Notes under the pieces: model-generated
Seen by the model: the letters and a program-made list of their open reading frames with translations, nothing else
Database searches by the model: none
What the model was told of the DNA's origin: nothing
NCBI RefSeq assembly: GCF_005047355.1
Contig: NZ_SUMC01000019.1
Span: 1-64,000, forward strand
From: Actinacidiphila oryziradicis
Lineage (GTDB): Bacteria; Actinomycetota; Actinomycetes; Streptomycetales; Streptomycetaceae
Direction of reading: 5' to 3'
Length of the DNA stretch: 64,000 bases
Translations under genes and position numbers: made by a program
Shown: piece by piece, positions 1 through 64,000 of the stretch
Position numbering within the stretch: the stretch's first letter is position 1
How the letters are laid out: each line of letters begins with the position of its first letter

Positions 1-110
1 CTGGAGTCGATCAGCTCGGCGAGGTTACCGGACGTGATCCGCTTGCGGGACAGGTCGTCGAGCCAGATCGCGACGCCTTCGTCGGAGAGGCGCTTGAGTG
101 CGTCTGTCAT
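1..110 (-). CDS. tal: Transaldolase, N-terminal part (cut by window edge)
   Basis: Only the first 36 codons are present, reading leftward from an ATG at 108-110 and running off the left edge. The peptide starts [20 protein letters not shown], the usual start of actinobacterial transaldolase, and is followed by a serine- and arginine-containing SRKRI segment. Transaldolase moves a dihydroxyacetone unit between sugar phosphates in the non-oxidative pentose phosphate pathway. It lies 35 bp downstream of transketolase on the same strand, so the two are probably one transcript, as in many actinobacteria. The identification rests on the N-terminus and the neighbour only. Confidence 0.88.
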
Positions 111-145
111 GGGTTCTGCATCTCCTCAGAGTGAAATACGTCAGC

Positions 146-2224
146 TCAGCGGTCCGCGGCGGTCAGCGAGTCGCGGGCGGCGCCGACCACGGCCTCGGCG
201 GTGAGACCGAACTCGCGGTAGAGCACCTTGTAGTCGGCGCTTGCCCCGAAGTGCTCCAACGACACGATCCGGCCGTCCTCGCCGACGAAGCGGTACCAGG
301 TGAGAGCGATGCCGGCTTCGACGGCGACACGCGCCTTCACCTCACGGGGCAGGACCCTGTCGCGGTAGGCCTGGTCCTGCTCCTCGAACCACTCCACGCA
401 GGGCATGGAGACCACCCGGGTGGGGATGCCGTCTGCCTGCAGCTGCTGTCGGGCCTCGACGGCGAGCTGGACCTCGGAGCCGGTGCCGATGAGGATGACC
501 TGCGGGGTTCCGCCGTCGGCCTCGAACAGGACGTAGCCGCCCTTGGCCGCGTCCTCGTTGGCCTCGTACGTCGGCACGCCCTGGCGGGTGAGGGCCAGGC
601 CGTGCGGGGCGGGCTTGGTGGCGTGGCGCTTGAGGATCTCGCGCCAGGCGGTGGCGGTCTCGTTGGCGTCCGCCGGGCGGACGACGTTCAGCCCGGGGAT
701 GGCGCGCAGCGCGGAGAGGTGCTCGACGGGCTGGTGGGTCGGGCCGTCCTCGCCCAGGCCGATGGAGTCATGCGTCCACACGTAGGTGACCGGGAGCTTC
801 ATGAGGGCGGCGAGGCGGACGGCGGGGCGCATGTAGTCGGAGAACACCAGGAAGGTGCCGCCGTAGATGCGGGTGTTGCCGTGCAGGGCGATGCCGTTCA
901 TCGTCGAGCCCATGGCGTGCTCGCGGATGCCGAAGTGCACCGTGCGGCCGTAGGGGTTCGCCTCCGGCAGCGGGTTGTCGGCCGGGAGGAAGGAGGACGA
1001 GGCGTCGATGGTGGTGTTGTTGGATCCGGCGAGGTCGGCGGAGCCGCCCCACAGCTCCGGGATGACCGCGCCGACCGCTTGCAGGACTTTGCCGGAGGCG
1101 GCACGGGTCGCGACGGCCTTGCCGGTCTCGAAGGACGGCACCGTCTCCTGCCAGCCGGCCGGCAGCTCGCCCGCGGAGATGCGGTCGAACGCGGCGGCGC
1201 GCTCGGGGTTGGCGGTGCGCCATTCCTCGAACCGCTTGTTCCAGCGGGCGTGTGCCTCGCGGCCGCGGTCCAGGACCTCGCGGGTGTGTGCCAGGACCTC
1301 GTCGGCGACGTCGAAGGACTTGTCCGGGTCGAAGCCCAGCACGCGTTTGGTGGCGGCGACCTCGTCGGCGCCGAGGGCGGAGCCGTGGGCGGCTTCGGTG
1401 TTCTGCGCGTGGGGGGCGGGCCAGGCGATGATGGTGCGGGCGGCGATGAGGGAGGGGCGGTCGGTGACGGCCTGTGCGGCCTGGTAGGCGGCGTGCAGGG
1501 CCTGGATGTCGAAGTCGCCGTCTGCTGAGGGCTGGATGCGCTGGACGTGCCAGCCGTAGGCCTCGTAGCGTTTGTCGACGTCCTCGGAGAAGGCGGTGGC
1601 GGTGTCGCCTTCGATGGAGATGTGGTTGTCGTCGTACAGGGCGATGAGGTTGCCGAGTTTTTGGTGTCCGGCGAGGGAGGAGGCTTCGGCGGAGATGCCC
1701 TCTTCGAGGTCGCCGTCGGAGACGATCGTCCAGATGGTGTGGTCGAAGACGGATTCGCCGGGGGCGGCGTCGGGGTCGAACAGGCCGCGTTCGTAGCGGG
1801 CGGCCATCGCCATGCCCACCGCGTTGCCGATGCCCTGGCCCAGTGGGCCGGTGGTGGTCTCCACACCGATGGTGTGACCGTGCTCGGGGTGGCCGGGGGT
1901 GAGCGAGCCCCAGGTGCGGAAGGCCTTGAGGTCATCGAGCTCAAGTCCGTATCCGGACAGGTAGAGCTGGGTGTAGAGGGTCAGGCTGGTGTGTCCGGGC
2001 GAGAGGACGAAGCGGTCCCGGCCAGTCCAGTTCGGATCCGCCGGGTCATGCCGCATCAACTTCTGGAACAACAGGTACGCGGCGGGCGCCAGGCTCATGG
2101 CCGTACCTGGATGGCCGTTACCGACCTTCTGCACGGCATCGGCCGCCAGAACCCGGGCGGTATCAACGGCCCGCCTGTCCAGCTCGGTCCAGTCGAGATC
2201 TGTGGTGGTCGGCTTGGTGCTCAC
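146..2224 (-). CDS. tkt: Transketolase
   Basis: Thiamine-diphosphate enzyme that transfers two-carbon ketol units between pentose phosphates and aldose phosphates in the cytoplasm. The 692-residue length is normal for the family. The N-terminal part carries GNGHPGTAMSLAP (near residue 35) and the ThDP/Mg-binding GDLEEG motif at 171-176, followed by the expected N of DDNHIS. The pyrimidine domain has the catalytic glutamate in GIREHAMGS. The GTG start (2222-2224) is chosen because GGAG lies nine bases upstream and the protein begins MSTKPTTTDLDW as in streptomycete homologues. It is followed directly by transaldolase and is divergent from ctaB. Confidence 0.96.
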   Translation of the reverse strand: MSTKPTTTDLDWTELDRRAVDTARVLAADAVQKVGNGHPGTAMSLAPAAYLLFQKLMRHDPADPNWTGRDRFVLSPGHTSLTLYTQLYLSGYGLELDDLKAFRTWGSLTPGHPEHGHTIGVETTTGPLGQGIGNAVGMAMAARYERGLFDPDAAPGESVFDHTIWTIVSDGDLEEGISAEASSLAGHQKLGNLIALYDDNHISIEGDTATAFSEDVDKRYEAYGWHVQRIQPSADGDFDIQALHAAYQAAQAVTDRPSLIAARTIIAWPAPHAQNTEAAHGSALGADEVAATKRVLGFDPDKSFDVADEVLAHTREVLDRGREAHARWNKRFEEWRTANPERAAAFDRISAGELPAGWQETVPSFETGKAVATRAASGKVLQAVGAVIPELWGGSADLAGSNNTTIDASSSFLPADNPLPEANPYGRTVHFGIREHAMGSTMNGIALHGNTRIYGGTFLVFSDYMRPAVRLAALMKLPVTYVWTHDSIGLGEDGPTHQPVEHLSALRAIPGLNVVRPADANETATAWREILKRHATKPAPHGLALTRQGVPTYEANEDAAKGGYVLFEADGGTPQVILIGTGSEVQLAVEARQQLQADGIPTRVVSMPCVEWFEEQDQAYRDRVLPREVKARVAVEAGIALTWYRFVGEDGRIVSLEHFGASADYKVLYREFGLTAEAVVGAARDSLTAADR

Positions 2225-2617
2225 CCTCGGTCAGGGCTCCTCTCCACATGTTCGAACGCCGGTGACTCGATGCCTACCGGCGCTGCCGAGCCTACCCCTG
2301 CGGGGGTGTTCACCTTTTCGAACCGTGGGCTCGACGCCTGGGGCAACCAGTCTCCGGTATCGGGCATTCCCGGCGCCAGAGCCGGCCTGTATCCAGCCTC
2401 TCCCGGCCAGCCTGAATCCGCCCGTTGAACACAATGAAGCAAGCACAGGACACCCCAGTAGTGATAAGGCGTCCAACACGTGCCGCGGCGTGCCACCCCC
2501 CCCGGGGCAGGCGGAGCATCGGCTGCGTCTAGAGTGGCGTGGTAAGCGCAAGGACTCACCGGGTTTTTATGTCATCCCGGACTTGCTTGACTTCACTTCG
2601 TCTGTGCAGGGGTGTTC
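2225..2617. other. Intergenic region between divergent tkt and ctaB
   Basis: About 390 bases with no convincing coding sequence. Both promoters must lie here because tkt reads left and ctaB reads right. I could not assign -35/-10 pairs with confidence. An AGGGG Shine-Dalgarno sequence for ctaB is at 2608-2612. No strong palindrome was seen. Confidence 0.5.
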
Positions 2618-3568
2618 GTGACGGCCGTCGAATCCCGACCCGCAGGGGCCATTGGGTCCAACCAAGCTCCGGGTCACCGGCCGTTCGGAGCCCGCGTCAT
2701 GGCGTTTATCGCGCTGACCAAGCCCCGGATCATCGAGCTGTTGCTGCTCACCACGGTCCCCGTGATGTTTCTGGCGGCCGGCGGCGTCCCGGACCTGTGG
2801 CTGGTCGCGGCCACCATGCTCGGCGGCTATATGTCCGCCGGGGGTGCCAACGCGCTCAACATGTACATCGACCGCGACATCGACGCGCTCATGCACCGCA
2901 CCGAGCAGCGTCCGCTGGTCACCGGCATGGTGTCACCGATCGAGTGTCTGGTGTTCGGCATCGGTCTGGCAGTGGTCTCGACTGTGTGGTTCGCCGTCCT
3001 GGTGAACCCGTTGTCCGCGGCACTGTCACTCGCGGCCATTCTCTATTATGTGTTCGTCTACACCCTCGGCCTCAAGCGGCGCACCTCGCAGAATGTCGTG
3101 TGGGGCGGTATCGCCGGGTGCATGCAGGTGCTCATCGGCTGGTCGGCGGTGCGCGACGAGCTCTCCTGGGCCGCCTTCGTTCTTTTCCTCGTCCTTTTCT
3201 TCTGGACACCGCCGCACACCTGGCCCCTCTTCATGAAGGTCAAGGACGATTACGAGCGGGCCGGCGTGCCCATGCTCCCGGTGGTCGCCGGCAACCAGGT
3301 CGTCGCCCGGCACATCGTGATCTACAGCTGGGTCATGGTGCTGGTCTCCCTCACCCTGTGGTGGCCGCTCGGCGCCACCGGCTGGCTCTACCCCGTGGTG
3401 GCGGCGGTGCTCGGCGCCCTCTGGCTCAAGGAGGCGCACGCGCTGCAGGCCCGCGCGAAGGCCGGTGTGATGGGCGCCAAGCTCAAGGAGATGCGGCTGT
3501 TCCACTGGTCCATCACCTACGCGACACTGCTGTTTGTGGCGGTCGCGGTGGACCCGTTCCTGCGCTAG
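2618..3568 (+). CDS. ctaB: Protohaem IX farnesyltransferase (haem O synthase)
   Basis: Integral-membrane prenyltransferase of the UbiA superfamily that adds a farnesyl chain to haem B to make haem O for cytochrome oxidase. The first aspartate-rich motif is visible as NMYIDRDID, followed by MHRTEQRPL. The second polar region is [15 protein letters not shown]. About eight or nine hydrophobic segments run through the protein. Two GTG codons are possible (2612 and 2618); 2618 is preferred because AGGGG at 2608-2612 is then five bases upstream and the protein starts [10 protein letters not shown]. Its product is the substrate of CtaA, encoded at 6651-7643. A small GCTACC-CGCC-GGTAGC hairpin follows the stop. 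Confidence 0.95.
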
Positions 3569-3595
3569 CCGCTACCCGCCGGTAGCATGCTTCCC

Positions 3596-3931
3596 ATGGC
3601 TGACACCACTGAGCGCCGCGTCGCACGGCTCGCCAAGCAGATCAACGCCTTCGCGAAATCGCACGGAGGCAGTGCCGAGGGCAGTCTCGCCTATATAGGC
3701 AGGATCGGCACTCGTATCGTCCTCGTCGGCGAGAACGGCGAGTGGGGCGACCTGGTGGCGCCCACGCACGACATTGCCCAGCGCGCGGCCGAACGTGCCG
3801 GGATCACCGTCCACGAGACCCTCGACGGCGATCTCGCGGCCAAGATACGTACCGGCCCGTACGAGTGGAAGCGTATGGCGGCCCCCCTCTCAATCCGACG
3901 CAGCCAGATCGGTGCTCCCGCCAACACCTGA
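3596..3931 (+). CDS. Small conserved actinobacterial protein, function unknown
   Basis: A 111-residue soluble protein starting MADTTERRVARLAKQI. I do not recognise a characterised family. It has an alpha-helical, basic N-terminus, a central beta-rich part (TRIVLVGENGEWGDLV) and an AQRAAERAGI helix, with no membrane segment or signal peptide. An ATG nine bases upstream (3587) is also in frame, but it sits on the downstream edge of the hairpin that ends ctaB, so 3596 is preferred. There is no strong ribosome-binding site, so the start is uncertain. It lies 28 bp after ctaB and could be cotranscribed. Confidence 0.7.
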   Translation: MADTTERRVARLAKQINAFAKSHGGSAEGSLAYIGRIGTRIVLVGENGEWGDLVAPTHDIAQRAAERAGITVHETLDGDLAAKIRTGPYEWKRMAAPLSIRRSQIGAPANT

Positions 3932-3990
3932 CGCCGTGCCCGTCCGTTAGGACCATACAGAGAAGTGGTCCGGCAAACGGGAGGCGTGCG

Positions 3991-5343
3991 GTGGAACCCG
4001 GGACAAGCGCGGCACGGGAGCGGCAGCGGCTGCTGGCGCGGCAGGAGGCGGCGCGGCTGAGTGCCGAGGGCGTACGGGCGGTTGCGCTCACGTTCGTCGA
4101 CAACGCGGGCATCACGAGAGTGAAGAGCGTCCCGACCGCCCGGCTCGCCCACGCCGCGCACCGCGGCGTGGGGATGTCGCCGGCCTTCGACGTCTTCACC
4201 TCTGACGACTCCATCGCCGCTTCCCCACACCTGGGCGGACCCGACGGCGATCTTCGGCTCTTCCCCGACCTGAACCTGCTCACCATCCTCGCCGCCCAGC
4301 CGGGATGGGCGTGGGCGCCGGTCGACCGCTACGACCAGCAGGGCGTTCCGCACCCCGCGTGCCAGCGGCAGTTCGCGCGCCGCATGACGGCGCTGGCGGC
4401 GGAGCGCGGCCTGGAGCCGCTGATGGGCTTCGAGACCGAGTGGATCGTGGACCCGCCAGGCAGCGGGCCCGCGTACGGGATGGCCCGGGTCGTGGAGCGG
4501 TCCGAGTACCTTCTCGAACTCCACGACGCGCTCGCCGCGCAGCGCATCGAGGTGCTCCAGATCCACCCCGAATACTCCCCGGGCCAGTTCGAGGTCTCCA
4601 CCGCCCCCGCCGACCCGGTCCGCGCCGCCGACCAGCTGATCCTGGTCCGCGAGACCGTACGGGCCGTCACCGCCCGGCACGGACTGCGCGCGTCCTTCGC
4701 GCCGGCCTTCACCGCCGGACAGGTCGGCAACGGCTGCCACCTCCACGTGGGCCTGCGGCGGCCGGGCGGCGGCAACCCGCACCGTGACCCGGACCGGCCG
4801 TACGGCCTCGCGGCGGACGCCGAAGCGTTCCTCGCCGCTGTCCTGCGCTCGCTGCCCGCCCTCTGCGCGGTCGGCGCCCCCTCACCCGCCAGCTATCTGC
4901 GGCTCGTCCCCTCCCACTGGGCCGGGCCCTACCGCTGCTGGGGAGTGGAGAACCGGGAGACCGCACTGCGGCTGGTACCGGGCGACCCCACCGACCCGGA
5001 CGACGGCCACGCGGAGCTGAAGTGCTTCGACGCCGCAGCCAATCCGTATCTCGTCGTCGGCGCCGTACTCGCGGCCGGGCTCGCCGGGGTCGACGCCGGT
5101 CTTGAGGCGGGGTACGCACTGCCCGAGCCGGTGCGCGGCGACCCGGCGGCCCGCGGCGACCAGGAGCGGCTGCCGGCTTCGCTCACCGAGGCCGCCGCCC
5201 ACTTCGAACGTGACGACGTGCTGCGCGAGGCATTCGGCGAGGTCCTGCACGGCGCGGTGCTCGCGGTCCGCAGGGCAGAGGCGAAGCGCTTTGCCGACAG
5301 CACCCCGGAGGAGATCGCCGACGCCACCCGGTGGAGCTACTGA
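3991..5343 (+). CDS. Glutamine-synthetase-like ligase (type I fold)
   Basis: A 450-residue member of the glutamine synthetase I superfamily, probably a gamma-glutamyl ligase acting on an amine or similar substrate rather than ammonium. Seen: the catalytic FETEW segment (E148 and E150), NGCHLHVG near residue 247 matching the NGxGMHxH motif, CWGVENRETALRLVPG, and FDAAANPYLVVGAVLAAGL matching the conserved NPYL region. The adenylylation-site region of true GlnA is not evident. The GTG at 3991 is chosen because ACGGGAGG lies seven bases upstream; upstream open frame is shadow coding. The stop overlaps the start of the amidohydrolase by one base, so the two proteins are translationally coupled. 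This pair matches the two halves of fungal FluG. The substrate cannot be told from sequence. Confidence 0.85.
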   Translation: MEPGTSAARERQRLLARQEAARLSAEGVRAVALTFVDNAGITRVKSVPTARLAHAAHRGVGMSPAFDVFTSDDSIAASPHLGGPDGDLRLFPDLNLLTILAAQPGWAWAPVDRYDQQGVPHPACQRQFARRMTALAAERGLEPLMGFETEWIVDPPGSGPAYGMARVVERSEYLLELHDALAAQRIEVLQIHPEYSPGQFEVSTAPADPVRAADQLILVRETVRAVTARHGLRASFAPAFTAGQVGNGCHLHVGLRRPGGGNPHRDPDRPYGLAADAEAFLAAVLRSLPALCAVGAPSPASYLRLVPSHWAGPYRCWGVENRETALRLVPGDPTDPDDGHAELKCFDAAANPYLVVGAVLAAGLAGVDAGLEAGYALPEPVRGDPAARGDQERLPASLTEAAAHFERDDVLREAFGEVLHGAVLAVRRAEAKRFADSTPEEIADATRWSY

Positions 5344-6449
5344 TGATCGAGCTGCCACCGCTGGTCGACCATCACTGCCATGGGATTGTCCGTGGCGAGC
5401 TCGGCCTCGGCTCCTTCGAGGCCTATCTCTCGGAGGCCGCAGCCCCGGCCACGCCCGGCACCACCTTCTTCGACACCCAGACCGGCTTCGCGGTCCGCCG
5501 CTGGTGCCCGCCGCTGCTCGGCCTGGAACCGCACTGCTCGCCGGCCCGTTACCTCGCCCGCCGCCGCGAGCTCGGCGCCTACGAGACCTGCCGCCGGCTA
5601 CTGCGGGCCACCGGCATCGGCACCTACCTGGTCGACACCGGGCTCCCCGGCGATCTCACCTCCCCGGCCGAACTCGCCTCGGCCGGCGCCGCCGCCGCGC
5701 ACGAGGTCGTCCGCCTGGAACAGCTCGCCGAGCAGGTCGCCGACACCTCCGGGTCGGCCGAGGCCTTCGTCGCCAATGTCGCCGAGGCCGTGCACAGCGC
5801 CGCCCAGCACGCCATCGGCTTCAAATCCATCGCCGCCTACCGCCACGGCCTCGCCCTCGCCCCCGACCCGCCCGGCCCTGCCGACGTCCGCCGCACTGCC
5901 GCCGACTGGCTGGCCGAGCGCCCCGTCGGTGGCCGGCTCACTGACCCCATACTCCTGCGCCACCTGCTCTGGACCGCGGTTGCCACCGGCCGCCCACTCC
6001 AGCTCCACACGGGCTTCGGTGACCCCGACCTCCGCCTCGACCACGCCGACCCAGCGCTCCTCACCGGCTTCGTCCGCGCGACCGCCGGCCTCGGCACGGA
6101 TCTTGTGCTGTTGCACGGCTACCCGTACCACCGGAACTCTGCCTACCTCGCCAACGTCTTCCCGCATGTCTACGCCGACATCGGCCTCGCCCTCACTCAC
6201 ACCGGCTCCCGCGCCGCCGCCGTCCTCGCCGAGTTCCTGGAACTGGCCCCCTTCGGCAAGCTCCTCTTCTCCACCGACGCCTACGGACTGCCCGAGCTCT
6301 ACGTCGTCGGCGTGGCCCTCTTCCGCGACGCGCTGACCCGGCTGCTGGCCGGGTGGGTCACGGAGGGCGCGTGGTCTGCGGCGGACGCGTGCCGGGTCGC
6401 GGCGATGGTCGGCGCGGATAATGCGCGCCGGCTCTACGGGCTGGACTGA
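5343..6449 (+). CDS. Amidohydrolase-2 family protein (FluG N-terminal-domain type)
   Basis: A 368-residue TIM-barrel metal hydrolase or decarboxylase. The metal-binding HxH is at H11-C-H13 in VDHHCHG. Later metal ligands are likely in LQLHTGF and LLHGYPYH, and the catalytic aspartate in FSTDAYGLPELY. The ATG start overlaps the upstream TGA by one base (TGATG), which fixes the start and implies coupled translation with the glutamine-synthetase-like partner. In fungi the two activities are fused in FluG in the order amidohydrolase then synthetase; here they are separate and reversed. A likely role is making and breaking a gamma-glutamyl or related amide, but this is inference. Confidence 0.84.
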   Translation: MIELPPLVDHHCHGIVRGELGLGSFEAYLSEAAAPATPGTTFFDTQTGFAVRRWCPPLLGLEPHCSPARYLARRRELGAYETCRRLLRATGIGTYLVDTGLPGDLTSPAELASAGAAAAHEVVRLEQLAEQVADTSGSAEAFVANVAEAVHSAAQHAIGFKSIAAYRHGLALAPDPPGPADVRRTAADWLAERPVGGRLTDPILLRHLLWTAVATGRPLQLHTGFGDPDLRLDHADPALLTGFVRATAGLGTDLVLLHGYPYHRNSAYLANVFPHVYADIGLALTHTGSRAAAVLAEFLELAPFGKLLFSTDAYGLPELYVVGVALFRDALTRLLAGWVTEGAWSAADACRVAAMVGADNARRLYGLD

Positions 6450-6492
6450 CGCGGGGTCACCTGGGGCGGGGCCTTCCCCAGAATTTACCGGC

Positions 6493-6568
6493 GTTGTGGT
6501 CAGACGTGGCGCAGGGCGATGGGGGCACCTCCCATGCCCTTAAGGCTATGGGGGAGGGTGAGCACAAC
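6493..6568 (+). repeat. Dispersed MITE-like element, copy A
   Basis: A 76-bp element that begins GTTGTGGTCA and ends GAGCACAAC, so its ends are imperfect inverted repeats. The core GGGGGCACCTCCC...GGGGGAGGGTG can fold back on itself. The same design recurs at 46247-46328, 51026-51117 (reverse orientation) and 62236-62325. Homology continues past the right end as CCACCGGCCCGCAC, also present in copy B. Confidence 0.75.
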
Positions 6569-6601
6569 GCCAACCACCGGCCCGCACATGAACGCCGGGG
6601 C

Positions 6602-6618
6602 CCGGGGCAGAGCCCCGG
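6602..6618. terminator. Short GC-rich hairpin between convergent genes
   Basis: CCGGGGC-AGA-GCCCCGG is a 7-bp perfect stem with a three-base loop. It lies between the convergent amidohydrolase and ctaA genes and could stop transcription from either side. There is no U tract, as usual in streptomycetes. Confidence 0.5.
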
Positions 6619-6650
6619 TTTCGGGAAGGACAGCGGCAGGCGCCGGCCCG

Positions 6651-7643
6651 CTACGCGGTCGGGGCGGGCTGCGGCGCCTGTAGTTCCGCCGGCGCGGGGA
6701 CGGGCGTATCGGCGTGGGGGCGCTCACGCAGGGACAGCAGCACCCGCACCACCGCGATCCAGATCAGCGCCGCGCCGAGCATGTGCAGCCCGACCAGCAG
6801 TTCGGGCAGGTGGGTGAAGTACTGGACGTAGCCGATCACGCCCTGGGACAGCAGCACCACCAGTAGATCGCGCACCCGGTGGCGCGGCCCGCCAGGGGCG
6901 TCCACCGCGCGCAGCATGAACCAGAGGGCGGTGGCCAGGCCGCAGACCACCCACGCGAGGTCGGCGTGGAGTTGGGCGATCGTCTTCCAGTCGATGGGCA
7001 CGCGCGGCACATCGCTGCGGTCACCCGCGTGCGGCCCGGCGCCGGTCACCAAAGTGCCGACGGCGATGAGGGCTCCGGTGGCCGCGGCCAGCACCCAGGT
7101 GAGCTGGACGACGGGCTTGCCGACAAGCGGGCGGGGCGCGCCGTCGCCCTCGCGGGAGCGCTGCCAGGTCAGCACCGCGAACGTGATCAGCAGGGGGGAG
7201 AGCATGAAGTGCGAGGCGACAACGTACGGATTCAGGTGGGTCAGCACCGCCGCCCCGCCGAGCACCGCGTTGCCCATGACCACCCAGAACTGCGCCCAGC
7301 CGAGCCGGGTCAGGCCGCGCCGCCAGGGCTTGGCCGAGCGGGCTGCGATGATGGCCCAGCCGACCGCCGCGCACAGCACATAGGTGAGCATGCGGTTGGT
7401 GAACTCGATCGCGCCGTGGATGCCCATCGCGCTGGTCGTGGTGAGGCTGTCGTTGGTGCAGGTGGGCCAGGTGGGACAGCCGAGGCCCGAGCTGGTCAGC
7501 CGCACCGCGCCGCCGGTGACCACGATGAGGACGCTCATCACGACCGCGGCCATGGCCGCCCGCCGGACCGTCCCGGGGGAGGGGGTCCAGTGCTGGGCGA
7601 TATAGGCGAGCGGGTTTCGCACGGCTTGGGTTGCGTTCGGCAC
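6651..7643 (-). CDS. ctaA: Haem A synthase (COX15/CtaA)
   Basis: Membrane enzyme that oxidises the C8 methyl of haem O to a formyl group, giving haem A for aa3-type cytochrome oxidase. The 330 residues hold about eight transmembrane segments, with the conserved VTGGAVRLTSSGLGCPTWP block near the N-terminus, haem-ligand histidines in MGIHGAIEFTNRM and LNPYVVASHFMLSP, and later ones in AQLHADLAWV and LLVGLHMLGA. The GTG at 7641-7643 (protein MPNATQAVRNPLAYI) is preferred over an in-frame start 66 bases upstream, because it matches the expected short N-terminus before the first membrane helix. The C-terminus is proline-rich. It acts after CtaB (2618-3568). Confidence 0.94.
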   Translation of the reverse strand: MPNATQAVRNPLAYIAQHWTPSPGTVRRAAMAAVVMSVLIVVTGGAVRLTSSGLGCPTWPTCTNDSLTTTSAMGIHGAIEFTNRMLTYVLCAAVGWAIIAARSAKPWRRGLTRLGWAQFWVVMGNAVLGGAAVLTHLNPYVVASHFMLSPLLITFAVLTWQRSREGDGAPRPLVGKPVVQLTWVLAAATGALIAVGTLVTGAGPHAGDRSDVPRVPIDWKTIAQLHADLAWVVCGLATALWFMLRAVDAPGGPRHRVRDLLVVLLSQGVIGYVQYFTHLPELLVGLHMLGAALIWIAVVRVLLSLRERPHADTPVPAPAELQAPQPAPTA

Positions 7644-7689
7644 CCGCTCATCGTAGGCGCCCCGCACCGTCGGACGGAGTGGGGGTGGG

Positions 7690-8120
7690 CCGTGGCGCCA
7701 GACAGGCACGCAGCTTCAGGCCGTCGGCATCTGCTCTACGCAGGCGCGGCCAAGGGTGACGGCACCACCGACGACAGCACGGCCTTCGCCGACGCATACG
7801 CGTACGCCGAGGGGCGCCTCCAGGACCACAGCGCCCGGACGGCGATCGACATCCCGCCGGGCAAGTTCCTGATCACCGAGCCCGGCGGGCCTGGCGCTTC
7901 AGGGGCTCGGGCCTGCGGAGCAGCGAGATCGTCTTCGCGCCGAAGACCGCTCAGGACGCCTTTCTCTGCCGAAGGGGCGACAGGTGCCGGAACATCGCCT
8001 TCGAGGGACTCCGCTTCACCTCCGGGCCCTGCTCGCCAGCCACGCCAGGGACGCCTTCCTCACCCTGGACAAGGGGCGGGACACGGGCCTCGCACGCTTC
8101 ACGGACTGCGTCACGCCGTC
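7690..8120 (+). pseudogene. Pectate-lyase-3/beta-helix protein remnant, frameshifted
   Basis: Three reading frames in succession encode pieces of a right-handed beta-helix protein. The first (to about 7885) carries AAKGDGTTDDSTAFADAYAY and IDIPPGKFLI, the signature of the pectate lyase 3/GH55-like N-terminus. The second, from 7892, reads WRFRGSGLRSSEIVFAPKT and IAFEGLRFTSG. The third, from about 8038, reads SHARDAFLTLDKGRDTGLAR. The C-terminal half is missing and the remnant ends against the ABC permease gene. Two frameshifts and the truncation show it is not functional. Intact homologues are polysaccharide lyases, hydrolases or phage tail spikes. Confidence 0.72.
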
Positions 8121-8139
8121 CTGAACGCGGGCGCGACGG

Positions 8140-8916
8140 CTACTCCCAGCGGAACCAGCGCGCCGCCGCCCCAAGCCCCAGCACGGCCCAGACCGCCAGG
8201 ATCCCGAGGTCGCCCCAAGGCATCCCCGCGCCGTGCTGGAGGACATCCCGCAGCCCGCCCGACAGCGCCGAGATCGGCAGCAGCCGCAGGCCGTCCTGCG
8301 CCGCGGCCGGGAACTTGTCCAGCGGCACCATGACCCCGCCGCCGACGAGCAGCAGCAGGAACACCAGGTTGGCGGCGGCCAGGGTCGCCTCGGCCTTGAG
8401 GGTCCCGGCCATCAGCAGCCCGAGTCCGGAGAACGCGGCGGTGCCGAGCACCAGCAACAGAAGGACGGACAGGGGGTTGCCGTGCGGCGACCAGCCCAGA
8501 GCGAAGGCGATCACTGTCAGCAGCATGATCTGCAGCACCTCGGTGACCAGCACCGATCCGGTCTTCGCGGTCATCAGCGCCCAGCGCGGCAACGGCGACG
8601 CTCCGAGCCGCTTGAGCACTCCGTACCGCCGCTCGAAGCCGGTGGCGATGGCCTGCCCGGTGAAGGCGGTGGACATCACCGCGAGCGCCAGGATGCCTGG
8701 GGCCAGGAAGTCGACGGCCTTGCCGGCACCGGTGTCGAGGATGGAGACGGCGCTGAAGAGCACCAGCAGCAGCGTCGGGATGACGACGGTGAGCAGTAGC
8801 TGCTCGCCGTTGCGCAGCAGCATCCGGGTCTCCAGCGCGGTCTGGGCGCCGATCATGCGGGAGAGCGGAGCCGCGCCGGAAGCGGGGGCGAATGTTCCAG
8901 TGGCGCTCGTACTCAT
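8140..8916 (-). CDS. ABC-2 type transporter permease
   Basis: A 258-residue membrane protein with six hydrophobic segments and the ABC-2 layout. A soluble N-terminus leads into QLLLTVVIPTLLLVLFSAV, then the FERRYGVLKRLGASPL cytoplasmic loop typical of DrrB/NatB-type exporters, and a C-terminal GLGLLMAGTLKAEATLAAAN region. The ATG overlaps the stop of the upstream ATPase by four bases (ATGA), so the two are coupled. It most likely exports a lipid, drug or peptide; in actinobacteria this pair often sits beside suf and ctaA, but the substrate is unknown. Confidence 0.88.
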   Translation of the reverse strand: MSTSATGTFAPASGAAPLSRMIGAQTALETRMLLRNGEQLLLTVVIPTLLLVLFSAVSILDTGAGKAVDFLAPGILALAVMSTAFTGQAIATGFERRYGVLKRLGASPLPRWALMTAKTGSVLVTEVLQIMLLTVIAFALGWSPHGNPLSVLLLLVLGTAAFSGLGLLMAGTLKAEATLAAANLVFLLLLVGGGVMVPLDKFPAAAQDGLRLLPISALSGGLRDVLQHGAGMPWGDLGILAVWAVLGLGAAARWFRWE

Positions 8917-9839
8917 GCGCGCAGCTCCTTGCCGGTCAGCTCAAGAAAGACGTCCTCCAGCGTGCGCCGCTCGACCGCGAGGCGGTCCGGCATGACGCCG
9001 TGCTGCGCGCACCAGGAGGTGACGGTGGCGAGCATCTGCGGATCGACCTTGCCCTCGATCCGGTAGCTGCCGGGCGTCAGCTCGGCGGCGGCGGAGTCGG
9101 CGGGAAGCGCCTTGAGGAGGGAGGCGAGATCGAGCCCCGGCCGCCCGTTGAAGCGCAGGGTGTTCTCGGCGCCGCCGCGGCACAGCTCCTCGGGGGTGCC
9201 GTGGGCTATGGGCCGGCCGTGGTCGATGATCACGACGTCGTCGGCGAGGTGTTCGGCCTCGTCCATGAAGTGCGTGGTCAGTACGGCTGTCACGCCGTCG
9301 GTCCGCAGCTCCCGTACGAGGTCCCAGGTGGCCCGGCGGGCCTGAGGGTCGAGCCCGGCGGTCGGCTCGTCGAGGAAGACCAGCTCGGGGCGGCCGACCA
9401 CCGCCATGGCCAGCGCCAGCCGCTGCTGCTGCCCGCCGGACAGCCGCCGGTAGGGGGTGCGGCCGCAGGAGTCGAGGCCGAGCCGTTCGATCAGCAGGTT
9501 CACGTCGACCGGGTGGGCGTGGAGTTTCGCGGTGTGCCGCAGCATCTCCTCGGCGCGGGCGCCGGGGTAGACACCGCCGGACTGGAGCATGACGCCGATC
9601 CGTGGCCGTAGAGCCGCCGCGTCGGTGATCGGATCGAGCCCCAGCACCCGTACGGTCCCGGCGTCCGGCCGCCGGTATCCCTCGCAGGTCTCGACGGTTG
9701 TGGTCTTCCCGGCGCCGTTGGGCCCGAGGACGGCGGTGACGGTGCCGCGGGCGACGGTCAGGTCGAGCCCGCTCACTGCCGTTTTGGCGCCGTACCGTTT
9801 GACCAGTCCGGCCACCTCGACCGCAGGCTCGATTCGCAT
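8913..9839 (-). CDS. ABC transporter ATP-binding protein (DrrA/CcmA type)
   Basis: A 308-residue ATPase with Walker A GPNGAGKTT (near residue 39), Q-loop in IGVMLQSGG, signature LSGGQQQRLALA, Walker B LVFLDEPTAGLD and H-loop in LTTHFMDEAEHL. A C-terminal extension of about 90 residues is typical of the DrrA family and may bind the permease. It pairs with the ABC-2 permease directly downstream. It is transcribed away from sufR; the gap between them holds the palindrome at 9910-9925. Confidence 0.92.
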   Translation of the reverse strand: MRIEPAVEVAGLVKRYGAKTAVSGLDLTVARGTVTAVLGPNGAGKTTTVETCEGYRRPDAGTVRVLGLDPITDAAALRPRIGVMLQSGGVYPGARAEEMLRHTAKLHAHPVDVNLLIERLGLDSCGRTPYRRLSGGQQQRLALAMAVVGRPELVFLDEPTAGLDPQARRATWDLVRELRTDGVTAVLTTHFMDEAEHLADDVVIIDHGRPIAHGTPEELCRGGAENTLRFNGRPGLDLASLLKALPADSAAAELTPGSYRIEGKVDPQMLATVTSWCAQHGVMPDRLAVERRTLEDVFLELTGKELRA

Positions 9840-9909
9840 ACCGGTGAGTCTAGGGAGCCGCGCCGGGGCACCGTACGGCCCCCCGGAAATGCGTCTGGGC
9901 GGCCCAGCC

Positions 9910-9925
9910 CTTAGGGGTGCCTAAG
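9910..9925. promoter_or_regulatory. Inverted repeat CTTAGG-GGTG-CCTAAG
   Basis: A perfect 6-bp inverted repeat with a four-base spacer lies between the divergent ABC ATPase gene and sufR. The TTAGG...CCTAA halves resemble those of actinobacterial DtxR/DmdR iron boxes (TTAGGTTAG-type), but the spacing is shorter than a canonical 19-bp box. Iron control next to suf would make sense. This is a candidate operator only. Confidence 0.45.
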
Positions 9926-9984
9926 TGACGCACCCCACCGTGGACCACGCGGACGCCGCTTGCAGGAGTCCGGTGAATTAAGCA

Positions 9985-9999
9985 ACACTGTCATTGTGG
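9985..9999 (+). promoter_or_regulatory. Candidate SufR operator over the sufR start codon
   Basis: ACACT-GTCAT-TGTGG matches the ACACT-N5-TGTGA site described for mycobacterial SufR with one mismatch. It covers the GTG start of sufR at 9996-9998, so a bound repressor would block transcript initiation or the start itself. No Shine-Dalgarno sequence precedes the GTG, which fits a leaderless or near-leaderless mRNA. The known motif is recalled from the family; binding here is inference. Confidence 0.6.
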
Positions 10000-10724
10000 A
10001 AATCACGGGAGAGGCTCAGGAGGAGCAGACGACCGGGGAGCGGAGCACCCGCAACCGGGTCGCCCGGTCCATCCTGGACCACGGCCCGTCCACCGCCGCC
10101 GATCTGGCCCAGCGGCTCGGTCTCACCCAGGCGGCCGTACGCCGCCATCTGGATGCCCTCGTCGCCGAGGACGTCGTCGAACCGCGCGAGCAGCGGGTCT
10201 ATGGCGCGCGCGGCCGCGGGCGTCCGGCCAAGGTCTTCGCGCTGACCGACTGCGGCCGGGACGCCTTCGACCAGGCCTATGACCAGCTGGCGGCCGACGC
10301 GCTCCGCTGGATCGCCCAGTCCGCGGGCGGTGGGGAGACCGGAGAGGCCGCGGTGTCGGCCTTCGCCCGGGCCCGCCTCGCCACTCAGACCGAGCGCTAC
10401 CGGGCCGCGATCGAGGCCGCCGAGCCGGAGGAGCGCACCCAGGCTCTCGCCAGGGCTCTGAGCAAGGACGGGTACGCTGCCACTACGCGCGGTGCGCCCG
10501 CCTCCGCCGGTGAGCAGCTCTGCCAGCACCACTGTCCGGTGGCGCATATCGCCGAGCAGTTCCCGCAGCTGTGCGAGGCGGAGGCCGAGGTCTTCTCCAG
10601 CCTGCTCGGCACCCATGTACAACGTCTGGCCACCATCGCCCATGGCGACGGGGTGTGCACGACTTTCATTCCGCAAGCTCATATCACCACATCCGCTAGC
10701 ACTTCCGGGAGGAACCCCGCATGA
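9996..10724 (+). CDS. sufR: SUF operon Fe-S transcriptional regulator
   Basis: DeoR/ArsR-like winged-helix repressor that senses an Fe-S cluster and controls suf genes. The HTH is at about residues 32-55 ([20 protein letters not shown]), followed by the wing [13 protein letters not shown]. Cysteines C176, C180, C193 and C221 lie in the C-terminal half; C180-x12-C193 matches the SufR cluster-binding spacing. The GTG at 9996 gives a 242-residue protein starting [10 protein letters not shown]. It is the first gene of the operon, and its stop overlaps the sufB ATG (ATGA at 10721). The C-terminal tail after the last cysteine is short and Ser/Thr-rich. Confidence 0.9.
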
Positions 10725-12142
10725 CTGCTCCCACGGAGACCACTCACCCGGAGCTCGACGGCCTGGGCACCTACGAGTTCGGCTGGGCCGACTCCGACGT
10801 GGCCGGTGCCGCTGCCAAGCGGGGCCTGTCCGAGGAGGTCGTCCGCGACATCTCGGGGAAGAAGTCCGAGCCCGAGTGGATGCTCAAGCTGCGGCTGAAG
10901 GGTCTGAAGCTCTTCGGGAAGAAGCCCATGCCCACCTGGGGCTCGGACCTTTCCGGCATCGACTTCGACAACATCAAGTACTTCGTCCGGTCGACGGAGA
11001 AGCAGGCGGAGTCCTGGGAGGACCTGCCCGAGGACATCAAGAACACCTACGACAAGCTGGGCATCCCGGAGGCCGAGAAGCAGCGCCTTGTCTCCGGTGT
11101 CGCCGCCCAGTACGAGTCGGAGGTCGTCTACCACCAGATCCGCGAGGACCTGGAGGAGCAGGGCGTCATCTTCCTGGACACCGACACCGCGCTCAAGACG
11201 CACCCGGAGCTCTTCCAGGAGTACTTCGGCACCGTGATCCCGGTCGGCGACAACAAGTTCGCCTCGCTGAACTCGGCCGTGTGGTCCGGCGGATCGTTCA
11301 TCTACGTCCCCAAGGGTGTCCACGTCGACATCCCGCTCCAGGCCTACTTCCGGATCAACACGGAGAACATGGGCCAGTTCGAGCGGACGCTGATCATCGT
11401 CGACGAGGACGCCTACGTCCACTACGTCGAGGGTTGTACGGCGCCGATCTACAAGTCGGACTCGCTGCACAGCGCCGTCGTGGAGATCATCGTCAAGAAG
11501 GGCGGCCGCTGCCGCTACACGACCATCCAGAACTGGTCGAACAACGTCTACAACCTGGTCACCAAGCGTGCCGTGGCCTACGAGGGCGCGACCATGGAGT
11601 GGGTCGACGGCAACATCGGCTCCAAGGTGACGATGAAGTACCCGGCCGTCTACCTGATGGGCGAGCACGCCAAGGGCGAGACGCTCTCCATCGCCTTCGC
11701 CGGCGAGGGCCAGCACCAGGACGCGGGCGCCAAGATGGTCCACATGGCGCCGAACACCTCGTCCAACATCGTCTCCAAGTCCGTGGCGCGTGGCGGCGGC
11801 CGCACCTCCTACCGCGGTCTGATCGAGATCGGCGAGGGCGCCGAGGGCTCCAAGTCCAACGTCCTGTGTGACGCCCTGCTGGTCGACACGATCTCCCGCT
11901 CGGACACGTACCCGTATGTGGACGTCCGTGAGGACGATGTGTCCATGGGCCACGAGGCGACCGTCTCCAAGGTGAGTGACGAGCAGCTCTTCTACCTGAT
12001 GAGCCGGGGTATGACCGAGTTCGAGGCCATGGCGATGATCGTGCGTGGCTTTGTCGAGCCGATCGCCAGGGAGCTCCCGATGGAGTACGCGCTGGAGCTC
12101 AACCGGCTGATCGAGCTGCAGATGGAAGGCGCGGTCGGCTAG
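10721..12142 (+). CDS. sufB: Fe-S cluster scaffold subunit SufB
   Basis: A 473-residue core scaffold protein of the SUF system; with SufC and SufD it forms the complex on which Fe-S clusters are built in the cytoplasm. Seen are [16 protein letters not shown], the [20 protein letters not shown] block, the beta-helix core with [12 protein letters not shown], and the C-terminal [20 protein letters not shown] region shared with SufD. The Shine-Dalgarno GGGAGGA precedes the ATG, which overlaps the sufR stop. Length and start are standard for actinobacteria. Confidence 0.97.
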
Positions 12143-12201
12143 CGCCCACCCCCCTTCCCCACCAGCGACGTCCATCCAGAGAGAGAGCTGTACGACAAGC
12201 C

Positions 12202-13368
12202 ATGGCTGAGACCATCCCTGCCGGCGCCACTACTGACGGGGCCATCACGGTGGGCCACCCCGCCGATGCCCGGGTGAGCGCGGCCCCGTCCTTCGACGTG
12301 GCCGACTTCCCGGTGCCGCACGGCCGCGAGGAGGAGTGGCGGTTCACTCCGCTGGAGCGGCTGCGCGGCCTCCATGACGGCACCGCCGTCGCCGATGGCG
12401 GCGTCAAGGTCGAGGTGACCGCGCCGGAAGGCGTGATCGTCGAGACGGTCGGTCGCGACGACGCCCGGCTCGGCCGGGCCGGCAAGCCGGTGGACCGGGT
12501 CGCCGCGCAGGCGTACAGCTCCTTCGAGAAGGCGTCCGTCATCTCGATCCCCAAGGACACCGTGCTCACCGAGCCGGTCCGGATCGCCGTCCACGGCGAG
12601 GGCGGCATGGTCTACGGCCACCAGGTCATCGAGATCGGCGCCTTCTCCGAGGCGGTCGTGGTCCTCGACCACACCGGCGAGGCGACGCTCGCCGCCAATG
12701 TCGAGTACCTGATCGGCGACGGCGCCAAGCTCACCGTCGTCTCCGTACAGGACTGGGGCGACACCGCCGTCCACGCTGCCCAGCACACCGCGCTGGTCGG
12801 CCGTGACGCCACCTTCAAGTCGGTGATCGTCACCTTCGGCGGCAGCCTGGTGCGGCTCAGCCCCCGGGTCGTCTACGGCGGCCCCGGCGGTGAGGCCGAG
12901 CTCTACGGCCTGTACTTCACCGACCAGGGCCAGCACCAGGAGCACCGGCTCTTCATCGACCACGACACGCCGCACTGCCGCTCCAACGTCGCCTACAAGG
13001 GCGCGCTGCAGGGCCAGGACGCGCACGCGGTCTGGATCGGCGACGTACTCATCCGCGCCGCCGCCGAGGGCACGGACACCTATGAGCTCAACCGCAACCT
13101 CGTCCTCACCGACGGCGCCCGCGTGGACTCGGTCCCCAACCTGGAGATCGAGACCGGCGAGATCATCGGAGCCGGCCACGCATCCGCGACCGGCCGCTTC
13201 GACGACGAGCAGCTCTTCTACCTGATGGCCCGCGGGATCCCCTCCGACGAGGCCCGTCGGCTGGTCGTACGCGGCTTTTTCGGCGAGCTCGTCCAGCAGA
13301 TCGGCCTGCCCGATCTGGAGGAGCGCCTGATGGCGAAGATCGACGCCGAACTGGAGGCGTCCGTCTGA
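12202..13368 (+). CDS. sufD: Fe-S cluster assembly protein SufD
   Basis: A 388-residue paralogue of SufB and part of the SufBCD complex. The N-terminus contains FPVPHGREEEWRFTPLERL, typical of SufD. The C-terminus has [19 protein letters not shown], matching the SufB/D family, with the conserved histidine in IGAGHASATG. A gap of 59 bp separates it from sufB. The Shine-Dalgarno region is AG-rich but not clean. The stop abuts the Rieske gene, whose ATG overlaps it by one base. Confidence 0.96.
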   Translation: MAETIPAGATTDGAITVGHPADARVSAAPSFDVADFPVPHGREEEWRFTPLERLRGLHDGTAVADGGVKVEVTAPEGVIVETVGRDDARLGRAGKPVDRVAAQAYSSFEKASVISIPKDTVLTEPVRIAVHGEGGMVYGHQVIEIGAFSEAVVVLDHTGEATLAANVEYLIGDGAKLTVVSVQDWGDTAVHAAQHTALVGRDATFKSVIVTFGGSLVRLSPRVVYGGPGGEAELYGLYFTDQGQHQEHRLFIDHDTPHCRSNVAYKGALQGQDAHAVWIGDVLIRAAAEGTDTYELNRNLVLTDGARVDSVPNLEIETGEIIGAGHASATGRFDDEQLFYLMARGIPSDEARRLVVRGFFGELVQQIGLPDLEERLMAKIDAELEASV

Positions 13369-13685
13369 TGCCTTTCGTACGCGTGTGCGCGCTCAGCGAG
13401 CTGGAGGACGACACCCCGAAGCGGGTGGAACTCGACAGCACCCCGGTCGCGCTCGTGCGCACCTGTGGCGAGGTGTTCGCGATCAACGACATCTGCTCGC
13501 ACGCGAACGTCTCGCTGTCCGAGGGCGAGGTGGAGGACTGCCAGATCGAGTGCTGGCTGCACGGCTCCAGCTTCGACCTGCGGACCGGAAAGCCGTCCGG
13601 GCTGCCCGCCACGCGGCCGGTCCCCGTATATCCCGTAAAGATCGAAGGGGACGATGTGCTCGTCTCCGTCACACAGGAGTCCTGA
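13368..13685 (+). CDS. Rieske [2Fe-2S] ferredoxin in the suf operon
   Basis: A 105-residue single-domain Rieske protein. The cluster ligands are visible as C43-S-H45 and C62-W-L-H65, the C-x-H...C-x2-H pattern. It resembles dioxygenase-type ferredoxins rather than the bc1 Rieske subunit, and has no membrane anchor. In actinobacterial suf operons such a gene often stands between sufD and sufC; it may supply electrons for cluster assembly or act as a target or sensor, which is inference. Its ATG overlaps the sufD stop. Confidence 0.93.
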   Translation: MPFVRVCALSELEDDTPKRVELDSTPVALVRTCGEVFAINDICSHANVSLSEGEVEDCQIECWLHGSSFDLRTGKPSGLPATRPVPVYPVKIEGDDVLVSVTQES

Positions 13686-13692
13686 GGCATCC

Positions 13693-14463
13693 ATGGCAAC
13701 GCTTGAGATCCACGACCTGCACGTGACCGTCGACACGGAATCGACAGACCGCCCCCTCGAGATCCTGCGCGGTGTCGACCTGACCGTGAAGCAGGGCGAG
13801 ACCCACGCCATCATGGGCCCCAACGGCTCCGGCAAGTCCACCCTCGCCTACTCACTGGCCGGACACCCCAAGTACACCGTCACCGGCGGCACCGTCACCC
13901 TCGACGGCGAGAACGTGCTGGAGATGACCGTCGACGAGCGCGCCCGCGCCGGTGTCTTCCTCGCCATGCAGTACCCGGTGGAGATCCCCGGAGTGTCGGT
14001 CTCCAACTTCCTCCGCACCTCGGCGACCGCGATCCGCGGCGAGGCCCCCAAGCTGCGCACCTGGGTGAAGGAGGTCCGGGAGGCCATGGAGCGCCTCCAG
14101 GTGGACCCGTCCTTCGCCGAGCGCAATGTCAACGAGGGCTTCTCCGGCGGCGAAAAGAAGCGCCACGAGATCCTCCAGCTGGAACTGCTCAAGCCGAAGA
14201 TCGCGATCCTCGACGAGACCGACTCCGGTCTGGACGTCGACGCGCTCCGCATCGTCTCCGAGGGCGTCAACCGGGTCCGTGAGACCGGCGAGGTCGGCAC
14301 CCTGCTGATCACCCACTACACGCGCATCCTGCGCTACATCAAGCCCGACTATGTCCACGTGTTCGCAGCCGGCCGGATCGCCGAGTCCGGCGGCGCCGAG
14401 CTCGCCGACAAGCTGGAGAACGAGGGCTACGAGGCATACACGAAGGGCGGCGCGTCCGAGTGA
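13693..14463 (+). CDS. sufC: Fe-S assembly ATPase SufC
   Basis: ABC-type ATPase of the SufBCD scaffold. The 256 residues carry Walker A GPNGSGKS (42-49), the signature SGGEKKR, Walker B IAILDETDSGLDVD and the H-loop in LLITHYTRIL. The start at 13693 (MATLEIHDLHV) is chosen over an in-frame ATG 39 bases upstream because TGAGG lies five bases before it and the upstream start would extend into the Rieske gene. The TGA stop overlaps the sufS GTG. Confidence 0.97.
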   Translation: MATLEIHDLHVTVDTESTDRPLEILRGVDLTVKQGETHAIMGPNGSGKSTLAYSLAGHPKYTVTGGTVTLDGENVLEMTVDERARAGVFLAMQYPVEIPGVSVSNFLRTSATAIRGEAPKLRTWVKEVREAMERLQVDPSFAERNVNEGFSGGEKKRHEILQLELLKPKIAILDETDSGLDVDALRIVSEGVNRVRETGEVGTLLITHYTRILRYIKPDYVHVFAAGRIAESGGAELADKLENEGYEAYTKGGASE

Positions 14464-15728
14464 CTTCCCCCCGTCATGGGCTCGCGGATCTCCTCGACAC
14501 AGAGGCGATCCGTAAGGACTTCCCGATCCTGGACCGGCTGGTCCACGACGGGAGGAAGCTCGTCTACCTGGACAACGCCGCGACCTCGCAGAAGCCGCGC
14601 CAGGTGCTCGACGTGCTGAACACCTACTACGAGCGGCACAACTCCAACGTCCACCGCGGCGTGCATGTGCTCGCCGAGGAGGCCACGGCGCTGTACGAGG
14701 GCGCGCGTGACAAGGTCGCCGCCTTCATCAACGCGCCCAGCCGCGACGAGGTCATATTCACCAAGAACGCCTCCGAGTCGCTGAACCTCGTCGCCAACAT
14801 GCTGGGCTTCGCAGACGAGCCCTATCGCGTGGACCGCGAGACCGAGATCGTCATCACGGAGATGGAGCACCATTCCAACATCGTGCCGTGGCAGCTGCTC
14901 TCGCAGCGCACCGGCGCGAAGCTGAAGTGGTTCGGCCTGACCGACGACGGCCGGCTCGATCTGTCCAACATCGAGCAGGTCATCACCGAGAAGACGAAGA
15001 TCGTCTCCTTTGTCCTCGTCTCCAACATCCTGGGCACCATCAACCCGGTCGAGGCCATCGTCCGCCGCGCCCAGGACGTCGGCGCCCTGGTGCTGATCGA
15101 CGCCTCCCAGGCCGCCCCGCACATGGTGCTGGACGTGCAGGCGCTCGGCGCGGACTTCGTGGCCTTCACCGGCCACAAGATGTGCGGTCCGACCGGCATC
15201 GGCGTCCTCTGGGGCCGCCAGGAGCTGCTGGAGGACCTGCCGCCCTTCCTCGGCGGCGGCGAGATGATCGAGACCGTCTCGATGCACTCCTCCACCTATG
15301 CCCCGGCACCGCACAAGTTCGAGGCCGGTACGCCGCCGATCGCCCAGGCGGTCGGGCTCGGCGCGGCGGTGGACTACCTCACCGCGATCGGCATGGAGAA
15401 GATCGCCGCCCACGAGCACGCGATCACCGGGTATGCCGTCCAGCGGCTCCTGGACGTCCCCGGCCTCAGGATCATCGGTCCCGCCACGACGGAGGACCGC
15501 GGCTCCGCGATCTCGTTCACCCTTGGCGACATCCATCCGCACGATGTGGGGCAGGTGCTCGACGAACAGGGCATCGCCGTCCGTGTCGGCCACCACTGCG
15601 CGCGGCCGGTCTGCCTGCGGTACGGAATTCCTGCGACCACGCGAGCGTCGTTCTATCTGTACTCCACCCCGGCCGAGGTCGACGCCTTGGTCGACGGGCT
15701 GGAGCAGGTACGGAACTTCTTCGGTTAA
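14460..15728 (+). CDS. sufS: Cysteine desulfurase SufS
   Basis: PLP-dependent enzyme that removes sulfur from cysteine as a persulfide for cluster assembly. The 422-residue protein has the PLP-binding lysine K240 in FTGHKMCGPTGIG and the catalytic cysteine C380 in RVGHHCARP, the group II (SufS) arrangement. The GTG start overlaps the sufC stop by four bases. The partner SufU follows 61 bp downstream; in this system SufU takes the persulfide sulfur from SufS. Confidence 0.96.
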   Translation: MTSPRHGLADLLDTEAIRKDFPILDRLVHDGRKLVYLDNAATSQKPRQVLDVLNTYYERHNSNVHRGVHVLAEEATALYEGARDKVAAFINAPSRDEVIFTKNASESLNLVANMLGFADEPYRVDRETEIVITEMEHHSNIVPWQLLSQRTGAKLKWFGLTDDGRLDLSNIEQVITEKTKIVSFVLVSNILGTINPVEAIVRRAQDVGALVLIDASQAAPHMVLDVQALGADFVAFTGHKMCGPTGIGVLWGRQELLEDLPPFLGGGEMIETVSMHSSTYAPAPHKFEAGTPPIAQAVGLGAAVDYLTAIGMEKIAAHEHAITGYAVQRLLDVPGLRIIGPATTEDRGSAISFTLGDIHPHDVGQVLDEQGIAVRVGHHCARPVCLRYGIPATTRASFYLYSTPAEVDALVDGLEQVRNFFG

Positions 15729-15789
15729 TGAGGCGCAGCGGTCGATCGGACGCAGCGGTGACGAGGACGAGGACGAGGACGGCTGACTG

Positions 15790-16245
15790 GTGAAGCTCGA
15801 TTCGATGTACCAGGAAGTGATCCTGGACCACTACAAGCATCCGCACGGGCGGGGACTGCGCGACGGCGACGCCGAAGTGCACCACGTCAATCCCACGTGC
15901 GGCGATGAGATCACACTCCGCGTCAAGCTCGACGGCGCGGTCATCGGGGACGTTTCGTACGAGGGGCAGGGCTGCTCCATCAGCCAGGCCAGTGCCTCCG
16001 TACTCAACGAACTGCTGGTGGGCAAGGGCCTTCCGGAGGCGCGGAAGATCCAGGAGACGTTTCTGGAGCTGATGCAGTCCAAGGGCCGGATCGAACCGGA
16101 CGAGGCGATGGAGGAGATCCTGGAGGACGCGGTCGCGTTCGCCGGTGTCTCCAAATACCCGGCGCGCGTAAAGTGCGCTCTGCTGAGCTGGATGGCGTGG
16201 AAGGACGCGACCGCCCAGGCGCTGTCCCAGGAGGAAACCGCATGA
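15790..16245 (+). CDS. sufU: SufU zinc-dependent sulfurtransferase
   Basis: A 151-residue IscU-like protein that accepts sulfur from SufS. The zinc ligands are seen as C37, D39 (TCGDE), C62 (GQGCSISQ) and C129 (RVKCALLSW). The insertion between the second and third cysteines is of the SufU kind, and the IscU-specific LPPVK motif is absent. The start is GTG at 15790. The stop overlaps the next ATG (ATGA at 16242). Confidence 0.95.
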   Translation: MKLDSMYQEVILDHYKHPHGRGLRDGDAEVHHVNPTCGDEITLRVKLDGAVIGDVSYEGQGCSISQASASVLNELLVGKGLPEARKIQETFLELMQSKGRIEPDEAMEEILEDAVAFAGVSKYPARVKCALLSWMAWKDATAQALSQEETA

Positions 16246-16580
16246 GCGACAACGAGACCGTCACCCTCAAGCCCGCGAGCGAGGAAGAGGTCCGCGAGGC
16301 CCTCTACGACGTCGTCGACCCCGAACTGGGCATCGACGTCGTCAACCTCGGCCTGATCTACGGCATCCATGTCGATGACTCCAATGTCGTCACCCTCGAT
16401 ATGACGCTCACCTCGGCGGCCTGTCCGCTGACGGATGTCATCGAGGACCAGGCGAAGTCGGCGACGGAGGGCATCGTCAGCGACCTCAAGATCAACTGGG
16501 TCTGGATGCCGCCGTGGGGCCCCGACAAGATCACCGACGACGGCCGCGAGCAGTTGCGGGCGCTGGGGTTCAACGTCTGA
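16242..16580 (+). CDS. sufT: SufT-type metal-sulfur cluster assembly factor (DUF59/MIP18)
   Basis: A 112-residue protein of the MIP18/DUF59 family that helps mature Fe-S proteins. It shows DPELGIDVVNLGLIYG and TSAACPLTDVIEDQ, with the family cysteine at C61. The ATG at 16242 overlaps the sufU stop and has GGAGG nearby, which fixes the start; an upstream in-frame start lies inside sufU. It is the last gene of the operon; the terminator at 16590-16637 follows ten bases later. Confidence 0.94.
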   Translation: MSDNETVTLKPASEEEVREALYDVVDPELGIDVVNLGLIYGIHVDDSNVVTLDMTLTSAACPLTDVIEDQAKSATEGIVSDLKINWVWMPPWGPDKITDDGREQLRALGFNV

Positions 16581-16589
16581 GGTATGTCC

Positions 16590-16637
16590 GGTACGGCTGA
16601 GGGGCGCCACTCGCCAGTGGCGCCCCTCAGCCGTACC
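16590..16637. terminator. Strong bidirectional terminator after suf
   Basis: A perfect 22-bp inverted repeat (16590-16611 with 16616-16637) and a CGCC loop. It lies between the convergent suf operon and the Ser/Thr kinase gene and should end both transcripts. Confidence 0.93.
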
Positions 16638-16649
16638 CCATGTCGTTGC

Positions 16650-17924
16650 CTACTCGTCTTTCACCTTCTTCGGCTTCTTGGTCTTCTTGGCTTTCGCCGT
16701 TGCCGTCGCCTCCGCGCTCGTGGCTGCTGCCGCCGGTGTGGTCGGAAGGCTGTCGCTGGCCGGGGCGGATAACCCGGTGGAGGCGGTGGATGCGGTGGAA
16801 AGCGCTGGCGCGGGAGGCGTCATGGCGGAGGACGGGCCGGCGGAAGCCGTGCCTGCGGTCGGCGTCGCGGTGCCCGGCGCGGGAGTGGTGCCCGGCGTCC
16901 GCGCATTCTCGGCGGGCGGGCGGTCGAGGGCGCCGTTCTTGTCGTGGTAAGAGGACACGCCGACGAACACCGCAGTTGCCAGTGCTAAGGCGCCGGCCGC
17001 ACCTGTCGCCAGCCTTCTCGCTCCGGCCCTGGGCGACAAGTGGGGGGGCGTCTCCTCGACGGTGTCCTGCTGCGACGACTGTGCGGGCGCCGGTGCGGCT
17101 TTGGCCACCGGGACCACCGCCAGGGCCGGGGAGGCGAACCAGCCGGCGGCCTGCCGGGCGGTGGGGCGTTCGGCGGGGTCCTTGGCCAGCATGCGCAGCA
17201 GACGGGCCTCGAAGGCTTCCGGCAGGTCCGGGCAGAGCTGCCGTGGCGGCACCGGTGAGTCGTGGACGTGCTGATACATGACGGACGCGGGTGTATCCGA
17301 CCGGAAGGGCGGATGGCCGGTCAGGAGCGCGTAGAGGACGCATCCGAGGGCGTACACATCGCTGGCCGGATCGGTGGGGTGTCCGACGACGCGTTCCGGG
17401 GCGAGATAGTCGATGGTGCCCATGACATGGCCGACCCGGGTAAGGGCAGTGGACGACTCGTTGGTGAACCGGGCGAGGCCGAAGTCGCCGACCTTCACGG
17501 TGCCGTCGGAGGCCAGCAGCAGATTGGCCGGCTTGATGTCCCGGTGGATGATTCCCTGAGCGTGTGCGGCGGCCAGCCCGGCGGCGGCCTGGGCCGCGAT
17601 GGCGGCGGTGCGCGGGTGGTTCAGCGTCCCTGTCATGGCCAGTTCGCGCTGCAGACTGTGCCCGTCGACCAGCTCCATGACCAGGTACAAGCGTTCTTCG
17701 TGGGCGCCGAAGTCGTACACGGTCACCACATGGGGATGGTTCAGTCGCGCGGCGGTCCGGGCCTCCTGGCGGAACCGGGCGGTCGTCGCTTCGCTCTCGA
17801 AGACGCCCCGGAGCAGCTTGACGGCCACCGGGCGCCCCAGCAGTTCGTCCGACCCCCGCCAGACCTCGCCCATGCCCCCTTCACCGAGCCGCTCCCCAAG
17901 CCGGTACCGGTCTGCCACCAACAC
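16650..17924 (-). CDS. Membrane Ser/Thr protein kinase (PknB/Hanks type)
   Basis: A 424-residue eukaryotic-type protein kinase. The N-lobe has GEGGMGEV (14-21) and the ATP-site lysine K36. The catalytic loop is HRDIKPAN (D129) and the Mg-binding DFG is at 147-149, followed by the activation segment and the DYLAPER motif. After the kinase domain (to about 265) and an Ala/Gln linker, one membrane helix (near 305-330, ALALATAVFVGVS) leads to an extracellular tail of about 90 residues rich in Pro, Thr, Ala and Ser, ending in a lysine cluster. No PASTA repeats are present. The GTG start has AGGGGG about ten bases upstream. It converges on suf and appears monocistronic. Confidence 0.93.
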   Translation of the reverse strand: MLVADRYRLGERLGEGGMGEVWRGSDELLGRPVAVKLLRGVFESEATTARFRQEARTAARLNHPHVVTVYDFGAHEERLYLVMELVDGHSLQRELAMTGTLNHPRTAAIAAQAAAGLAAAHAQGIIHRDIKPANLLLASDGTVKVGDFGLARFTNESSTALTRVGHVMGTIDYLAPERVVGHPTDPASDVYALGCVLYALLTGHPPFRSDTPASVMYQHVHDSPVPPRQLCPDLPEAFEARLLRMLAKDPAERPTARQAAGWFASPALAVVPVAKAAPAPAQSSQQDTVEETPPHLSPRAGARRLATGAAGALALATAVFVGVSSYHDKNGALDRPPAENARTPGTTPAPGTATPTAGTASAGPSSAMTPPAPALSTASTASTGLSAPASDSLPTTPAAAATSAEATATAKAKKTKKPKKVKDE

Positions 17925-18031
17925 CCGTGCGCCACCCCCTAGTTCAGGCCAACGAGCGATTCAGCGTACCGACTGGTTATGACAAAGAGAACACCTTCTC
18001 GATCTAGGAACGCTCATGGGACGCTTTGCTC

Positions 18032-18700
18032 ATGCCGTCGTCACACCTGCCAGGCGGTGTCCTGGTCTTCACCCGCACCACTGCCTACCGTCACGACTCC
18101 ATTCCGGCGGGCATCGACGCCCTGGGCGAGCTGGCCGCCGGTGAGGGACTGAAGACGTACGCCACCGATGACCCCGGTGTCTTCACCGCGGGTGACCTCG
18201 CCTCGTACTCGGCTGTCGTCTTCCTCTCCACCAGCGGCGATGTCCTCACAGAGGAGGGCAAGGCCGCCCTGGAGCGGTACATCGGCTCGGGTGGCGGCTT
18301 CGTCGGGGTGCATTCGGCGGCCTGCACCGAGTACGGGTGGCCGTACTACGGCGAGCTGGTGGGCGCGCGGTTCGACGGGCACCCGGACATCCAGCCCGCC
18401 GTGGTCACTGTGGAGGACGCCGGCCATCCGGCCACCGCGCACCTTCCCGAGCGGTGGGAGTGGACCGACGAGTGGTACAACTTCCGCGCCAACCCGCGCC
18501 CCGGCGTCCGGGTCCTGGCGACCGTCGACGAGCGGCTCTACGAGGGCGGCACCATGGGGAATGACCATCCCCTGGTGTGGTGCCACCGGCTCGGCGACGG
18601 CCGGGCGTTCTACACCGCCCTCGGCCACAGCGCCGAGGCCTATGCCGATCCGGCCTTCCGCGCCCATCTGCTGGGCGCGCTGCGATGGGCCAGGGGATAG
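18032..18700 (+). CDS. ThuA-like domain protein
   Basis: A 222-residue protein of the ThuA (trehalose-utilisation) family, a class I glutamine-amidotransferase-like fold. Visible are VLVFTRTTAYRHDSIPAG, GGGFVGVHSAACTEYGWP, ELVGARFDGHPDIQP and GRAFYTALGHSAEAYAD, all family landmarks. The exact reaction is unsettled; ThuA proteins are linked to disaccharide oxidation or metabolism. ATG 18032 (MPSSHLPGG) is preferred over a TTG six bases upstream. No signal peptide. It stands alone between the kinase and the SMR gene. Confidence 0.88.
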   Translation: MPSSHLPGGVLVFTRTTAYRHDSIPAGIDALGELAAGEGLKTYATDDPGVFTAGDLASYSAVVFLSTSGDVLTEEGKAALERYIGSGGGFVGVHSAACTEYGWPYYGELVGARFDGHPDIQPAVVTVEDAGHPATAHLPERWEWTDEWYNFRANPRPGVRVLATVDERLYEGGTMGNDHPLVWCHRLGDGRAFYTALGHSAEAYADPAFRAHLLGALRWARG

Positions 18701-18750
18701 ACCTGGCCCAGGGCCTTTCCAGGCGGGGCAAGAGAGGCGATACGTACAGT

Positions 18751-18770
18751 CGTACACATCGTTGTGTACG
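18751..18770. promoter_or_regulatory. TetR-type operator before the SMR gene
   Basis: CGTACACATCGTTGTGTACG has perfect 7-bp arms and sits ten bases before the SMR ATG. Related half-sites flank it (TACGTACA at 18741 and TTGTACACA just before the ATG), giving an array of GTACA motifs over about 40 bp. The TetR gene two genes along is the likely binder. Confidence 0.7.
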
Positions 18771-18779
18771 CTTGTACAC

Positions 18780-19100
18780 ATGCCATATGTGATCCTGGGC
18801 ACCGCCATACTCGCCGAAGTGCTCGGAACGACCTCGATGAAGTACAGCGAGGGCTTCAGCAAGCTGTGGCCCTCGCTCGGCTCCGCCGCCGGGTACCTGA
18901 TCGCGTTCGCGCTGCTCGCGCAGGCGCTGAAGACCATGCCGGTCGGTACCGTGTACGCGATCTGGGCCGGCATCGGCACTGCCGCCGTCGCCGCGATCGG
19001 CATGGTCTTCCTCGGCGAGGCGGCCACCGCGGCCAAGATGATCGGGCTGCTGCTGGTGATCGCCGGTGTGATCGTCCTCAACCTCGGCGGGGCCCACTGA
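18780..19100 (+). CDS. SMR-family multidrug efflux protein
   Basis: A 106-residue small multidrug resistance protein with four transmembrane helices. The essential membrane glutamate is E13 in ILAEVLGTTSMKYSEGF. Helix 3 contains GTVYAIWAGIGTAAVA, with W and G residues typical of EmrE/QacE. It exports quaternary ammonium or similar cations in exchange for protons. The ATG has no Shine-Dalgarno sequence and follows the GTACA operator array directly, suggesting a leaderless transcript. Its TGA overlaps the TetR ATG by one base, so regulator and pump are one operon. Confidence 0.93.
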   Translation: MPYVILGTAILAEVLGTTSMKYSEGFSKLWPSLGSAAGYLIAFALLAQALKTMPVGTVYAIWAGIGTAAVAAIGMVFLGEAATAAKMIGLLLVIAGVIVLNLGGAH

Positions 19101-19645
19101 TGGTCCGGCGCTACGACCCCGAGCGGCGCCAGCGCCTCATCGACGCCGCGATCAGAGTCGTCGGCGAACGCGGCATCGGCGGTCTCAGCCACCGGGCCGT
19201 CGCCGCCGAGGCGGATGTCCCGCTCGGCTCGACCACGTATCACTTCTCGACCCTCGACGACCTGCTGGTGGCCGCCCTCCACCAGGTCAATGAGCGGTTC
19301 ATGCTGGAGATCACCAGCTGGGAGGCGCTCGTCGGACCGGAGGACGACTTCGCCGACGCGCTCGCCCGCCTCGTCGAGGAGCTGATCACCCGGGACCGGC
19401 CCCGGATCGAGCTGGAGTACGAGCTCTATCTCGCCGCGCTGCGCCGCCCCGCCGTGCGGCCGATCGCGGCGGAATGGGTGGATCTGATGGCCGACATCCT
19501 GGCCCTGCGCACCGACCGCGGTACCGCGCAGGCGCTCGCCGCGCTGATCGACGGTATGTCACTGCAGGCACTGCTGACCGGTCGTGCATTTGACCGCGAG
19601 CAGGCTCGGCGAATGTTTGATCGAATCCTCATGGACCCCCGCTGA
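19100..19645 (+). CDS. TetR-family repressor of the SMR pump
   Basis: A 181-residue TetR regulator. The N-terminal HTH is seen in RRQRLIDAAIRVVGERGIGG followed by LSHRAVAAEADVPLGSTTYH. The C-terminal ligand domain is all-helical. The ATG overlaps the SMR stop (TGATG), so it is co-expressed with the pump and probably represses the shared promoter at 18741-18780. Autoregulation and ligand identity are inference. Confidence 0.9.
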   Translation: MVRRYDPERRQRLIDAAIRVVGERGIGGLSHRAVAAEADVPLGSTTYHFSTLDDLLVAALHQVNERFMLEITSWEALVGPEDDFADALARLVEELITRDRPRIELEYELYLAALRRPAVRPIAAEWVDLMADILALRTDRGTAQALAALIDGMSLQALLTGRAFDREQARRMFDRILMDPR

Positions 19646-19770
19646 CCTTGCCTTTTCCGGTTCCGCGCTGGCCGATACCGGCCGCGACCTAATCCGTCCA
19701 CCGGTGCTCCCCGCACGGGCCTGCGGAATAGATCGATTCTTGTGCAGAGGCGATTCCAAGGGGCAGGTAG

Positions 19771-20994
19771 ATGAAGCAGGCGATGAAGGACATACCGAAG
19801 GCCGTATGGCTGCTGGCCGCAGGCATGTTCGTCGTCGCCGCGGTGAGTTTCACCTTTGTCTACCTCTTCGTCTACCTCACCGGCCCGCGGGGCCTCAGCA
19901 CCTCCGAAGCGGGCCTGATCGCCGGCATCGGCGGCGTCGGCATGGTCGCCGGCAACTTCACCGGTGGCTGGTTCGGCGACCACCTGGGCCACCGCCGTAC
20001 CGTCATCGCGGGCATGGTGGTCTCCGGTGCCGGGCTCGCCCTGCTCCCGCTCGTCCCGACCGGCGCGCTGCTGATCCTCTTCCCGGTCTGCCAGTACGGC
20101 ACCGGCATGACCCGCGCCTCCAACGGCGCACTCATCGCCTTCTCTGTCCCCGAGGGCTCCCGCCGCCAGGGCTTCGCCCTGCTGCGCTTCTTCGCCAACG
20201 CGGGCGTCACTGTCGGACCGCCGCTCGGCGCGCTGATCGCCGCGCACTACTCGTACGGCTGGCTCTTCGTCGCCGACGGCGCCGGCATGCTCTTCTTCGC
20301 CGTCTGGGCCGCCATGATCCTTCCCGCCAACGGCAACAAACGCCAGCGGAAGGAGGACCTCCCCGCGGACGCCCCCAGCCTGTGGACCGCGCTGCGGGGC
20401 CGTCCCGCGGTCCTCGTCGTCCTCGCCGCGGTCCTCGTCGCCGACACCATCTACCGCCAGCAGTACTCCACGCTGCCGGTCTTCCTCGACGACCACGGCT
20501 TCAGCACCGGCTTCTACGGCGCGCTCATCGCCATCAACGGCGGCCTCGTCATCCTGCTGGAACTTCCCGTCACCGTCGCCCTCCGCAGGCGGGCGCCCCT
20601 GCTGGTGATCGGCTCCGGCCTGCTGCTCGTCGCCCTTGGCTACGCCGCCCTCATCGCGGGCGGCCACATCGCCACCGCCATCGTCATGATGGCGCTGCTC
20701 ACCGTCGGCGACATCCTCTACAAGTCGCCCTCCACCGCCTACGTCGCCGACCACGCCCCCGACCACCTCCAGGGCCGCTTCCAGAGCATGTACTCGGGCG
20801 CCTCCATCAGCGGCGTGGTCCTCGCCGCCCCTCTCGGCGGCGTGCTCTACCAGGCCGCGCCGGGCCTGCTCTGGCCGCTCTGTACCGCGCTCGGCGTGGC
20901 CGCCGCCATCGCGGTGCTCGGTGCCCACCGCCGCCACGGCCTCCGGCCCGCCCTGGCCGACCAGAGCCCGGTGTCGGCAGCGGCCCAGTCCTGA
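19771..20994 (+). CDS. MFS transporter
   Basis: A 407-residue major-facilitator protein with about 12 hydrophobic helices. The inter-helix 2-3 motif appears as GGWFGDHLGHRR, a variant of GxxxDRxGRR. A central hydrophilic loop (NGNKRQRKEDLP) separates the two halves. The DHA1-like arrangement suggests drug or metabolite export, but the substrate is unknown. Shine-Dalgarno AAGGGG precedes the ATG by about six bases. It follows the SMR-TetR pair by 125 bp, so it may belong to the same efflux region but is probably a separate transcript. Confidence 0.88.
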   Translation: MKQAMKDIPKAVWLLAAGMFVVAAVSFTFVYLFVYLTGPRGLSTSEAGLIAGIGGVGMVAGNFTGGWFGDHLGHRRTVIAGMVVSGAGLALLPLVPTGALLILFPVCQYGTGMTRASNGALIAFSVPEGSRRQGFALLRFFANAGVTVGPPLGALIAAHYSYGWLFVADGAGMLFFAVWAAMILPANGNKRQRKEDLPADAPSLWTALRGRPAVLVVLAAVLVADTIYRQQYSTLPVFLDDHGFSTGFYGALIAINGGLVILLELPVTVALRRRAPLLVIGSGLLLVALGYAALIAGGHIATAIVMMALLTVGDILYKSPSTAYVADHAPDHLQGRFQSMYSGASISGVVLAAPLGGVLYQAAPGLLWPLCTALGVAAAIAVLGAHRRHGLRPALADQSPVSAAAQS

Positions 20995-21110
20995 CGCCGC
21001 ACCTGTGGCCCTTTCAGGGCAGGGGAGCACGTCAAGGGCATGTTCCCGCCCCTAGGAGCCAGGCGCCTCGGGACGGCCGCCGCGGACGCCGGTCTCGCAC
21101 TCCGGGCCGG

Positions 21111-21141
21111 TTGGGCAACGGGCCGGACCAGCGGCTAGCGT
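21111..21141 (+). promoter_or_regulatory. Promoter of dapD, leaderless
   Basis: TTGGGC (21111-21116), a 19-base spacer and TAGCGT (21136-21141) precede the ATG at 21149 by seven bases. Transcription would start at or next to the ATG. There is no Shine-Dalgarno sequence, consistent with a leaderless mRNA. Confidence 0.5.
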
Positions 21142-21148
21142 TCGACGC

Positions 21149-22141
21149 ATGACTGACTCGACCACCCTTACCCCCACCACCGGTGCCGTGGCCGCCGGCC
21201 TGGCCACGATCGCCGCCGACGGCACCGTCCTCGACACCTGGTTCCCGGCGCCGGTGCTCAGCGACGCGCCCGGGCCGGCCGGAACCGAGCGCCTTGGTGC
21301 CGACCATGTCGCGGAGCTGCTGGGCGACAACGCACGGAAGGCGCTGGGCCCGGACCCACGCCGAGGGGTCGAGATCGTCGCCGTACGCACCGTTATCGCC
21401 TCCACCGAAGACAAGCCTCTCGACACGCATGACGTGTATCTGCGCCTGCACCTGCTCAGCCACCGCCTGGTGAAGCCCAACGGCCAGAGCCTCGACGGCA
21501 TCTTCGGCCTGCTCGCCAATGTCGCCTGGACCTCCCTCGGCCCGGTCGCCGTCGACACGCTCGAGAGCGTCCGCCTCGCCGCCCGCGCAGAGGGCCTGCA
21601 TCTCTCTGTTTACGGCATCGACAAGTTTCCCCGCATGACGGACTACGTCGCCCCCTCCGGCGTCCGTATCGCCGACGCCGACCGCGTCCGCCTCGGCGCC
21701 CACCTCGCCGCCGGCACCACCGTCATGCACGAGGGCTTCGTCAACTTCAACGCTGGCACCCTCGGCACCTCCATGGTCGAGGGCCGCATCAGCCAGGGTG
21801 TCATCGTCGGCGACGGCTCCGACATCGGTGGCGGCGCCTCGATCATGGGCACCCTCTCCGGTGGCGGCAAGCAGATCATCTCCATCGGCGAACGCTGCCT
21901 CCTCGGCGCCGAATCCGGCATCGGTATCGCCCTCGGCGACGACACCGTCGTCGAAGCCGGCCTCTATGTCACCGCCGGCACCCGCGTCACCCTCCCCGAC
22001 GGCAAGATCGTCAAAGCCCTTGAACTCTCCGGCGCCAGCAATCTGCTCTTCCGCCGCAACTCCACGACCGGCACGGTCGAGGTCCTGCCCCGCACCGGCT
22101 CCTGGGGCGGCCTGAACGAGGTGCTCCACAGCCACAACTGA
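21149..22141 (+). CDS. dapD: 2,3,4,5-tetrahydropyridine-2,6-dicarboxylate N-succinyltransferase
   Basis: Lysine/diaminopimelate pathway enzyme that succinylates tetrahydrodipicolinate. The 330-residue protein is the actinobacterial long form: an N-terminal domain of about 150 residues, then a left-handed beta-helix of hexapeptide repeats (from about 170 onward) with [34 protein letters not shown] and [17 protein letters not shown]. The C-terminal beta region contains [16 protein letters not shown]. There is no ribosome-binding site before the ATG, and the promoter -10 is only seven bases away. It supplies meso-DAP precursors for the cell wall. Confidence 0.95.
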
Positions 22142-22705
22142 CCTGCCCGCGCGCCGTGGCCGCGATGGCCTCCGGCCCGGGCTGCCGGTCGCGGTGGCCC
22201 GGGCACCGTCGAGCCGCGCCGCTTTGGCCTCTGTCCGCCGCGGCGGACAGAGGGGCGACGGGGCCGCCGGGCGCCGGCCATGTGCCGGCGCGACGCCGCA
22301 GCCCGGAGCCGATCCACGGCTCTGCCGGGCGGATCCTCGGGGCCGTTGCCGCGCCGATACCGCGCCGTGACGGCGAGACGTGCGGTGGTGCGGACCGCGG
22401 TGGCGGACCGGTAGCAGCCCGGATGCGCACTGGAGCATCGGCCACGCCGCGTCGGCGGGCCGGGGTTGCGACCGCTGGACGGGCCCCGGTTCTCAAACGC
22501 CGTCCGGCACAGGACACAGCGCAGGCACAGCCACACCGTTCCGGTCTGATCCGGAAGTGGACGCCCGGGTTTCTACGCGCGTCAACCCGCTGCTCCGCCA
22601 AGGTCGTTGTCCAAGCACCGGACATGCGGTGGCCGGGCCCGAAGACGTCTAGGCTATGAGGGCGCTTCTCGCGCACCCCGCCCCCGTATGAGGAGATGTT
22701 CCGCC
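22142..22705. other. 564-bp gene-free region with a 26-bp perfect palindrome
   Basis: I find no supportable gene here. The region is extremely GC-rich. A 26-bp perfect palindrome without a loop occupies 22228-22253, built from CCTCTGTCCGCCG and its complement. It may act as a terminator for dapD. The promoter of the next gene must lie toward the right end; AGGAG at 22691-22695 is its ribosome-binding site. Confidence 0.55.
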
Positions 22706-24187
22706 ATGGCCGCTGACCGCCTCGACCTGCCGCCCGTACGGCTGCTCCCCGAGGACGAGCTGGCGCGGCAAGCGCTCGCCGCACCTCTGCTCCAGCGGGC
22801 GGTACTACTGGCGCGCTGGGCCGCACCGCATGTCCAGGTGGACGCGATGGGCGAGCTGGCCGAGGCCGACCTGCGGCGCGCCGCCGCCGAACTGGGACTG
22901 GAGGACGAGCCGGACGGCCTGCCCGACACCGCGCAGGCATGGGGTGTCGCCGTCGACTCCGGGCTGGTCGAGCTGGAGGTCGACGAGTCGGCGGCGGAGG
23001 CCGCGGGGCTCGACGAACCCGCCGGACAGGCGGCGCCCGGCGAGGCGCTCACGCAGCTGGACGGCGGCCGGCCGCAGGACGTGCTTGAGGTATGGCTGGC
23101 GGCGGTGGAGACCGCGCTCGCCGAGGCCGCCTCGCCCGACCTGGAGGGGCTCCTCGACGATCTCGGCCCGGACGGCGAGGTCGACCAGGACGCGACCGGC
23201 TGGGACCCGGAGGAGGAGGCCGAGTTCCTCGACGGGGCGCTGGGCAACCTGTACCTCTTCAGCGCGCTGGAGGAGAACGAGACCGGGACGGTGCCCCTCC
23301 CCGTGCTGGCCGCCTCCATGGTGGTGCCGGAGGAGATGGAGGACCCGACGGACGCGGTCCTGGAAGAGGTCACCGAGGTGATGATGCGCCTCGACGAACA
23401 CTTCCGGCTGCTCATCAGCACCGGCCTGATCGACTACGAGCCGGTCGACGAGGCGCTGATCGAGGAGGAGGACCTGGAGGACGACGAGGCGGCCACGACG
23501 ATGCAGCAGCTCGACCCCGACGAGGTGTCCCGCTACGGCCTGGTCCGGCTCACCCCGCTCGGCGTCTACGGAGTGCGCGCCCGCATGATCGAGACAGGCG
23601 TGCACGCGCCCGCCTCCGGGGATCTCGCCGACCAGCCCGCCACCGAACTGCTCGAAGCCCTCTTCGACTACCCCGACCATGCCGCCCGCCGCGAGGCCGA
23701 CCAGTGGCTCGCCGCCCGCAAGCCCGCCGACGCCGCCCGCGAGCTGCTGCACGCGGCACGCGGCGACGACCGCAACGCCCCGGCCCGGCGGCTGGTCGCC
23801 CAGCAGACCCTCAGCCTGCTCGGCGGCGAGGCCGAGGGCGCTCTCCGTGAAGTCCTCGAGGACCGGCAGCTCGGTGGCCTCGCCCGGGTGTGGCTTGCCG
23901 AACGGGACGCCACCGACGTACCGCCGCCGGACGAGGAGATGGTCTTCTGGCTGACCATCGACACCCTCGCCGCCCAGCTCGACGCCGATGACGACGCGGA
24001 GCTGCTGGAAGAGCTGGTCACCGATCTCGTCGCACGGCACGACGGGTTCTTCTCGACGGCCTGGCGGGTCGACCACCCGGCGACCGCGGATGTGCTGGAG
24101 GCCATGGGGCGGCTCCACCCCGACAAGCAGCTCGCCAAGGAGGCCAGGAAGGCCGCTTTCAAGGCGCGGTCGGCCAACAGCGTCTGA
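22706..24187 (+). CDS. Long acidic protein, function unknown
   Basis: A 493-residue protein conserved in appearance with other streptomycete hypotheticals, but no function is known to me. It is very acidic, with runs of Asp/Glu (for example EEEDLEDDEAATT), predicted mostly alpha-helical, and lacks a signal peptide or membrane segment. The middle part has winged-helix-like text (YGLVRLTPLGVYGVRARM), and the second half looks like short HEAT-like helices (EALFDYPDHAARREADQWLA). The ATG at 22706 has AGGAG ten bases upstream. It is monocistronic and converges on the TerD-domain gene. Confidence 0.75.
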   Translation: MAADRLDLPPVRLLPEDELARQALAAPLLQRAVLLARWAAPHVQVDAMGELAEADLRRAAAELGLEDEPDGLPDTAQAWGVAVDSGLVELEVDESAAEAAGLDEPAGQAAPGEALTQLDGGRPQDVLEVWLAAVETALAEAASPDLEGLLDDLGPDGEVDQDATGWDPEEEAEFLDGALGNLYLFSALEENETGTVPLPVLAASMVVPEEMEDPTDAVLEEVTEVMMRLDEHFRLLISTGLIDYEPVDEALIEEEDLEDDEAATTMQQLDPDEVSRYGLVRLTPLGVYGVRARMIETGVHAPASGDLADQPATELLEALFDYPDHAARREADQWLAARKPADAARELLHAARGDDRNAPARRLVAQQTLSLLGGEAEGALREVLEDRQLGGLARVWLAERDATDVPPPDEEMVFWLTIDTLAAQLDADDDAELLEELVTDLVARHDGFFSTAWRVDHPATADVLEAMGRLHPDKQLAKEARKAAFKARSANSV

Positions 24188-24304
24188 GCGCGAGAAATCG
24201 CGCGGTAGTCCCCGCACTTTACGTGTGGCAGAGACAGCCGGGTCCGGCGCCGCCCCCGGCTACGGACCGCTCGCCGACCCGGCGGCCCTGCTCGCGCTGT
24301 GACG

Positions 24305-24335
24305 GGTGGGCGCCCTGCCCCGCGGGGCGCCCACC
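24305..24335. terminator. Hairpin terminator between convergent genes
   Basis: GGTGGGCGCCC pairs with GGGCGCCCACC in an 11-bp stem with a nine-base loop. It lies seven bases past the TerD-protein stop and downstream of the acidic-protein gene, so it could serve both. Confidence 0.7.
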
Positions 24336-24341
24336 TCCTTG

Positions 24342-25559
24342 TCAGAGCACTTGTGCGGCTGGCTTGACCATCCCCTTCGCCGTGCGGGAGTCGACGAACT
24401 CGCCGAGCGCCGTCATCTCCCACTCCCCGGTGGCCTGCCGGACCAGCTTGGCCATCATCACGCCCGTGCGCGCCTCGGCGTTCGTCAGGTCGAAGCGCAC
24501 CAGCTCCTCGCCGCTCGTGCCGTCGATCAGGCGGCAGTAGGCATTGGCGACATGGTTGAACTTCTGGCCGGAGAACGAATTCACGGTGAAGACCAGCCCG
24601 GTGACCTCCGGCGGCAGGCCGCCCAGATGGACCGTGATCGACTCGTCGTCGCCGCCACCCTCACCGGTGAGATTGTCCCCGGAGTGCTGAATCGCGCCAT
24701 TGATGATCGAGAGCCGTCCGAAATAGCAGGTCTCGATGTGATTGTGCTCGGGGCCGTACGCGATCACCGAAGCGTCCAGGTCGATTGCCTTGCCCCCGCG
24801 CGCCGGCTCCCAGCCGAGGCCCATCTTCACGGTCGACAGCAGCGGCTTCCCGCCCTTGACCAGCGACACCGTCTGATTCTTCTGCAGGCTCACCCGGCCC
24901 TTGTCCAGGTTGACCTTCCCGGTCCCCGGCGCGGGCGCGGGTGCCTGCGCCGCGGGCGGGCCGGACGGCGGCGGGGGGAGGTGAACGGCGGGGGCGCCCG
25001 TCGGCGGCGGACCGAAGCTCTGCGGGGCCGCGGCCGGGGCTTCGGCCGCCTCGTCGACGCTCACCCCGAAGTCCGTGGCGACGCCGGCCAGCCCGTTCGC
25101 GTACCCCTGCCCGACCGCACGGACCTTCCAGGCGCCGCCACGCCGGTAGACCTCGACCACCACGAGCGCGGTCTCGGTGCTGAGCCGGGGAGGCGTGAAA
25201 GTCGCGAGCACACTGCCGTCGTCCGCGCTGCGGATCGTCGCGGTCGGTTCAAACCCGGCAAACGTCGAGCCGGCGCCGCCCGCCGCGTCCGGGCTCACGG
25301 TCACGACGATCTTCTCGATCTCCGCCGGCACGGCCGCCGTGTCGACGCTGATGGCGTCGGGGGTCGCGCCGCCGCCCGGCCTGTGGGTCACCCCAGGCCC
25401 CTGCGGCTGGTTGTAGAAGACGAAGTCGTCGTCCGAGCGCACCTTGCCGTCAGCGGTGAGCAGCAGGCCGGACACGTCCAGCCGCACGGGCGCGGAGACG
25501 TCCACGGTCACGCGGGGCACCGACAGCGGGATGTTCGAGCCGGGAGTCATATCGGTCAT
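24342..25559 (-). CDS. Tandem TerD-domain stress protein
   Basis: A 405-residue protein with two TerD (tellurium-resistance/calcium-binding) domains joined by a Pro/Ala-rich linker (about residues 170-215). The first domain is divergent, with SDDDFVFYNQPQGPGV near residue 45. The second has the canonical IDLDASVIAYG, FGRLSIINGAIQHSGDNLTG and GDDESITVHL segments that bind calcium. TerD proteins take part in resistance to tellurite, phage and other stresses at the membrane in streptomycetes. The start MTDMTPGSNIPL is usual for the family; an alternative ATG is three codons in. The gene is divergent from argG. Confidence 0.9.
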   Translation of the reverse strand: MTDMTPGSNIPLSVPRVTVDVSAPVRLDVSGLLLTADGKVRSDDDFVFYNQPQGPGVTHRPGGGATPDAISVDTAAVPAEIEKIVVTVSPDAAGGAGSTFAGFEPTATIRSADDGSVLATFTPPRLSTETALVVVEVYRRGGAWKVRAVGQGYANGLAGVATDFGVSVDEAAEAPAAAPQSFGPPPTGAPAVHLPPPPSGPPAAQAPAPAPGTGKVNLDKGRVSLQKNQTVSLVKGGKPLLSTVKMGLGWEPARGGKAIDLDASVIAYGPEHNHIETCYFGRLSIINGAIQHSGDNLTGEGGGDDESITVHLGGLPPEVTGLVFTVNSFSGQKFNHVANAYCRLIDGTSGEELVRFDLTNAEARTGVMMAKLVRQATGEWEMTALGEFVDSRTAKGMVKPAAQVL

Positions 25560-25638
25560 GCCACCAATAACGATCCTCGGCGCTTTGCAGTTCCATTACC
25601 TCGTACGACTCAATGCCGATCCCAAAGGATCCCGCGCT

Positions 25639-27122
<1,484 letters not shown>

Positions 27123-27314
27123 CTGGCCGGTGGACGTCGCGGCCCGACGAGTTGGAGCGCCGGGCCGCAGCACTGCCGGCGGATGAACTCCGCCCGCCGC
27201 ACCGGATCGCCGGCTCGGCGCCGGCGGCATTGAGCTGTTCCTCTCAGGCCGCGTGCCACACGTCGTCGACAACACGCGACAGTTGAATACGTGTCCCCAC
27301 CAGTACCGAAGCCG

Positions 27315-27900
27315 TTACCTGCGCGTTTTGCGAAGTAGATCTGCGATTGCTTGGAGCACGGCATCGGGGCGGTCCTCGTGGAGCCAGCCGTGCCCGGCGT
27401 CATCGAGGATCTGGTGCTCACCGTGCGGGACGGATGCAGCCAGTTGCGCGTGCAGCGTGGTTTTGGCGTCGTTGATCTGACGCAGTGTTTCTTCGGGCCA
27501 CAGCTGGGCCTGGGTGTCGTCGTGCCCCAGGACGGTGAGCACGAGCAACGGCACGTCGGGGAGATCCGGTGCGCGCCGGAGTTCACCGGCGACCTCGCCG
27601 TATAGGTTCCGGTCCTCGTGCAGGCCGGCCTTCCACGCGGTGGTGAGGTGGTGTTCGATGAGCGGCTGGCGGACGGGCTCCGGCCATTTCGCGAAGAGCG
27701 GTGCGGCTTGGTCGCGGGCTTGCTGGAGCTGCTCCGGCGTCGGCTCCGGCCACTCCTGGTTGTGCATCTGCTCCACCTTCTCCCGCGCCTTCTGGGGTGC
27801 GCGGTCGTGGAGGTCCTCGTGGAAGGGATCCATCAGGAGCAGGCCGGCCACCTCGTCGGGGAAGCGCTGCGTGTAGTGGCGTGCGTACGCCCCTCCCAGG
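27315..27900 (-). pseudogene. Alpha/beta hydrolase, N-terminal half lost
   Basis: The C-terminal part of an alpha/beta-hydrolase. The readable peptide starts LGGAYARHYTQRFPDEVAGL, which is just after the nucleophile elbow (GHSxGG) of such enzymes, so the catalytic serine and everything before it are gone. It continues through a lid region to the catalytic-histidine motif DDAGHGWLHEDRP and ends normally with TAA. An open frame of 178 codons remains from a GTG at 27851, but without the catalytic serine it should be inactive. The break abuts an unrelated plus-strand fragment at about 27900. Confidence 0.68.
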
Positions 27901-27904
27901 GGCC

Positions 27905-28171
27905 TACGCCAGTTGCGACCGGAAGGCCACCTACGCTGGGCTGGCGGACTATGACGCGCCCTTCCACGACCGCTTCACCGGTGGCACCTTCCTGCCGTCC
28001 CTGTCCCAGCGCCGAGACTTCGCCGAACTCACTGCGGCGAACGAACTCGATCTTGCCCTCGTCAACCCGGAGTTCCGCGCCCGGGTGGGGCGGAGCCCTG
28101 CGGGAACTCTTCACCGGTTCCGGCCGCTGCTCAGCGATCAAGCGTGGACTGTCGTAGAGGAAGTGTTCTGA
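27905..28171 (+). pseudogene. Unrecognised gene fragment
   Basis: An open plus-strand frame reads TYAGLADYDAPFHDRFTGG, then FLPSLSQRRDFAELTAANEL and LALVNPEFRARVG, ending at 28169-28171. The amino-acid composition looks like real protein, not a shadow frame, but there is no plausible start or ribosome-binding site, and it begins exactly where the alpha/beta hydrolase is cut. I do not recognise the family. It is probably the tail of a gene whose front part was deleted together with the front of the hydrolase. Confidence 0.4.
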
Positions 28172-28280
28172 CAGGAACGTGGATCGGTGGGCCCGAGCGG
28201 TGAGGACGGGCTGATACCCGCTCCGACGGAGGTATCGCGGCGCCGGTAGCCGGTGGCCAGGGCCGTCAGAACCGGCCCTG

Positions 28281-29090
28281 TCAGTGCGGCCAGGTCGGCG
28301 GGTTCGTGGTGAAGGCGCCGCCCAGGTAGGTGTGGTCGGGGTTGGCCGGGTCCAGCTCGCCGTGTTCGGCGATGAGCTTTCCGGCGTACGGCTCGGAGTC
28401 GTCCTGCGGGTCGTAGCCCAGTGCCCGGGCGGTGGAGAGGTCCCACCACAGCCGGGTATTGGCCGAACTGCCGTAGATGACGGTGTGCTTGACGTCCTCC
28501 GCCGTGAGCGCCGCGTGCAGAAGCCGGGCGCAGTCGGCCGGGCTGAGCCAGATCGACAGCATCCGTACGTTCGTCGGCTCGCGGAAGCAGGAGCCGATGC
28601 GGACCGATACCGTCTCCACGCCGTGAAGGTCCCAGTAGAGCTGGGCGAGGTCCTCGCCGAAGCCCTTCGAGAGGCCGTAGAAGGTGTCGGGACGGCGCGG
28701 GGTGCTGACGGGGATCAGCGGATCGTCACCCACCGGGCGCGGGGTGAATCCGACGGCGTGGTTGCTGGAGGCGAAGAGGACACGCCGTACGCCTTCTTCG
28801 CGCGCAGCCTCGTAAAGGTTGTAGGTGCCCTCGATGTTGGCGCGGAGGATCTTCTCGAAGGGGGCTTCGAGGGAGATGCCGGCGAGGTGGATGATCGCGT
28901 CGATTCCTCGTACGGCCTCGCGTAGCGCGTCCTTGTCGGCGAGGTCGGCGGTGATCGCGTCGGGTGCGCCGTCGACGGGGACGAGGTCGAGGAGCCGCAG
29001 TTCGTAGCCGTACTGGGGCAGGAGTTCGCGCATCAGGGTGCCCACGCCGCCGGCGGCGCCGGTGAGCAGGACGGTGCGGGGAGCGGGCAT
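28281..29090 (-). CDS. Uronate dehydrogenase-like NAD-dependent reductase
   Basis: Extended short-chain dehydrogenase/reductase, most like uronate dehydrogenase, which oxidises D-glucuronate or D-galacturonate to the aldaro-lactone. Seen: the NAD-binding LLTGAAGGVGTLM (from residue 8), IDAIIHLAGIS, active-site FASSNHAVG, Y138-x3-K142 (YGLSK), and the family text VRIGSCFREP and RMLSIWLSPADCARL. The ATG at 29088-29090 is chosen because AGGAG lies about ten bases upstream and the product starts at the Rossmann fold; an upstream start adds 14 residues. It is divergent from kdgD, whose product acts two steps later in the same oxidative pathway. Confidence 0.86.
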   Translation of the reverse strand: MPAPRTVLLTGAAGGVGTLMRELLPQYGYELRLLDLVPVDGAPDAITADLADKDALREAVRGIDAIIHLAGISLEAPFEKILRANIEGTYNLYEAAREEGVRRVLFASSNHAVGFTPRPVGDDPLIPVSTPRRPDTFYGLSKGFGEDLAQLYWDLHGVETVSVRIGSCFREPTNVRMLSIWLSPADCARLLHAALTAEDVKHTVIYGSSANTRLWWDLSTARALGYDPQDDSEPYAGKLIAEHGELDPANPDHTYLGGAFTTNPPTWPH

Positions 29091-29203
29091 GGCGCGGGGT
29101 CTCCTCGGTCGGCTCGGCAGATGCGTGGACACGATTCACATCCGTGGGCAGGCTAAGGAGCGCGTTCTTGCCCGTCAAGGCTGCTCACGCAAGGGCCGGC
29201 CGC

Positions 29204-29233
29204 TTGACCCGCACTTATGTGCTGCTTTAGCGT
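29204..29233 (+). promoter_or_regulatory. Promoter of kdgD
   Basis: TTGACC (29204-29209), 18-base spacer and TAGCGT (29228-29233) form a good housekeeping-sigma promoter reading toward kdgD. It lies between the divergent dehydrogenase and kdgD genes. The downstream stretch ACAAGCATGGACGTCAATCA may hold an operator. Confidence 0.6.
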
Positions 29234-29294
29234 AGCCGTGTTCACAAGCATGGACGTCAATCACATGAGCGTACGGAATGGCAGGGAGCCCCTG

Positions 29295-30227
29295 ATGAGC
29301 TCGACCTCACTCGCCGAACGTCTCGACGGACTGCTCTTCTTCCCTGTGACGGCCTACCGCCCGGACGGCTCTCTGGACCTCGACGTCTTCCGTGCGCATG
29401 TCCGGGGCGGCATCGAGGCCGGCGCGGCGGCCGTCTTCGCGTGCTGCGGCACGGGCGAGTTCCACGCGCTCACCCCTGAGGAGTTCAGACTCTGCGTCAT
29501 TGCGGCGGTCGAGGAGACGGCCGGGCGTGTGCCGGTGGTCGCGGGTGCGGGCTACGGCACCGCGCTCGCCCTGCAGTACGCGCGCATCGCGGAGGAAGCG
29601 GGCGCCGACGGACTGCTCGCGATGCCGCCGTACCTCGTCGTACCGGACCAGGCGGGGCTGTTGCGGCACTATGCTGCGCTCGCCGCCGGGACGTCGCTGG
29701 ACGTCATCGTCTACCAGCGCGACAACGCGGTGTTCGCCCCCGCGACCGTCGTCGAGCTGGCAAAGGTCCCGGGCATCATGGGGCTCAAGGACGGCCTGGG
29801 CGACCTCGGCCTGCTCCAGCACATCATCAGCGAGGTCCGCACCGCGCTCCCCGCGCAGCCGTTCCTCTACTTCAACGGCCTGCCCACCGCCGAAATGACC
29901 GGCCTCGCCTACCGGAGTATCGGCGTCACGCTCTACTCCTCGGCCGTCTTCGCCTTCGCGCCAGAGATCGCCCTCGCCTTCCACCGCGCGCTGGGAGCGG
30001 GTGACGACGCCACCGTCAACAAGCTCATCGACGGCTTCTACCGTCCCTTCGTCGACCTCCGCAACCAGGGACGCGGTTATGCGGTCTCCCTGGTCAAGGC
30101 CGGTGTCCGGCTGCGCGGCCTGGACGTCGGCGAGGTCCGCCCGCCGCTCTCGGAGCCGACGACCGCGCACATCAAGGAGCTGGCCGAACTGATCGAGCGC
30201 GGCACGGCACTGCTCGCCCACAACTGA
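29295..30227 (+). CDS. kdgD: 5-dehydro-4-deoxyglucarate dehydratase
   Basis: DHDPS-family lyase that dehydrates and decarboxylates 5-keto-4-deoxy-D-glucarate to 2-oxoglutarate semialdehyde. The 310-residue length fits KdgD. It has FFPVTAYRPDGSLD at the start, the GTGE motif at 52-55, the catalytic tyrosine Y140 (VIVYQRDN) and the Schiff-base lysine K165 (IMGLKDGLGD). ATG 29295 is preceded by GGGAG at seven bases; upstream in-frame starts lack a ribosome site. With the divergent uronate dehydrogenase it points to glucuronate/galacturonate use, though no aldarate dehydratase is in the window. Its last codons are duplicated just downstream. Confidence 0.91.
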   Translation: MSSTSLAERLDGLLFFPVTAYRPDGSLDLDVFRAHVRGGIEAGAAAVFACCGTGEFHALTPEEFRLCVIAAVEETAGRVPVVAGAGYGTALALQYARIAEEAGADGLLAMPPYLVVPDQAGLLRHYAALAAGTSLDVIVYQRDNAVFAPATVVELAKVPGIMGLKDGLGDLGLLQHIISEVRTALPAQPFLYFNGLPTAEMTGLAYRSIGVTLYSSAVFAFAPEIALAFHRALGAGDDATVNKLIDGFYRPFVDLRNQGRGYAVSLVKAGVRLRGLDVGEVRPPLSEPTTAHIKELAELIERGTALLAHN

Positions 30228-30248
30228 GCGCTGCTCGCCCACAACTGA
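30210..30248 (+). repeat. Tandem duplication of the kdgD 3' end
   Basis: CTGCTCGCCCACAACTGA occurs at 30210-30227 (the end of kdgD, stop included) and again at 30231-30248, a period of 21 bases. The second copy is non-coding. It looks like a recent slippage duplication. Confidence 0.85.
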
Positions 30249-30260
30249 CCGGGAGCCCCG

Positions 30261-31472
30261 TTGAGAGCCGCCACCTATCTCTACCCCTGGGACATCGTCG
30301 GCGATCCCGACGCCCCGCGCCGCATCGCCGATCTCGGCGTCGAACAGGTCACCCTCGCCTCCGCGTACCACTCCACCCGCGCCCTCACTCCCCGCCACCC
30401 GCGCCACCGCATCGTCACCGCCCCCCACGCCGCCGTCCTCTACCGCCCCGACCCGGCCCGCTGGACCGGCCGCGCCCTGCGCCCCTACCCCCAGACCTGG
30501 ATACCCTGCGCCGACCCGTACGCCGAGGCCGCCGAAGCTCTCGCCGCCGCAGGGCTCTGCGTCCACTCCTGGGTCGTCCTCGCCCACAACTCCCGCCTCG
30601 GCGGGGAGTTTCCCCGTACCTCCGTGACCAACGCCTACGGCGACCGCTACCCCTGGGCTCCCTGCATCGCCCAGCCCGGATTCCGTGCGTACGCCACCGC
30701 CCTCGCCGCCGAGGCCGCCGTCCGCCCCGGCACCGACGGCACCGAACTGGAATCGGCCGGCTGGTACGGCGTGGCCCACCTCCACGCCCACGACAAGATC
30801 GGCGGTGTTTCGCTCCCCGGCGCCGCCCAGTACCTGATGTCGCTCTGCTTCTGCGACACCTGCCAGGACGGCTACGCGAGCCTCGGCCTGGACGCCGACG
30901 ATCTCCAGTTGGCGGTACGGGCGGCCCTCGCGCCCATCTGGTCCGGCGAATACGCCCCCGCCCCCGGTGCGCCCACCGACCGCACCGCCGAATGGGCGGA
31001 GGTCGAAAGGCTCCTCGGCACCGACCTCGCCACCGCCACCCTCGCCCACCGCACCGAGGCCGCCAGCACCCTGCAGCGGGACCTCATCGCCGCCGTACGG
31101 GCCGAAGCCGCCGACCCCGCCTTCCAAGTCCTCCTCCACGCCGACCCCGCGCCCCACCGCGCGGGCGCCAACGCCGGGGTCGACCCTGCCGGCATCCTCG
31201 CCCACGCCGACGGCCTCGTCCTCCCCTGCACCGGCGCCCCCGACGCCCTCATCCCCTTCGCCGCGCACCGCCGCCCCGGCACCACCCTCGCCGCCAACCT
31301 CGGCATCGTCACCGGCATGGGCGGCACCCCCCACACCCTCGTCGCCGACGCCGCGCGAGCAGCTGCCCTGGGCGCCACCGAGCTGCGGCTCTACCACGCG
31401 GGCCTGGCCGCCGACGCCGACCTCGCGGCAGTGCGCGAGGCCCTCGCGGAGCTGCGCAGGCCCTCGCCCTGA
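30261..31472 (+). CDS. Uncharacterised protein, possibly a TIM-barrel glycosidase-like enzyme
   Basis: A 403-residue protein starting with TTG, preceded by GGGAG at five bases. It begins ATYLYPWDIVGDPDAPRRIA and includes VTLASAYHSTRAL, then WVVLAHNSRLGGEFP, a CFCDTCQ cysteine cluster near residue 195 (C-x-C-x2-C), and VLLHADPAPHRAGANAGVDP. This layout resembles hypothetical actinobacterial proteins of a glycoside-hydrolase-like barrel with a metal- or disulfide-forming cysteine patch. I cannot name the family or reaction. It follows kdgD closely and may act in the same sugar-acid pathway. The codons are very GC-biased in the third position, as in its neighbours. Confidence 0.7.
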   Translation: MRAATYLYPWDIVGDPDAPRRIADLGVEQVTLASAYHSTRALTPRHPRHRIVTAPHAAVLYRPDPARWTGRALRPYPQTWIPCADPYAEAAEALAAAGLCVHSWVVLAHNSRLGGEFPRTSVTNAYGDRYPWAPCIAQPGFRAYATALAAEAAVRPGTDGTELESAGWYGVAHLHAHDKIGGVSLPGAAQYLMSLCFCDTCQDGYASLGLDADDLQLAVRAALAPIWSGEYAPAPGAPTDRTAEWAEVERLLGTDLATATLAHRTEAASTLQRDLIAAVRAEAADPAFQVLLHADPAPHRAGANAGVDPAGILAHADGLVLPCTGAPDALIPFAAHRRPGTTLAANLGIVTGMGGTPHTLVADAARAAALGATELRLYHAGLAADADLAAVREALAELRRPSP

Positions 31473-31514
31473 TAGAACTGGGCCACTCGTTCTTCTGCCT
31501 GTGGGGGGCCTTCC

Positions 31515-31760
31515 GTGCGTGCAGTACGTCCCGTCGTCATCGCCGTATTCGCCGTATCCGTCACGCTCTGCCTGGCGGGGTGTTCGGCCACGCACAAGAG
31601 CGCCGGCGCCGATCCTTCGCCGTCGATCTCACCGTCGCGCGCCGGCTTGCCCTCGGCCGCTCCGCTGTCGACCGCCGGCCGGCCGGCGGGGGCGGGTCTG
31701 CCGAACATCCAGGACGCAAGCCAGTACCCGGGAGCCAAGCACACCACCACCGCACCGTGA
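31515..31760 (+). CDS. Small lipoprotein
   Basis: An 81-residue protein with a signal peptide (MRAVRPVVIAVFAVSVTLC) and lipobox LAGC at about residues 20-23. The mature part is short, rich in Pro, Ser, Ala and Gly, and appears unstructured (PSPSISPSRAGLPSAAPL). The start is GTG at 31515. No function can be inferred. It is followed by the 3' end of the toxin gene on the opposite strand. Confidence 0.6.
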   Translation: MRAVRPVVIAVFAVSVTLCLAGCSATHKSAGADPSPSISPSRAGLPSAAPLSTAGRPAGAGLPNIQDASQYPGAKHTTTAP

Positions 31761-31839
31761 GGTGGCCGCCGAGGTGGCATTCCTGCCGCCGGTAACCCGA
31801 TGAGGCCGTAGCCGTAGCCGTAGCGGCAGACGGTGGGGC

Positions 31840-32241
31840 TCACAGGAGTTTGAGTGAGGTTCGCTTCCCGCTCGGCCCCAGGTGGTCGAGGAGATGCCGG
31901 ATGTCCTCGGGGTCCGAGGTGGCGACCACGGCACCAAGGCTCGCCGCGATCACCGCCACTGCGCCATCAACGGGGTCGGAGGTCGAGGCGCGGCCCAGGA
32001 GTTCGCCGATTTCGCGCGCGGAAGTGTCGTCGAGGGGCGCGATGTCGCAGCCTTTCAGGAGCTGTGCCGCCCGGGCTTGCCGGGAGCCGTCGCGCCAGAC
32101 TTGTGCGACAACTGGTGCGGGCACCAGGGGCACGCCTCCTGCCGTCAGGTAGGAGCGGTGGGTGCGCCAGATGTCCACCCGGCCGCGTTCGGCGGCGATC
32201 AGAGCTCCGGCGTCGTAGACGACCGGCCGCAGTACAGCCAC
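31840..32241 (-). CDS. PIN-domain ribonuclease toxin (VapC-like)
   Basis: A 133-residue PIN-domain protein. The first acidic residue is D10 in VVYDAGALIAAERG, and further acidic residues lie in TSDPVDGAVAV and ATSDPEDIRHLL, as expected for the metal-binding quartet of a VapC-like RNase. The GTG at 32239-32241 is preferred because AAGGGGG lies seven bases upstream and the protein then starts at the first beta-strand; an upstream start adds 33 residues of shadow sequence. It lies 20 bases after its antitoxin gene, the usual antitoxin-first order. Confidence 0.83.
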   Translation of the reverse strand: MAVLRPVVYDAGALIAAERGRVDIWRTHRSYLTAGGVPLVPAPVVAQVWRDGSRQARAAQLLKGCDIAPLDDTSAREIGELLGRASTSDPVDGAVAVIAASLGAVVATSDPEDIRHLLDHLGPSGKRTSLKLL

Positions 32242-32261
32242 GCTGAATCCCCCTTGTGTGC

Positions 32262-32537
32262 TCAGGCCACATCGTGGGCCGAAGCGGTGTCCTCCGGCGG
32301 CGCCGGTCGCGTGACCTCGTCCATGAAGTCGTCCACCCACACCTGTCGCTCGGGCGTGGGAGGCCCGATCTCCGCGAGTACTTCCTCTGCGGCGCTCAGC
32401 CCGGCCTGGATCTTCGCGGCGCGCTCGGCGGCCTTCGACAGCCAGGCGGACACGCTCAGGCCTTCGTTCTCGGCCGCCTCCTTGGCTGCGGCGAGCGTCT
32501 CACTGGGGATGGTGATGGTGACCCGCTCCAGGCTCAT
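32262..32537 (-). CDS. Ribbon-helix-helix-like antitoxin
   Basis: A 91-residue protein starting MSLERVTITIPSETLAAAKE, the pattern of a ribbon-helix-helix DNA-binding strand and helix, followed by GLSVSAWLSKAAERAA and an acidic C-terminal tail that would wrap the toxin. ATG 32535-32537 is chosen because the RHH strand begins right after it; the upstream in-frame ATG adds 17 residues. It is the first gene of the pair and probably represses its own promoter. Confidence 0.78.
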   Translation of the reverse strand: MSLERVTITIPSETLAAAKEAAENEGLSVSAWLSKAAERAAKIQAGLSAAEEVLAEIGPPTPERQVWVDDFMDEVTRPAPPEDTASAHDVA

Positions 32538-32637
32538 ACTGTCGATCTTACTGCTGGGCTGCTCTTTGGATACCTCGTAACGCTTCACGTCACCCGAACG
32601 AGTGCCAGGCTCCCGTCAGTCAATTCTGTCCGGTCCA

Positions 32638-32666
32638 TTGACGTATCTCTGCCATCGCCTTAGCTT
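32638..32666 (+). promoter_or_regulatory. Promoter of the GntR gene
   Basis: TTGACG (32638-32643), 17-base spacer and TAGCTT (32661-32666). The 40 bases downstream contain CGTACGTCGTAT and GTACGCGATACGC, which may form an imperfect operator for autoregulation by the GntR protein. Confidence 0.62.
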
Positions 32667-32733
32667 CAACGCGTTGTGCTTCGTACGTCGTATATGAGAC
32701 GCGGTACGCGATACGCGAGATCTGAGAGCTGTC

Positions 32734-33432
32734 ATGGTGGATGCCGCGGCGACCCCGCCCGCGTTGTCGGCCGGCTTCGCGCCGGCCCCGATTCCCTCCC
32801 GCACCCAGTACGTCCTGGAGACGATCAAGCACGGGATACTCACCGGGCAGTTGCGCCCCGGCCAGGCACTGGTCGAGACGGAGCTGGCCGCGCGGTTCGG
32901 GATCTCCAAGACTCCGGTGCGCGAGGCGTTGAAGACGCTGGCCGGCACCGGGCTGGTGGTGATGAGCCAGTACAAAGGCGTGACCGTACAGACGGTGGAC
33001 GCGGAGATGGCGCGTCAGATCTATGACGTGCGAGTGCTGTTGGAGCCGGAGGCGCTGCGCCGCACCGTCACAGCCGGAGCGTCGCTCGAAGCGGCTTCGG
33101 AGGCGTTGCGGCGCGCTGACGGCGCGGCGGACCGGGCGGACCGGTCGCTGGCCAACAGGGACTTCCACCGGGCACTGTACGCCCAGTGCGGGAATCCGCT
33201 GCTGGCGCGGATGCTGGACGACGTACGGGACCAGGCGGCGCTGGTGTCGGCCGTGGTGTGGCAGGTGACCCCGTCGTGGGAGCGGGAGGCGCGGGAGCAC
33301 CGGGAGATCCTGGCCCACGCGCTGGACGGCGACGCGGAAGGCGCGGGGCGCCTGCTGCACGCGCATATCGCGGACTTTGTGGCACGGGCCTTCCCGGACG
33401 TGAACGCGGGCGCGGGCGGCGGTATCCCGTAG
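32734..33432 (+). CDS. GntR-family (FadR/FCD) regulator
   Basis: A 232-residue regulator with an N-terminal winged helix (YVLETIKHGILTGQLRPGQ, then LAARFGISKTPVREALKTL) and a C-terminal FCD ligand domain with metal-site residues in NRDFHRALY, EHREILAHAL and LLHAHIADFV. FCD regulators usually sense sugar acids or organic acids, which fits its position before a DHDPS-family dehydratase and an IlvD/EDD dehydratase. A 15-bp-stem hairpin follows directly, so the next genes may have their own promoter. Confidence 0.91.
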   Translation: MVDAAATPPALSAGFAPAPIPSRTQYVLETIKHGILTGQLRPGQALVETELAARFGISKTPVREALKTLAGTGLVVMSQYKGVTVQTVDAEMARQIYDVRVLLEPEALRRTVTAGASLEAASEALRRADGAADRADRSLANRDFHRALYAQCGNPLLARMLDDVRDQAALVSAVVWQVTPSWEREAREHREILAHALDGDAEGAGRLLHAHIADFVARAFPDVNAGAGGGIP

Positions 33433-33433
33433 C

Positions 33434-33476
33434 TGCGGGCGCGCGGAGCGAGGGGACAGTCCTCCGCGCGCCCGCA
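33434..33476. terminator. Hairpin after the GntR gene
   Basis: Perfect 15-bp stem (33434-33448 with 33462-33476; arm TGCGGGCGCGCGGAG) and 13-base loop, immediately after the regulator stop and 100 bases before the dehydratase gene. Confidence 0.75.
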
Positions 33477-33579
33477 CCCCGGACCGCGAGGACCCGTCCC
33501 GCCCTGCATCGCCGTACCGCGCACAGCGACACCGCAGCACCGCAGCACCGCACCCCAAGACCCCCAAGAGGACGTACGA

Positions 33580-34485
33580 ATGTCATTCGCAGAGCAGTCG
33601 TCGGCACTCGCCGATGTCGTGGCGATCCCGGTGACCCCGTTCGACGCCGAAGGCGGCGTGGAGCACGGCACGTACCGTGCGCTGCTGCGCAGGCTGCTCG
33701 ACGGAGGGGTACGGACCGTCACCCCGAATGGCAACACGGGGGAGTTCTACGCACTGGCGCCGGACGAGCGCCGCTTGGTCGTCGAGTTGACGGTGGCGGA
33801 GGCGGACGAGGACACGCAGGTGATCGTCGGGGTCGGGCACGATGTGCCCACCGCTGTGGCGGCGGCCCGACACGCCCGGGAGACGGGTGCGCAGATGATT
33901 ATGGTGCACCAGCCGGTCCATCCGTATGTGTCGCCGGAAGGGTGGGTGGACTACCACCGGGCCATCGCCGAGACGGTCCCGGAGCTCGGTGTGGTGCCGT
34001 ATCTCCGCAATCCGCTGCTGGGCGGCGAGCACATCGCCCGGCTCGGCGAGCTGTGCCCGAACGTCATCGGAGTGAAGTACGCGGTGCCTGACGCGGCGCG
34101 CTTCGCGGCGGTGGCACGGGACGCCGGGCTGCACCGGTTTGTGTGGGTGGCGGGGCTGGCGGAGCTGTACGCGCCGTCGTACTGGGCCGTGGGGGCCACA
34201 GGGTTCACCTCCGGGCTGGTCAATGTGGCGCCGAGGGTGTCGCTGGAGATGCTGAGGGCGCTGCGCGACAACGACTACGCCGCCGCGATGAAGGTCTGGG
34301 AGCAGATCAGGGAGTTCGAGGACCTGCGAGCCGCGCAGCAGTCCGCGAACAACGTCACGGTCGTGAAGGAAGCGCTCGCCGTGCAGGGCCTGTGCCGCCG
34401 CGAAGTACGCCCCCCGGCCCGGCTGCTGGCCCCGGAGCAGCGCGAGCAGGTGGCCGCCCTGCTCGCCGGCTGGGACCTCTCCTGA
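33580..34485 (+). CDS. DHDPS-family lyase, probably a 2-keto-3-deoxy sugar-acid dehydratase
   Basis: A 301-residue class I aldolase-fold enzyme. The DHDPS GNTGE motif is at 51-55, the catalytic tyrosine at Y141 (VVPYLRNP) and the Schiff-base lysine at K166 (VIGVKYAVPD). It is followed within 40 bases by an IlvD/EDD dehydratase that resembles arabonate dehydratase. In the non-phosphorylated pentose pathway the pair would act as aldonate dehydratase and 2-keto-3-deoxy-pentonate dehydratase, giving 2-oxoglutarate semialdehyde. The same final product as KdgD strengthens this, but an aldolase activity is also possible. Confidence 0.83.
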   Translation: MSFAEQSSALADVVAIPVTPFDAEGGVEHGTYRALLRRLLDGGVRTVTPNGNTGEFYALAPDERRLVVELTVAEADEDTQVIVGVGHDVPTAVAAARHARETGAQMIMVHQPVHPYVSPEGWVDYHRAIAETVPELGVVPYLRNPLLGGEHIARLGELCPNVIGVKYAVPDAARFAAVARDAGLHRFVWVAGLAELYAPSYWAVGATGFTSGLVNVAPRVSLEMLRALRDNDYAAAMKVWEQIREFEDLRAAQQSANNVTVVKEALAVQGLCRREVRPPARLLAPEQREQVAALLAGWDLS

Positions 34486-34520
34486 GCATGAGCATGAGCA
34501 TACGGAAGGCACCCAAGCAC

Positions 34521-36239
34521 ATGAGAAAGCCGGAACAGCTCCGCAGTCACCAGTGGTACGGCACCGACGGCCTGCGTACGTTCAGCCACCGGGCGCGTAC
34601 CCGGCAGCTCGGGTATCTGCCCGAGGAGCATCTCGGCAAGCCGGTGATCGCGATCCTCAACACCTGGAGCGACATCAACCCCTGCCACTCGCATCTGCGC
34701 GAACGCGCCCAGGCGGTCAAGCGCGGGGTGTGGCAGGCGGGTGGCTTCCCGCTGGAATTCCCGGTCTCGACGCTCTCTGAGACCTTCCAGAAGCCGACGC
34801 CGATGCTCTACCGCAATCTCCTCGCCATGGAGACGGAGGAACTGCTCCGCTCCTACCCTGTGGACGGCGCCGTGCTGATGGGTGGCTGCGACAAGTCCAC
34901 CCCGGCACTGCTGATGGGCGCCGCCACCGCCGACCTGCCGGTTGTCTTCGTACCGGCGGGGCCGATGCTGCCAGGCCACTGGCGCAACGAGGTGCTGGGT
35001 TCCGGCACCGACATGTGGAAGTACTGGGACGACAAGCGGGCCGGACTGATCGGCGACTGCGAACTGTCCGAGCTGGAGAGCGGCCTCGCCAGGTCTCCCG
35101 GCCACTGCATGACCATGGGCACCGCCTCCACCCTGACAGCGGCGGCGGAGGCGCTGGGAGTCACCGTCCCCGGCGCGTCGTCCATCCCGGCGGTCGACTC
35201 CGGCCACGACCGGATGGCGGCGGCGTCCGGGCTGCGGATCGTGGAGCTGGTGTGGCAGGACCTGAGGCTGTCGAAGATCCTCACCCGGGAGGCGTACGAG
35301 GACGCGGTCCCGACCGTGCTCGCGCTCGGCGGCTCGACCAACGCCGTCATCCACCTCACCGCCATGGCCGGCCGTTCGGGTGTGAAGCTCACCCTGGACG
35401 ACTTCGACCGCATCGCCCGTACGGTGCCGGTGCTGGCGAACGTGCGTCCCGGCGGCAGATACCTGATGGAGGATTTCCACTTCGCGGGCGGCCTCCCCGC
35501 CTTCCTGGCCCAGATCAAGGACCTCCTTCACCTCGATCGTCCCACCGTCGCGCACGCCACCCTGCGCGAGCAGCTCGAGGGCGCCCTCGTCCACAACCCG
35601 GACGTCATCCGCCCGCTCGACAACCCGCTGGCCGAGGAAGGCGGGGTGGCCGTCCTGCGCGGCAACCTCTGCCCGGACGGCGCCGTTATCAAGCACATCG
35701 CCGCCGAGCGGCACCTGCTGAAGCACACCGGCCCGGCGGTCGTCTTCGACGACTACCGGACGATGCAGCGCACCATCAATGACCCCGGGCTCGGCATCAC
35801 CGAGGACACCGTCCTGGTCCTGCGCGGCTCCGGGCCGCTGGGCGGCCCCGGAATGCCCGAGTACGGAATGCTGCCGATCCCCGACCACCTCCTCAAGAAG
35901 GGGGTACGGGACATGGTCCGGATCTCGGACGCCCGGATGAGCGGTACGTCGTACGGCGCCTGCGTGCTGCACGTCGCACCCGAGTCGTATGTCGGCGGCC
36001 CGCTCGCCCTCGTGAGGACCGGCGACCTGATCACTCTCGACGTCGAGGCGCGCGCCCTGCGCCTGGAGGTCGGTGACGAGGAGCTGGAGCGCCGCCGGGC
36101 GCTGTGGCAGGCCCCGCCGCCCCGCTACGGACGCGGCTATGGCGCGCTCTACCAGGAGCAGATCACCCAGGCCGACACCGGCTGCGACTTCCGCTTCCTG
36201 GCGCAGGCCGGCGAAGTGCCGGAGCCGTACGCGGGGTGA
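34521..36239 (+). CDS. IlvD/EDD-family sugar-acid dehydratase (arabonate dehydratase type)
   Basis: A 572-residue Fe-S dehydratase. The three cluster cysteines are visible: C55 (NTWSDINPCH), C123 (MGGCDKSTPA) and C195 (SPGHCMTMG), spaced as in the [2Fe-2S] sugar-acid dehydratases rather than biosynthetic IlvD. The Mg-binding D124-K125 is present. It removes water from an aldonate such as L-arabonate, D-xylonate or D-fuconate to give the 2-keto-3-deoxy acid. In-frame ATGs at 34488 and 34494 are possible; 34521 fits the family N-terminus and has GGAAGG upstream. It would depend on the SUF products encoded at 10-16 kb. Confidence 0.9.
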   Translation: MRKPEQLRSHQWYGTDGLRTFSHRARTRQLGYLPEEHLGKPVIAILNTWSDINPCHSHLRERAQAVKRGVWQAGGFPLEFPVSTLSETFQKPTPMLYRNLLAMETEELLRSYPVDGAVLMGGCDKSTPALLMGAATADLPVVFVPAGPMLPGHWRNEVLGSGTDMWKYWDDKRAGLIGDCELSELESGLARSPGHCMTMGTASTLTAAAEALGVTVPGASSIPAVDSGHDRMAAASGLRIVELVWQDLRLSKILTREAYEDAVPTVLALGGSTNAVIHLTAMAGRSGVKLTLDDFDRIARTVPVLANVRPGGRYLMEDFHFAGGLPAFLAQIKDLLHLDRPTVAHATLREQLEGALVHNPDVIRPLDNPLAEEGGVAVLRGNLCPDGAVIKHIAAERHLLKHTGPAVVFDDYRTMQRTINDPGLGITEDTVLVLRGSGPLGGPGMPEYGMLPIPDHLLKKGVRDMVRISDARMSGTSYGACVLHVAPESYVGGPLALVRTGDLITLDVEARALRLEVGDEELERRRALWQAPPPRYGRGYGALYQEQITQADTGCDFRFLAQAGEVPEPYAG

Positions 36240-36500
36240 GCAGCTCCCCGGGGCAAGAACGCCCGGGTCACGGGTCGAGCCATGACCCACTTCGCCACCG
36301 GCGCCGCCCGCCTCGGCAAGAACCTTGCCGTGTCCGACAGCGGCGGCCCCGTCTCCGCCTCCAGCTCGGTGGTCCCGGCCGGAACGCGTCCACGGTCTAC
36401 AACGCCCGCCAGCCCGACGGTTCGCTCCCGGTTACGACCCGCTTGACCGCCGGGAGTACAACCATAGGGTCGACCATGAACCAGTGACGAAGGAGAGTCC
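36240..36500 (+). other. Gap with a possible gene remnant and a promoter
   Basis: A 260-base interval. An open stretch from 36282 reads MTHFATGAARLGKNLAVSDS and GGPVSASSSVV, which resembles the start of a discoidin-like or glycosidase module. It has no ribosome site and soon changes to GC-shadow text. I regard it as a possible remnant. The right end holds the promoter at 36443-36470. Confidence 0.3.
36443..36470 (+). promoter_or_regulatory. Promoter of the serine hydrolase gene
   Basis: TTGACC (36443-36448), 16-base spacer and TAGGGT (36465-36470), a typical streptomycete vegetative promoter 30 bases before the ATG, with GGAG as ribosome site. Confidence 0.6.
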
Positions 36501-37661
36501 ATGACCAGTGAGACCACCCCGCCGCTGTCCGCCGGAACAGCCGCCGAGGGCTTTGAGTCCTTGCGGGAGGCCTTCGACACCGTCCTTGCCGCCGATCCCG
36601 AACACGCCGCGCAGGTCGCGGTCTACGCGGACGGCCGCCAGGTGGTGGACCTGTGGGGCGGTCCGCTGATCACCGGGGACTCGCTGCTGGGCGTCTTCTC
36701 CTCCACGAAGGGCGCCGCCCACCTCAGCGTCGCGCTCCTCGTCCAGGACGGCGCTCTCGACCTGGACAAGGAAGTGCGCCACTACTGGCCCGAGTTCGCG
36801 GCCGAGGGCAAGGAGAGCATCACTCTGCGCACCCTCATCACCCATCAGGCGGGCCTGATCGGCACCGACGCGGGCTTCAGTGCGGAGGAGGCCGTCGACG
36901 ACCGGGCGATGGCCGCCCTGCTCGCCGCCCAGCGCCCGTTCTGGCGTCCCGGCACCGCCCACGGTTACCACGGGATGACCATCGCCGCCCTCACCGGCGA
37001 GCTGGTGTTCCGTACGACCGGGCTGAGCCTGGCGGAGTACTACGCCCGCCATATCGGGGACGCCCGTGGTGTCGATCTCTTCATCGGTCTGCCCGGGACG
37101 CACGAGCACCGCGTCCTGGACGTCCAGCCGATGCGGACCACCGCCGCCCAGCGCGCCGCGCTCGCGGTCGGCGCCGAGGCCCCCGGCAGCCTCAGCGGGA
37201 TCGCCTTCAACCGGCACCGCGCCCCGGCCTCGGCCGATGAGCCGCTGCCGCGAGCCGTTCTGGCCGCCGGCCCGGCCTCGTACGGCGGCACCTCATCCGC
37301 CCGGGGCCTGGCCCGGATGTACGCCAACGCCATCAGTACGGTCGACGGCCGGCCGCCATTGCTCACCGCGTCCACCGCCGCCGAGTTCGCCCAGCCGCAC
37401 TCCGTCGGCCAGGACCTGGTGCTGCGCCGGCCGACCGCTTTCGGCCTGGGCTTCCAGTCGTACGGCGACCGGATGCCCTTCCTCAGCGCGGGTGCCTTCG
37501 GCCATGACGGCTACGGCGGTTCCCTCGGCTTCGCCGACCCGCGCACGGGCCTGGCCTTCGGCTATGTACGCCGCAGCATCCCCTTTCCGGGCGGCCTGGG
37601 CGAGGACGTAATTACTCTCGCGAAGGCGGCAACCTTTTGCGCCGCGGCGGCGACTGAATAG
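36501..37661 (+). CDS. Class C beta-lactamase-like serine hydrolase
   Basis: A 386-residue member of the beta-lactamase/PBP (class C, EstB) family. The nucleophile motif SxxK is S67-S-T-K70 (FSSTKGAAH). A tyrosine motif is likely in GYHGMTIA, and the third motif is replaced by HDGYGG (H-x-G). Without a signal peptide it is cytoplasmic and therefore more probably an esterase or peptidase than an antibiotic-resistance enzyme. The gene has its own promoter and a strong terminator immediately after its stop. Confidence 0.88.
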   Translation: MTSETTPPLSAGTAAEGFESLREAFDTVLAADPEHAAQVAVYADGRQVVDLWGGPLITGDSLLGVFSSTKGAAHLSVALLVQDGALDLDKEVRHYWPEFAAEGKESITLRTLITHQAGLIGTDAGFSAEEAVDDRAMAALLAAQRPFWRPGTAHGYHGMTIAALTGELVFRTTGLSLAEYYARHIGDARGVDLFIGLPGTHEHRVLDVQPMRTTAAQRAALAVGAEAPGSLSGIAFNRHRAPASADEPLPRAVLAAGPASYGGTSSARGLARMYANAISTVDGRPPLLTASTAAEFAQPHSVGQDLVLRRPTAFGLGFQSYGDRMPFLSAGAFGHDGYGGSLGFADPRTGLAFGYVRRSIPFPGGLGEDVITLAKAATFCAAAATE

Positions 37662-37705
37662 TGCGGACCGTGCCGGAGGAGGGAGCGCCTCCGGCACGGT
37701 CCGCA
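37662..37705. terminator. Strong hairpin terminator
   Basis: Perfect 18-bp stem (37662-37679 with 37688-37705; arm starts TGCGGACCGTGCC) and an eight-base loop, starting at the last base of the serine hydrolase stop codon. It could also end leftward transcription from the sugar operon. Confidence 0.92.
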
Positions 37706-37743
37706 TCTCTCAGCCGCGGTTACGGCGGTCGCAGCGGTCTCCG

Positions 37744-37893
37744 TCAGCCGGCGGCCAGGTGCCCGACCGTGTTGCAGCCGATCAGCAGGGCGTCTCCGGC
37801 CGCCTGCCGGATCGTCCGGTAGATCCGGAGCAGCACCTCGGCATTGGTCAGCGTGCGGTCGGCCGGGTGCCGGCCGGGGTCGGTGAGCCCCAT
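37744..37893 (-). pseudogene. Alpha-galactosidase C-terminal or internal stump
   Basis: About 49 readable codons ending in TGA. They contain PADRTLTNAEVLLRIYRTIR and GDALLIGCNTVGHLAAG, a recognisable piece of bacterial alpha-galactosidases around the GCNT(V/I)GHL motif. Both the upstream catalytic part and the normal continuation are missing. It lies 80 bases after the second permease on the same strand, where a glycosidase gene would be expected, so it is most likely the last gene of that operon after a deletion. Confidence 0.66.
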
Positions 37894-37973
37894 GCCACGT
37901 CGGCGAGCGCGGTGGGCCGGGCCGGGGGAGGGAGCGCGTGCCCCGGTACGGCCCGCCTTTTCGCGCCGCGCCT

Positions 37974-38819
37974 CTACCCTCGTACGGCTCCCTCGGTCGC
38001 CCCGGCGATGAAGCCGCGTGCGAACAGCGCGAACACCACGACCAGCGGTATGGAGGCCATGAGCACCCCGGCCATCACCATGCTGTAGTCGGTGCTGTGG
38101 CCGACGTTGAGCTGGGCGAGCGCCACCTGAAGGGTGAGGTGGGTGGGGTCGGTCAGCGCGATGAGCGGCCATATGTAGTCGTTCCACGCACCGACGAAGG
38201 CGTAGATGCCGAGGAAGGACATCGCGGGCCGGATCATCGGCAGCACCACGTTCCAGTACTGCCGCAGGAAGCCGCAGCCGTCCATACGGGCGGCGTCCAG
38301 CAGTTCGTCCGGCACGCCGCCGCTGATGTACTGACGAAGCCAGAAGATGCCGAACGCGTTTGCGAGAGCGGGCGGTATCAGTGCCTTGAGGGTGCCCACC
38401 CATCCGAGGTGGGACATGATGATGAACTGTGGCAGGGCTCCCAGCTGGAGCGGCAGCATCATGAAGCCCAGAAGGGCACCGAAGAGCAACTTGCGGCCGG
38501 GGAACTCGAACTTGGCGAAGGTGAAGGCTGCCAGGGAGTCGATCAGCAGTACCAGCACGGTGGTGACGCAGGCGACGATGACCGTGTTGAGCATCGACCC
38601 GAAGAAGTCGATGCTGGTGAGCACATGCCGGATGTTCTCCATCAGATGCGAACCGAAGGTCATCTTCGGCGGGCTGTGGTAGATGTCCTGGGTGGTGTTG
38701 GTCGCCATGACGATCGTCCAGAAGAACGGGAAGACCGAGATCAGGACGGCCAGGGCGAGGAAGATGTGAGGGGTGAGCCCCTTGGGGCGCCGGGCCCACG
38801 CCTTCGGTGCGGCGCTCAT
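37974..38819 (-). CDS. Carbohydrate ABC transporter permease (MalG type)
   Basis: A 281-residue permease with six membrane helices. The cytoplasmic EAA loop reads ELLDAARMDGCGFLRQYWNV, matching EAAxxDGAsxxqxF. The ATG overlaps the previous permease stop by four bases. It works with the MalF-type permease and the binding lipoprotein upstream. No ATPase gene is present, so it probably uses a shared MsiK-type ATPase, as known for streptomycete sugar transporters. The longer open frame upstream is a shadow of the other permease. Confidence 0.93.
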   Translation of the reverse strand: MSAAPKAWARRPKGLTPHIFLALAVLISVFPFFWTIVMATNTTQDIYHSPPKMTFGSHLMENIRHVLTSIDFFGSMLNTVIVACVTTVLVLLIDSLAAFTFAKFEFPGRKLLFGALLGFMMLPLQLGALPQFIIMSHLGWVGTLKALIPPALANAFGIFWLRQYISGGVPDELLDAARMDGCGFLRQYWNVVLPMIRPAMSFLGIYAFVGAWNDYIWPLIALTDPTHLTLQVALAQLNVGHSTDYSMVMAGVLMASIPLVVVFALFARGFIAGATEGAVRG

Positions 38820-39829
38820 GCCTTCCTCCCTCGTTGTACGACGCGCCAGTTGATGAGGACCAGCACCACGATCAGGATGAAGAACGCCCAGACGATGGCG
38901 GCGCCGTAGCCGTAGTCGTTGTTCATGAAGGCCGACTGGTAGAAGTACAGCAGTGTGGTCAGACCGGCCTGGCCGGGGCCGCCGAGACTGGCGTTGGCGG
39001 CGTTGGTGCCGAACAGGACCTGGGGCTCGCTGAAGCTCTGCAGGCCGTTGATGGTCGAGATGATGACGGTGAACATGATGATGGGGCGCAGGATCGGGAT
39101 GGTGATCCGGAGGAAGACCCGGACCGGGCCGGCGCCGTCCATCTTCGCCGCCTCGTAGATCTCCAAGGGGATGGCCTGCAGGCCGGCCAGATAGATGATC
39201 ATGTTGTAGCCGGTCCACATCCACGTCATCAGCAGGGCGATGACCCCCTTGATCAGCCATGGATTGCTCAGCCACGGGACCGGCGAGATGCCCACCGTCC
39301 CCAGGATCGCGTTGACCAGGCCGAAGTTGTTGCTGAACACCGCGCCGAAGAAGATCGCGACCGCCACGATCGAGGTGACGTTCGGCAGGAACAGGGCGAT
39401 CCGGTAGAAGCCCTTGAAGCGGCGCACCGAGTGCAGCAGCGTGGCGAGCACCAGGGCCCCGAGGAGTGTGGGCACGGTGGAGAACACCCAGATCACCAGG
39501 GTGTTGCGGATCGACAGCCAGAAGACCGGATCCTTCCACAGGAAGCGGAACTGCTGCCATCCGACGAACTGCATCGTCCCGATGCCGTCCCAGCGCTGGA
39601 AGGCCAGATACAGCGAGAAGAACACCGGGAAGAACGAGAAGACGATGAAGACGATGTAGAAGGGCGAGATCGCCAGGTACTGCCGCCAGAAGGACAGCAC
39701 GCCCCGCTTCGGCCGGGCGTTGGCGGTGGCATTGGCGGGCGCGGTGCGGCGGGGCCGGAACCGGGCCGGCCCCGGCCCGCCGCGGTGTGTGGGTGCCGCG
39801 GCGGGGCCGGTGGTCGGAGGTGACGTCAA
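38816..39829 (-). CDS. Carbohydrate ABC transporter permease (MalF type)
   Basis: A 337-residue permease with a polar Pro/Ala/Arg-rich N-terminus of about 45 residues and then six helices. The EAA loop is IYEAAKMDGAGPVRVFLRIT. The TTG start (39827-39829) comes one base after the stop of the binding protein gene, with AGGGGGTG within that gene's last codons acting as the ribosome site. This tight packing supports translational coupling. Confidence 0.93.
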   Translation of the reverse strand: MTSPPTTGPAAAPTHRGGPGPARFRPRRTAPANATANARPKRGVLSFWRQYLAISPFYIVFIVFSFFPVFFSLYLAFQRWDGIGTMQFVGWQQFRFLWKDPVFWLSIRNTLVIWVFSTVPTLLGALVLATLLHSVRRFKGFYRIALFLPNVTSIVAVAIFFGAVFSNNFGLVNAILGTVGISPVPWLSNPWLIKGVIALLMTWMWTGYNMIIYLAGLQAIPLEIYEAAKMDGAGPVRVFLRITIPILRPIIMFTVIISTINGLQSFSEPQVLFGTNAANASLGGPGQAGLTTLLYFYQSAFMNNDYGYGAAIVWAFFILIVVLVLINWRVVQRGRKA

Positions 39830-39830
39830 C

Positions 39831-41105
39831 TCAGTTCACCCCCTGGCGCTGGGCGATCTGCTTGGCCTGGCTGACCGCGTCCTTCCATGCGGCGTCCGGG
39901 TTCTTGCCCTTGGCCTCGATGTTGCTCAGCTCGGTGTAGTACGGCGCGGCGACCGCGGCGTCCGCCGGGGCCTCGAAGCTGACCGGGATCGCCTGGGCGG
40001 CGGGCCCGAAGACCTCGATGATCTTCTGGCCACCGAAGAAGGCGTCACCGCCGGTCATGGCCGGCAGCTTGTACGCGGCCGGGGCGGCGGGGAAGATCGC
40101 GGCGTCGGTGAAGCCGCGGGCGTCGTTCGCCGGGCTGAGGATCCAGCTGATGATCTTGAAGGCTTCCTCGGGGTTGCGGCACTGCTTGGGCAGCGCCAGG
40201 TAGGAGCCGCCGTTGTTGGCCGGCCCGCCGGGCATCGGGGCGACCCGCCACTTGCCCTTGGTGCCCGGCGCCGCCTGCTCGATGTCCAGGGCGTGCCAGG
40301 CGGGCCCCAGCTCGCTGCCCAGGACGCCCTTGCTGACGGCCGCGTTCCAGCTGCTGTCGTTGATCTTGCCGTCGATGCCGAGCTGGTACGGGCGTACCGC
40401 CGTGGTCCAGGCGGTGCGGATGTGGTCCTGGTCGCCGATGAAGTGGTTGTTGGCGTCGATGAAACGCTTGGTGCCCTGGCCGACGACGTTGCTGAAGACC
40501 GCGCTGGTGTTGTTCACCAGGAACGTACCGGGCAGGGCCTTGTGCAGCTCGGTGCCGAGTGCGAAGTACTCCTCCCAGGTCTTTGTCTGGGCGGCCAGCT
40601 TGGCGGGGTCGGTCGGCAGCCCGGCCTTGGCGAACAGGTCCTCGCGGTAGTACAGCGCGGTCGGGCCGATGTCGATCGGGAAGCCGATCTGCTTTCCGTC
40701 CTTGCTCTGGGCGAGCTTCACCTTCCAGTCGAGGTACTGGGAGGAGATCTTCTTGAAGCCCAGCTCGTTGAGGTCCAGGAAGCGGTTCGCGTTGGGCAGG
40801 AAGGACGCGATGTCCTCGCCCTTGACGCCGGTGATGTCGGGGACGGAAGTGCCGGCGGCCAGAGTCGTGACCAGCTTCTGCTTGAAGTCGCCGCCGACCT
40901 GCGCCGCGGTCAGCTTCACCTCGGTGAAGTGCGTCTTGGCGTCCGCGACGACCTTGTCGCTGAGCCCGCCGCCCCAGTACCAGAGGGTGAGGTTCTTGCC
41001 GTTCTTGGTGCCGGTCGAGCCGGAGCCGCCGCACGCGGCGGTCAGGCCGGCGGTGGCGGCGGTCAGCGCGGCCGCCGACAGAAATGATCTACGGGACAGG
41101 TCCAC
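39831..41105 (-). CDS. Sugar-binding lipoprotein with Tat-type signal
   Basis: A 424-residue extracellular solute-binding protein family 1 member. The signal begins MDLSRRSFLSAAALTAAT, with the twin-arginine motif SRRSFL, and ends at a lipobox-like TAAC near residue 25, so it should be exported folded and lipid-anchored. The mature protein has LTLWYWGGGLSD, YYREDLFAKAGLP and the C-terminal PADAAVAAPYYTEL region. GTG 41103-41105 has AGGAG eight bases upstream. It is the specificity component for the permeases that follow. The ligand is unknown but probably an oligosaccharide handled by the GH4/GH38/GH2 enzymes encoded divergently. Confidence 0.92.
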   Translation of the reverse strand: MDLSRRSFLSAAALTAATAGLTAACGGSGSTGTKNGKNLTLWYWGGGLSDKVVADAKTHFTEVKLTAAQVGGDFKQKLVTTLAAGTSVPDITGVKGEDIASFLPNANRFLDLNELGFKKISSQYLDWKVKLAQSKDGKQIGFPIDIGPTALYYREDLFAKAGLPTDPAKLAAQTKTWEEYFALGTELHKALPGTFLVNNTSAVFSNVVGQGTKRFIDANNHFIGDQDHIRTAWTTAVRPYQLGIDGKINDSSWNAAVSKGVLGSELGPAWHALDIEQAAPGTKGKWRVAPMPGGPANNGGSYLALPKQCRNPEEAFKIISWILSPANDARGFTDAAIFPAAPAAYKLPAMTGGDAFFGGQKIIEVFGPAAQAIPVSFEAPADAAVAAPYYTELSNIEAKGKNPDAAWKDAVSQAKQIAQRQGVN

Positions 41106-41115
41106 GGGGTGTCTC

Positions 41116-42177
41116 CTACGGTTCGACGTGCTGTTCGACGTGCTCGGCGGTGCCCGTGAACGGGCCGTTCGTGGGTTCTGGCGACGGGATGACGTCGTCC
41201 AGGAAGGCGTACTCCCGGCGCAGGTCCGCCGCCTTGGGCGCGGTGGCGAGGGCGCGCCACCAGAGGGCGATGTCGGGCCAGCGGGGGGCCGCCGCCGCTC
41301 CGCCGATCCGCTGTACGGAGAGCGATGCGACGAGGTTGGCGAACCGCAGCCGGTCGGCGAGCGGCCAGCCGGCGAGTGTGGCGGCGACCAGGGCGGCGCC
41401 GAAGACATCACCGGCGCCCGTCGCGTCCAGCGCGTCGACCTTCAGCCCGCGCACCGAGGCGCTCTCGCCGGTGGTGCTGTCGACGGCGTACGCGCCCTCG
41501 CTGCCGCAGGTGACGACCGCGAGCGGCACCAGGTCGGCCAGCCGCGACAGTGCCGCCTGCGGGGTGGCGGTGCGGGTGTAGGCCATGGCCTCGTCGGCGT
41601 TGGGCAGGAAGGCGTGGCAGAGGGCAAGCTGCTCCAGGACGGCGCCGCCCCAGCGCTCGGCCTCCTCCCAGCCCGCGTCCGCGAACACCATGGTCCCGGC
41701 CTCGGTTGCCCGGCGGATCCACGTCTGCGGCTCCGGGCCGAGGTGGGCGACGGCGGCGCGGCTGGGCGGCGGGGTGCCGATCAGCTCGTCCGGGCTCAGC
41801 GGCGGCGCCTGGCCGTGGGTGACCAGGGCGCGGTCGCCGTCGTAGGCCAGCGAGACGGTGATCGGGGTCGGCCAGCCGGCGAAGCGCCGGGAGTGCGACA
41901 GATCGACCTTCTCGGTGCCGGCCAGTTCTTCCCAGAGTTGCGTACCGGTCAGGTCGTCGCCGAAGGCGGCGGCGAGCGAGGTGCGCAGGCCCAGTCTGCT
42001 CAGCGCGACGGCGAAGTTGGCTATGCCGCCGGGGCTGGACCCCATGCCCTTCGTCCAGATCTCGGTGCCCGGCGCCGGGGGGGTGTCCAGGCCGGTGAAG
42101 CCGATGTCGTAGAAGAGCAGGCCCGAAAGGAAGACATCGGGCACCGCCCCTATGGAGGGTTCCTCTGGTGCTGCCAC
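41116..42177 (-). CDS. PfkB-family carbohydrate kinase
   Basis: A 353-residue ribokinase-fold sugar kinase. The first family signature is GGIANFAVALSRLGLRT near residue 50, and the second is DATGAGDVFGAALVAAT with the catalytic aspartate of GAGD. GTG 42175-42177 is chosen because AGAAGG lies about nine bases upstream; a second GTG 12 codons in is possible. It is the first gene of the operon kinase-binding protein-permeases. A kinase beside a GH4 enzyme, a family that usually acts on phosphorylated glycosides, suggests that the imported sugar or its product is phosphorylated inside the cell. Confidence 0.91.
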   Translation of the reverse strand: MAAPEEPSIGAVPDVFLSGLLFYDIGFTGLDTPPAPGTEIWTKGMGSSPGGIANFAVALSRLGLRTSLAAAFGDDLTGTQLWEELAGTEKVDLSHSRRFAGWPTPITVSLAYDGDRALVTHGQAPPLSPDELIGTPPPSRAAVAHLGPEPQTWIRRATEAGTMVFADAGWEEAERWGGAVLEQLALCHAFLPNADEAMAYTRTATPQAALSRLADLVPLAVVTCGSEGAYAVDSTTGESASVRGLKVDALDATGAGDVFGAALVAATLAGWPLADRLRFANLVASLSVQRIGGAAAAPRWPDIALWWRALATAPKAADLRREYAFLDDVIPSPEPTNGPFTGTAEHVEQHVEP

Positions 42178-42208
42178 TACCGCGCAACCTTCTGTTCGGG
42201 ACGAATTG

Positions 42209-42220
42209 GCAAGAGCTTGC
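42209..42220. promoter_or_regulatory. Short palindrome GCAAGAGCTTGC
   Basis: A 12-bp perfect palindrome in the divergent interval between the kinase operon and the DeoR gene. It may be an operator controlling the leftward kinase transcript. Confidence 0.4.
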
Positions 42221-42244
42221 ACCCGATGCGCGAAGTTGACAAGA

Positions 42245-42276
42245 GTCGAGCAGAAAAATGCGTGACTGTGCTCGAC
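42245..42276. promoter_or_regulatory. Inverted repeat GTCGAGCA-N16-TGCTCGAC
   Basis: Perfect 8-bp arms at 42245-42252 and 42269-42276, flanked by similar bases (CAAGA on the left, CTTTG on the right). It lies just upstream of the DeoR gene and next to a TTGACA at 42236-42241. It is the best candidate operator for the DeoR protein. Confidence 0.62.
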
Positions 42277-42291
42277 TTTGAAGAGTATGGT
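42263..42291 (+). promoter_or_regulatory. Leaderless promoter of the DeoR gene
   Basis: TGACTG (42263-42268), 17-base spacer and TATGGT (42286-42291) end six bases before the ATG at 42298. There is no Shine-Dalgarno sequence, so a leaderless mRNA is likely. The right arm of the inverted repeat at 42269-42276 lies between the two boxes. Confidence 0.5.
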
Positions 42292-42297
42292 CAGCCC

Positions 42298-43050
42298 ATG
42301 CTTCCCGACCGACGACATGAGCTGATCCTGCGCGCACTGCGTGCGGACGGCCCAATCACTGTCACCGTGCTGGCCGACCAACTCGGCGCCAGCCAGGCGA
42401 CGATCCGCCGCGACCTCCTCCAGCTGGAGGACGAGGGTCTGCTCAAGCGGGTCTACGGCGGCGCCGTGCCGGTGGTCGGGGAGGACGACCCCTTCACGGA
42501 TGTGGCGGGGGTGCGGGTGGAGGCCAAGGAGGCCATCGCCGCGTGGTGCGCCGCACTCGTACGGGACGGCGAGACTGTCCTGCTCGACATCGGCACCACG
42601 GCACATCGGGTGGCCAGACAGCTGCGCGGCCGCGCCCTCACCGTCATCACCAGCAATCTCGCCGTGTACGAGGAGCTGCAGGACGACAAGGACATCCAGC
42701 TCGTACTGCTCGGCGGCGTCGTCCGGCGTGATTACCGCTCCCTGGTCGGCTTCCTCACCGAGGACAATCTCCGCCAGGTCCGTGCCGATGTGCTGTTCCT
42801 CGGCACCAGCGGAGTGCGGCCGGACGGCCAGATACTGGACACCACAGCTGTGGAGGTACCGGTGAAGCGCGCCATGATCTCAGCGAGCGACAAGGTGGTG
42901 CTGGTGGCGGACGCCGCGAAATTCCCCGGCACCGGGATGGCCCGGGTGTGCGGTCCCGAAGATCTTGACGTCGTGGTGACCAACGCACCGGCGGACGCAA
43001 CGACCCGTACCTCGTTGAGCGAGGCAGGGGTGGAGGTGGTCGAAGTATGA
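42298..43050 (+). CDS. DeoR-family sugar regulator
   Basis: A 250-residue DeoR regulator. The N-terminal HTH is MLPDRRHELILRALRADG followed by VTVLADQLGASQATIRRDL, with the DeoR signature RRDLLQLEDEGLLKRVYGGA. The C-terminal sugar-phosphate domain contains LLDIGTTAHRVARQL and TSNLAVYEEL, then the KVVLVADAAKFPG motif. DeoR proteins sense sugar phosphates, consistent with a kinase in the divergent operon. The stop overlaps the GH4 ATG by four bases. The large open frame extending left is a shadow. Confidence 0.93.
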   Translation: MLPDRRHELILRALRADGPITVTVLADQLGASQATIRRDLLQLEDEGLLKRVYGGAVPVVGEDDPFTDVAGVRVEAKEAIAAWCAALVRDGETVLLDIGTTAHRVARQLRGRALTVITSNLAVYEELQDDKDIQLVLLGGVVRRDYRSLVGFLTEDNLRQVRADVLFLGTSGVRPDGQILDTTAVEVPVKRAMISASDKVVLVADAAKFPGTGMARVCGPEDLDVVVTNAPADATTRTSLSEAGVEVVEV

Positions 43051-44390
43051 AGTTGACGATTCTCGGCGGCGGGGGCTTCCGGGTCCCGCTCGTCTACCGT
43101 GCCCTCCTGGCGGACCAGGGCGAGGGCAGGGTTACTCATGTCACCCTGCACGACCTGGACGCCTCGCGGCTCGACGCCATCGTCAAGGTGCTGCGCGAAC
43201 AGGCGGCGGATCATTGCGATCCGCCCGAGGTCACCGTCACAACGAATCTCGACGAGGCTGTCACGGGCGCGGACTTTGTCTTCTCCGCCATCCGGGTCGG
43301 CGGCCTCGCCGGACGCGTCATCGACGAGCGCGTCGCGCTGGACGAGGGCGTTCTCGGGCAGGAGACGGTCGGCGCGGGCGGCATCTCGTACGGACTGCGC
43401 ACCATCCCCGTCGCAGTGGACATCGCCCGCCGGATCGCGCGGCTCGCGCCCGAGGCCTGGGTCATCAACTTCACCAACCCGGCGGGCATGGTCACCGAGG
43501 CCATGTCCCACCACCTCGGTGACCGCGTCATCGGCATCTGCGACTCCCCGGTCGGCCTCGGCCGGCGGGCCGCGCGGGCGCTCGGCATCGACCCGCAACG
43601 CGCCTGGTTCGACTACGCGGGCCTCAACCACCTCGGCTGGCTGCGCGCCATCCGCGTCGACGGCGTCGACGTACTGCCCCGCCTGCTCGCCGACGAGACC
43701 GCGCTGACCTCCTTCGAGGAGGGCAAGCTCTTCGGCGCGGACTGGCTGCGCACCCTCGGCTCGGTGCCCAACGAATATCTGCACTACTACTACTTCAACC
43801 GCGAAGCCGTCGCCGGAGCCCGCGCCGCCCAGCAGACCCGGGGCGCCTTCCTCCTCGGGCAGCAGTCACGCTTCTACGAGCGGATGGAAGCCCCCGGCAC
43901 CCCGCCCTTCGAGGCATGGGACGCCACCCGCCTGGAGCGCGAGGCCACCTACATGGCCGAGAACCGCGAGGCTGTCGGCGGCGGCGAGCGCAACTCCTGC
44001 GACCTGGAGTCCGGCGGCTACGAACTTGTCGCGCTCGCCCTGATGCGGGCCATCGCCCTCGACGAACGCACCACCCTGATCCTCAACGTACGAGGAAGAC
44101 GCGTGCTGGAGCCGCTGGACGCCGAAGCCGTTGTCGAGGTGCCCTGCCACGTCGACGCCAACGGCGCGCGCCCGATCGTCGGCGACCCGCTGCCGGATCA
44201 CGCCATCGGCCTGGTCACCTCCGTCAAGGCCGTCGAGCGCGCCGTCATCCACGCCGCGACGACCGGCGAGCGGGCGGCGGCACTGCGGGCCTTCGCCCTG
44301 CACCCGCTCGTCGACTCCGTCACCGTCGCCCAGCGGCTGCTCGACGGCTACCAGAAACACGTACCCGACCTCGCCTACCTCCGCGACTAG
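43047..44390 (+). CDS. GH4 family 6-phospho-glycosidase
   Basis: A 447-residue NAD- and metal-dependent glycosidase of family GH4. The N-terminal nucleotide-binding motif is LTILGGGGFRVPLVYRAL; the metal-binding region shows VINFTNPAGMVTEAM, ICDSPVGLGRR (cysteine ligand) and GLNHLGWL (histidine ligand). It is closest in form to 6-phospho-beta-glucosidases. GH4 enzymes cleave glycosides by oxidation-elimination and commonly need a phosphorylated sugar. With the PfkB kinase nearby this suggests phosphorylation after uptake rather than PTS uptake. It is coupled to the DeoR gene. Confidence 0.92.
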   Translation: MKLTILGGGGFRVPLVYRALLADQGEGRVTHVTLHDLDASRLDAIVKVLREQAADHCDPPEVTVTTNLDEAVTGADFVFSAIRVGGLAGRVIDERVALDEGVLGQETVGAGGISYGLRTIPVAVDIARRIARLAPEAWVINFTNPAGMVTEAMSHHLGDRVIGICDSPVGLGRRAARALGIDPQRAWFDYAGLNHLGWLRAIRVDGVDVLPRLLADETALTSFEEGKLFGADWLRTLGSVPNEYLHYYYFNREAVAGARAAQQTRGAFLLGQQSRFYERMEAPGTPPFEAWDATRLEREATYMAENREAVGGGERNSCDLESGGYELVALALMRAIALDERTTLILNVRGRRVLEPLDAEAVVEVPCHVDANGARPIVGDPLPDHAIGLVTSVKAVERAVIHAATTGERAAALRAFALHPLVDSVTVAQRLLDGYQKHVPDLAYLRD

Positions 44391-44404
44391 GAGCCTGACG
44401 ACCC

Positions 44405-47400
44405 ATGCATGACGACCGCAAGCAGGTCGAGGGCCGCCTCGACCGCGTCCTTGAGCAGCGGATCCGCCCCGCCGTGTACGCCGCGTCCATCCCGCTCACC
44501 CTCACCGCCTGGCACGTCCCCGACGAGCCGGTCCCCGTCGCCGAAGCCCTGGCCGCCGACTACGCACCGTTCGCCGTCGGCGAGCGCTGGGGCAGGCCCT
44601 GGTCGACGACCTGGATCCGCGCCACAGGCACCGTGCCCGCCGCATGGGCCGGGAAGCGTGTCGAGGCCGTCTTCGACCTGGGCTTCGTCGGCGACTGGCC
44701 CGGCAACCAGGCCGAGGCCCTGGTCCACGACGCCGCCGGGCAACCCGTCAAGGGCATCGAGCCGCGCAATCAGTACGTCCCCGTCGCCAACCCCGCCGAC
44801 GGCGGCGAGCCGGTCGAGCTGCTCCTCGAAGCCGCCGCGAACCCCGACATCCTGGCCAACGGCTTCCTGCCGACCCCCTTCGGCGACAAGCTGACCGCGC
44901 CGCCCGAGCCGATCTACACGATGGGCCGCGCCGACCTCGCCGTACTCGACGAGAACGTCTGGCACCTCGTGCTCGACATCGAGGTCGCGGCCGAGCTGAT
45001 GCGAGAGCTCTCCGACGGCGACCCGCGCCGTCATGAACTGCTGCGCGCCCTGGAACAGATGCTTGATGCCCTCGACATCGCCGATGTCGCCGGCACCGCC
45101 GCCGCTGCCCGCGAGCAGCTCACCGACGTGCTCTCCCGGCCCGCCAACGCCAGCGCGCACACCCTCTCCTCGGTCGGCCACGCCCACATCGACAGCGCCT
45201 GGCTGTGGCCGCTGCGCGAGACCGTACGCAAGACCTCGCGCACCTTCTCCAACGTCACCGCGCTCGCCCAGGACTACCCCGACTTCGTCTTCGCCTGCTC
45301 CCAGGCGCAGCAGTACGCCTGGGCCAAGGAGCACTATCCCGAGGTCTACCAGCGGATGCAGGACGCCGCGAAGGCCGGCAACTGGGTCCCGGTCGGCGGC
45401 ATGTGGGTCGAGGCCGACGGCAATCTGCCCGGCGGCGAGGCGATGGCCCGCCAACTCGTCACAGGCAAGCGGTTCTTCGCGGAGGAGTTCGGTGTCGAGT
45501 GCGAGGGGGTGTGGCTGCCCGACTCCTTCGGCTACACCGGCGCGTATCCGCAGCTCGCACGGCTGGCCGGGATGCACTGGTTCCTCACCCAGAAGATCTC
45601 CTGGAACCAGACCAACAAGATGCCGCACCACACCTTCTGGTGGGAGGGCATCGACGGCAGCCGGGTCTTCACCCACTTCCCGCCCGTCGACACCTACAAC
45701 GCCATCTTCTCCGGTGAGGAGATGGCCCACGCCGTCCGCAACTACGCCGACAAGGGCGGCGGCACCCGCTCCCTGGTGCCCTTCGGCCACGGCGACGGCG
45801 GTGGCGGCCCCACCCGCGAGATGATGGAGAAGGCCCGCCGCCTGCGCGACCTCGAAGGCTCGCCCAAGGTCGTCGTCCAGGATCCCAACGCCTTCTTCCG
45901 CGACGCCCAGGCCGAGTACGAAGACGCCCCCGTCTGGTCCGGTGAGCTCTACCTGGAGCTTCACCGCGCGACCTACACCAGCCAGGCCCGCACCAAGTCC
46001 GGCAACCGGCGCAGCGAGCACCTGCTGCGCGAGGCCGAACTGTGGGCCGCGACGGCGGCGCTGCGGGCGGGCTCGGAGTACGCGTACCCGTACGAGGACC
46101 TGGACCGGCTGTGGAAGACGGTGCTGCTGCACCAGTTCCACGACATCCTGCCCGGCAGCTCGATCGCGTGGGTGCACCGCGAGGCAGAGGCGACGTACGC
46201 GCGGGTCCGCGAAGAGCTGGAAAAGCTGATCGCAGCGGCTACCAAGGTTGTGGGCAATCGTCCCGCAGGGCCGAGCGAAGCGAGATGGGGGCACCTCCCA
46301 GCGGTAGCTGGGGGAGGGTGGGCACAACCCGGCCACCGGCCCGCACCGTGGGTGTTCAACACCAGCCCCCGCGACCGCACCGAGGTGATAGCGGTCCCGT
46401 CAGACCTCGCCCCGGCCGAAGGCCAGCCGCTGTCCGACGGCACGACAGCCGTCTACACGACGGTGCCCGGCTCCGGCGCCGCCCCGCTCGCCGCAGAGGC
46501 GGCACCCGTCGCACCGGTCACCGCGGCGGACCGCACCCTGGCCAACGGCCTCGTCCGCGTCGAGTTCGACGACGACGGTCTCTTCGTCTCCGTACGCGAC
46601 CTGGTCGCCGACCGCGAGGTCCTGGCGCCGGGGGAGCGGGGCAACCTGCTGCGGCTGCACACCGACCTGCCCAACGAGTGGGACGCCTGGGACATCGACA
46701 AGCACTACAAGCGCCGGTACACCGACCTCACCGCTGTCGACTCGATCACGGTCGTGGAGAGCGGCCCGCTGGTCGGCGCCATCCGGGTCGAGCGCTCCTT
46801 CGGCTCGTCCAAGGTCGTGCAGACCGTGACACTGCGGGCCGGCAGCCCGCGCATCGACATCGACACCGAGCTCGACTGGCACGAGACCGAGAAGATCCTC
46901 AAGGCGGCCTTCCCGCTGGACGTCCACGCCGACCGCTCGGCGGCCGAGATCCAGTTCGGGCATGTGTTCCGGCCCACCCACACCAACACCAGCTGGGAGG
47001 CGGCCCGTTTCGAGGTCTTCTGCCACCGCTGGGTCCATGTCGCCGAGGCGGGCTACGGAGTCGCGGTCCTCAACGACTCGACCTACGGTCATGATGTCGG
47101 CCGCACCGCCCGGGAGGACGGCGGCACCACCACGACCCTGCGGCTCAGCCTGGTACGGGCACCCCGCGTCCCCGACCCGCACGCGGACCAGGGTGCGCAC
47201 CGGATGACGTACTCCCTGCTGCCCGGAGCCACGATCGCCGACGCGGTGGAAGGCGGCTACGCGCTCAACCTACCGCTGCGGGTCGAGCCGGGAGCCGCCG
47301 CGGAGGCGCCCGCGCCGCTGGTGGGTATCGAGGGTACGGCGGCCTCGATCGAGGCCGTCAAGCTGGCCGACGACCGGTCCGGGGATGTCATCGTACGAAT

Positions 47401-47580
47401 GTATGAATCCCTGGGCGGGCGGGCTCGCACCAGGGTGACCCCCGGCTTCCCGGTGGCGAACGCCCAGGTCGTCGACCTCCTGGAACGTCCGCTGGACGAG
47501 GACCCGATCGAGCCTGACGCCGACGGCGGCATCCCGGTGAGTCTGCGGCCCTTCCAGATCCTCACCCTGCGCCTCACACC

Positions 47581-47590
<10 letters not shown>
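44405..47590 (+). CDS. GH38 alpha-mannosidase with an in-frame repeat insertion
   Basis: A 1061-residue alpha-mannosidase. After an N-terminal beta domain of about 240 residues comes the catalytic barrel, with zinc-binding H259 and H261 and D263 (GHAHIDSAWLW) and the nucleophile D373 in WLPDSFGYTG. Middle-domain text is HQFHDILPGSSIAWVHREA, and beta domains follow. Residues about 615-648 (VVGNRPAGPSEARWGHLP onward) are encoded by copy B of the dispersed element, placed in the linker before the WVFNTSPRD strand, where homologues have only a short variable linker. The frame is preserved. AGGAG is about 12 bases before the ATG. The enzyme probably trims mannosides in the cytoplasm. Confidence 0.94.
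46247..46328 (+). repeat. Dispersed MITE-like element, copy B, inside the GH38 gene
   Basis: An 82-bp element from GTTGTGGGCA to TGGGCACAAC, imperfect terminal inverted repeats of 10 bp. The internal GGGGGCACCTCCC and GGGGGAGGGTG match copies A, C and D. Homology with copy A continues to about 46347 (CCACCGGCCCGCAC). It is translated in frame within the mannosidase. Confidence 0.85.
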
Positions 47591-50989
<3,399 letters not shown>

Positions 50990-51025
50990 CGCCTGTGGGG
51001 TGGGCATGTGCGGGGCGGGGGCTCC

Positions 51026-51117
51026 GTTGTGCCCACCCTCCCCCAGCTACCCCCCAGCCTTCGGCCGGGAGGTGCCCTCAGGAGTTCGCTCGGCCCTGCC
51101 GCACGCCTGCCCACAAC
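51026..51117 (-). repeat. Dispersed MITE-like element, copy C
   Basis: A 92-bp copy in reverse orientation between the GH2 and XRE-cupin genes, both of which end next to it. Terminal repeats are GTTGTGCCCA and TGCCCACAAC on the plus strand. The centre has the CCGAAGGCTGGGGGG segment also seen in copy D, read on the minus strand, plus a short local duplication. It may also act as a terminator between the convergent genes. Confidence 0.8.
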
Positions 51118-51120
51118 GGG

Positions 51121-51765
51121 TCAGGGGTGCGGCTCTGTGGCGCTCTGGACGGTGAGGATCCGGATTGGCTCGGGGGCGCCGACCGCGCGCCAGCGGTGCG
51201 GGGTGCCACCGGGGTAGCAGATGCTGTCGCCGGGGCCGAGGCGGTGGAGGCGGGGGCCGTCGAAGGTCTGCAGGTCGATCTCGATCTCGCCGTCGATCAG
51301 GTAGAGGAATTCGTCTCCCGGGTGGTCGTAGTACTCCTCGAAGGCCGGCGGGGCTCCGGTGTACTCGACGGGGTGCCAGGCGTAGGAGGCGGCTCCCAGC
51401 ATCCGGGCCACCCCGCCGGAGTTGCTCACAGGGAGGCCTTCACCGGCGCGTACGAGGTGCACGGAGCTGGCCGGGGTGTCAGGGTGCGATACCGCTGTGG
51501 CGACCATGAGGGCCTGCTGTGTGGTGCCCAGGGCGCGGGCGATGCGGTGCAGTGAAGGCATGCTCGGCCGGGTCAGGCCCCGTTCCAGCTGGCTGAGGAA
51601 GGGGTGCGACAGCTCGGCCAGCCGGGCGAGTTGGACAAGTGTCAGGCCTCGCTCCTTGCGCAGCCGCCGGATCGCCGCGCCGAGCCCGGCGCGCAGTACC
51701 GCGTCCTGGTCCGGGGCGGTGGACTGGGCGGCGGGCGCTGTGCGGCTTGCGGGCTGGGCTGGCAT
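51121..51765 (-). CDS. XRE-family regulator with cupin domain
   Basis: A 214-residue regulator: an N-terminal Cro/CI-type HTH (IRRLRKERGLTLVQLARLAE, then SHPFLSQLERGLTRPSMPSL) and a C-terminal cupin (EEYYDHPGDEFLYLIDGEIE, then GDSICYPGGTPHRW). Such regulators often control nitrogen or amine catabolic genes and bind a small ligand in the cupin. ATG 51763-51765 is preferred over an upstream in-frame start because it follows a TAGGA ribosome site and gives the normal length. It is divergent from the flavin reductase operon. Confidence 0.9.
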   Translation of the reverse strand: MPAQPASRTAPAAQSTAPDQDAVLRAGLGAAIRRLRKERGLTLVQLARLAELSHPFLSQLERGLTRPSMPSLHRIARALGTTQQALMVATAVSHPDTPASSVHLVRAGEGLPVSNSGGVARMLGAASYAWHPVEYTGAPPAFEEYYDHPGDEFLYLIDGEIEIDLQTFDGPRLHRLGPGDSICYPGGTPHRWRAVGAPEPIRILTVQSATEPHP

Positions 51766-51862
51766 GACGGGAATCCTAAGCGGTCGTGGTCGGGGGCCCG
51801 GTCGCTCCGGTGGAGGCGGCAGCCGGGGTTTTACGCCGCCGAAACACCGGGGTCCTACGCTC

Positions 51863-51883
51863 AATGTTGATGTCACGAACATT
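51863..51883. promoter_or_regulatory. Divergent promoter region with AATGTT-N9-AACATT
   Basis: A 6-bp inverted repeat lies within a plus-strand promoter candidate (TTGATG at 51867-51872, 18-base spacer, TAGTCC at 51891-51896) and within the leader of the leftward regulator gene. It is a candidate operator for the XRE-cupin protein. Confidence 0.5.
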
Positions 51884-51936
51884 CTCAGTGTAGTCCTGTG
51901 CCGTCAGCCCGCCGCCCAGCCAGCCAGGGAGCCCGC

Positions 51937-52464
51937 ATGACCGCGACCACCGCCGACCGTTCCGCCGGAGTCCCACCGGAAGCCGCTTTCGTCGATGCCA
52001 TGGCAGCGCTGGCCGGTGGAGTCTGCGTTGTCACGGCCCCGACACCCGAGGGCCGCCCGGTGGGCTTCACGAGCACCGTCGTGATGAGCCTGAGCCGTGA
52101 GCCGCAACCGCTCGCGGTCGGTGTGAACCGGGCCGGCCGCACCCTGCCCGTGCTGCTCGGCGGCCGGAGATTCGCGCTCAACATCCTGCACGCGGGCGCC
52201 GAGCACGTCGCCCGCCGGTTCGCCGAGGGTACGGCCGACAGGTTCGCCGCCCTGGAATGGTCCGCTGACGGGACAGGACTGCCGCTGCTGAGGGCGTACA
52301 GCTCCTGTGTCCTCGTGTGCCGCGTCGATGAGGACCTGCCGGCCGGGGACCACCGGCTGCTGATCGCCGCGGTGGAACGGATCATGCCCGGCACGGGCGG
52401 CCCGACCGCCCTGGTCCACCACGGCCGCCGCTACCACGCGCTCGACGCGGCCCCGGCCGCATGA
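51937..52464 (+). CDS. Flavin reductase-like protein
   Basis: A 175-residue protein of the flavin reductase (FMN-binding split-barrel) family. It has FVDAMAALAGGVCVVTAPTP, the VGFTSTVVMSLSREPQPLAV flavin-binding block and FALNILHAGAEHVARRF. It could supply reduced flavin to a monooxygenase. ATG 51937 has AGGGAG six bases upstream. The stop overlaps the MBL gene start, so they are coupled. No obvious partner monooxygenase is in the window. Confidence 0.88.
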   Translation: MTATTADRSAGVPPEAAFVDAMAALAGGVCVVTAPTPEGRPVGFTSTVVMSLSREPQPLAVGVNRAGRTLPVLLGGRRFALNILHAGAEHVARRFAEGTADRFAALEWSADGTGLPLLRAYSSCVLVCRVDEDLPAGDHRLLIAAVERIMPGTGGPTALVHHGRRYHALDAAPAA

Positions 52465-53357
52465 CCGGTCCCCAGTGGTTCTCCGTACGCGAGACCGGCC
52501 CCGGCGCCTATGTGATCGCCGAACCCGGCCACGTCAACAGCTACCTCCTGCTCGGCGACGACCTGGCCCTGCTCTACGACACCGGAATGGGCATGGACGA
52601 CATCGGCGGGGAGGTCCGGAAGCTGACCGCGCTGCCCCTGCTGGTCGTCAACTCCCACCACCACTTCGACCACCGCGGCGGCAACGCCTCCCTGGCCGGA
52701 TACGCCAAGGACATCGCCGTCCACGCCGACGGCGCCGACCTGCACACCACCCCGGCGCCGCGCGAGTGGCTGGAGTCGTACGGGCACATCGCACGTGGGC
52801 TGCGGGAGAGATACGAGGAGTTCCACGCGCTGGACACCGGCGGCTTCTTCCTCACCGACTCCCGCATCGAGGTCCGGCCCGTGCCCGAGTTGGCGGACTG
52901 GCGCATCGAGGCGGTGCGGCCCACCCGGCTGCTGCGCGAAGGCGATGTGCTCGACCTCGGCGGCCGGCGGCTGGAGGTGCTGCACACCCCCGGCCACTCG
53001 CCCGACGGCATCTGTTTGTGGGAACCGGAGACCGGTCTGCTGCTGGCCGGGGACACCCTGATCAGCGGCACCTTCTTCGCCCATGTGCCGGGCGCCGACG
53101 TGGCCGCCTTCGCCGCCTCGACCTGCCGCCTGGCGCGACTCCCGGTCACCACCGCACTGCTCGGCCACAATCTGCGGCACCGCGGGTCCCGCACCTTCGT
53201 GGGGCAGGTGGCCGAGGCGTTCGAGGCCGTACGGGACGGCCGCACCCGCCCCACCGCGTCGGCCGACATGTTCGGCGTACCCGTCCGCCGCCACGACTTC
53301 GACGGCTTCGCGGTGCTCACCGCCCCGCTCACGACCCCGCGGGAATCGGTGCGATGA
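52461..53357 (+). CDS. Metallo-beta-lactamase-fold hydrolase
   Basis: A 298-residue MBL-fold protein. The metal-binding HxHxDH is H66-H-H68-F-D70-H71 (NSHHHFDHRGG). Further ligands lie in VLHTPGHSPDG and LLAGDTLISG, and the last histidine in LLGHNLRH. The substrate is unknown; the fold suits lactones, thioesters or glutathione adducts. It overlaps the flavin reductase stop by four bases and the next reading frame by four bases (ATGA at 53354), so it lies inside a coupled catabolic operon that has since been damaged downstream. Confidence 0.88.
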   Translation: MTGPQWFSVRETGPGAYVIAEPGHVNSYLLLGDDLALLYDTGMGMDDIGGEVRKLTALPLLVVNSHHHFDHRGGNASLAGYAKDIAVHADGADLHTTPAPREWLESYGHIARGLRERYEEFHALDTGGFFLTDSRIEVRPVPELADWRIEAVRPTRLLREGDVLDLGGRRLEVLHTPGHSPDGICLWEPETGLLLAGDTLISGTFFAHVPGADVAAFAASTCRLARLPVTTALLGHNLRHRGSRTFVGQVAEAFEAVRDGRTRPTASADMFGVPVRRHDFDGFAVLTAPLTTPRESVR

Positions 53358-54263
53358 CCCTGCCACAGCTGCTGCTGCGCGACGCGCGTCTCCCCGACGG
53401 GGCGGTCCGTGACCTGCTGCTCGACGGCGTCGACGGCCTCGTCCGCCGGGTCGCCGCCCCCGGCCTGCTGCCCGCCGGGCCGGACGAAATCGACCTGTCC
53501 GGAAGTCGTCCCCTGCACGGCGGACGCCGAGCCCTTCACCGTACGGGGCGCCGACGCACTCCTGTACATCCACGCCTACGGCACCTCCGGCATCACCGCC
53601 ACCGCGACCGTGCGGCTGCAGCGGGCCCGCGACTGGACCGGGCTCTTCGCGGCCTTCGACGACTGGCGGCCGGCCACCGCCGCACTGTCCGATCTCGTAC
53701 GTCTCGAACCGGCACCGCGCCTCGCGTCCCTGGACGAGGCCGGGCTCGTCCGGGCCTTCCAGCCCGACCCGGCACTGGACCCGGCGGCTCTCAGCCTGCG
53801 CGCCATCGTCGAGGCCGGGGCGGCCGGGACCGCGCGGGCGATCATCTCCCGGCACGGCGGAAGAGTCCTGGAGGTCCGGCCCGCGCCGGAAGGCCCCGCG
53901 CTGGTCAGCTCGCTGTCCTTCAACCACCCCACGTACCACCTGATGAAGGCAGAGGACGGCTGGTTCCACCTGGAGATCGGCGGTGACGTGCTGCTCGGCG
54001 ACCCCGCGGAGATCAGGAAGGTCTTCCCCGGCACCCTGCTGCACCTGGAAGGGATGCGCTCCGGGACCGTCGGGATGCTGATGGCGCGATACGAGGACGA
54101 GCAGACCGTCTACGACGGCATCGCCGCCCTCGAAGTGCTGGGGGTCGGTGTGCACAGCCCGCACAACTGGTACGTGGACCGCCGGGTCGATCTCGTACGG
54201 AGCGCTGCGCGCGCCGCTGACCCACGGGGCTTGCTCAACCCCGGCAAGCTGCCGGCGCCGTAG
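53354..54263 (+). pseudogene. Deletion fusion of an amidohydrolase front and an FAD-oxidase tail
   Basis: From ATG 53354 to about 53500 the frame reads MTLPQLLLRDARLPDGAVRD and GPDEIDLSGS, the N-terminus of a cytosine-deaminase-like amidohydrolase just before its metal-binding HxH. At about 53501 the frame changes, and from 53502 to the TAG at 54263 it reads EVVPCTADAEPFTVRGADAL and DPRGLLNPGKLPAP, the C-terminal half of an FAD-linked (glycolate/lactate-type) oxidase including its final LNPGK motif. So most of the amidohydrolase and the FAD-binding front of the oxidase are missing. Neither protein can be functional. Confidence 0.8.
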
Positions 54264-54319
54264 CCCGTGTCACCACGGCCACGGCCCGGACAAACACGTA
54301 TACCCAGGAAGGAGTTACC

Positions 54320-55102
54320 GTGGCATTCACCCGCTTCATCGACCTCACCGCTCCGGCCGCCGAGCGGCTGCGCGAGGACACCGTCGCCGTCCTGCCGATC
54401 GGCGCGATCGAGCAGCACGGGCCCCATCTGCCCGTCGCCACCGACTACTACATCGCCGAGGCCATCGCCGAGGGAGCCGCCCGAGCCGCCGGGGAGACCT
54501 GCGACATCACCCTGCTGCCAGGGCTGGCGTACGCGAAGTCCGACGAACACGCCTGGTCCGGCGGCACCCTGTGGCTCGGCGCCCGCACCCTGCTGGCCGT
54601 GCTCGACGACATCGGGCGCTCCCTGGCCGCGGGCCCGGTGCGCCGGCTGGCCTTCCTCAACGCCCACGGCGGCAACAGCGCCCTGCTCGGCGTCGTGCTC
54701 CGCGAACTGCGCACCCGGCACGGCCTGCGGACCTTTCTGCTCCACGCATCGCTCCCCGCCGACCAGGGGGGCACCTCGCCCGCCTCGGAACTCGGGCTCG
54801 GCGTGCACGGCGGGCTCAATGAGACCGCCGCGATGCGCCACCTCCACCCGGAGCTGGTGGACATGGCGCAGGCCCGCCGCAGCGTCCCGGACCATCTGAC
54901 GGCGTACGAGTACATCGGCTTCGGCAAGCCGGTCTCCTTCGGCTGGACCAGCGACGACTTCGGCACCGGAAACGGCGTCATCGGCGATCCCGCACCGGCC
55001 ACACCGGAACTCGGCCGCAAACTCGTCGAAGCGGCGATCGCCAACAACGCCGCCGCACTGCGCGAATGTGCCCGTTTCCTGCCCTACCGCCCGACCGGCT
55101 GA
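54320..55102 (+). CDS. Creatininase-family amidohydrolase
   Basis: A 260-residue metal-dependent amide hydrolase of the creatininase family. The metal-binding motif is IGAIEQHGPHLPVATDYY near residue 28; other family segments are HAWSGGTLWLGA, FLNAHGGNSA and GVHGGLNETAAM. Family members hydrolyse creatinine, formamidopyrimidines or related cyclic amides. The GTG at 54320 has GGAAGGAG six bases upstream. It follows the fusion pseudogene by 56 bases and probably belonged to the same operon, pointing to breakdown of a cyclic nitrogen compound. Confidence 0.9.
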   Translation: MAFTRFIDLTAPAAERLREDTVAVLPIGAIEQHGPHLPVATDYYIAEAIAEGAARAAGETCDITLLPGLAYAKSDEHAWSGGTLWLGARTLLAVLDDIGRSLAAGPVRRLAFLNAHGGNSALLGVVLRELRTRHGLRTFLLHASLPADQGGTSPASELGLGVHGGLNETAAMRHLHPELVDMAQARRSVPDHLTAYEYIGFGKPVSFGWTSDDFGTGNGVIGDPAPATPELGRKLVEAAIANNAAALRECARFLPYRPTG

Positions 55103-55146
55103 CGGGAGCCCGCCGCCGCCATGGCCGTGCCGTCGCGTCGCGTCGC

Positions 55147-55758
55147 TCAGACCAAGCCGCTGAGGCGATGGTCCAGCTGGTGGGCCGTTGCGTGGCCGAC
55201 GGCCACCACCGTGGTCTGCCCGCCATCCACCGCCAGCAGCGTCGGAAAGTCATCGACCCCCAGCTCCCGCGCCCGGCGGAAGTCGGCCCGAGCCGCGGTG
55301 TCGGCGCCGGAGGACCGGAAGGCGGCGACAATGGTGTCGGCGTCCAGCCCGTTCGCGTCGGCGATCTTCCGGTAGGTCGCGGGATCGGACAGGCTCAGCC
55401 CGTCCACGTAGAACGCCGCCTGGAGCGCCGCGGCCAGCCCCGTCGCCCGGCGCGGAGCGGCCTCGCGCAGGACCGCCATGCCTCGCGCGGCGGCTTCGGA
55501 GTCCATGACGAACGAGCCGTCGGCGATGAGCCGCTCGTAGCCGTCACCGAAGGAGACCCCGGTGAGCCGGCTGATCTTGGCATTGGCGGCCTGGACGTGG
55601 CCGAACTGGCGGACCGGGACCCGACGGGTGCCGGTGAACAGGCCGCCCGAGACCACCTCGACAGGGCTGTCCGGGTGACGGTCGGCCAGGTCGGCGAGGG
55701 TCCTGGCGAACCCGTAGGACCAGCCGCAATAGGCGTCGAAGACGTAGACGAGCTGCAT
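55147..55758 (-). CDS. DsbA-family thioredoxin-fold protein with CGWS site
   Basis: A 203-residue thioredoxin-fold protein of the DsbA/FrnE type. The active-site region reads DAYCGWSYGF, so the usual CxxC has one cysteine only (C11) followed by serine. The cis-proline loop is DDFPTLLAVDGG. It has no signal peptide and is cytoplasmic. A single-cysteine site fits a glutathione-transferase-like, isomerase or mycothiol-linked reaction better than disulfide exchange. It is convergent with the creatininase gene. Confidence 0.82.
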   Translation of the reverse strand: MQLVYVFDAYCGWSYGFARTLADLADRHPDSPVEVVSGGLFTGTRRVPVRQFGHVQAANAKISRLTGVSFGDGYERLIADGSFVMDSEAAARGMAVLREAAPRRATGLAAALQAAFYVDGLSLSDPATYRKIADANGLDADTIVAAFRSSGADTAARADFRRARELGVDDFPTLLAVDGGQTTVVAVGHATAHQLDHRLSGLV

Positions 55759-55855
55759 TCCCGTGCCTCCAGCTCATGCGGTGCCCGCGAGGTGCGGGCC
55801 CGTCCAGCTTCGGCCGGGTATCTCGTCGCCGCAAACCGGGGCAAAATCTCAAGGG

Positions 55856-56872
55856 TCAGGATGACTCGCGCCGCACCAGCTCGGTCGGCAGAATGACCGC
55901 CGAGGGGTCGTCACCGGCGATACGGGCCAGCAGCAGGCGCACCATCTCAGTGCTGATCCGGTCGAACGGCTGCCGGATCGTGGTGAGCGGCGGCCGGGTG
56001 GCCAGTGCGGCCGGCGAGTCGTCGAAGCCGCCGACGGCGACATCGTGCGGGACGCTGCGCCCGGCGTGTTCCAGCGCGACCAGCGCGCCCTGCGCCATGA
56101 GGTCGGAGGCGACAAAGACCGCGTCGAGGTCGGGGGCGCGCCGTAGCAGGGCCGTCATCGCGGCCTCGCCGCCAGCCCGGCTGTAGTCGCTCTCGGCGAT
56201 CAGCGCCTCGTCGGCCGGGAGCCCGGCGGCGGCCAGCTCCTCTCGGTACCCGGCGAGCCGCTGGACGCCGCCCGGGGTGTCGAGAGGGCCCGTGATCGTC
56301 GCGATCCGGCGCCGTCCGCCGGCCGCGAGATGCCGGACCATCGCCCGGGCGCCGCCGCGCTCGTCGGCACCGACATAGGCGATCTGGCCGCCGAGCCCGA
56401 GCGGTTCACCGCAGGCGACGACCGGGATTTGGGCCTTGGCCAGCCGCTCGGCCATGGGGTTGCCGGAGTGGCTGGAGACCAGCAGCACGCCGTCGACATG
56501 GCCGCCGGTGATGTACCGCGTTATCCGGCGCCGCTCGGCCTCGTTACCGGCGATCATCAGCAGCAACGGGATGTCGTGCGCGGCCAGTGCCTGAGTGCAG
56601 CCGCGCAGCAGCACACTGAAGTTCGGGTCCTCGAAGAACCGCTCCTGCGGCTCGGTGAGCAGGAAGCCCACCGAGTCCGAACGCCCCGTGATCAGGCTGC
56701 GGGCGTGCCGGTTGACGACGTACCCCGTCCTGCGGATCGCCGCGTTGACCGCCGCCAGCGCCGTCGGACTGACGTTGTGCCCGCCGTTGAGCACCCGCGA
56801 CACCGTGCCGCGCGAGACCCCGGCCTCGCGTGCCACATCGTGGATGGTCGGCGGGCGACGTCGTTCCTTCAA
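55856..56872 (-). CDS. LacI-family regulator of the galactan locus
   Basis: A 338-residue LacI repressor. The HTH is TIHDVAREAGVSRGTVSRVL, with hinge YVVNRHARSL. The C-terminal sugar-binding domain contains VDGVLLVSSHSGNP and VGGFDDSPAALATRPPLTTI. The TTG start (56870-56872) is preceded by GGAAAGG. It lies immediately downstream of the transporter genes on the same strand. The CTGTGA-type operators at 60095-60130 are the expected targets, with galactose or a galacto-oligosaccharide as likely inducer. Functionally it corresponds to GanR of Bacillus, although that protein is also LacI-type only by analogy. Confidence 0.91.
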   Translation of the reverse strand: MKERRRPPTIHDVAREAGVSRGTVSRVLNGGHNVSPTALAAVNAAIRRTGYVVNRHARSLITGRSDSVGFLLTEPQERFFEDPNFSVLLRGCTQALAAHDIPLLLMIAGNEAERRRITRYITGGHVDGVLLVSSHSGNPMAERLAKAQIPVVACGEPLGLGGQIAYVGADERGGARAMVRHLAAGGRRRIATITGPLDTPGGVQRLAGYREELAAAGLPADEALIAESDYSRAGGEAAMTALLRRAPDLDAVFVASDLMAQGALVALEHAGRSVPHDVAVGGFDDSPAALATRPPLTTIRQPFDRISTEMVRLLLARIAGDDPSAVILPTELVRRESS

Positions 56873-56916
56873 AGCGGGCAGCCTTTCCGTGGGTGTGAGG
56901 CGGGGTGTGCGGCTGG

Positions 56917-57813
56917 TCAGGACTTTACGGCCCCGGACAGCAGATCCAGGCTCCAGAACCGCTGGACCACCAGGAACAGCGCGATCAGCGGGACGATCGC
57001 CAGCAGCGCCCCGGTGATCACCAGGGTGTAGAGGGCCGGGGCGGAGTTACCTTGCTGGAGCAGGGTGTAGAGGCCCAGTGTGACCGGGAACTTGTTGTCG
57101 TCGCCCAGCATGATGAACGGCAGCAGGAAGTTGTTCCAGACCGCCACGAACTGGAAGAGGAAGACCGTAACCAGTCCCGGCACCATGACCGGCAGCGCGA
57201 TCCGCTGGAAGATCCCCCACTCGCTCGCCCCGTCCATCCGGGCCGCCTCGATGACATCGTCCGGCACGGCGGCGGAGGCGTAGATCCGAGCGAGATAGAT
57301 GCCGTACGGGGACAGGACGCTCGGCAGCAGGACCGAGAGATAGCTGTCCGCGAGGTTGGCCTTCGCCATCAGCAGATACGTCGGGATGGCGAGGATGACC
57401 GGCGGCATGAGTACCCCGGTGAGCAGGACGTTGAAGATGGACTCGCGACCCGGGAAGCGGTACTTGGCCAGCGCGTAGCCGCTCACGGCGGAGACGGCGG
57501 TCGACAGCAGCGCGCCGAAGCCCGCGTAGAAGAGGGAGTTGAGCATCCACTTCCAGTAGACGCCGTCGCGGTACGCCGTCAGGTCGGCGATGTTCTGGGT
57601 GAAGCCGGTGCCGGGCAGGAAGGTGAAGGTGGAGAACAGCTCGCGGCTGCTCTTGGTGGAGGCGACCAGCACCCATGCCACCGGCAGCAGGCAGTACGCG
57701 GCGCCGAACAGCAGCACGATGGTCGGGACCAGCCCGGGCCGGCGGGAGCGCTGGGCGGCAGCCGGTGCGGGCGCCGTCGGTGCGTCGGGGCGGGCGATGG
57801 TGGCGGCGCTCAT
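56917..57813 (-). CDS. Galacto-oligosaccharide ABC permease (MalG/GanQ type)
   Basis: A 298-residue permease with six helices after a Pro/Ala-rich N-terminus. The EAA loop reads VIEAARMDGASEWGIFQRIA. The ATG overlaps the upstream permease stop by four bases. It completes a GanSPQ-like importer without an ATPase, so a shared MsiK-type ATPase is expected. The LacI gene follows 44 bases downstream. Confidence 0.92.
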   Translation of the reverse strand: MSAATIARPDAPTAPAPAAAQRSRRPGLVPTIVLLFGAAYCLLPVAWVLVASTKSSRELFSTFTFLPGTGFTQNIADLTAYRDGVYWKWMLNSLFYAGFGALLSTAVSAVSGYALAKYRFPGRESIFNVLLTGVLMPPVILAIPTYLLMAKANLADSYLSVLLPSVLSPYGIYLARIYASAAVPDDVIEAARMDGASEWGIFQRIALPVMVPGLVTVFLFQFVAVWNNFLLPFIMLGDDNKFPVTLGLYTLLQQGNSAPALYTLVITGALLAIVPLIALFLVVQRFWSLDLLSGAVKS

Positions 57814-58772
57814 CGGGATTCTCCCTGGCTCGTACGGGAGTTGGCCACCTTGAGGAAGGCGAAGGACAGGACCAGGGTCACGACGGCGATGACCACGCAG
57901 GTCGCGGCCGCCGAGTAGATGTCACCGCGTACGAAGGCGTCCTGGTAGACCTTCATCAGCGGGCTCCAGGTGGTGGAGATGGAGTTGGTCAGCGGCTTGA
58001 GGGTGGTCGGTTCGCTGAACACCTGCAAGGTCGCGATCATCGAGAAGAAGAAGGTAAGGACCAGCGCCGGCGCGAGGGTCGGGATCTTGATACGGAGCGC
58101 GATCTGCAGCTCCGAGCAGCCGTCGATCCGGGCCGCCTCGTAGATCTCGGCGGGCACCGCACGCAGCGATGTGTAGATCACGATCATGTTGAAGCCGGTG
58201 CCGCCCCAGACCGCGATATTGGCGAGCGCCCCGAACATGGCACCACCGGAGAGCAGGTCCGGGATCGGCAGGCCCAGCTTGCCCAGCACGAAGTCGAACG
58301 GGCTCACGGTGGGGAGGTACAGAAAGCCCCACAGCAGGGCGGCGACGACGCCCGGTACCGCGTACGGCAGGAAGATCGCGAGCCGGGAGAAGCCGCGCAG
58401 CCGGGTCCGGTTGGCGTCCAGCATCAGGGCGAAGAGGAGGGCGAGTCCCAGCATGGTGGGGATGACCAGGGCGCCGTATCCCACGATGCGTAGGGAGCCG
58501 TGGAGCAGTTCGGTGTCGCCGAGGACACCGCTGTAGTTGCTCAGGCCCGCCCACACCTGGTGGCGGGCGTTCTTGCCCAGGCCCAGGCCGCTGATCTTGA
58601 CCTTGTGCAGGCTGAGGAAGACCGCGTAGCCGATGGGCAGCGCGAAGAAGAGCAGGAACAGGACGGTCGCGGGGACCAGGAAGCCGTACGGCGCGAAACG
58701 CGGCCCCGCGGCGCGCTGACGGGACGCGCGCGCGGGGGTGGCCTTCTTGGTGGCCATGGCGGTGGAGGTCAT
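57810..58772 (-). CDS. Galacto-oligosaccharide ABC permease (MalF/GanP type)
   Basis: A 320-residue permease with six helices and the EAA loop IYEAARIDGCSELQIALRIK. The N-terminus is short, basic and Ala-rich. It starts two bases after the stop of the binding-protein gene, consistent with one operon. Confidence 0.92.
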   Translation of the reverse strand: MTSTAMATKKATPARASRQRAAGPRFAPYGFLVPATVLFLLFFALPIGYAVFLSLHKVKISGLGLGKNARHQVWAGLSNYSGVLGDTELLHGSLRIVGYGALVIPTMLGLALLFALMLDANRTRLRGFSRLAIFLPYAVPGVVAALLWGFLYLPTVSPFDFVLGKLGLPIPDLLSGGAMFGALANIAVWGGTGFNMIVIYTSLRAVPAEIYEAARIDGCSELQIALRIKIPTLAPALVLTFFFSMIATLQVFSEPTTLKPLTNSISTTWSPLMKVYQDAFVRGDIYSAAATCVVIAVVTLVLSFAFLKVANSRTSQGESR

Positions 58773-58774
58773 GA

Positions 58775-60070
58775 TCAGGAGACCTTGAAGCCCTGCTTCT
58801 TCATGTCGGCCACGGTTGTGGTCTGCATGGCGGTCAGCGCGGTGAGGAAGTCGGACTTCTTCTGGGCGGCGTTGCCGAAGGAGTCCTTGAAGGCGCTGTA
58901 CGCGACGTTGACGTTGGGGCCCCAGGCGGCGCCCGCGGTGGTCTTGGCGATCGCGGCGGCCTTGGTGTAGAAGTCCGGCTGGTTGGAGAAGAAGTCAGGG
59001 GCCTGGGCGAGCGCTCCGCCGGTCTGTGCCTCGGTGGCGGCCGGGTAGATGGCGCCGTTCTTCACCAGCGCGGCGACGGCCGTCGGATCGGTGTTGAGCC
59101 ACTTGGCGAACGTGACTGCGGCGTCCTTGTGTGTGGAGTCGTTGGAGACGCCTGTGGTGGAGCCGCCCCAGTTGCCGGTGATGTTGTCGCCCGCGTTCCA
59201 CTGGGGGAGCGGGGCCATGGCCCACTTGCCCTTGGTGTCCGGCGCCGCGGTGGCAAGGACACCGGGGGCCCAGATGGCGCTGACCCAGGCGATCTGGGTG
59301 CCGGTGTCGAGCGCCTTGTTCCAGGCCGGGGTGTACATCGGCTGGTTGTCGATGGCACCGCTCCTGACCAGGCCGCCCCAGAAGTCGGCGACCTTCTTGG
59401 AAGCCGCGTCATTGATGGCGACGTTCCACCTGTCACCGCTGGCGGTCCACCATTTGGCGCCGGCCTGCTGGGCCAGTCCCGCGAACAGCCCCGGGTCACC
59501 ACTGGAGAATGTGGTCAGCGACTTCGTGCTGTCCTTCTTCTTCAGGGCCTTGGCGGTCGCCGCGAACTCGTCCCAGGTGGTGGGGACGGACAGCTTATAC
59601 TTCTTGAACAGGTCCTGGCGGTAGTAGAACATCAGCGGCCCGGTGTCCTGCGGGATCGCGTACACCGCGTTCGAGCCGAGGGTGACCTGCTGCCACACGC
59701 CGTCCGCGAAGCTGCTCTTCGCGTCCCCGCCCTGCTTCGATATGTCGGCCAGGACGTCATTGCTGACCAGAGTGGGGAGCGCCTGGTACTCGACCTGAAC
59801 CAGGTCCGGTGACTTGTGGGCCTTCGCGGCGGTGATGATCTTGGTGACCAGGTCGTCGCCGGACGCCTGCTTCTTCACCGTCACCTGGATCTTCGGGTGC
59901 GACTTGTTCCAGATCGCCACGACCTTGTCGAGGCCGGGTGCCCAGGCCCAGTAGGTGAGGTTGACCGGGCCGGAATCGGCCTTGCCGCTGCTGCCGGACG
60001 AACTGCAGCCCGCGAGCAGTGCGGCTGCCATGACGGCTGCGGTGGACGCCGCGAAGGCGCGGTGGTTCAT
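58775..60070 (-). CDS. Galacto-oligosaccharide-binding lipoprotein (GanS type)
   Basis: A 431-residue solute-binding protein with a Sec signal (HRAFAASTAAVMAAALLAG) and lipobox LLAGC, followed by a Ser/Gly-rich linker. Mature-domain text is LTYWAWAPGLDKVVAIWNKS, FYYRQDLFKKYKLSVPTTWD and GKWAMAPLPQWNAGDN. The ATG follows a strong promoter with two operators (60095-60157). It stands divergent from a GH42 gene and upstream of GanPQ-like permeases, so binding of beta-1,4-galacto-oligosaccharides is the likely role. Confidence 0.92.
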   Translation of the reverse strand: MNHRAFAASTAAVMAAALLAGCSSSGSSGKADSGPVNLTYWAWAPGLDKVVAIWNKSHPKIQVTVKKQASGDDLVTKIITAAKAHKSPDLVQVEYQALPTLVSNDVLADISKQGGDAKSSFADGVWQQVTLGSNAVYAIPQDTGPLMFYYRQDLFKKYKLSVPTTWDEFAATAKALKKKDSTKSLTTFSSGDPGLFAGLAQQAGAKWWTASGDRWNVAINDAASKKVADFWGGLVRSGAIDNQPMYTPAWNKALDTGTQIAWVSAIWAPGVLATAAPDTKGKWAMAPLPQWNAGDNITGNWGGSTTGVSNDSTHKDAAVTFAKWLNTDPTAVAALVKNGAIYPAATEAQTGGALAQAPDFFSNQPDFYTKAAAIAKTTAGAAWGPNVNVAYSAFKDSFGNAAQKKSDFLTALTAMQTTTVADMKKQGFKVS

Positions 60071-60094
60071 GGGGTTCCTCCCCTGACGAGGACG

Positions 60095-60130
60095 CTGTGA
60101 TCGTTCACAGTCGCGCTGTGGCGTTCACAG
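60095..60130. promoter_or_regulatory. Two LacI-type operators, 21 bp apart
   Basis: CTGTGATCGTTCACAG (60095-60110) and CTGTGGCGTTCACAG (60116-60130) are CG-centred palindromic sites typical of LacI repressors. Their starts are 21 bp apart, two helical turns. The second overlaps the -10 of the leftward promoter; the first lies just downstream of its start point. Confidence 0.85.
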
Positions 60131-60157
60131 TAGAGAAACTTTCCGGACACTTGTCAA
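60129..60157 (-). promoter_or_regulatory. Promoter of the binding-protein operon
   Basis: On the minus strand TTGACA (60152-60157), 17-base spacer and TCTACT (60129-60134). This is a near-consensus housekeeping promoter whose -10 is covered by the second LacI site. Confidence 0.82.
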
Positions 60158-60180
60158 TGCTTGTTGCCATGCGGTTATCT
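60151..60180 (+). promoter_or_regulatory. Divergent promoter toward GH42
   Basis: TTGTCA (60151-60156), 18-base spacer and TTATCT (60175-60180). Its -35 lies on the same bases as the -35 of the leftward promoter, so RNA polymerase may not be able to occupy both at once. Confidence 0.55.
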
Positions 60181-60229
60181 AGGCCGAGCCGCCGAGTTGG
60201 CGGCTGTGCACGTTCCCAAAGGAGATCCG

Positions 60230-62233
60230 ATGTCACGTCTCGCTTACGGCGGTGACTACAACCCCGAGCAGTGGCCCGAGGAGGTCTGGCACGAGGATGT
60301 GGCCCTGATGCGCGAGGCCGGCGTCACCATGGTCAGCGTCGGCGTCTTCTCCTGGGCCCGGCTGGAAACGGCCCCTGGGGTCCACGACTTCGGCTGGCTC
60401 GACCGGCTCCTCGACCTGCTTCATGCAGGCGGCATCCGCGTGGCCCTCGCCACCCCCACCGTCGCGCCGCCCGCCTGGTTCTACGCCGCACACCCCGAGG
60501 CGTTGCCCGTCACCAAAGAGGGCGTACGGTACGGATTCGGCTCACGCGGCGCCATCTGCCACAGCTCCGCCGCCTACCGGCAGGCCGCCGCCGGGATCAC
60601 CGAGCAGCTCGCCCGGCGCTACGGGAAGCACCCCGCGGTAGCGCTCTGGCACGTGCACAACGAGTACGGCGTGCCGGTCAACGCCTGCTACTGCGAGGCC
60701 TCCGGCGAGGAATTCCGCAGCTGGCTGCGCGCCCGGTACCAGACCCTCGACGCCCTCAACACCGCCTGGGGCACCGCCTTCTGGGGCCAGCACTACGGCG
60801 ACTGGGCCCACATCGACGCTCCCCGTGTCACCCCGACCGTCGGCAACCCGGCACAGCAGCTGGACTACGCGCGCTTCACCGACGAGACCCTGCGCGGCAA
60901 TTTCATCGCCGAGCGGGACATCCTGCACCGCCTCGCCCCCGGCGTCCCGGTCACCACCAACTTCATGACCGCGCTCAGCCAGTGCGACTCCATGGACTAC
61001 TGGGCCTGGGGCCGCGAGGTGGACCTCGTCGCCCAGGACCACTACCTGATCACCGACGGCCGCCGCACCCACGTCAACCTCGCCATGGCCGCCGACCTCA
61101 CCCGCTCCGTCGCGGGCGGCGCCCCCTGGCTCGTACTGGAGCACTCCACCAGCGGCGTCAACTGGCAGCCCCGCAACCCCGCCAAACGCCCCGGCGAAAT
61201 GGCCCGCAACAGCCTCGGGCACGTGGCGCGCGGCTCCGAGGGCGCGATGTTCTTCCAATGGCGGCAGTCCAGGCAGGGCGCCGAGAAGTTCCACTCCGCG
61301 ATGCTTCCGCACGCCGGGACCGCCAACCGCGTCTGGCGCGAAGTGGTCGCCCTCGGCGCGGACATCGGCGCGCTCGCCGGCATCGCCGGCAGCCGGACCA
61401 TGGCCGACGCCGCGATGGTCTGGGACTGGCAGTCCTGGTGGGCGCAGAACCTGGAGTGGCGGCCCACCGAGGACCACGACGCCCGCGAGCGCGCCGACAG
61501 TTTCTACGAAACGCTCTACGACCGGCACCTCACCGTCGACTTCGCACACCCCGAAGCCGATCTCTCGGCCTACCCCCTGGTCGTCGTGCCCGCCCTCTAC
61601 CTCGCCACCGAGGCCGTCGGCCAGAACCTGCGCGCCTACGTCGAGGGCGGCGGCACCCTCGTCGTCTCGTACTTCTCCGGCATCGTCGACGAGCACGACA
61701 CCGTCCACCCCGGCGCCTACCCCGGCGCCCTGCGCGATGTCCTCGGCCTGACCGTCGAGGAGTGGTCGCCGCTGCTCCGGGGGGAACGAGTCCGCATCGA
61801 GGCGGCCGACGGCTCCGTGCTACCGGCCGACGTCTGGACGGAATTCGTCGTCCCGAACGTCCCGCGCGGCGCCGAGCCCGTCTGGACCTACGCCGACGGC
61901 CGCGCCGCCGCAGGCCCGGCCATCACCCGGCACCAGCTCGGCCGGGGCGCCGCCTGGTACATCTCCACCCGGCTCGCTCCCGAGGCCCTGGACACCGTAC
62001 TCGCCGCCGCTGCCGCCGACGCCGGGATCAGCCCGCGCGACGACCTCCCGCGCGATGTCGAGGTCGTGCGGCGCACCGGCGAGCACGGCTCGTACCTCTT
62101 TGCGATCAACCACACCGCCACGGAGGCCAAGGTGCCCCTTGGCGCCGCCGGCACCGAACTGCTCACCGGCGAGCGGGCCGCAGGCGTACTGGCGGTGCCG
62201 CCGGGCGCGGTGCGTGTAGTCCGCGCCGACTAG
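60230..62233 (+). CDS. GH42 beta-galactosidase
   Basis: A 667-residue GH42 enzyme (GanA type). The acid/base is E145 (HVHNEYG) and the nucleophile E304 (WLVLEHSTSGVNWQ). It begins SRLAYGGDYNPEQWPEEVWH, the family start, and ends with the trimer and C-terminal beta domains. It has no signal peptide, so it acts on imported galacto-oligosaccharides in the cytoplasm. ATG 60230 has AAAGGAG at about six bases. It is divergent from the transporter and followed by copy D of the repeat and a terminator. Confidence 0.95.
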   Translation: MSRLAYGGDYNPEQWPEEVWHEDVALMREAGVTMVSVGVFSWARLETAPGVHDFGWLDRLLDLLHAGGIRVALATPTVAPPAWFYAAHPEALPVTKEGVRYGFGSRGAICHSSAAYRQAAAGITEQLARRYGKHPAVALWHVHNEYGVPVNACYCEASGEEFRSWLRARYQTLDALNTAWGTAFWGQHYGDWAHIDAPRVTPTVGNPAQQLDYARFTDETLRGNFIAERDILHRLAPGVPVTTNFMTALSQCDSMDYWAWGREVDLVAQDHYLITDGRRTHVNLAMAADLTRSVAGGAPWLVLEHSTSGVNWQPRNPAKRPGEMARNSLGHVARGSEGAMFFQWRQSRQGAEKFHSAMLPHAGTANRVWREVVALGADIGALAGIAGSRTMADAAMVWDWQSWWAQNLEWRPTEDHDARERADSFYETLYDRHLTVDFAHPEADLSAYPLVVVPALYLATEAVGQNLRAYVEGGGTLVVSYFSGIVDEHDTVHPGAYPGALRDVLGLTVEEWSPLLRGERVRIEAADGSVLPADVWTEFVVPNVPRGAEPVWTYADGRAAAGPAITRHQLGRGAAWYISTRLAPEALDTVLAAAAADAGISPRDDLPRDVEVVRRTGEHGSYLFAINHTATEAKVPLGAAGTELLTGERAAGVLAVPPGAVRVVRAD

Positions 62234-62235
62234 GG

Positions 62236-62325
62236 GTTGTGGGCAGTCGTTCCGCAGGGCGGAGCGAAGCCAGATGGGGGCACCTCCTGGGGGCACCTCC
62301 CGGCCGAAGGCTGGGGGAGGGTCAG
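62236..62325 (+). repeat. Dispersed MITE-like element, copy D
   Basis: It starts GTTGTGGGCA three bases after the GH42 stop. The core GGGGGCACCTCC appears twice in tandem, then CCGAAGGCTGGGGGAGGG as in copy C. The right terminal repeat has degenerated (GGGTCAGGGG instead of TGGGCACAAC). Confidence 0.75.
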
Positions 62326-62346
62326 GGGAAAAAGGCCCCCGCTACC

Positions 62347-62379
62347 CCGGACGGGCTCGATGGAAGCGAGCCCGTCCGG
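62347..62379. terminator. Hairpin terminator after GH42
   Basis: CCGGACGGGCTCG pairs with CGAGCCCGTCCGG (13 bp) with a seven-base loop, between the GH42 gene and the GH53-related genes. Confidence 0.8.
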
Positions 62380-62432
62380 TCAGTCCCAAACCCAATCACA
62401 CCCCACCCAGCCCGTTCGTCGAAGGGACAATG

Positions 62433-62858
62433 ATGTTCCGACCGAGACGCACCATCCGGGCCACGGCCCGCACCCTCCTGCTCCCCGTGATCGCGGCCGT
62501 CGGCCTCACCGCCGCCCCCCTGCAGTCCGCGCACGCGGCCAGCACACTCACTAACGGCGGCTTCGAGTCCAACGGCGCCGGAACCGCCACCCCCACCGGC
62601 TTGTCCACCTACTCCGCCGCCGGGCAGAACAGCGCCTCGTACACCGAATCAGGCGGCCACTCCGGCTCGTACCGGCTCAGCCACTACTCGTCCTCCGCCT
62701 ACAAGGTCGAGATCTACCGGGAGCCGACCTGGACCACCGTGACCGGCAACGGCTGGGACCCGACCGACGCCAACTCCGGTGACGCCTGGGAGAACCAGGC
62801 GCTCTTCGACTACGACGACAAGGCCCTCCCCGCGATGACCTGGTTCAGCCACCGCTGA
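62433..62858 (+). pseudogene. GH53 galactanase with its catalytic domain deleted in frame
   Basis: A 141-codon open frame. Codons 1-95 encode a signal peptide ending SAHAA and most of a carbohydrate-binding module nearly identical in pattern to that of the next gene (TNGGFESNGAGTATPTG and GGHSGSYRLSHYSSSAYKVE). At about 62717 it jumps directly to EPTWTTVTGNGWDPTD and ENQALFDYDDKALPAM, the C-terminal end of GH53 endo-galactanases. The whole catalytic barrel is missing although the frame is intact. It could still be made as a small secreted binding protein, but it cannot be a galactanase. Confidence 0.82.
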
Positions 62859-62953
62859 GGCCTCTCCGGTCCGGCTGGCGCCGCCGAGCACAGGGACGCG
62901 GCGCCGCCCGGCCCACCACCAATCCCGCTGTCGAATGGAGCTGGACAACGACG

Positions 62954-64000
62954 ATGTTCCACTCAAGACGCACCATCCTGACCCGCTCTCTCGCGGTACC
63001 GCTGATAGCCGCCGGGGTGGCCTCACTGCCCACGCAATCCGCCCAGGCGGCCGACACCAGCACCCTCATCAACGGCGACTTCGAGGCCGACGGCACCGGC
63101 GCGGCCACCCCCGCCGGCTGGAGCACCAACAACGCCGCAGGCCAGAGCGACGCCTCGTACACCGAGCCCGGCGGCCACTCCGGCTCGTACCGGCTCAGCC
63201 ACTGGTCGGCCGCCGCCTACCGGGTCGAGACGTACCAGCACCTCTCCGGCCTGGCGAACGGGGATTACACCCTCACCGCCTGGGTCCGTTCCAGCGGCGG
63301 CCAGAACTCCGCCTACCTCGCCCTGAAGAACACCGGCCGAGCTGAGCAGCGCACCGATCTGCCGCCCACCCCCAACGGCGCGTGGATCCGGCTCGTCACC
63401 TCCGTCAGGGTGACCAATCACCAGTGCACCGTCAGCATCGTCTCCGACGCCAACGCGGGTAACTGGATCAATGTCGACGATGTGACCCTTACCCCCGGCT
63501 CGACGGGCCTCGCCATCAGGGGCGCCGACGTGTCGACCCTCAAGAAGAGCGAGGACTACGGCGGTGTCTACCGCTACCCGGGCGGCATCGCCGCCGACGC
63601 GCTGACCATCCTGCGCTCCGCCGGGATGAACTATGCCCGCCTCAAGGTGTGGGTCGACCCGGCCGACGGCTACAACAACAAGGCCCGCGTGCTCACCATG
63701 GCCAAGCGCATCAAGCGCCTCGGCATGGGCCTGCTGATCGACTTCCACTACTCCGACGCATGGGCCGATCCCGGCAAGCAGAACAAGCCCGCCGCCTGGG
63801 CCTCGGACTCCTTCGCGCAGCTGAAGGCGGACGTCTACAACCACACGTACGACGTCCTGCACGCCCTCAAAGCACAGGGCACCAAGGCCGACATGGTTCA
63901 GATCGGCAATGAGATCAACGGCGGCATCCTCTGGCCCGACGGCCGCTACGACAACTGGCCCGGCCTCGCCGCCCTCCTCAAGTCCGGCGCCGACGGGGCC
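62954..64000 (+). CDS. GH53 arabinogalactan endo-beta-1,4-galactanase (cut by window edge)
   Basis: A secreted galactanase (GanB type), 349 codons visible. The signal peptide ends TQSAQA. A carbohydrate-binding module follows to about residue 180 (INGDFEADGTGAATPAG, then LTPGSTG), and then the GH53 barrel begins (LAIRGADVSTLKKSEDYGGV). Catalytic acid/base is E320 in MVQIGNEINGG; the nucleophile should lie beyond the window. It would cut galactan outside the cell and feed the transporter and GH42. It is a close paralogue of the deleted copy directly upstream. Its ATG is preceded by a weak GGAG. Confidence 0.93.
   Translation, partial: MFHSRRTILTRSLAVPLIAAGVASLPTQSAQAADTSTLINGDFEADGTGAATPAGWSTNNAAGQSDASYTEPGGHSGSYRLSHWSAAAYRVETYQHLSGLANGDYTLTAWVRSSGGQNSAYLALKNTGRAEQRTDLPPTPNGAWIRLVTSVRVTNHQCTVSIVSDANAGNWINVDDVTLTPGSTGLAIRGADVSTLKKSEDYGGVYRYPGGIAADALTILRSAGMNYARLKVWVDPADGYNNKARVLTMAKRIKRLGMGLLIDFHYSDAWADPGKQNKPAAWASDSFAQLKADVYNHTYDVLHALKAQGTKADMVQIGNEINGGILWPDGRYDNWPGLAALLKSGADGA

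Follow-up and report, generated by a model that had tools for sequence, protein, structure and literature searches.

A probable two-level family of dispersed palindromes, with one hairpin nested in another, in Actinacidiphila oryziradicis and related Streptomycetaceae

REP sequences, tagged with GTAG or CGTC, are described in PMC3733652 as short imperfect palindromes present in tens to thousands of copies, located mainly between tandem or convergent genes with some intragenic copies, including in replication and repair genes; the main text of that paper makes no mention of Streptomyces. Rickettsia palindromic elements (RPE), outlined in PMC10969869 and PMC3733652, are palindromic repeats read in frame within proteins. 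The family reported here, comprising a base palindrome (B) and a second hairpin (E), is on these accounts similar to REP in being a short imperfect palindrome with many copies placed between genes and some inside them. It differs in its longer stem with tandem G.G mismatches, the absence of a GTAG/CGTC tag, the absence of a Y1 match in most tested host genomes and the nesting of a second hairpin at a fixed point. Compared by description only, it is similar to RPE in its in-frame insertions that leave the frame open (GH38, CobB and SMC), but these are a minority, the copies being mostly intergenic (5/64 classed copies within ORFs), and a second hairpin is nested. The size range and inverted ends resemble those given for MITEs in PMC10969869, but no related transposase was found (Y1_Tnp searched), nor a clean target duplication in two gains. 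The fixed order observed here is a repeat A, then B, then a tail, with another GC-rich repeat often following. BIME-type mosaics likewise consist of several palindromic modules in fixed order, but these lie side by side, whereas B and E are nested in each other.

An initial annotation of the window (the whole stretch of 64,000 nucleotides analysed) had reported four copies of an element with imperfect inverted ends, at 6493-6568, 46247-46328, 51026-51117 (reversed) and 62236-62325. All four were located in the window at these positions, and their components, with the tail included, were as follows.

6493..6587, + strand: copy 1, with B left arm (6493-6517), E of the ATGCC..GGC type (6518-6555), B right arm (6556-6568) and tail (6569-6587); the stop of the ORF ending at 6449 lies 43 nt before the copy.
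46247..46346, + strand: copy 2, with B left arm (46247-46271), E of the AGCGGTAGCT type with leader GAGCGAAGCGAGAT (46272-46315), B right arm (46316-46328) and tail (46329-46346); read in frame within a GH38 gene.
51008..51117, - strand: copy 3, with B left arm (51093-51117), degenerate E of the GGCCGAAGG type (51039-51092), B right arm (51026-51038) and a diverged tail (51008-51025); flanked by convergent ORFs ending at 50989 (+) and 51121 (-).
62236..62318, + strand: copy 4, truncated, with B left arm (62236-62260) and E with doubled GGGGGCACCTCCY (62261-62318), without B right arm and tail; 2 nt past the stop at 62233.

As the annotation had noted, three copies lie near stop codons (2, 3 and 43 nt behind) and one inside an ORF, in frame. 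Its claim of shared ends held for copies 1-3, where the right end GGGGGAGGGTGNGCACAAC is exact at three window sites, but not for copy 4, which has the left end and core, departs from the repeat after GGGGGAGGGT and is the weakest of the 47 strong covariance-model matches (E 3.2e-7). An additional right-end-like site at 54140 requires 3 mismatches and falls outside the four copies. The placing of the element boundary at CACAAC was incorrect, the tail CCGRCCACCGGCCCGCAC coming next in nearly all of 21 aligned copies. The core described as folding back is indeed a hairpin, but an independent repeat, E, is nested in B, so the element is two nested repeats, each with its own history, and not one unit. 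Within the window alone, the short pieces exceeded shuffles weakly (GGGGGCACCTCCC with 2 mismatches, 12 against a shuffle mean of 8.6; GTTGTGGGCA with 1 mismatch, 7 against 3.0), and the strength lies in their combination. Rfam returned no window matches at the gathering threshold.

Copies beyond these four were confirmed by alignment-model search, both genome-wide and in related Streptomycetaceae. In the genome, the core pattern had 21 occurrences and its reversed control none, and the left-end pattern (≤3 mismatches) had 82 against 7. With 150 candidates scored, the covariance model gave 132 matches at E≤10; 47 of these were at E < 1e-6 (the 21 training copies included), and the next stood at 2.5e-5. 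B was matched in 67 of 249 Streptomycetaceae genomes, with 182 lacking a match; as 25 candidates were scored per genome, copy counts are lower bounds. The long, composite model matched 7 of 41 genomes at E≤0.01, including the window genome, and strongly only that genome and G010. The distribution of the family is patchy, and the left-arm searches recover mainly copies with an intact left arm. No Streptomyces repeat of this kind was named among the best-ranked matches in open-access PMC papers, a scope outside which most subscription papers fall.

B is an imperfect palindrome of 43-45 nt, GTTGTG-GG-CA-GG-CGTTCCGC / GCGGAACG-GG-TG-GG-CACAAC, with a foot consensus of GTTGTG/CACAAC or GCTGCG/CGCAGC. 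Among 24 distinct short forms, 97.7% of cells were paired and 12 cells had changed on both sides, in a set that was partly collected by left-arm pattern and whose scores are inflated by kinship among sequences. None of 500 shuffles reached any of the five covariation measures, and slid controls gave 0-3 cells changed on both sides. When the commonest form is folded, this hairpin is its lowest-energy structure, both as RNA (z -4.1) and as DNA (z -5.5). In about half of the copies a third repeat adjoins. Nine long, E-nested copies were also folded (z -0.3 to -2.0) and were not clearly stabler than shuffles, so a structural role for the composite is at most tentative. An outer stem of the long form, GTTGTGGGC/GCCCGCAC, was set aside for the base palindrome: only 2 of 26 predicted pairs had changed on both sides, neither of them in that stem.

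E is a second, independent hairpin of 30-44 nt (TGGGGG...CCCC...TGGGGGA) and is more abundant than B, with 201 copies in the window genome against 0 for the control. It sits in the apical arm of B, usually in place of GGAAC, and outside the window genome the right junction GGGTGGGC was found in 28 of 33 E-nested copies. Comparison of genomes that are 92-95% identical shows individual B copies that contain E in one genome and lack it in the other. In the pair G205/G155 (93% identical; 263 indels of ≥20 nt, the best 70 by folding energy per base being read), two B sites together hold three nested hairpins in G155, and both are free of them in G205; presence and absence of E at one B copy was also seen in the pairs L060/L068 and L077/L124. 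Such differences between close genomes indicate that E is exchanged or mobile, with B as a favoured site. Outside B, E was found in frame in a G205 gene, in another repeat of L081 and at an L102 site, in each case with an existing E-free orthologue.

The suggestion of a REP-like element was supported. B is a one-hairpin imperfect palindrome with dozens of dispersed, mainly extragenic copies in both orientations, mostly 3' of genes and in many related genomes, as in REP sequences in the general sense; the consensus foot carries no GTAG/CGTC tag. The best reading is a REP/RPE-like streptomycete family with hairpin-in-hairpin nesting, and a two-level organization of dispersed palindromes, the B hairpin with E nested within it, is probable. 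B would then be one hairpin containing tandem G.G mismatches that, in certain Streptomyces lineages, reached dozens of positions in each genome and, once placed, was probably kept for long periods at orthologous sites, mostly just 3' of genes and sometimes in protein linkers. E is proposed to insert with displacement of ~5 nt, favouring the B apical arm (GGGC|GGAAC|GGG) and the B foot (GGGC|GCAGC|GG), and the element first annotated would correspond to B, nested E and the conserved tail. Both may behave as hairpins in single-stranded DNA during replication or in RNA. The differences between genomes would reflect gain of E, not loss, and the mover could be a trans-acting enzyme or hairpin-driven template switching. 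Copies at gene ends probably supply 3'-UTR hairpins acting in termination or as decay barriers, and intragenic copies may be tolerated because they are in frame and in flexible linkers. An antibiotic-producing genus would thereby gain a defined REP-like family and a measurable rule for a repeat landing in a repeat, and the long-standing question of how short palindromes spread in RAYT-less genomes would become testable.

For the transfer of E itself, gene conversion through short homology among B copies, without self-insertion of E, is a tenable possibility. The B arms are homologous over 25 and 13+ nt, a single genome can hold B copies of both kinds, E-nested and E-free, and conversion between B copies could produce both the junctions common to most E-nested copies (28/33) and the fixed point of GGAAC replacement. 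Conversion among B copies does not account for E at the non-B sites with an E-free orthologue (the G205 coding site, the L081 repeat and the L102 site). There is a modest chance that E is instead a mobile hairpin that moves without a Y1 transposase in the genome, recognizing the stem or foot of palindromes and swapping itself for ~5 nt. If true, this would make E a miniature element of a new, palindrome-targeting class that docks preferentially at B and has rewritten the proteins CobB and SMC. The target under mobile E would be a C at the end of the left side, followed by 5 nt of which the last is C, and then G.

Gene context bears on the proposal of a widely copied terminator, in which the hairpin is retained for stopping or protecting transcripts and not through mobility. 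Context was derived from a crude GC-frame gene caller (68 rows, 4 repeating a copy; 6 copies unresolved; L035, L045 and L225 left out of the classing). Most copies were intergenic. Convergent flanking genes were found for 22 copies and divergent for 2 (p 3.6e-5), and where both neighbours were called, 27 of 53 intergenic copies lay within 50 nt of a gene 3' end and 37 within 100 nt. This placement fits the terminator proposal, as do the retention of copies at some orthologous sites and the strand distribution in tandem regions (20 rows same strand, 12 opposite; p 0.22, not significant). However, the proposal leaves the in-frame copies in SMC, CobB and the GH38 mannosidase unexplained; copies are present or absent between close genomes, and by eye the window copies have no T-run behind the hairpin. 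Retention as a terminator or 3'-UTR stabilizing hairpin is considered unlikely.

Mobilization as a REP sequence by a host-encoded RAYT (a Y1 tyrosine transposase) would agree with the size, imperfect stem, 3' location and copy number, and the window genome has four Y1_Tnp matches. The search suggested by the initial annotation, for a transposase gene with matching ends, gave a negative result for Y1_Tnp: the DNA around these four matches contains no flanking copy of the element (for two of them a contig end 146 bases away leaves one side short), only single arm-like matches with 3 mismatches. Among 20 element-rich genomes, 15 had no Y1_Tnp match at E≤0.001, including G205 and G155, in which B and E differ, and the 16 matches in the other five (L326-L341) were accompanied by lone arm-like matches only. 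The consensus also lacks the GTAG/CGTC foot tag. A RAYT-linked REP is thus very unlikely and largely refuted for the present genomes, although an ancestral RAYT may have been lost. Membership of either the RAYT-linked REP or the MITE class is unsupported because of the 15 of 20 genomes without a Y1 match and the two gains without clean target duplication.

Origin as a MITE, the first suggestion made for the element and here taken as non-autonomous and derived from a DDE insertion sequence, with GTTGTGGGCA...TGGGCACAAC as terminal repeats and a target duplication, is highly improbable: the imperfect inverted ends and both orientations would agree with it, but both ends belong to the foot of one covarying hairpin, two whole-B gains in G155 versus G205 (two gains only) had turned-over spacers, and the left-end matches, with 130-140 bases read behind each, run on into the repeat, into a shortened version of it or into unrelated sequence.

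The REP/RPE-like reading extends to copies inside proteins. Three in-frame internal copies were found in the window genome (GH38, the CobB linker and the SMC hinge), with reading frames remaining open. Within the GH38 alpha-mannosidase ORF (44405..47590, +, 1061 aa), copy 2 begins at residue 615 and falls in the linker that separates the middle domain (ending at 614) from the C-terminal domain (starting at 712). Orthologues of this ORF have no such insert and, at 68-80% identity over aligned stretches, were too diverged to be used for detecting a target duplication. The copies in the CobB linker and SMC hinge recur at one site across species. For SMC, 33 of 35 genomes searched were matched and 12 loci were read, 2 of them unresolved. 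For CobB, 59 of 61 genomes searched were matched, and the best 30 of these loci by score were read, a choice that under-represents long inserts; six genomes matching in two pieces fell outside that reading, one of which, the window genome, was read as L214. At least four states of the CobB copy were observed among seven species. An AlphaFold model of CobB built from 6 sequences was unusable (mean pLDDT 49.6); insert residues 250-284 were below 50, as were many other stretches. SMC and CobB are two conserved proteins that carry repeat-derived peptides across species. Repeat copies may also produce C-terminal extensions and odd linkers, which calls for caution among annotators. Genes with C-terminal extensions were named by eye as Kmo and CobD.

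The initial annotation had read a single element in four copies (6493–6568, 46247–46328, 51026–51117 on the reverse strand and 62236–62325). All four copies could be read and three were complete, while the fourth lacked the right end; the right boundaries assigned to them were too short, as a tail, CCGRCCACCGGCCCGCAC, comes after. The search was then extended to the full assembly of the window genome, which belongs to a Streptomyces relative and spans 11.5 Mb in 389 contigs. There, the core pattern was found in 21 copies relative to 0 for a reversed control, and the left end, with up to three mismatches, in 82 relative to 7 in the control. A covariance model built on 21 copies gave 47 matches at E < 1e-6, those 21 counted; a further 85, weaker and with E values reaching 10, were put aside.

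The core, previously taken as part of this single element, was instead found to be another repeat, E, a hairpin nested in a base palindrome, B. Its sequence, CACCTCCCGGCCGAAGGCTGGGGGA, had 201 occurrences in the window genome with up to three mismatches (control 0), making E commoner than B. The E hairpin was found, in at least three sequence types, in 50 of 71 left-arm rows, a few of which repeat a copy given in another row, and 8 of those 50 had no right end. Five of the truncated copies end directly after CCGCAGG, in the loop (loci L207, L212, L216, L222 and L224).

In its plain form, B is a palindrome of 43–45 nt without the core, with the sequence GTTGTG GG CA GG CGTTCCGC AGG GCGGAACG GG TG GG CACAAC. 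The palindrome structure is the predicted minimum-energy fold for RNA and DNA alike, and paired changes were clear among 24 distinct forms. Apical stem pair 16–30, for example, was T-A in 16 forms and G-C in six, with C-G and T-G once each, and foot pair 2–44 was T-A in 19, C-G in two and G-C in one; 12 cells had both sides changed compared to 2.0 in shuffles, a number reached by 0 of 500 shuffles. In the clade of genomes G155 and G205, the feet are GCTGCG/CGCAGC with the architecture unchanged. One palindrome of the window genome (L213 510–553; contig C24, 169110–169152) has entirely Watson–Crick arms without G.G mismatches, which looks like quasi-palindrome correction.

The exact left-end pattern, run over named genomes, matched at least 100 stretches; by record title, those listed came from at least 35 differently named Streptomyces organisms, at least one Actinacidiphila and at least one record titled Streptosporangium. 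The 101 matches in the stretches listed comprised 53 plain forms, 33 with a nested hairpin, 11 others and 4 leaving the contig. The B model was run over 249 Streptomycetaceae genomes from 17 genera. It had matches in 67 of them, belonging to 4 genera, and none in the other 182 at E ≤ 0.001 with strict filters.

Plain and nested forms were compared between G205 and G155, which are syntenic with 93% identity. Two 800-kb stretches held five B sites in each genome, the eight G205 rows including three from a single tandem cluster and one site matched twice, and one G155 site being degenerate. Two sites common to both were plain in G205 and carried one and two nested hairpins, respectively, in G155, where the hairpins replace GCAGC in the foot (twice) and TCAGC in the apical loop. 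A fourth E difference, in an open frame of G205, has 38 nt in place of CCCGC, a net change of 33. Three of the four E differences found thus fell within B, which by our own estimate makes up about 0.1% of the compared sequence. Orthologous copies at L060/L068 and L077/L124 were likewise plain or nested, with 30 or 36 nt in place of GGAAC, and L081/L135 and L083/L102 showed more E-type differences, one within another palindromic repeat. The letters replaced mostly end in C and stand directly before a G. As plain B keeps an intact complementary arm, we infer that E was gained rather than lost. In the comparison of L081 (1521) with L135, the E hairpin lies within other GC-rich palindromic sequence (GGGGCGCGGGGAACTGCGCGA). 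The two B copies found in one genome only (G155 143292 and G205 733295, joined coordinates) had no clean duplication, and the spacers were turned over at both.

Gene context was determined with a crude gene caller for the 64 copies left after dropping 4 repeated rows. These were in convergent (22), tandem (29) or divergent (2) regions, inside ORFs (5) or unresolved (6). Convergent exceeded divergent placement 22:2 (p 3.6e-5), and strand bias in tandem regions was not significant. Both neighbouring genes could be called for 53 intergenic copies, and for 27 of these the 3' end of a gene was within 50 nt. Two ORFs of the window genome had repeat-extended C-termini (L040 in contig C346 and L194 at C101:92726) and by eye look like kynurenine 3-monooxygenase and CobD.

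Within genes, copies recurred at particular protein sites. The CobB copy lies between the CbiA and GATase domains. B is present in this linker at seven named loci, six sense and one antisense (L053), and the frame stays open (L145 runs to the contig end within the linker). The window genome's own CobB copy is antisense, 19.5 kb past the window on the same contig. Depending on the species, this site is occupied by B in its plain form (L090) or with one of at least three E types. CobB was matched in 59 genomes, and the 30 loci with the best scores included two with a clear B and a third, from the same genus as these two, whose B was judged by eye to be degenerate; another had a weak antisense match, one had repeat A, a further repeat adjoining B, and none was detected in the other 25 with the patterns used. 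The SMC copy splits the Pfam hinge domain into two stretches. Twelve SMC loci were read in the genus and 10 were resolved, with the element or a decayed remnant in 6 and absent in 4. The six carriers share the hinge loop site (the window genome, G048, G004, G045, G043 and G017), the call for the last three being based on the peptide with a match to the reverse pattern only; E types differ between the window genome and G048. In the window's alpha-mannosidase gene (GH38), the copy lies between the middle and C-terminal domains. The orthologous linker has other inserts in other species (L153 in G048 and L156 in G010), that of G010 being a piece resembling repeat A.

The B/E family works like the REP family, and its copies inside genes behave like Rickettsia palindromic elements. 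REP/RAYT families have a GTAG/CGTC tag and a RAYT link, both missing here, and the B/E family is therefore not filed under them. Four matches to Y1_Tnp, the RAYT-type transposase, were found in the window genome, none flanked by the element in the surrounding DNA examined. Among 20 element-rich genomes, 15, including G205 and G155, had zero Y1_Tnp matches, and none of the matches in the remaining five had the element on its flanks. In the portions of the literature accessible to our search, no report was found of fixed-point hairpin-in-hairpin nesting or of recurrence in CobB and SMC.

A third repeat, CTCAAACGCCGGACGGGCTGGAT, adjoins B upstream in around half of the copies in the window genome (for example L004 1417), with B 10–13 nt after its GGGCTG. 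The few spacer types in common suggest that the two are co-amplified composites. An extra left half-element was observed in tandem 24–51 bp before the full copy at L024 and L043 (window genome) and L109 (Streptomyces sp. R302). At L052, L062, L094 and L122 (R302, NK15101 and S. tanashiensis), a second long palindrome, of the GCGCCTGGACCCGCACC...GGTGCGGGTCCAGGCGC type, follows B to form a longer composite.
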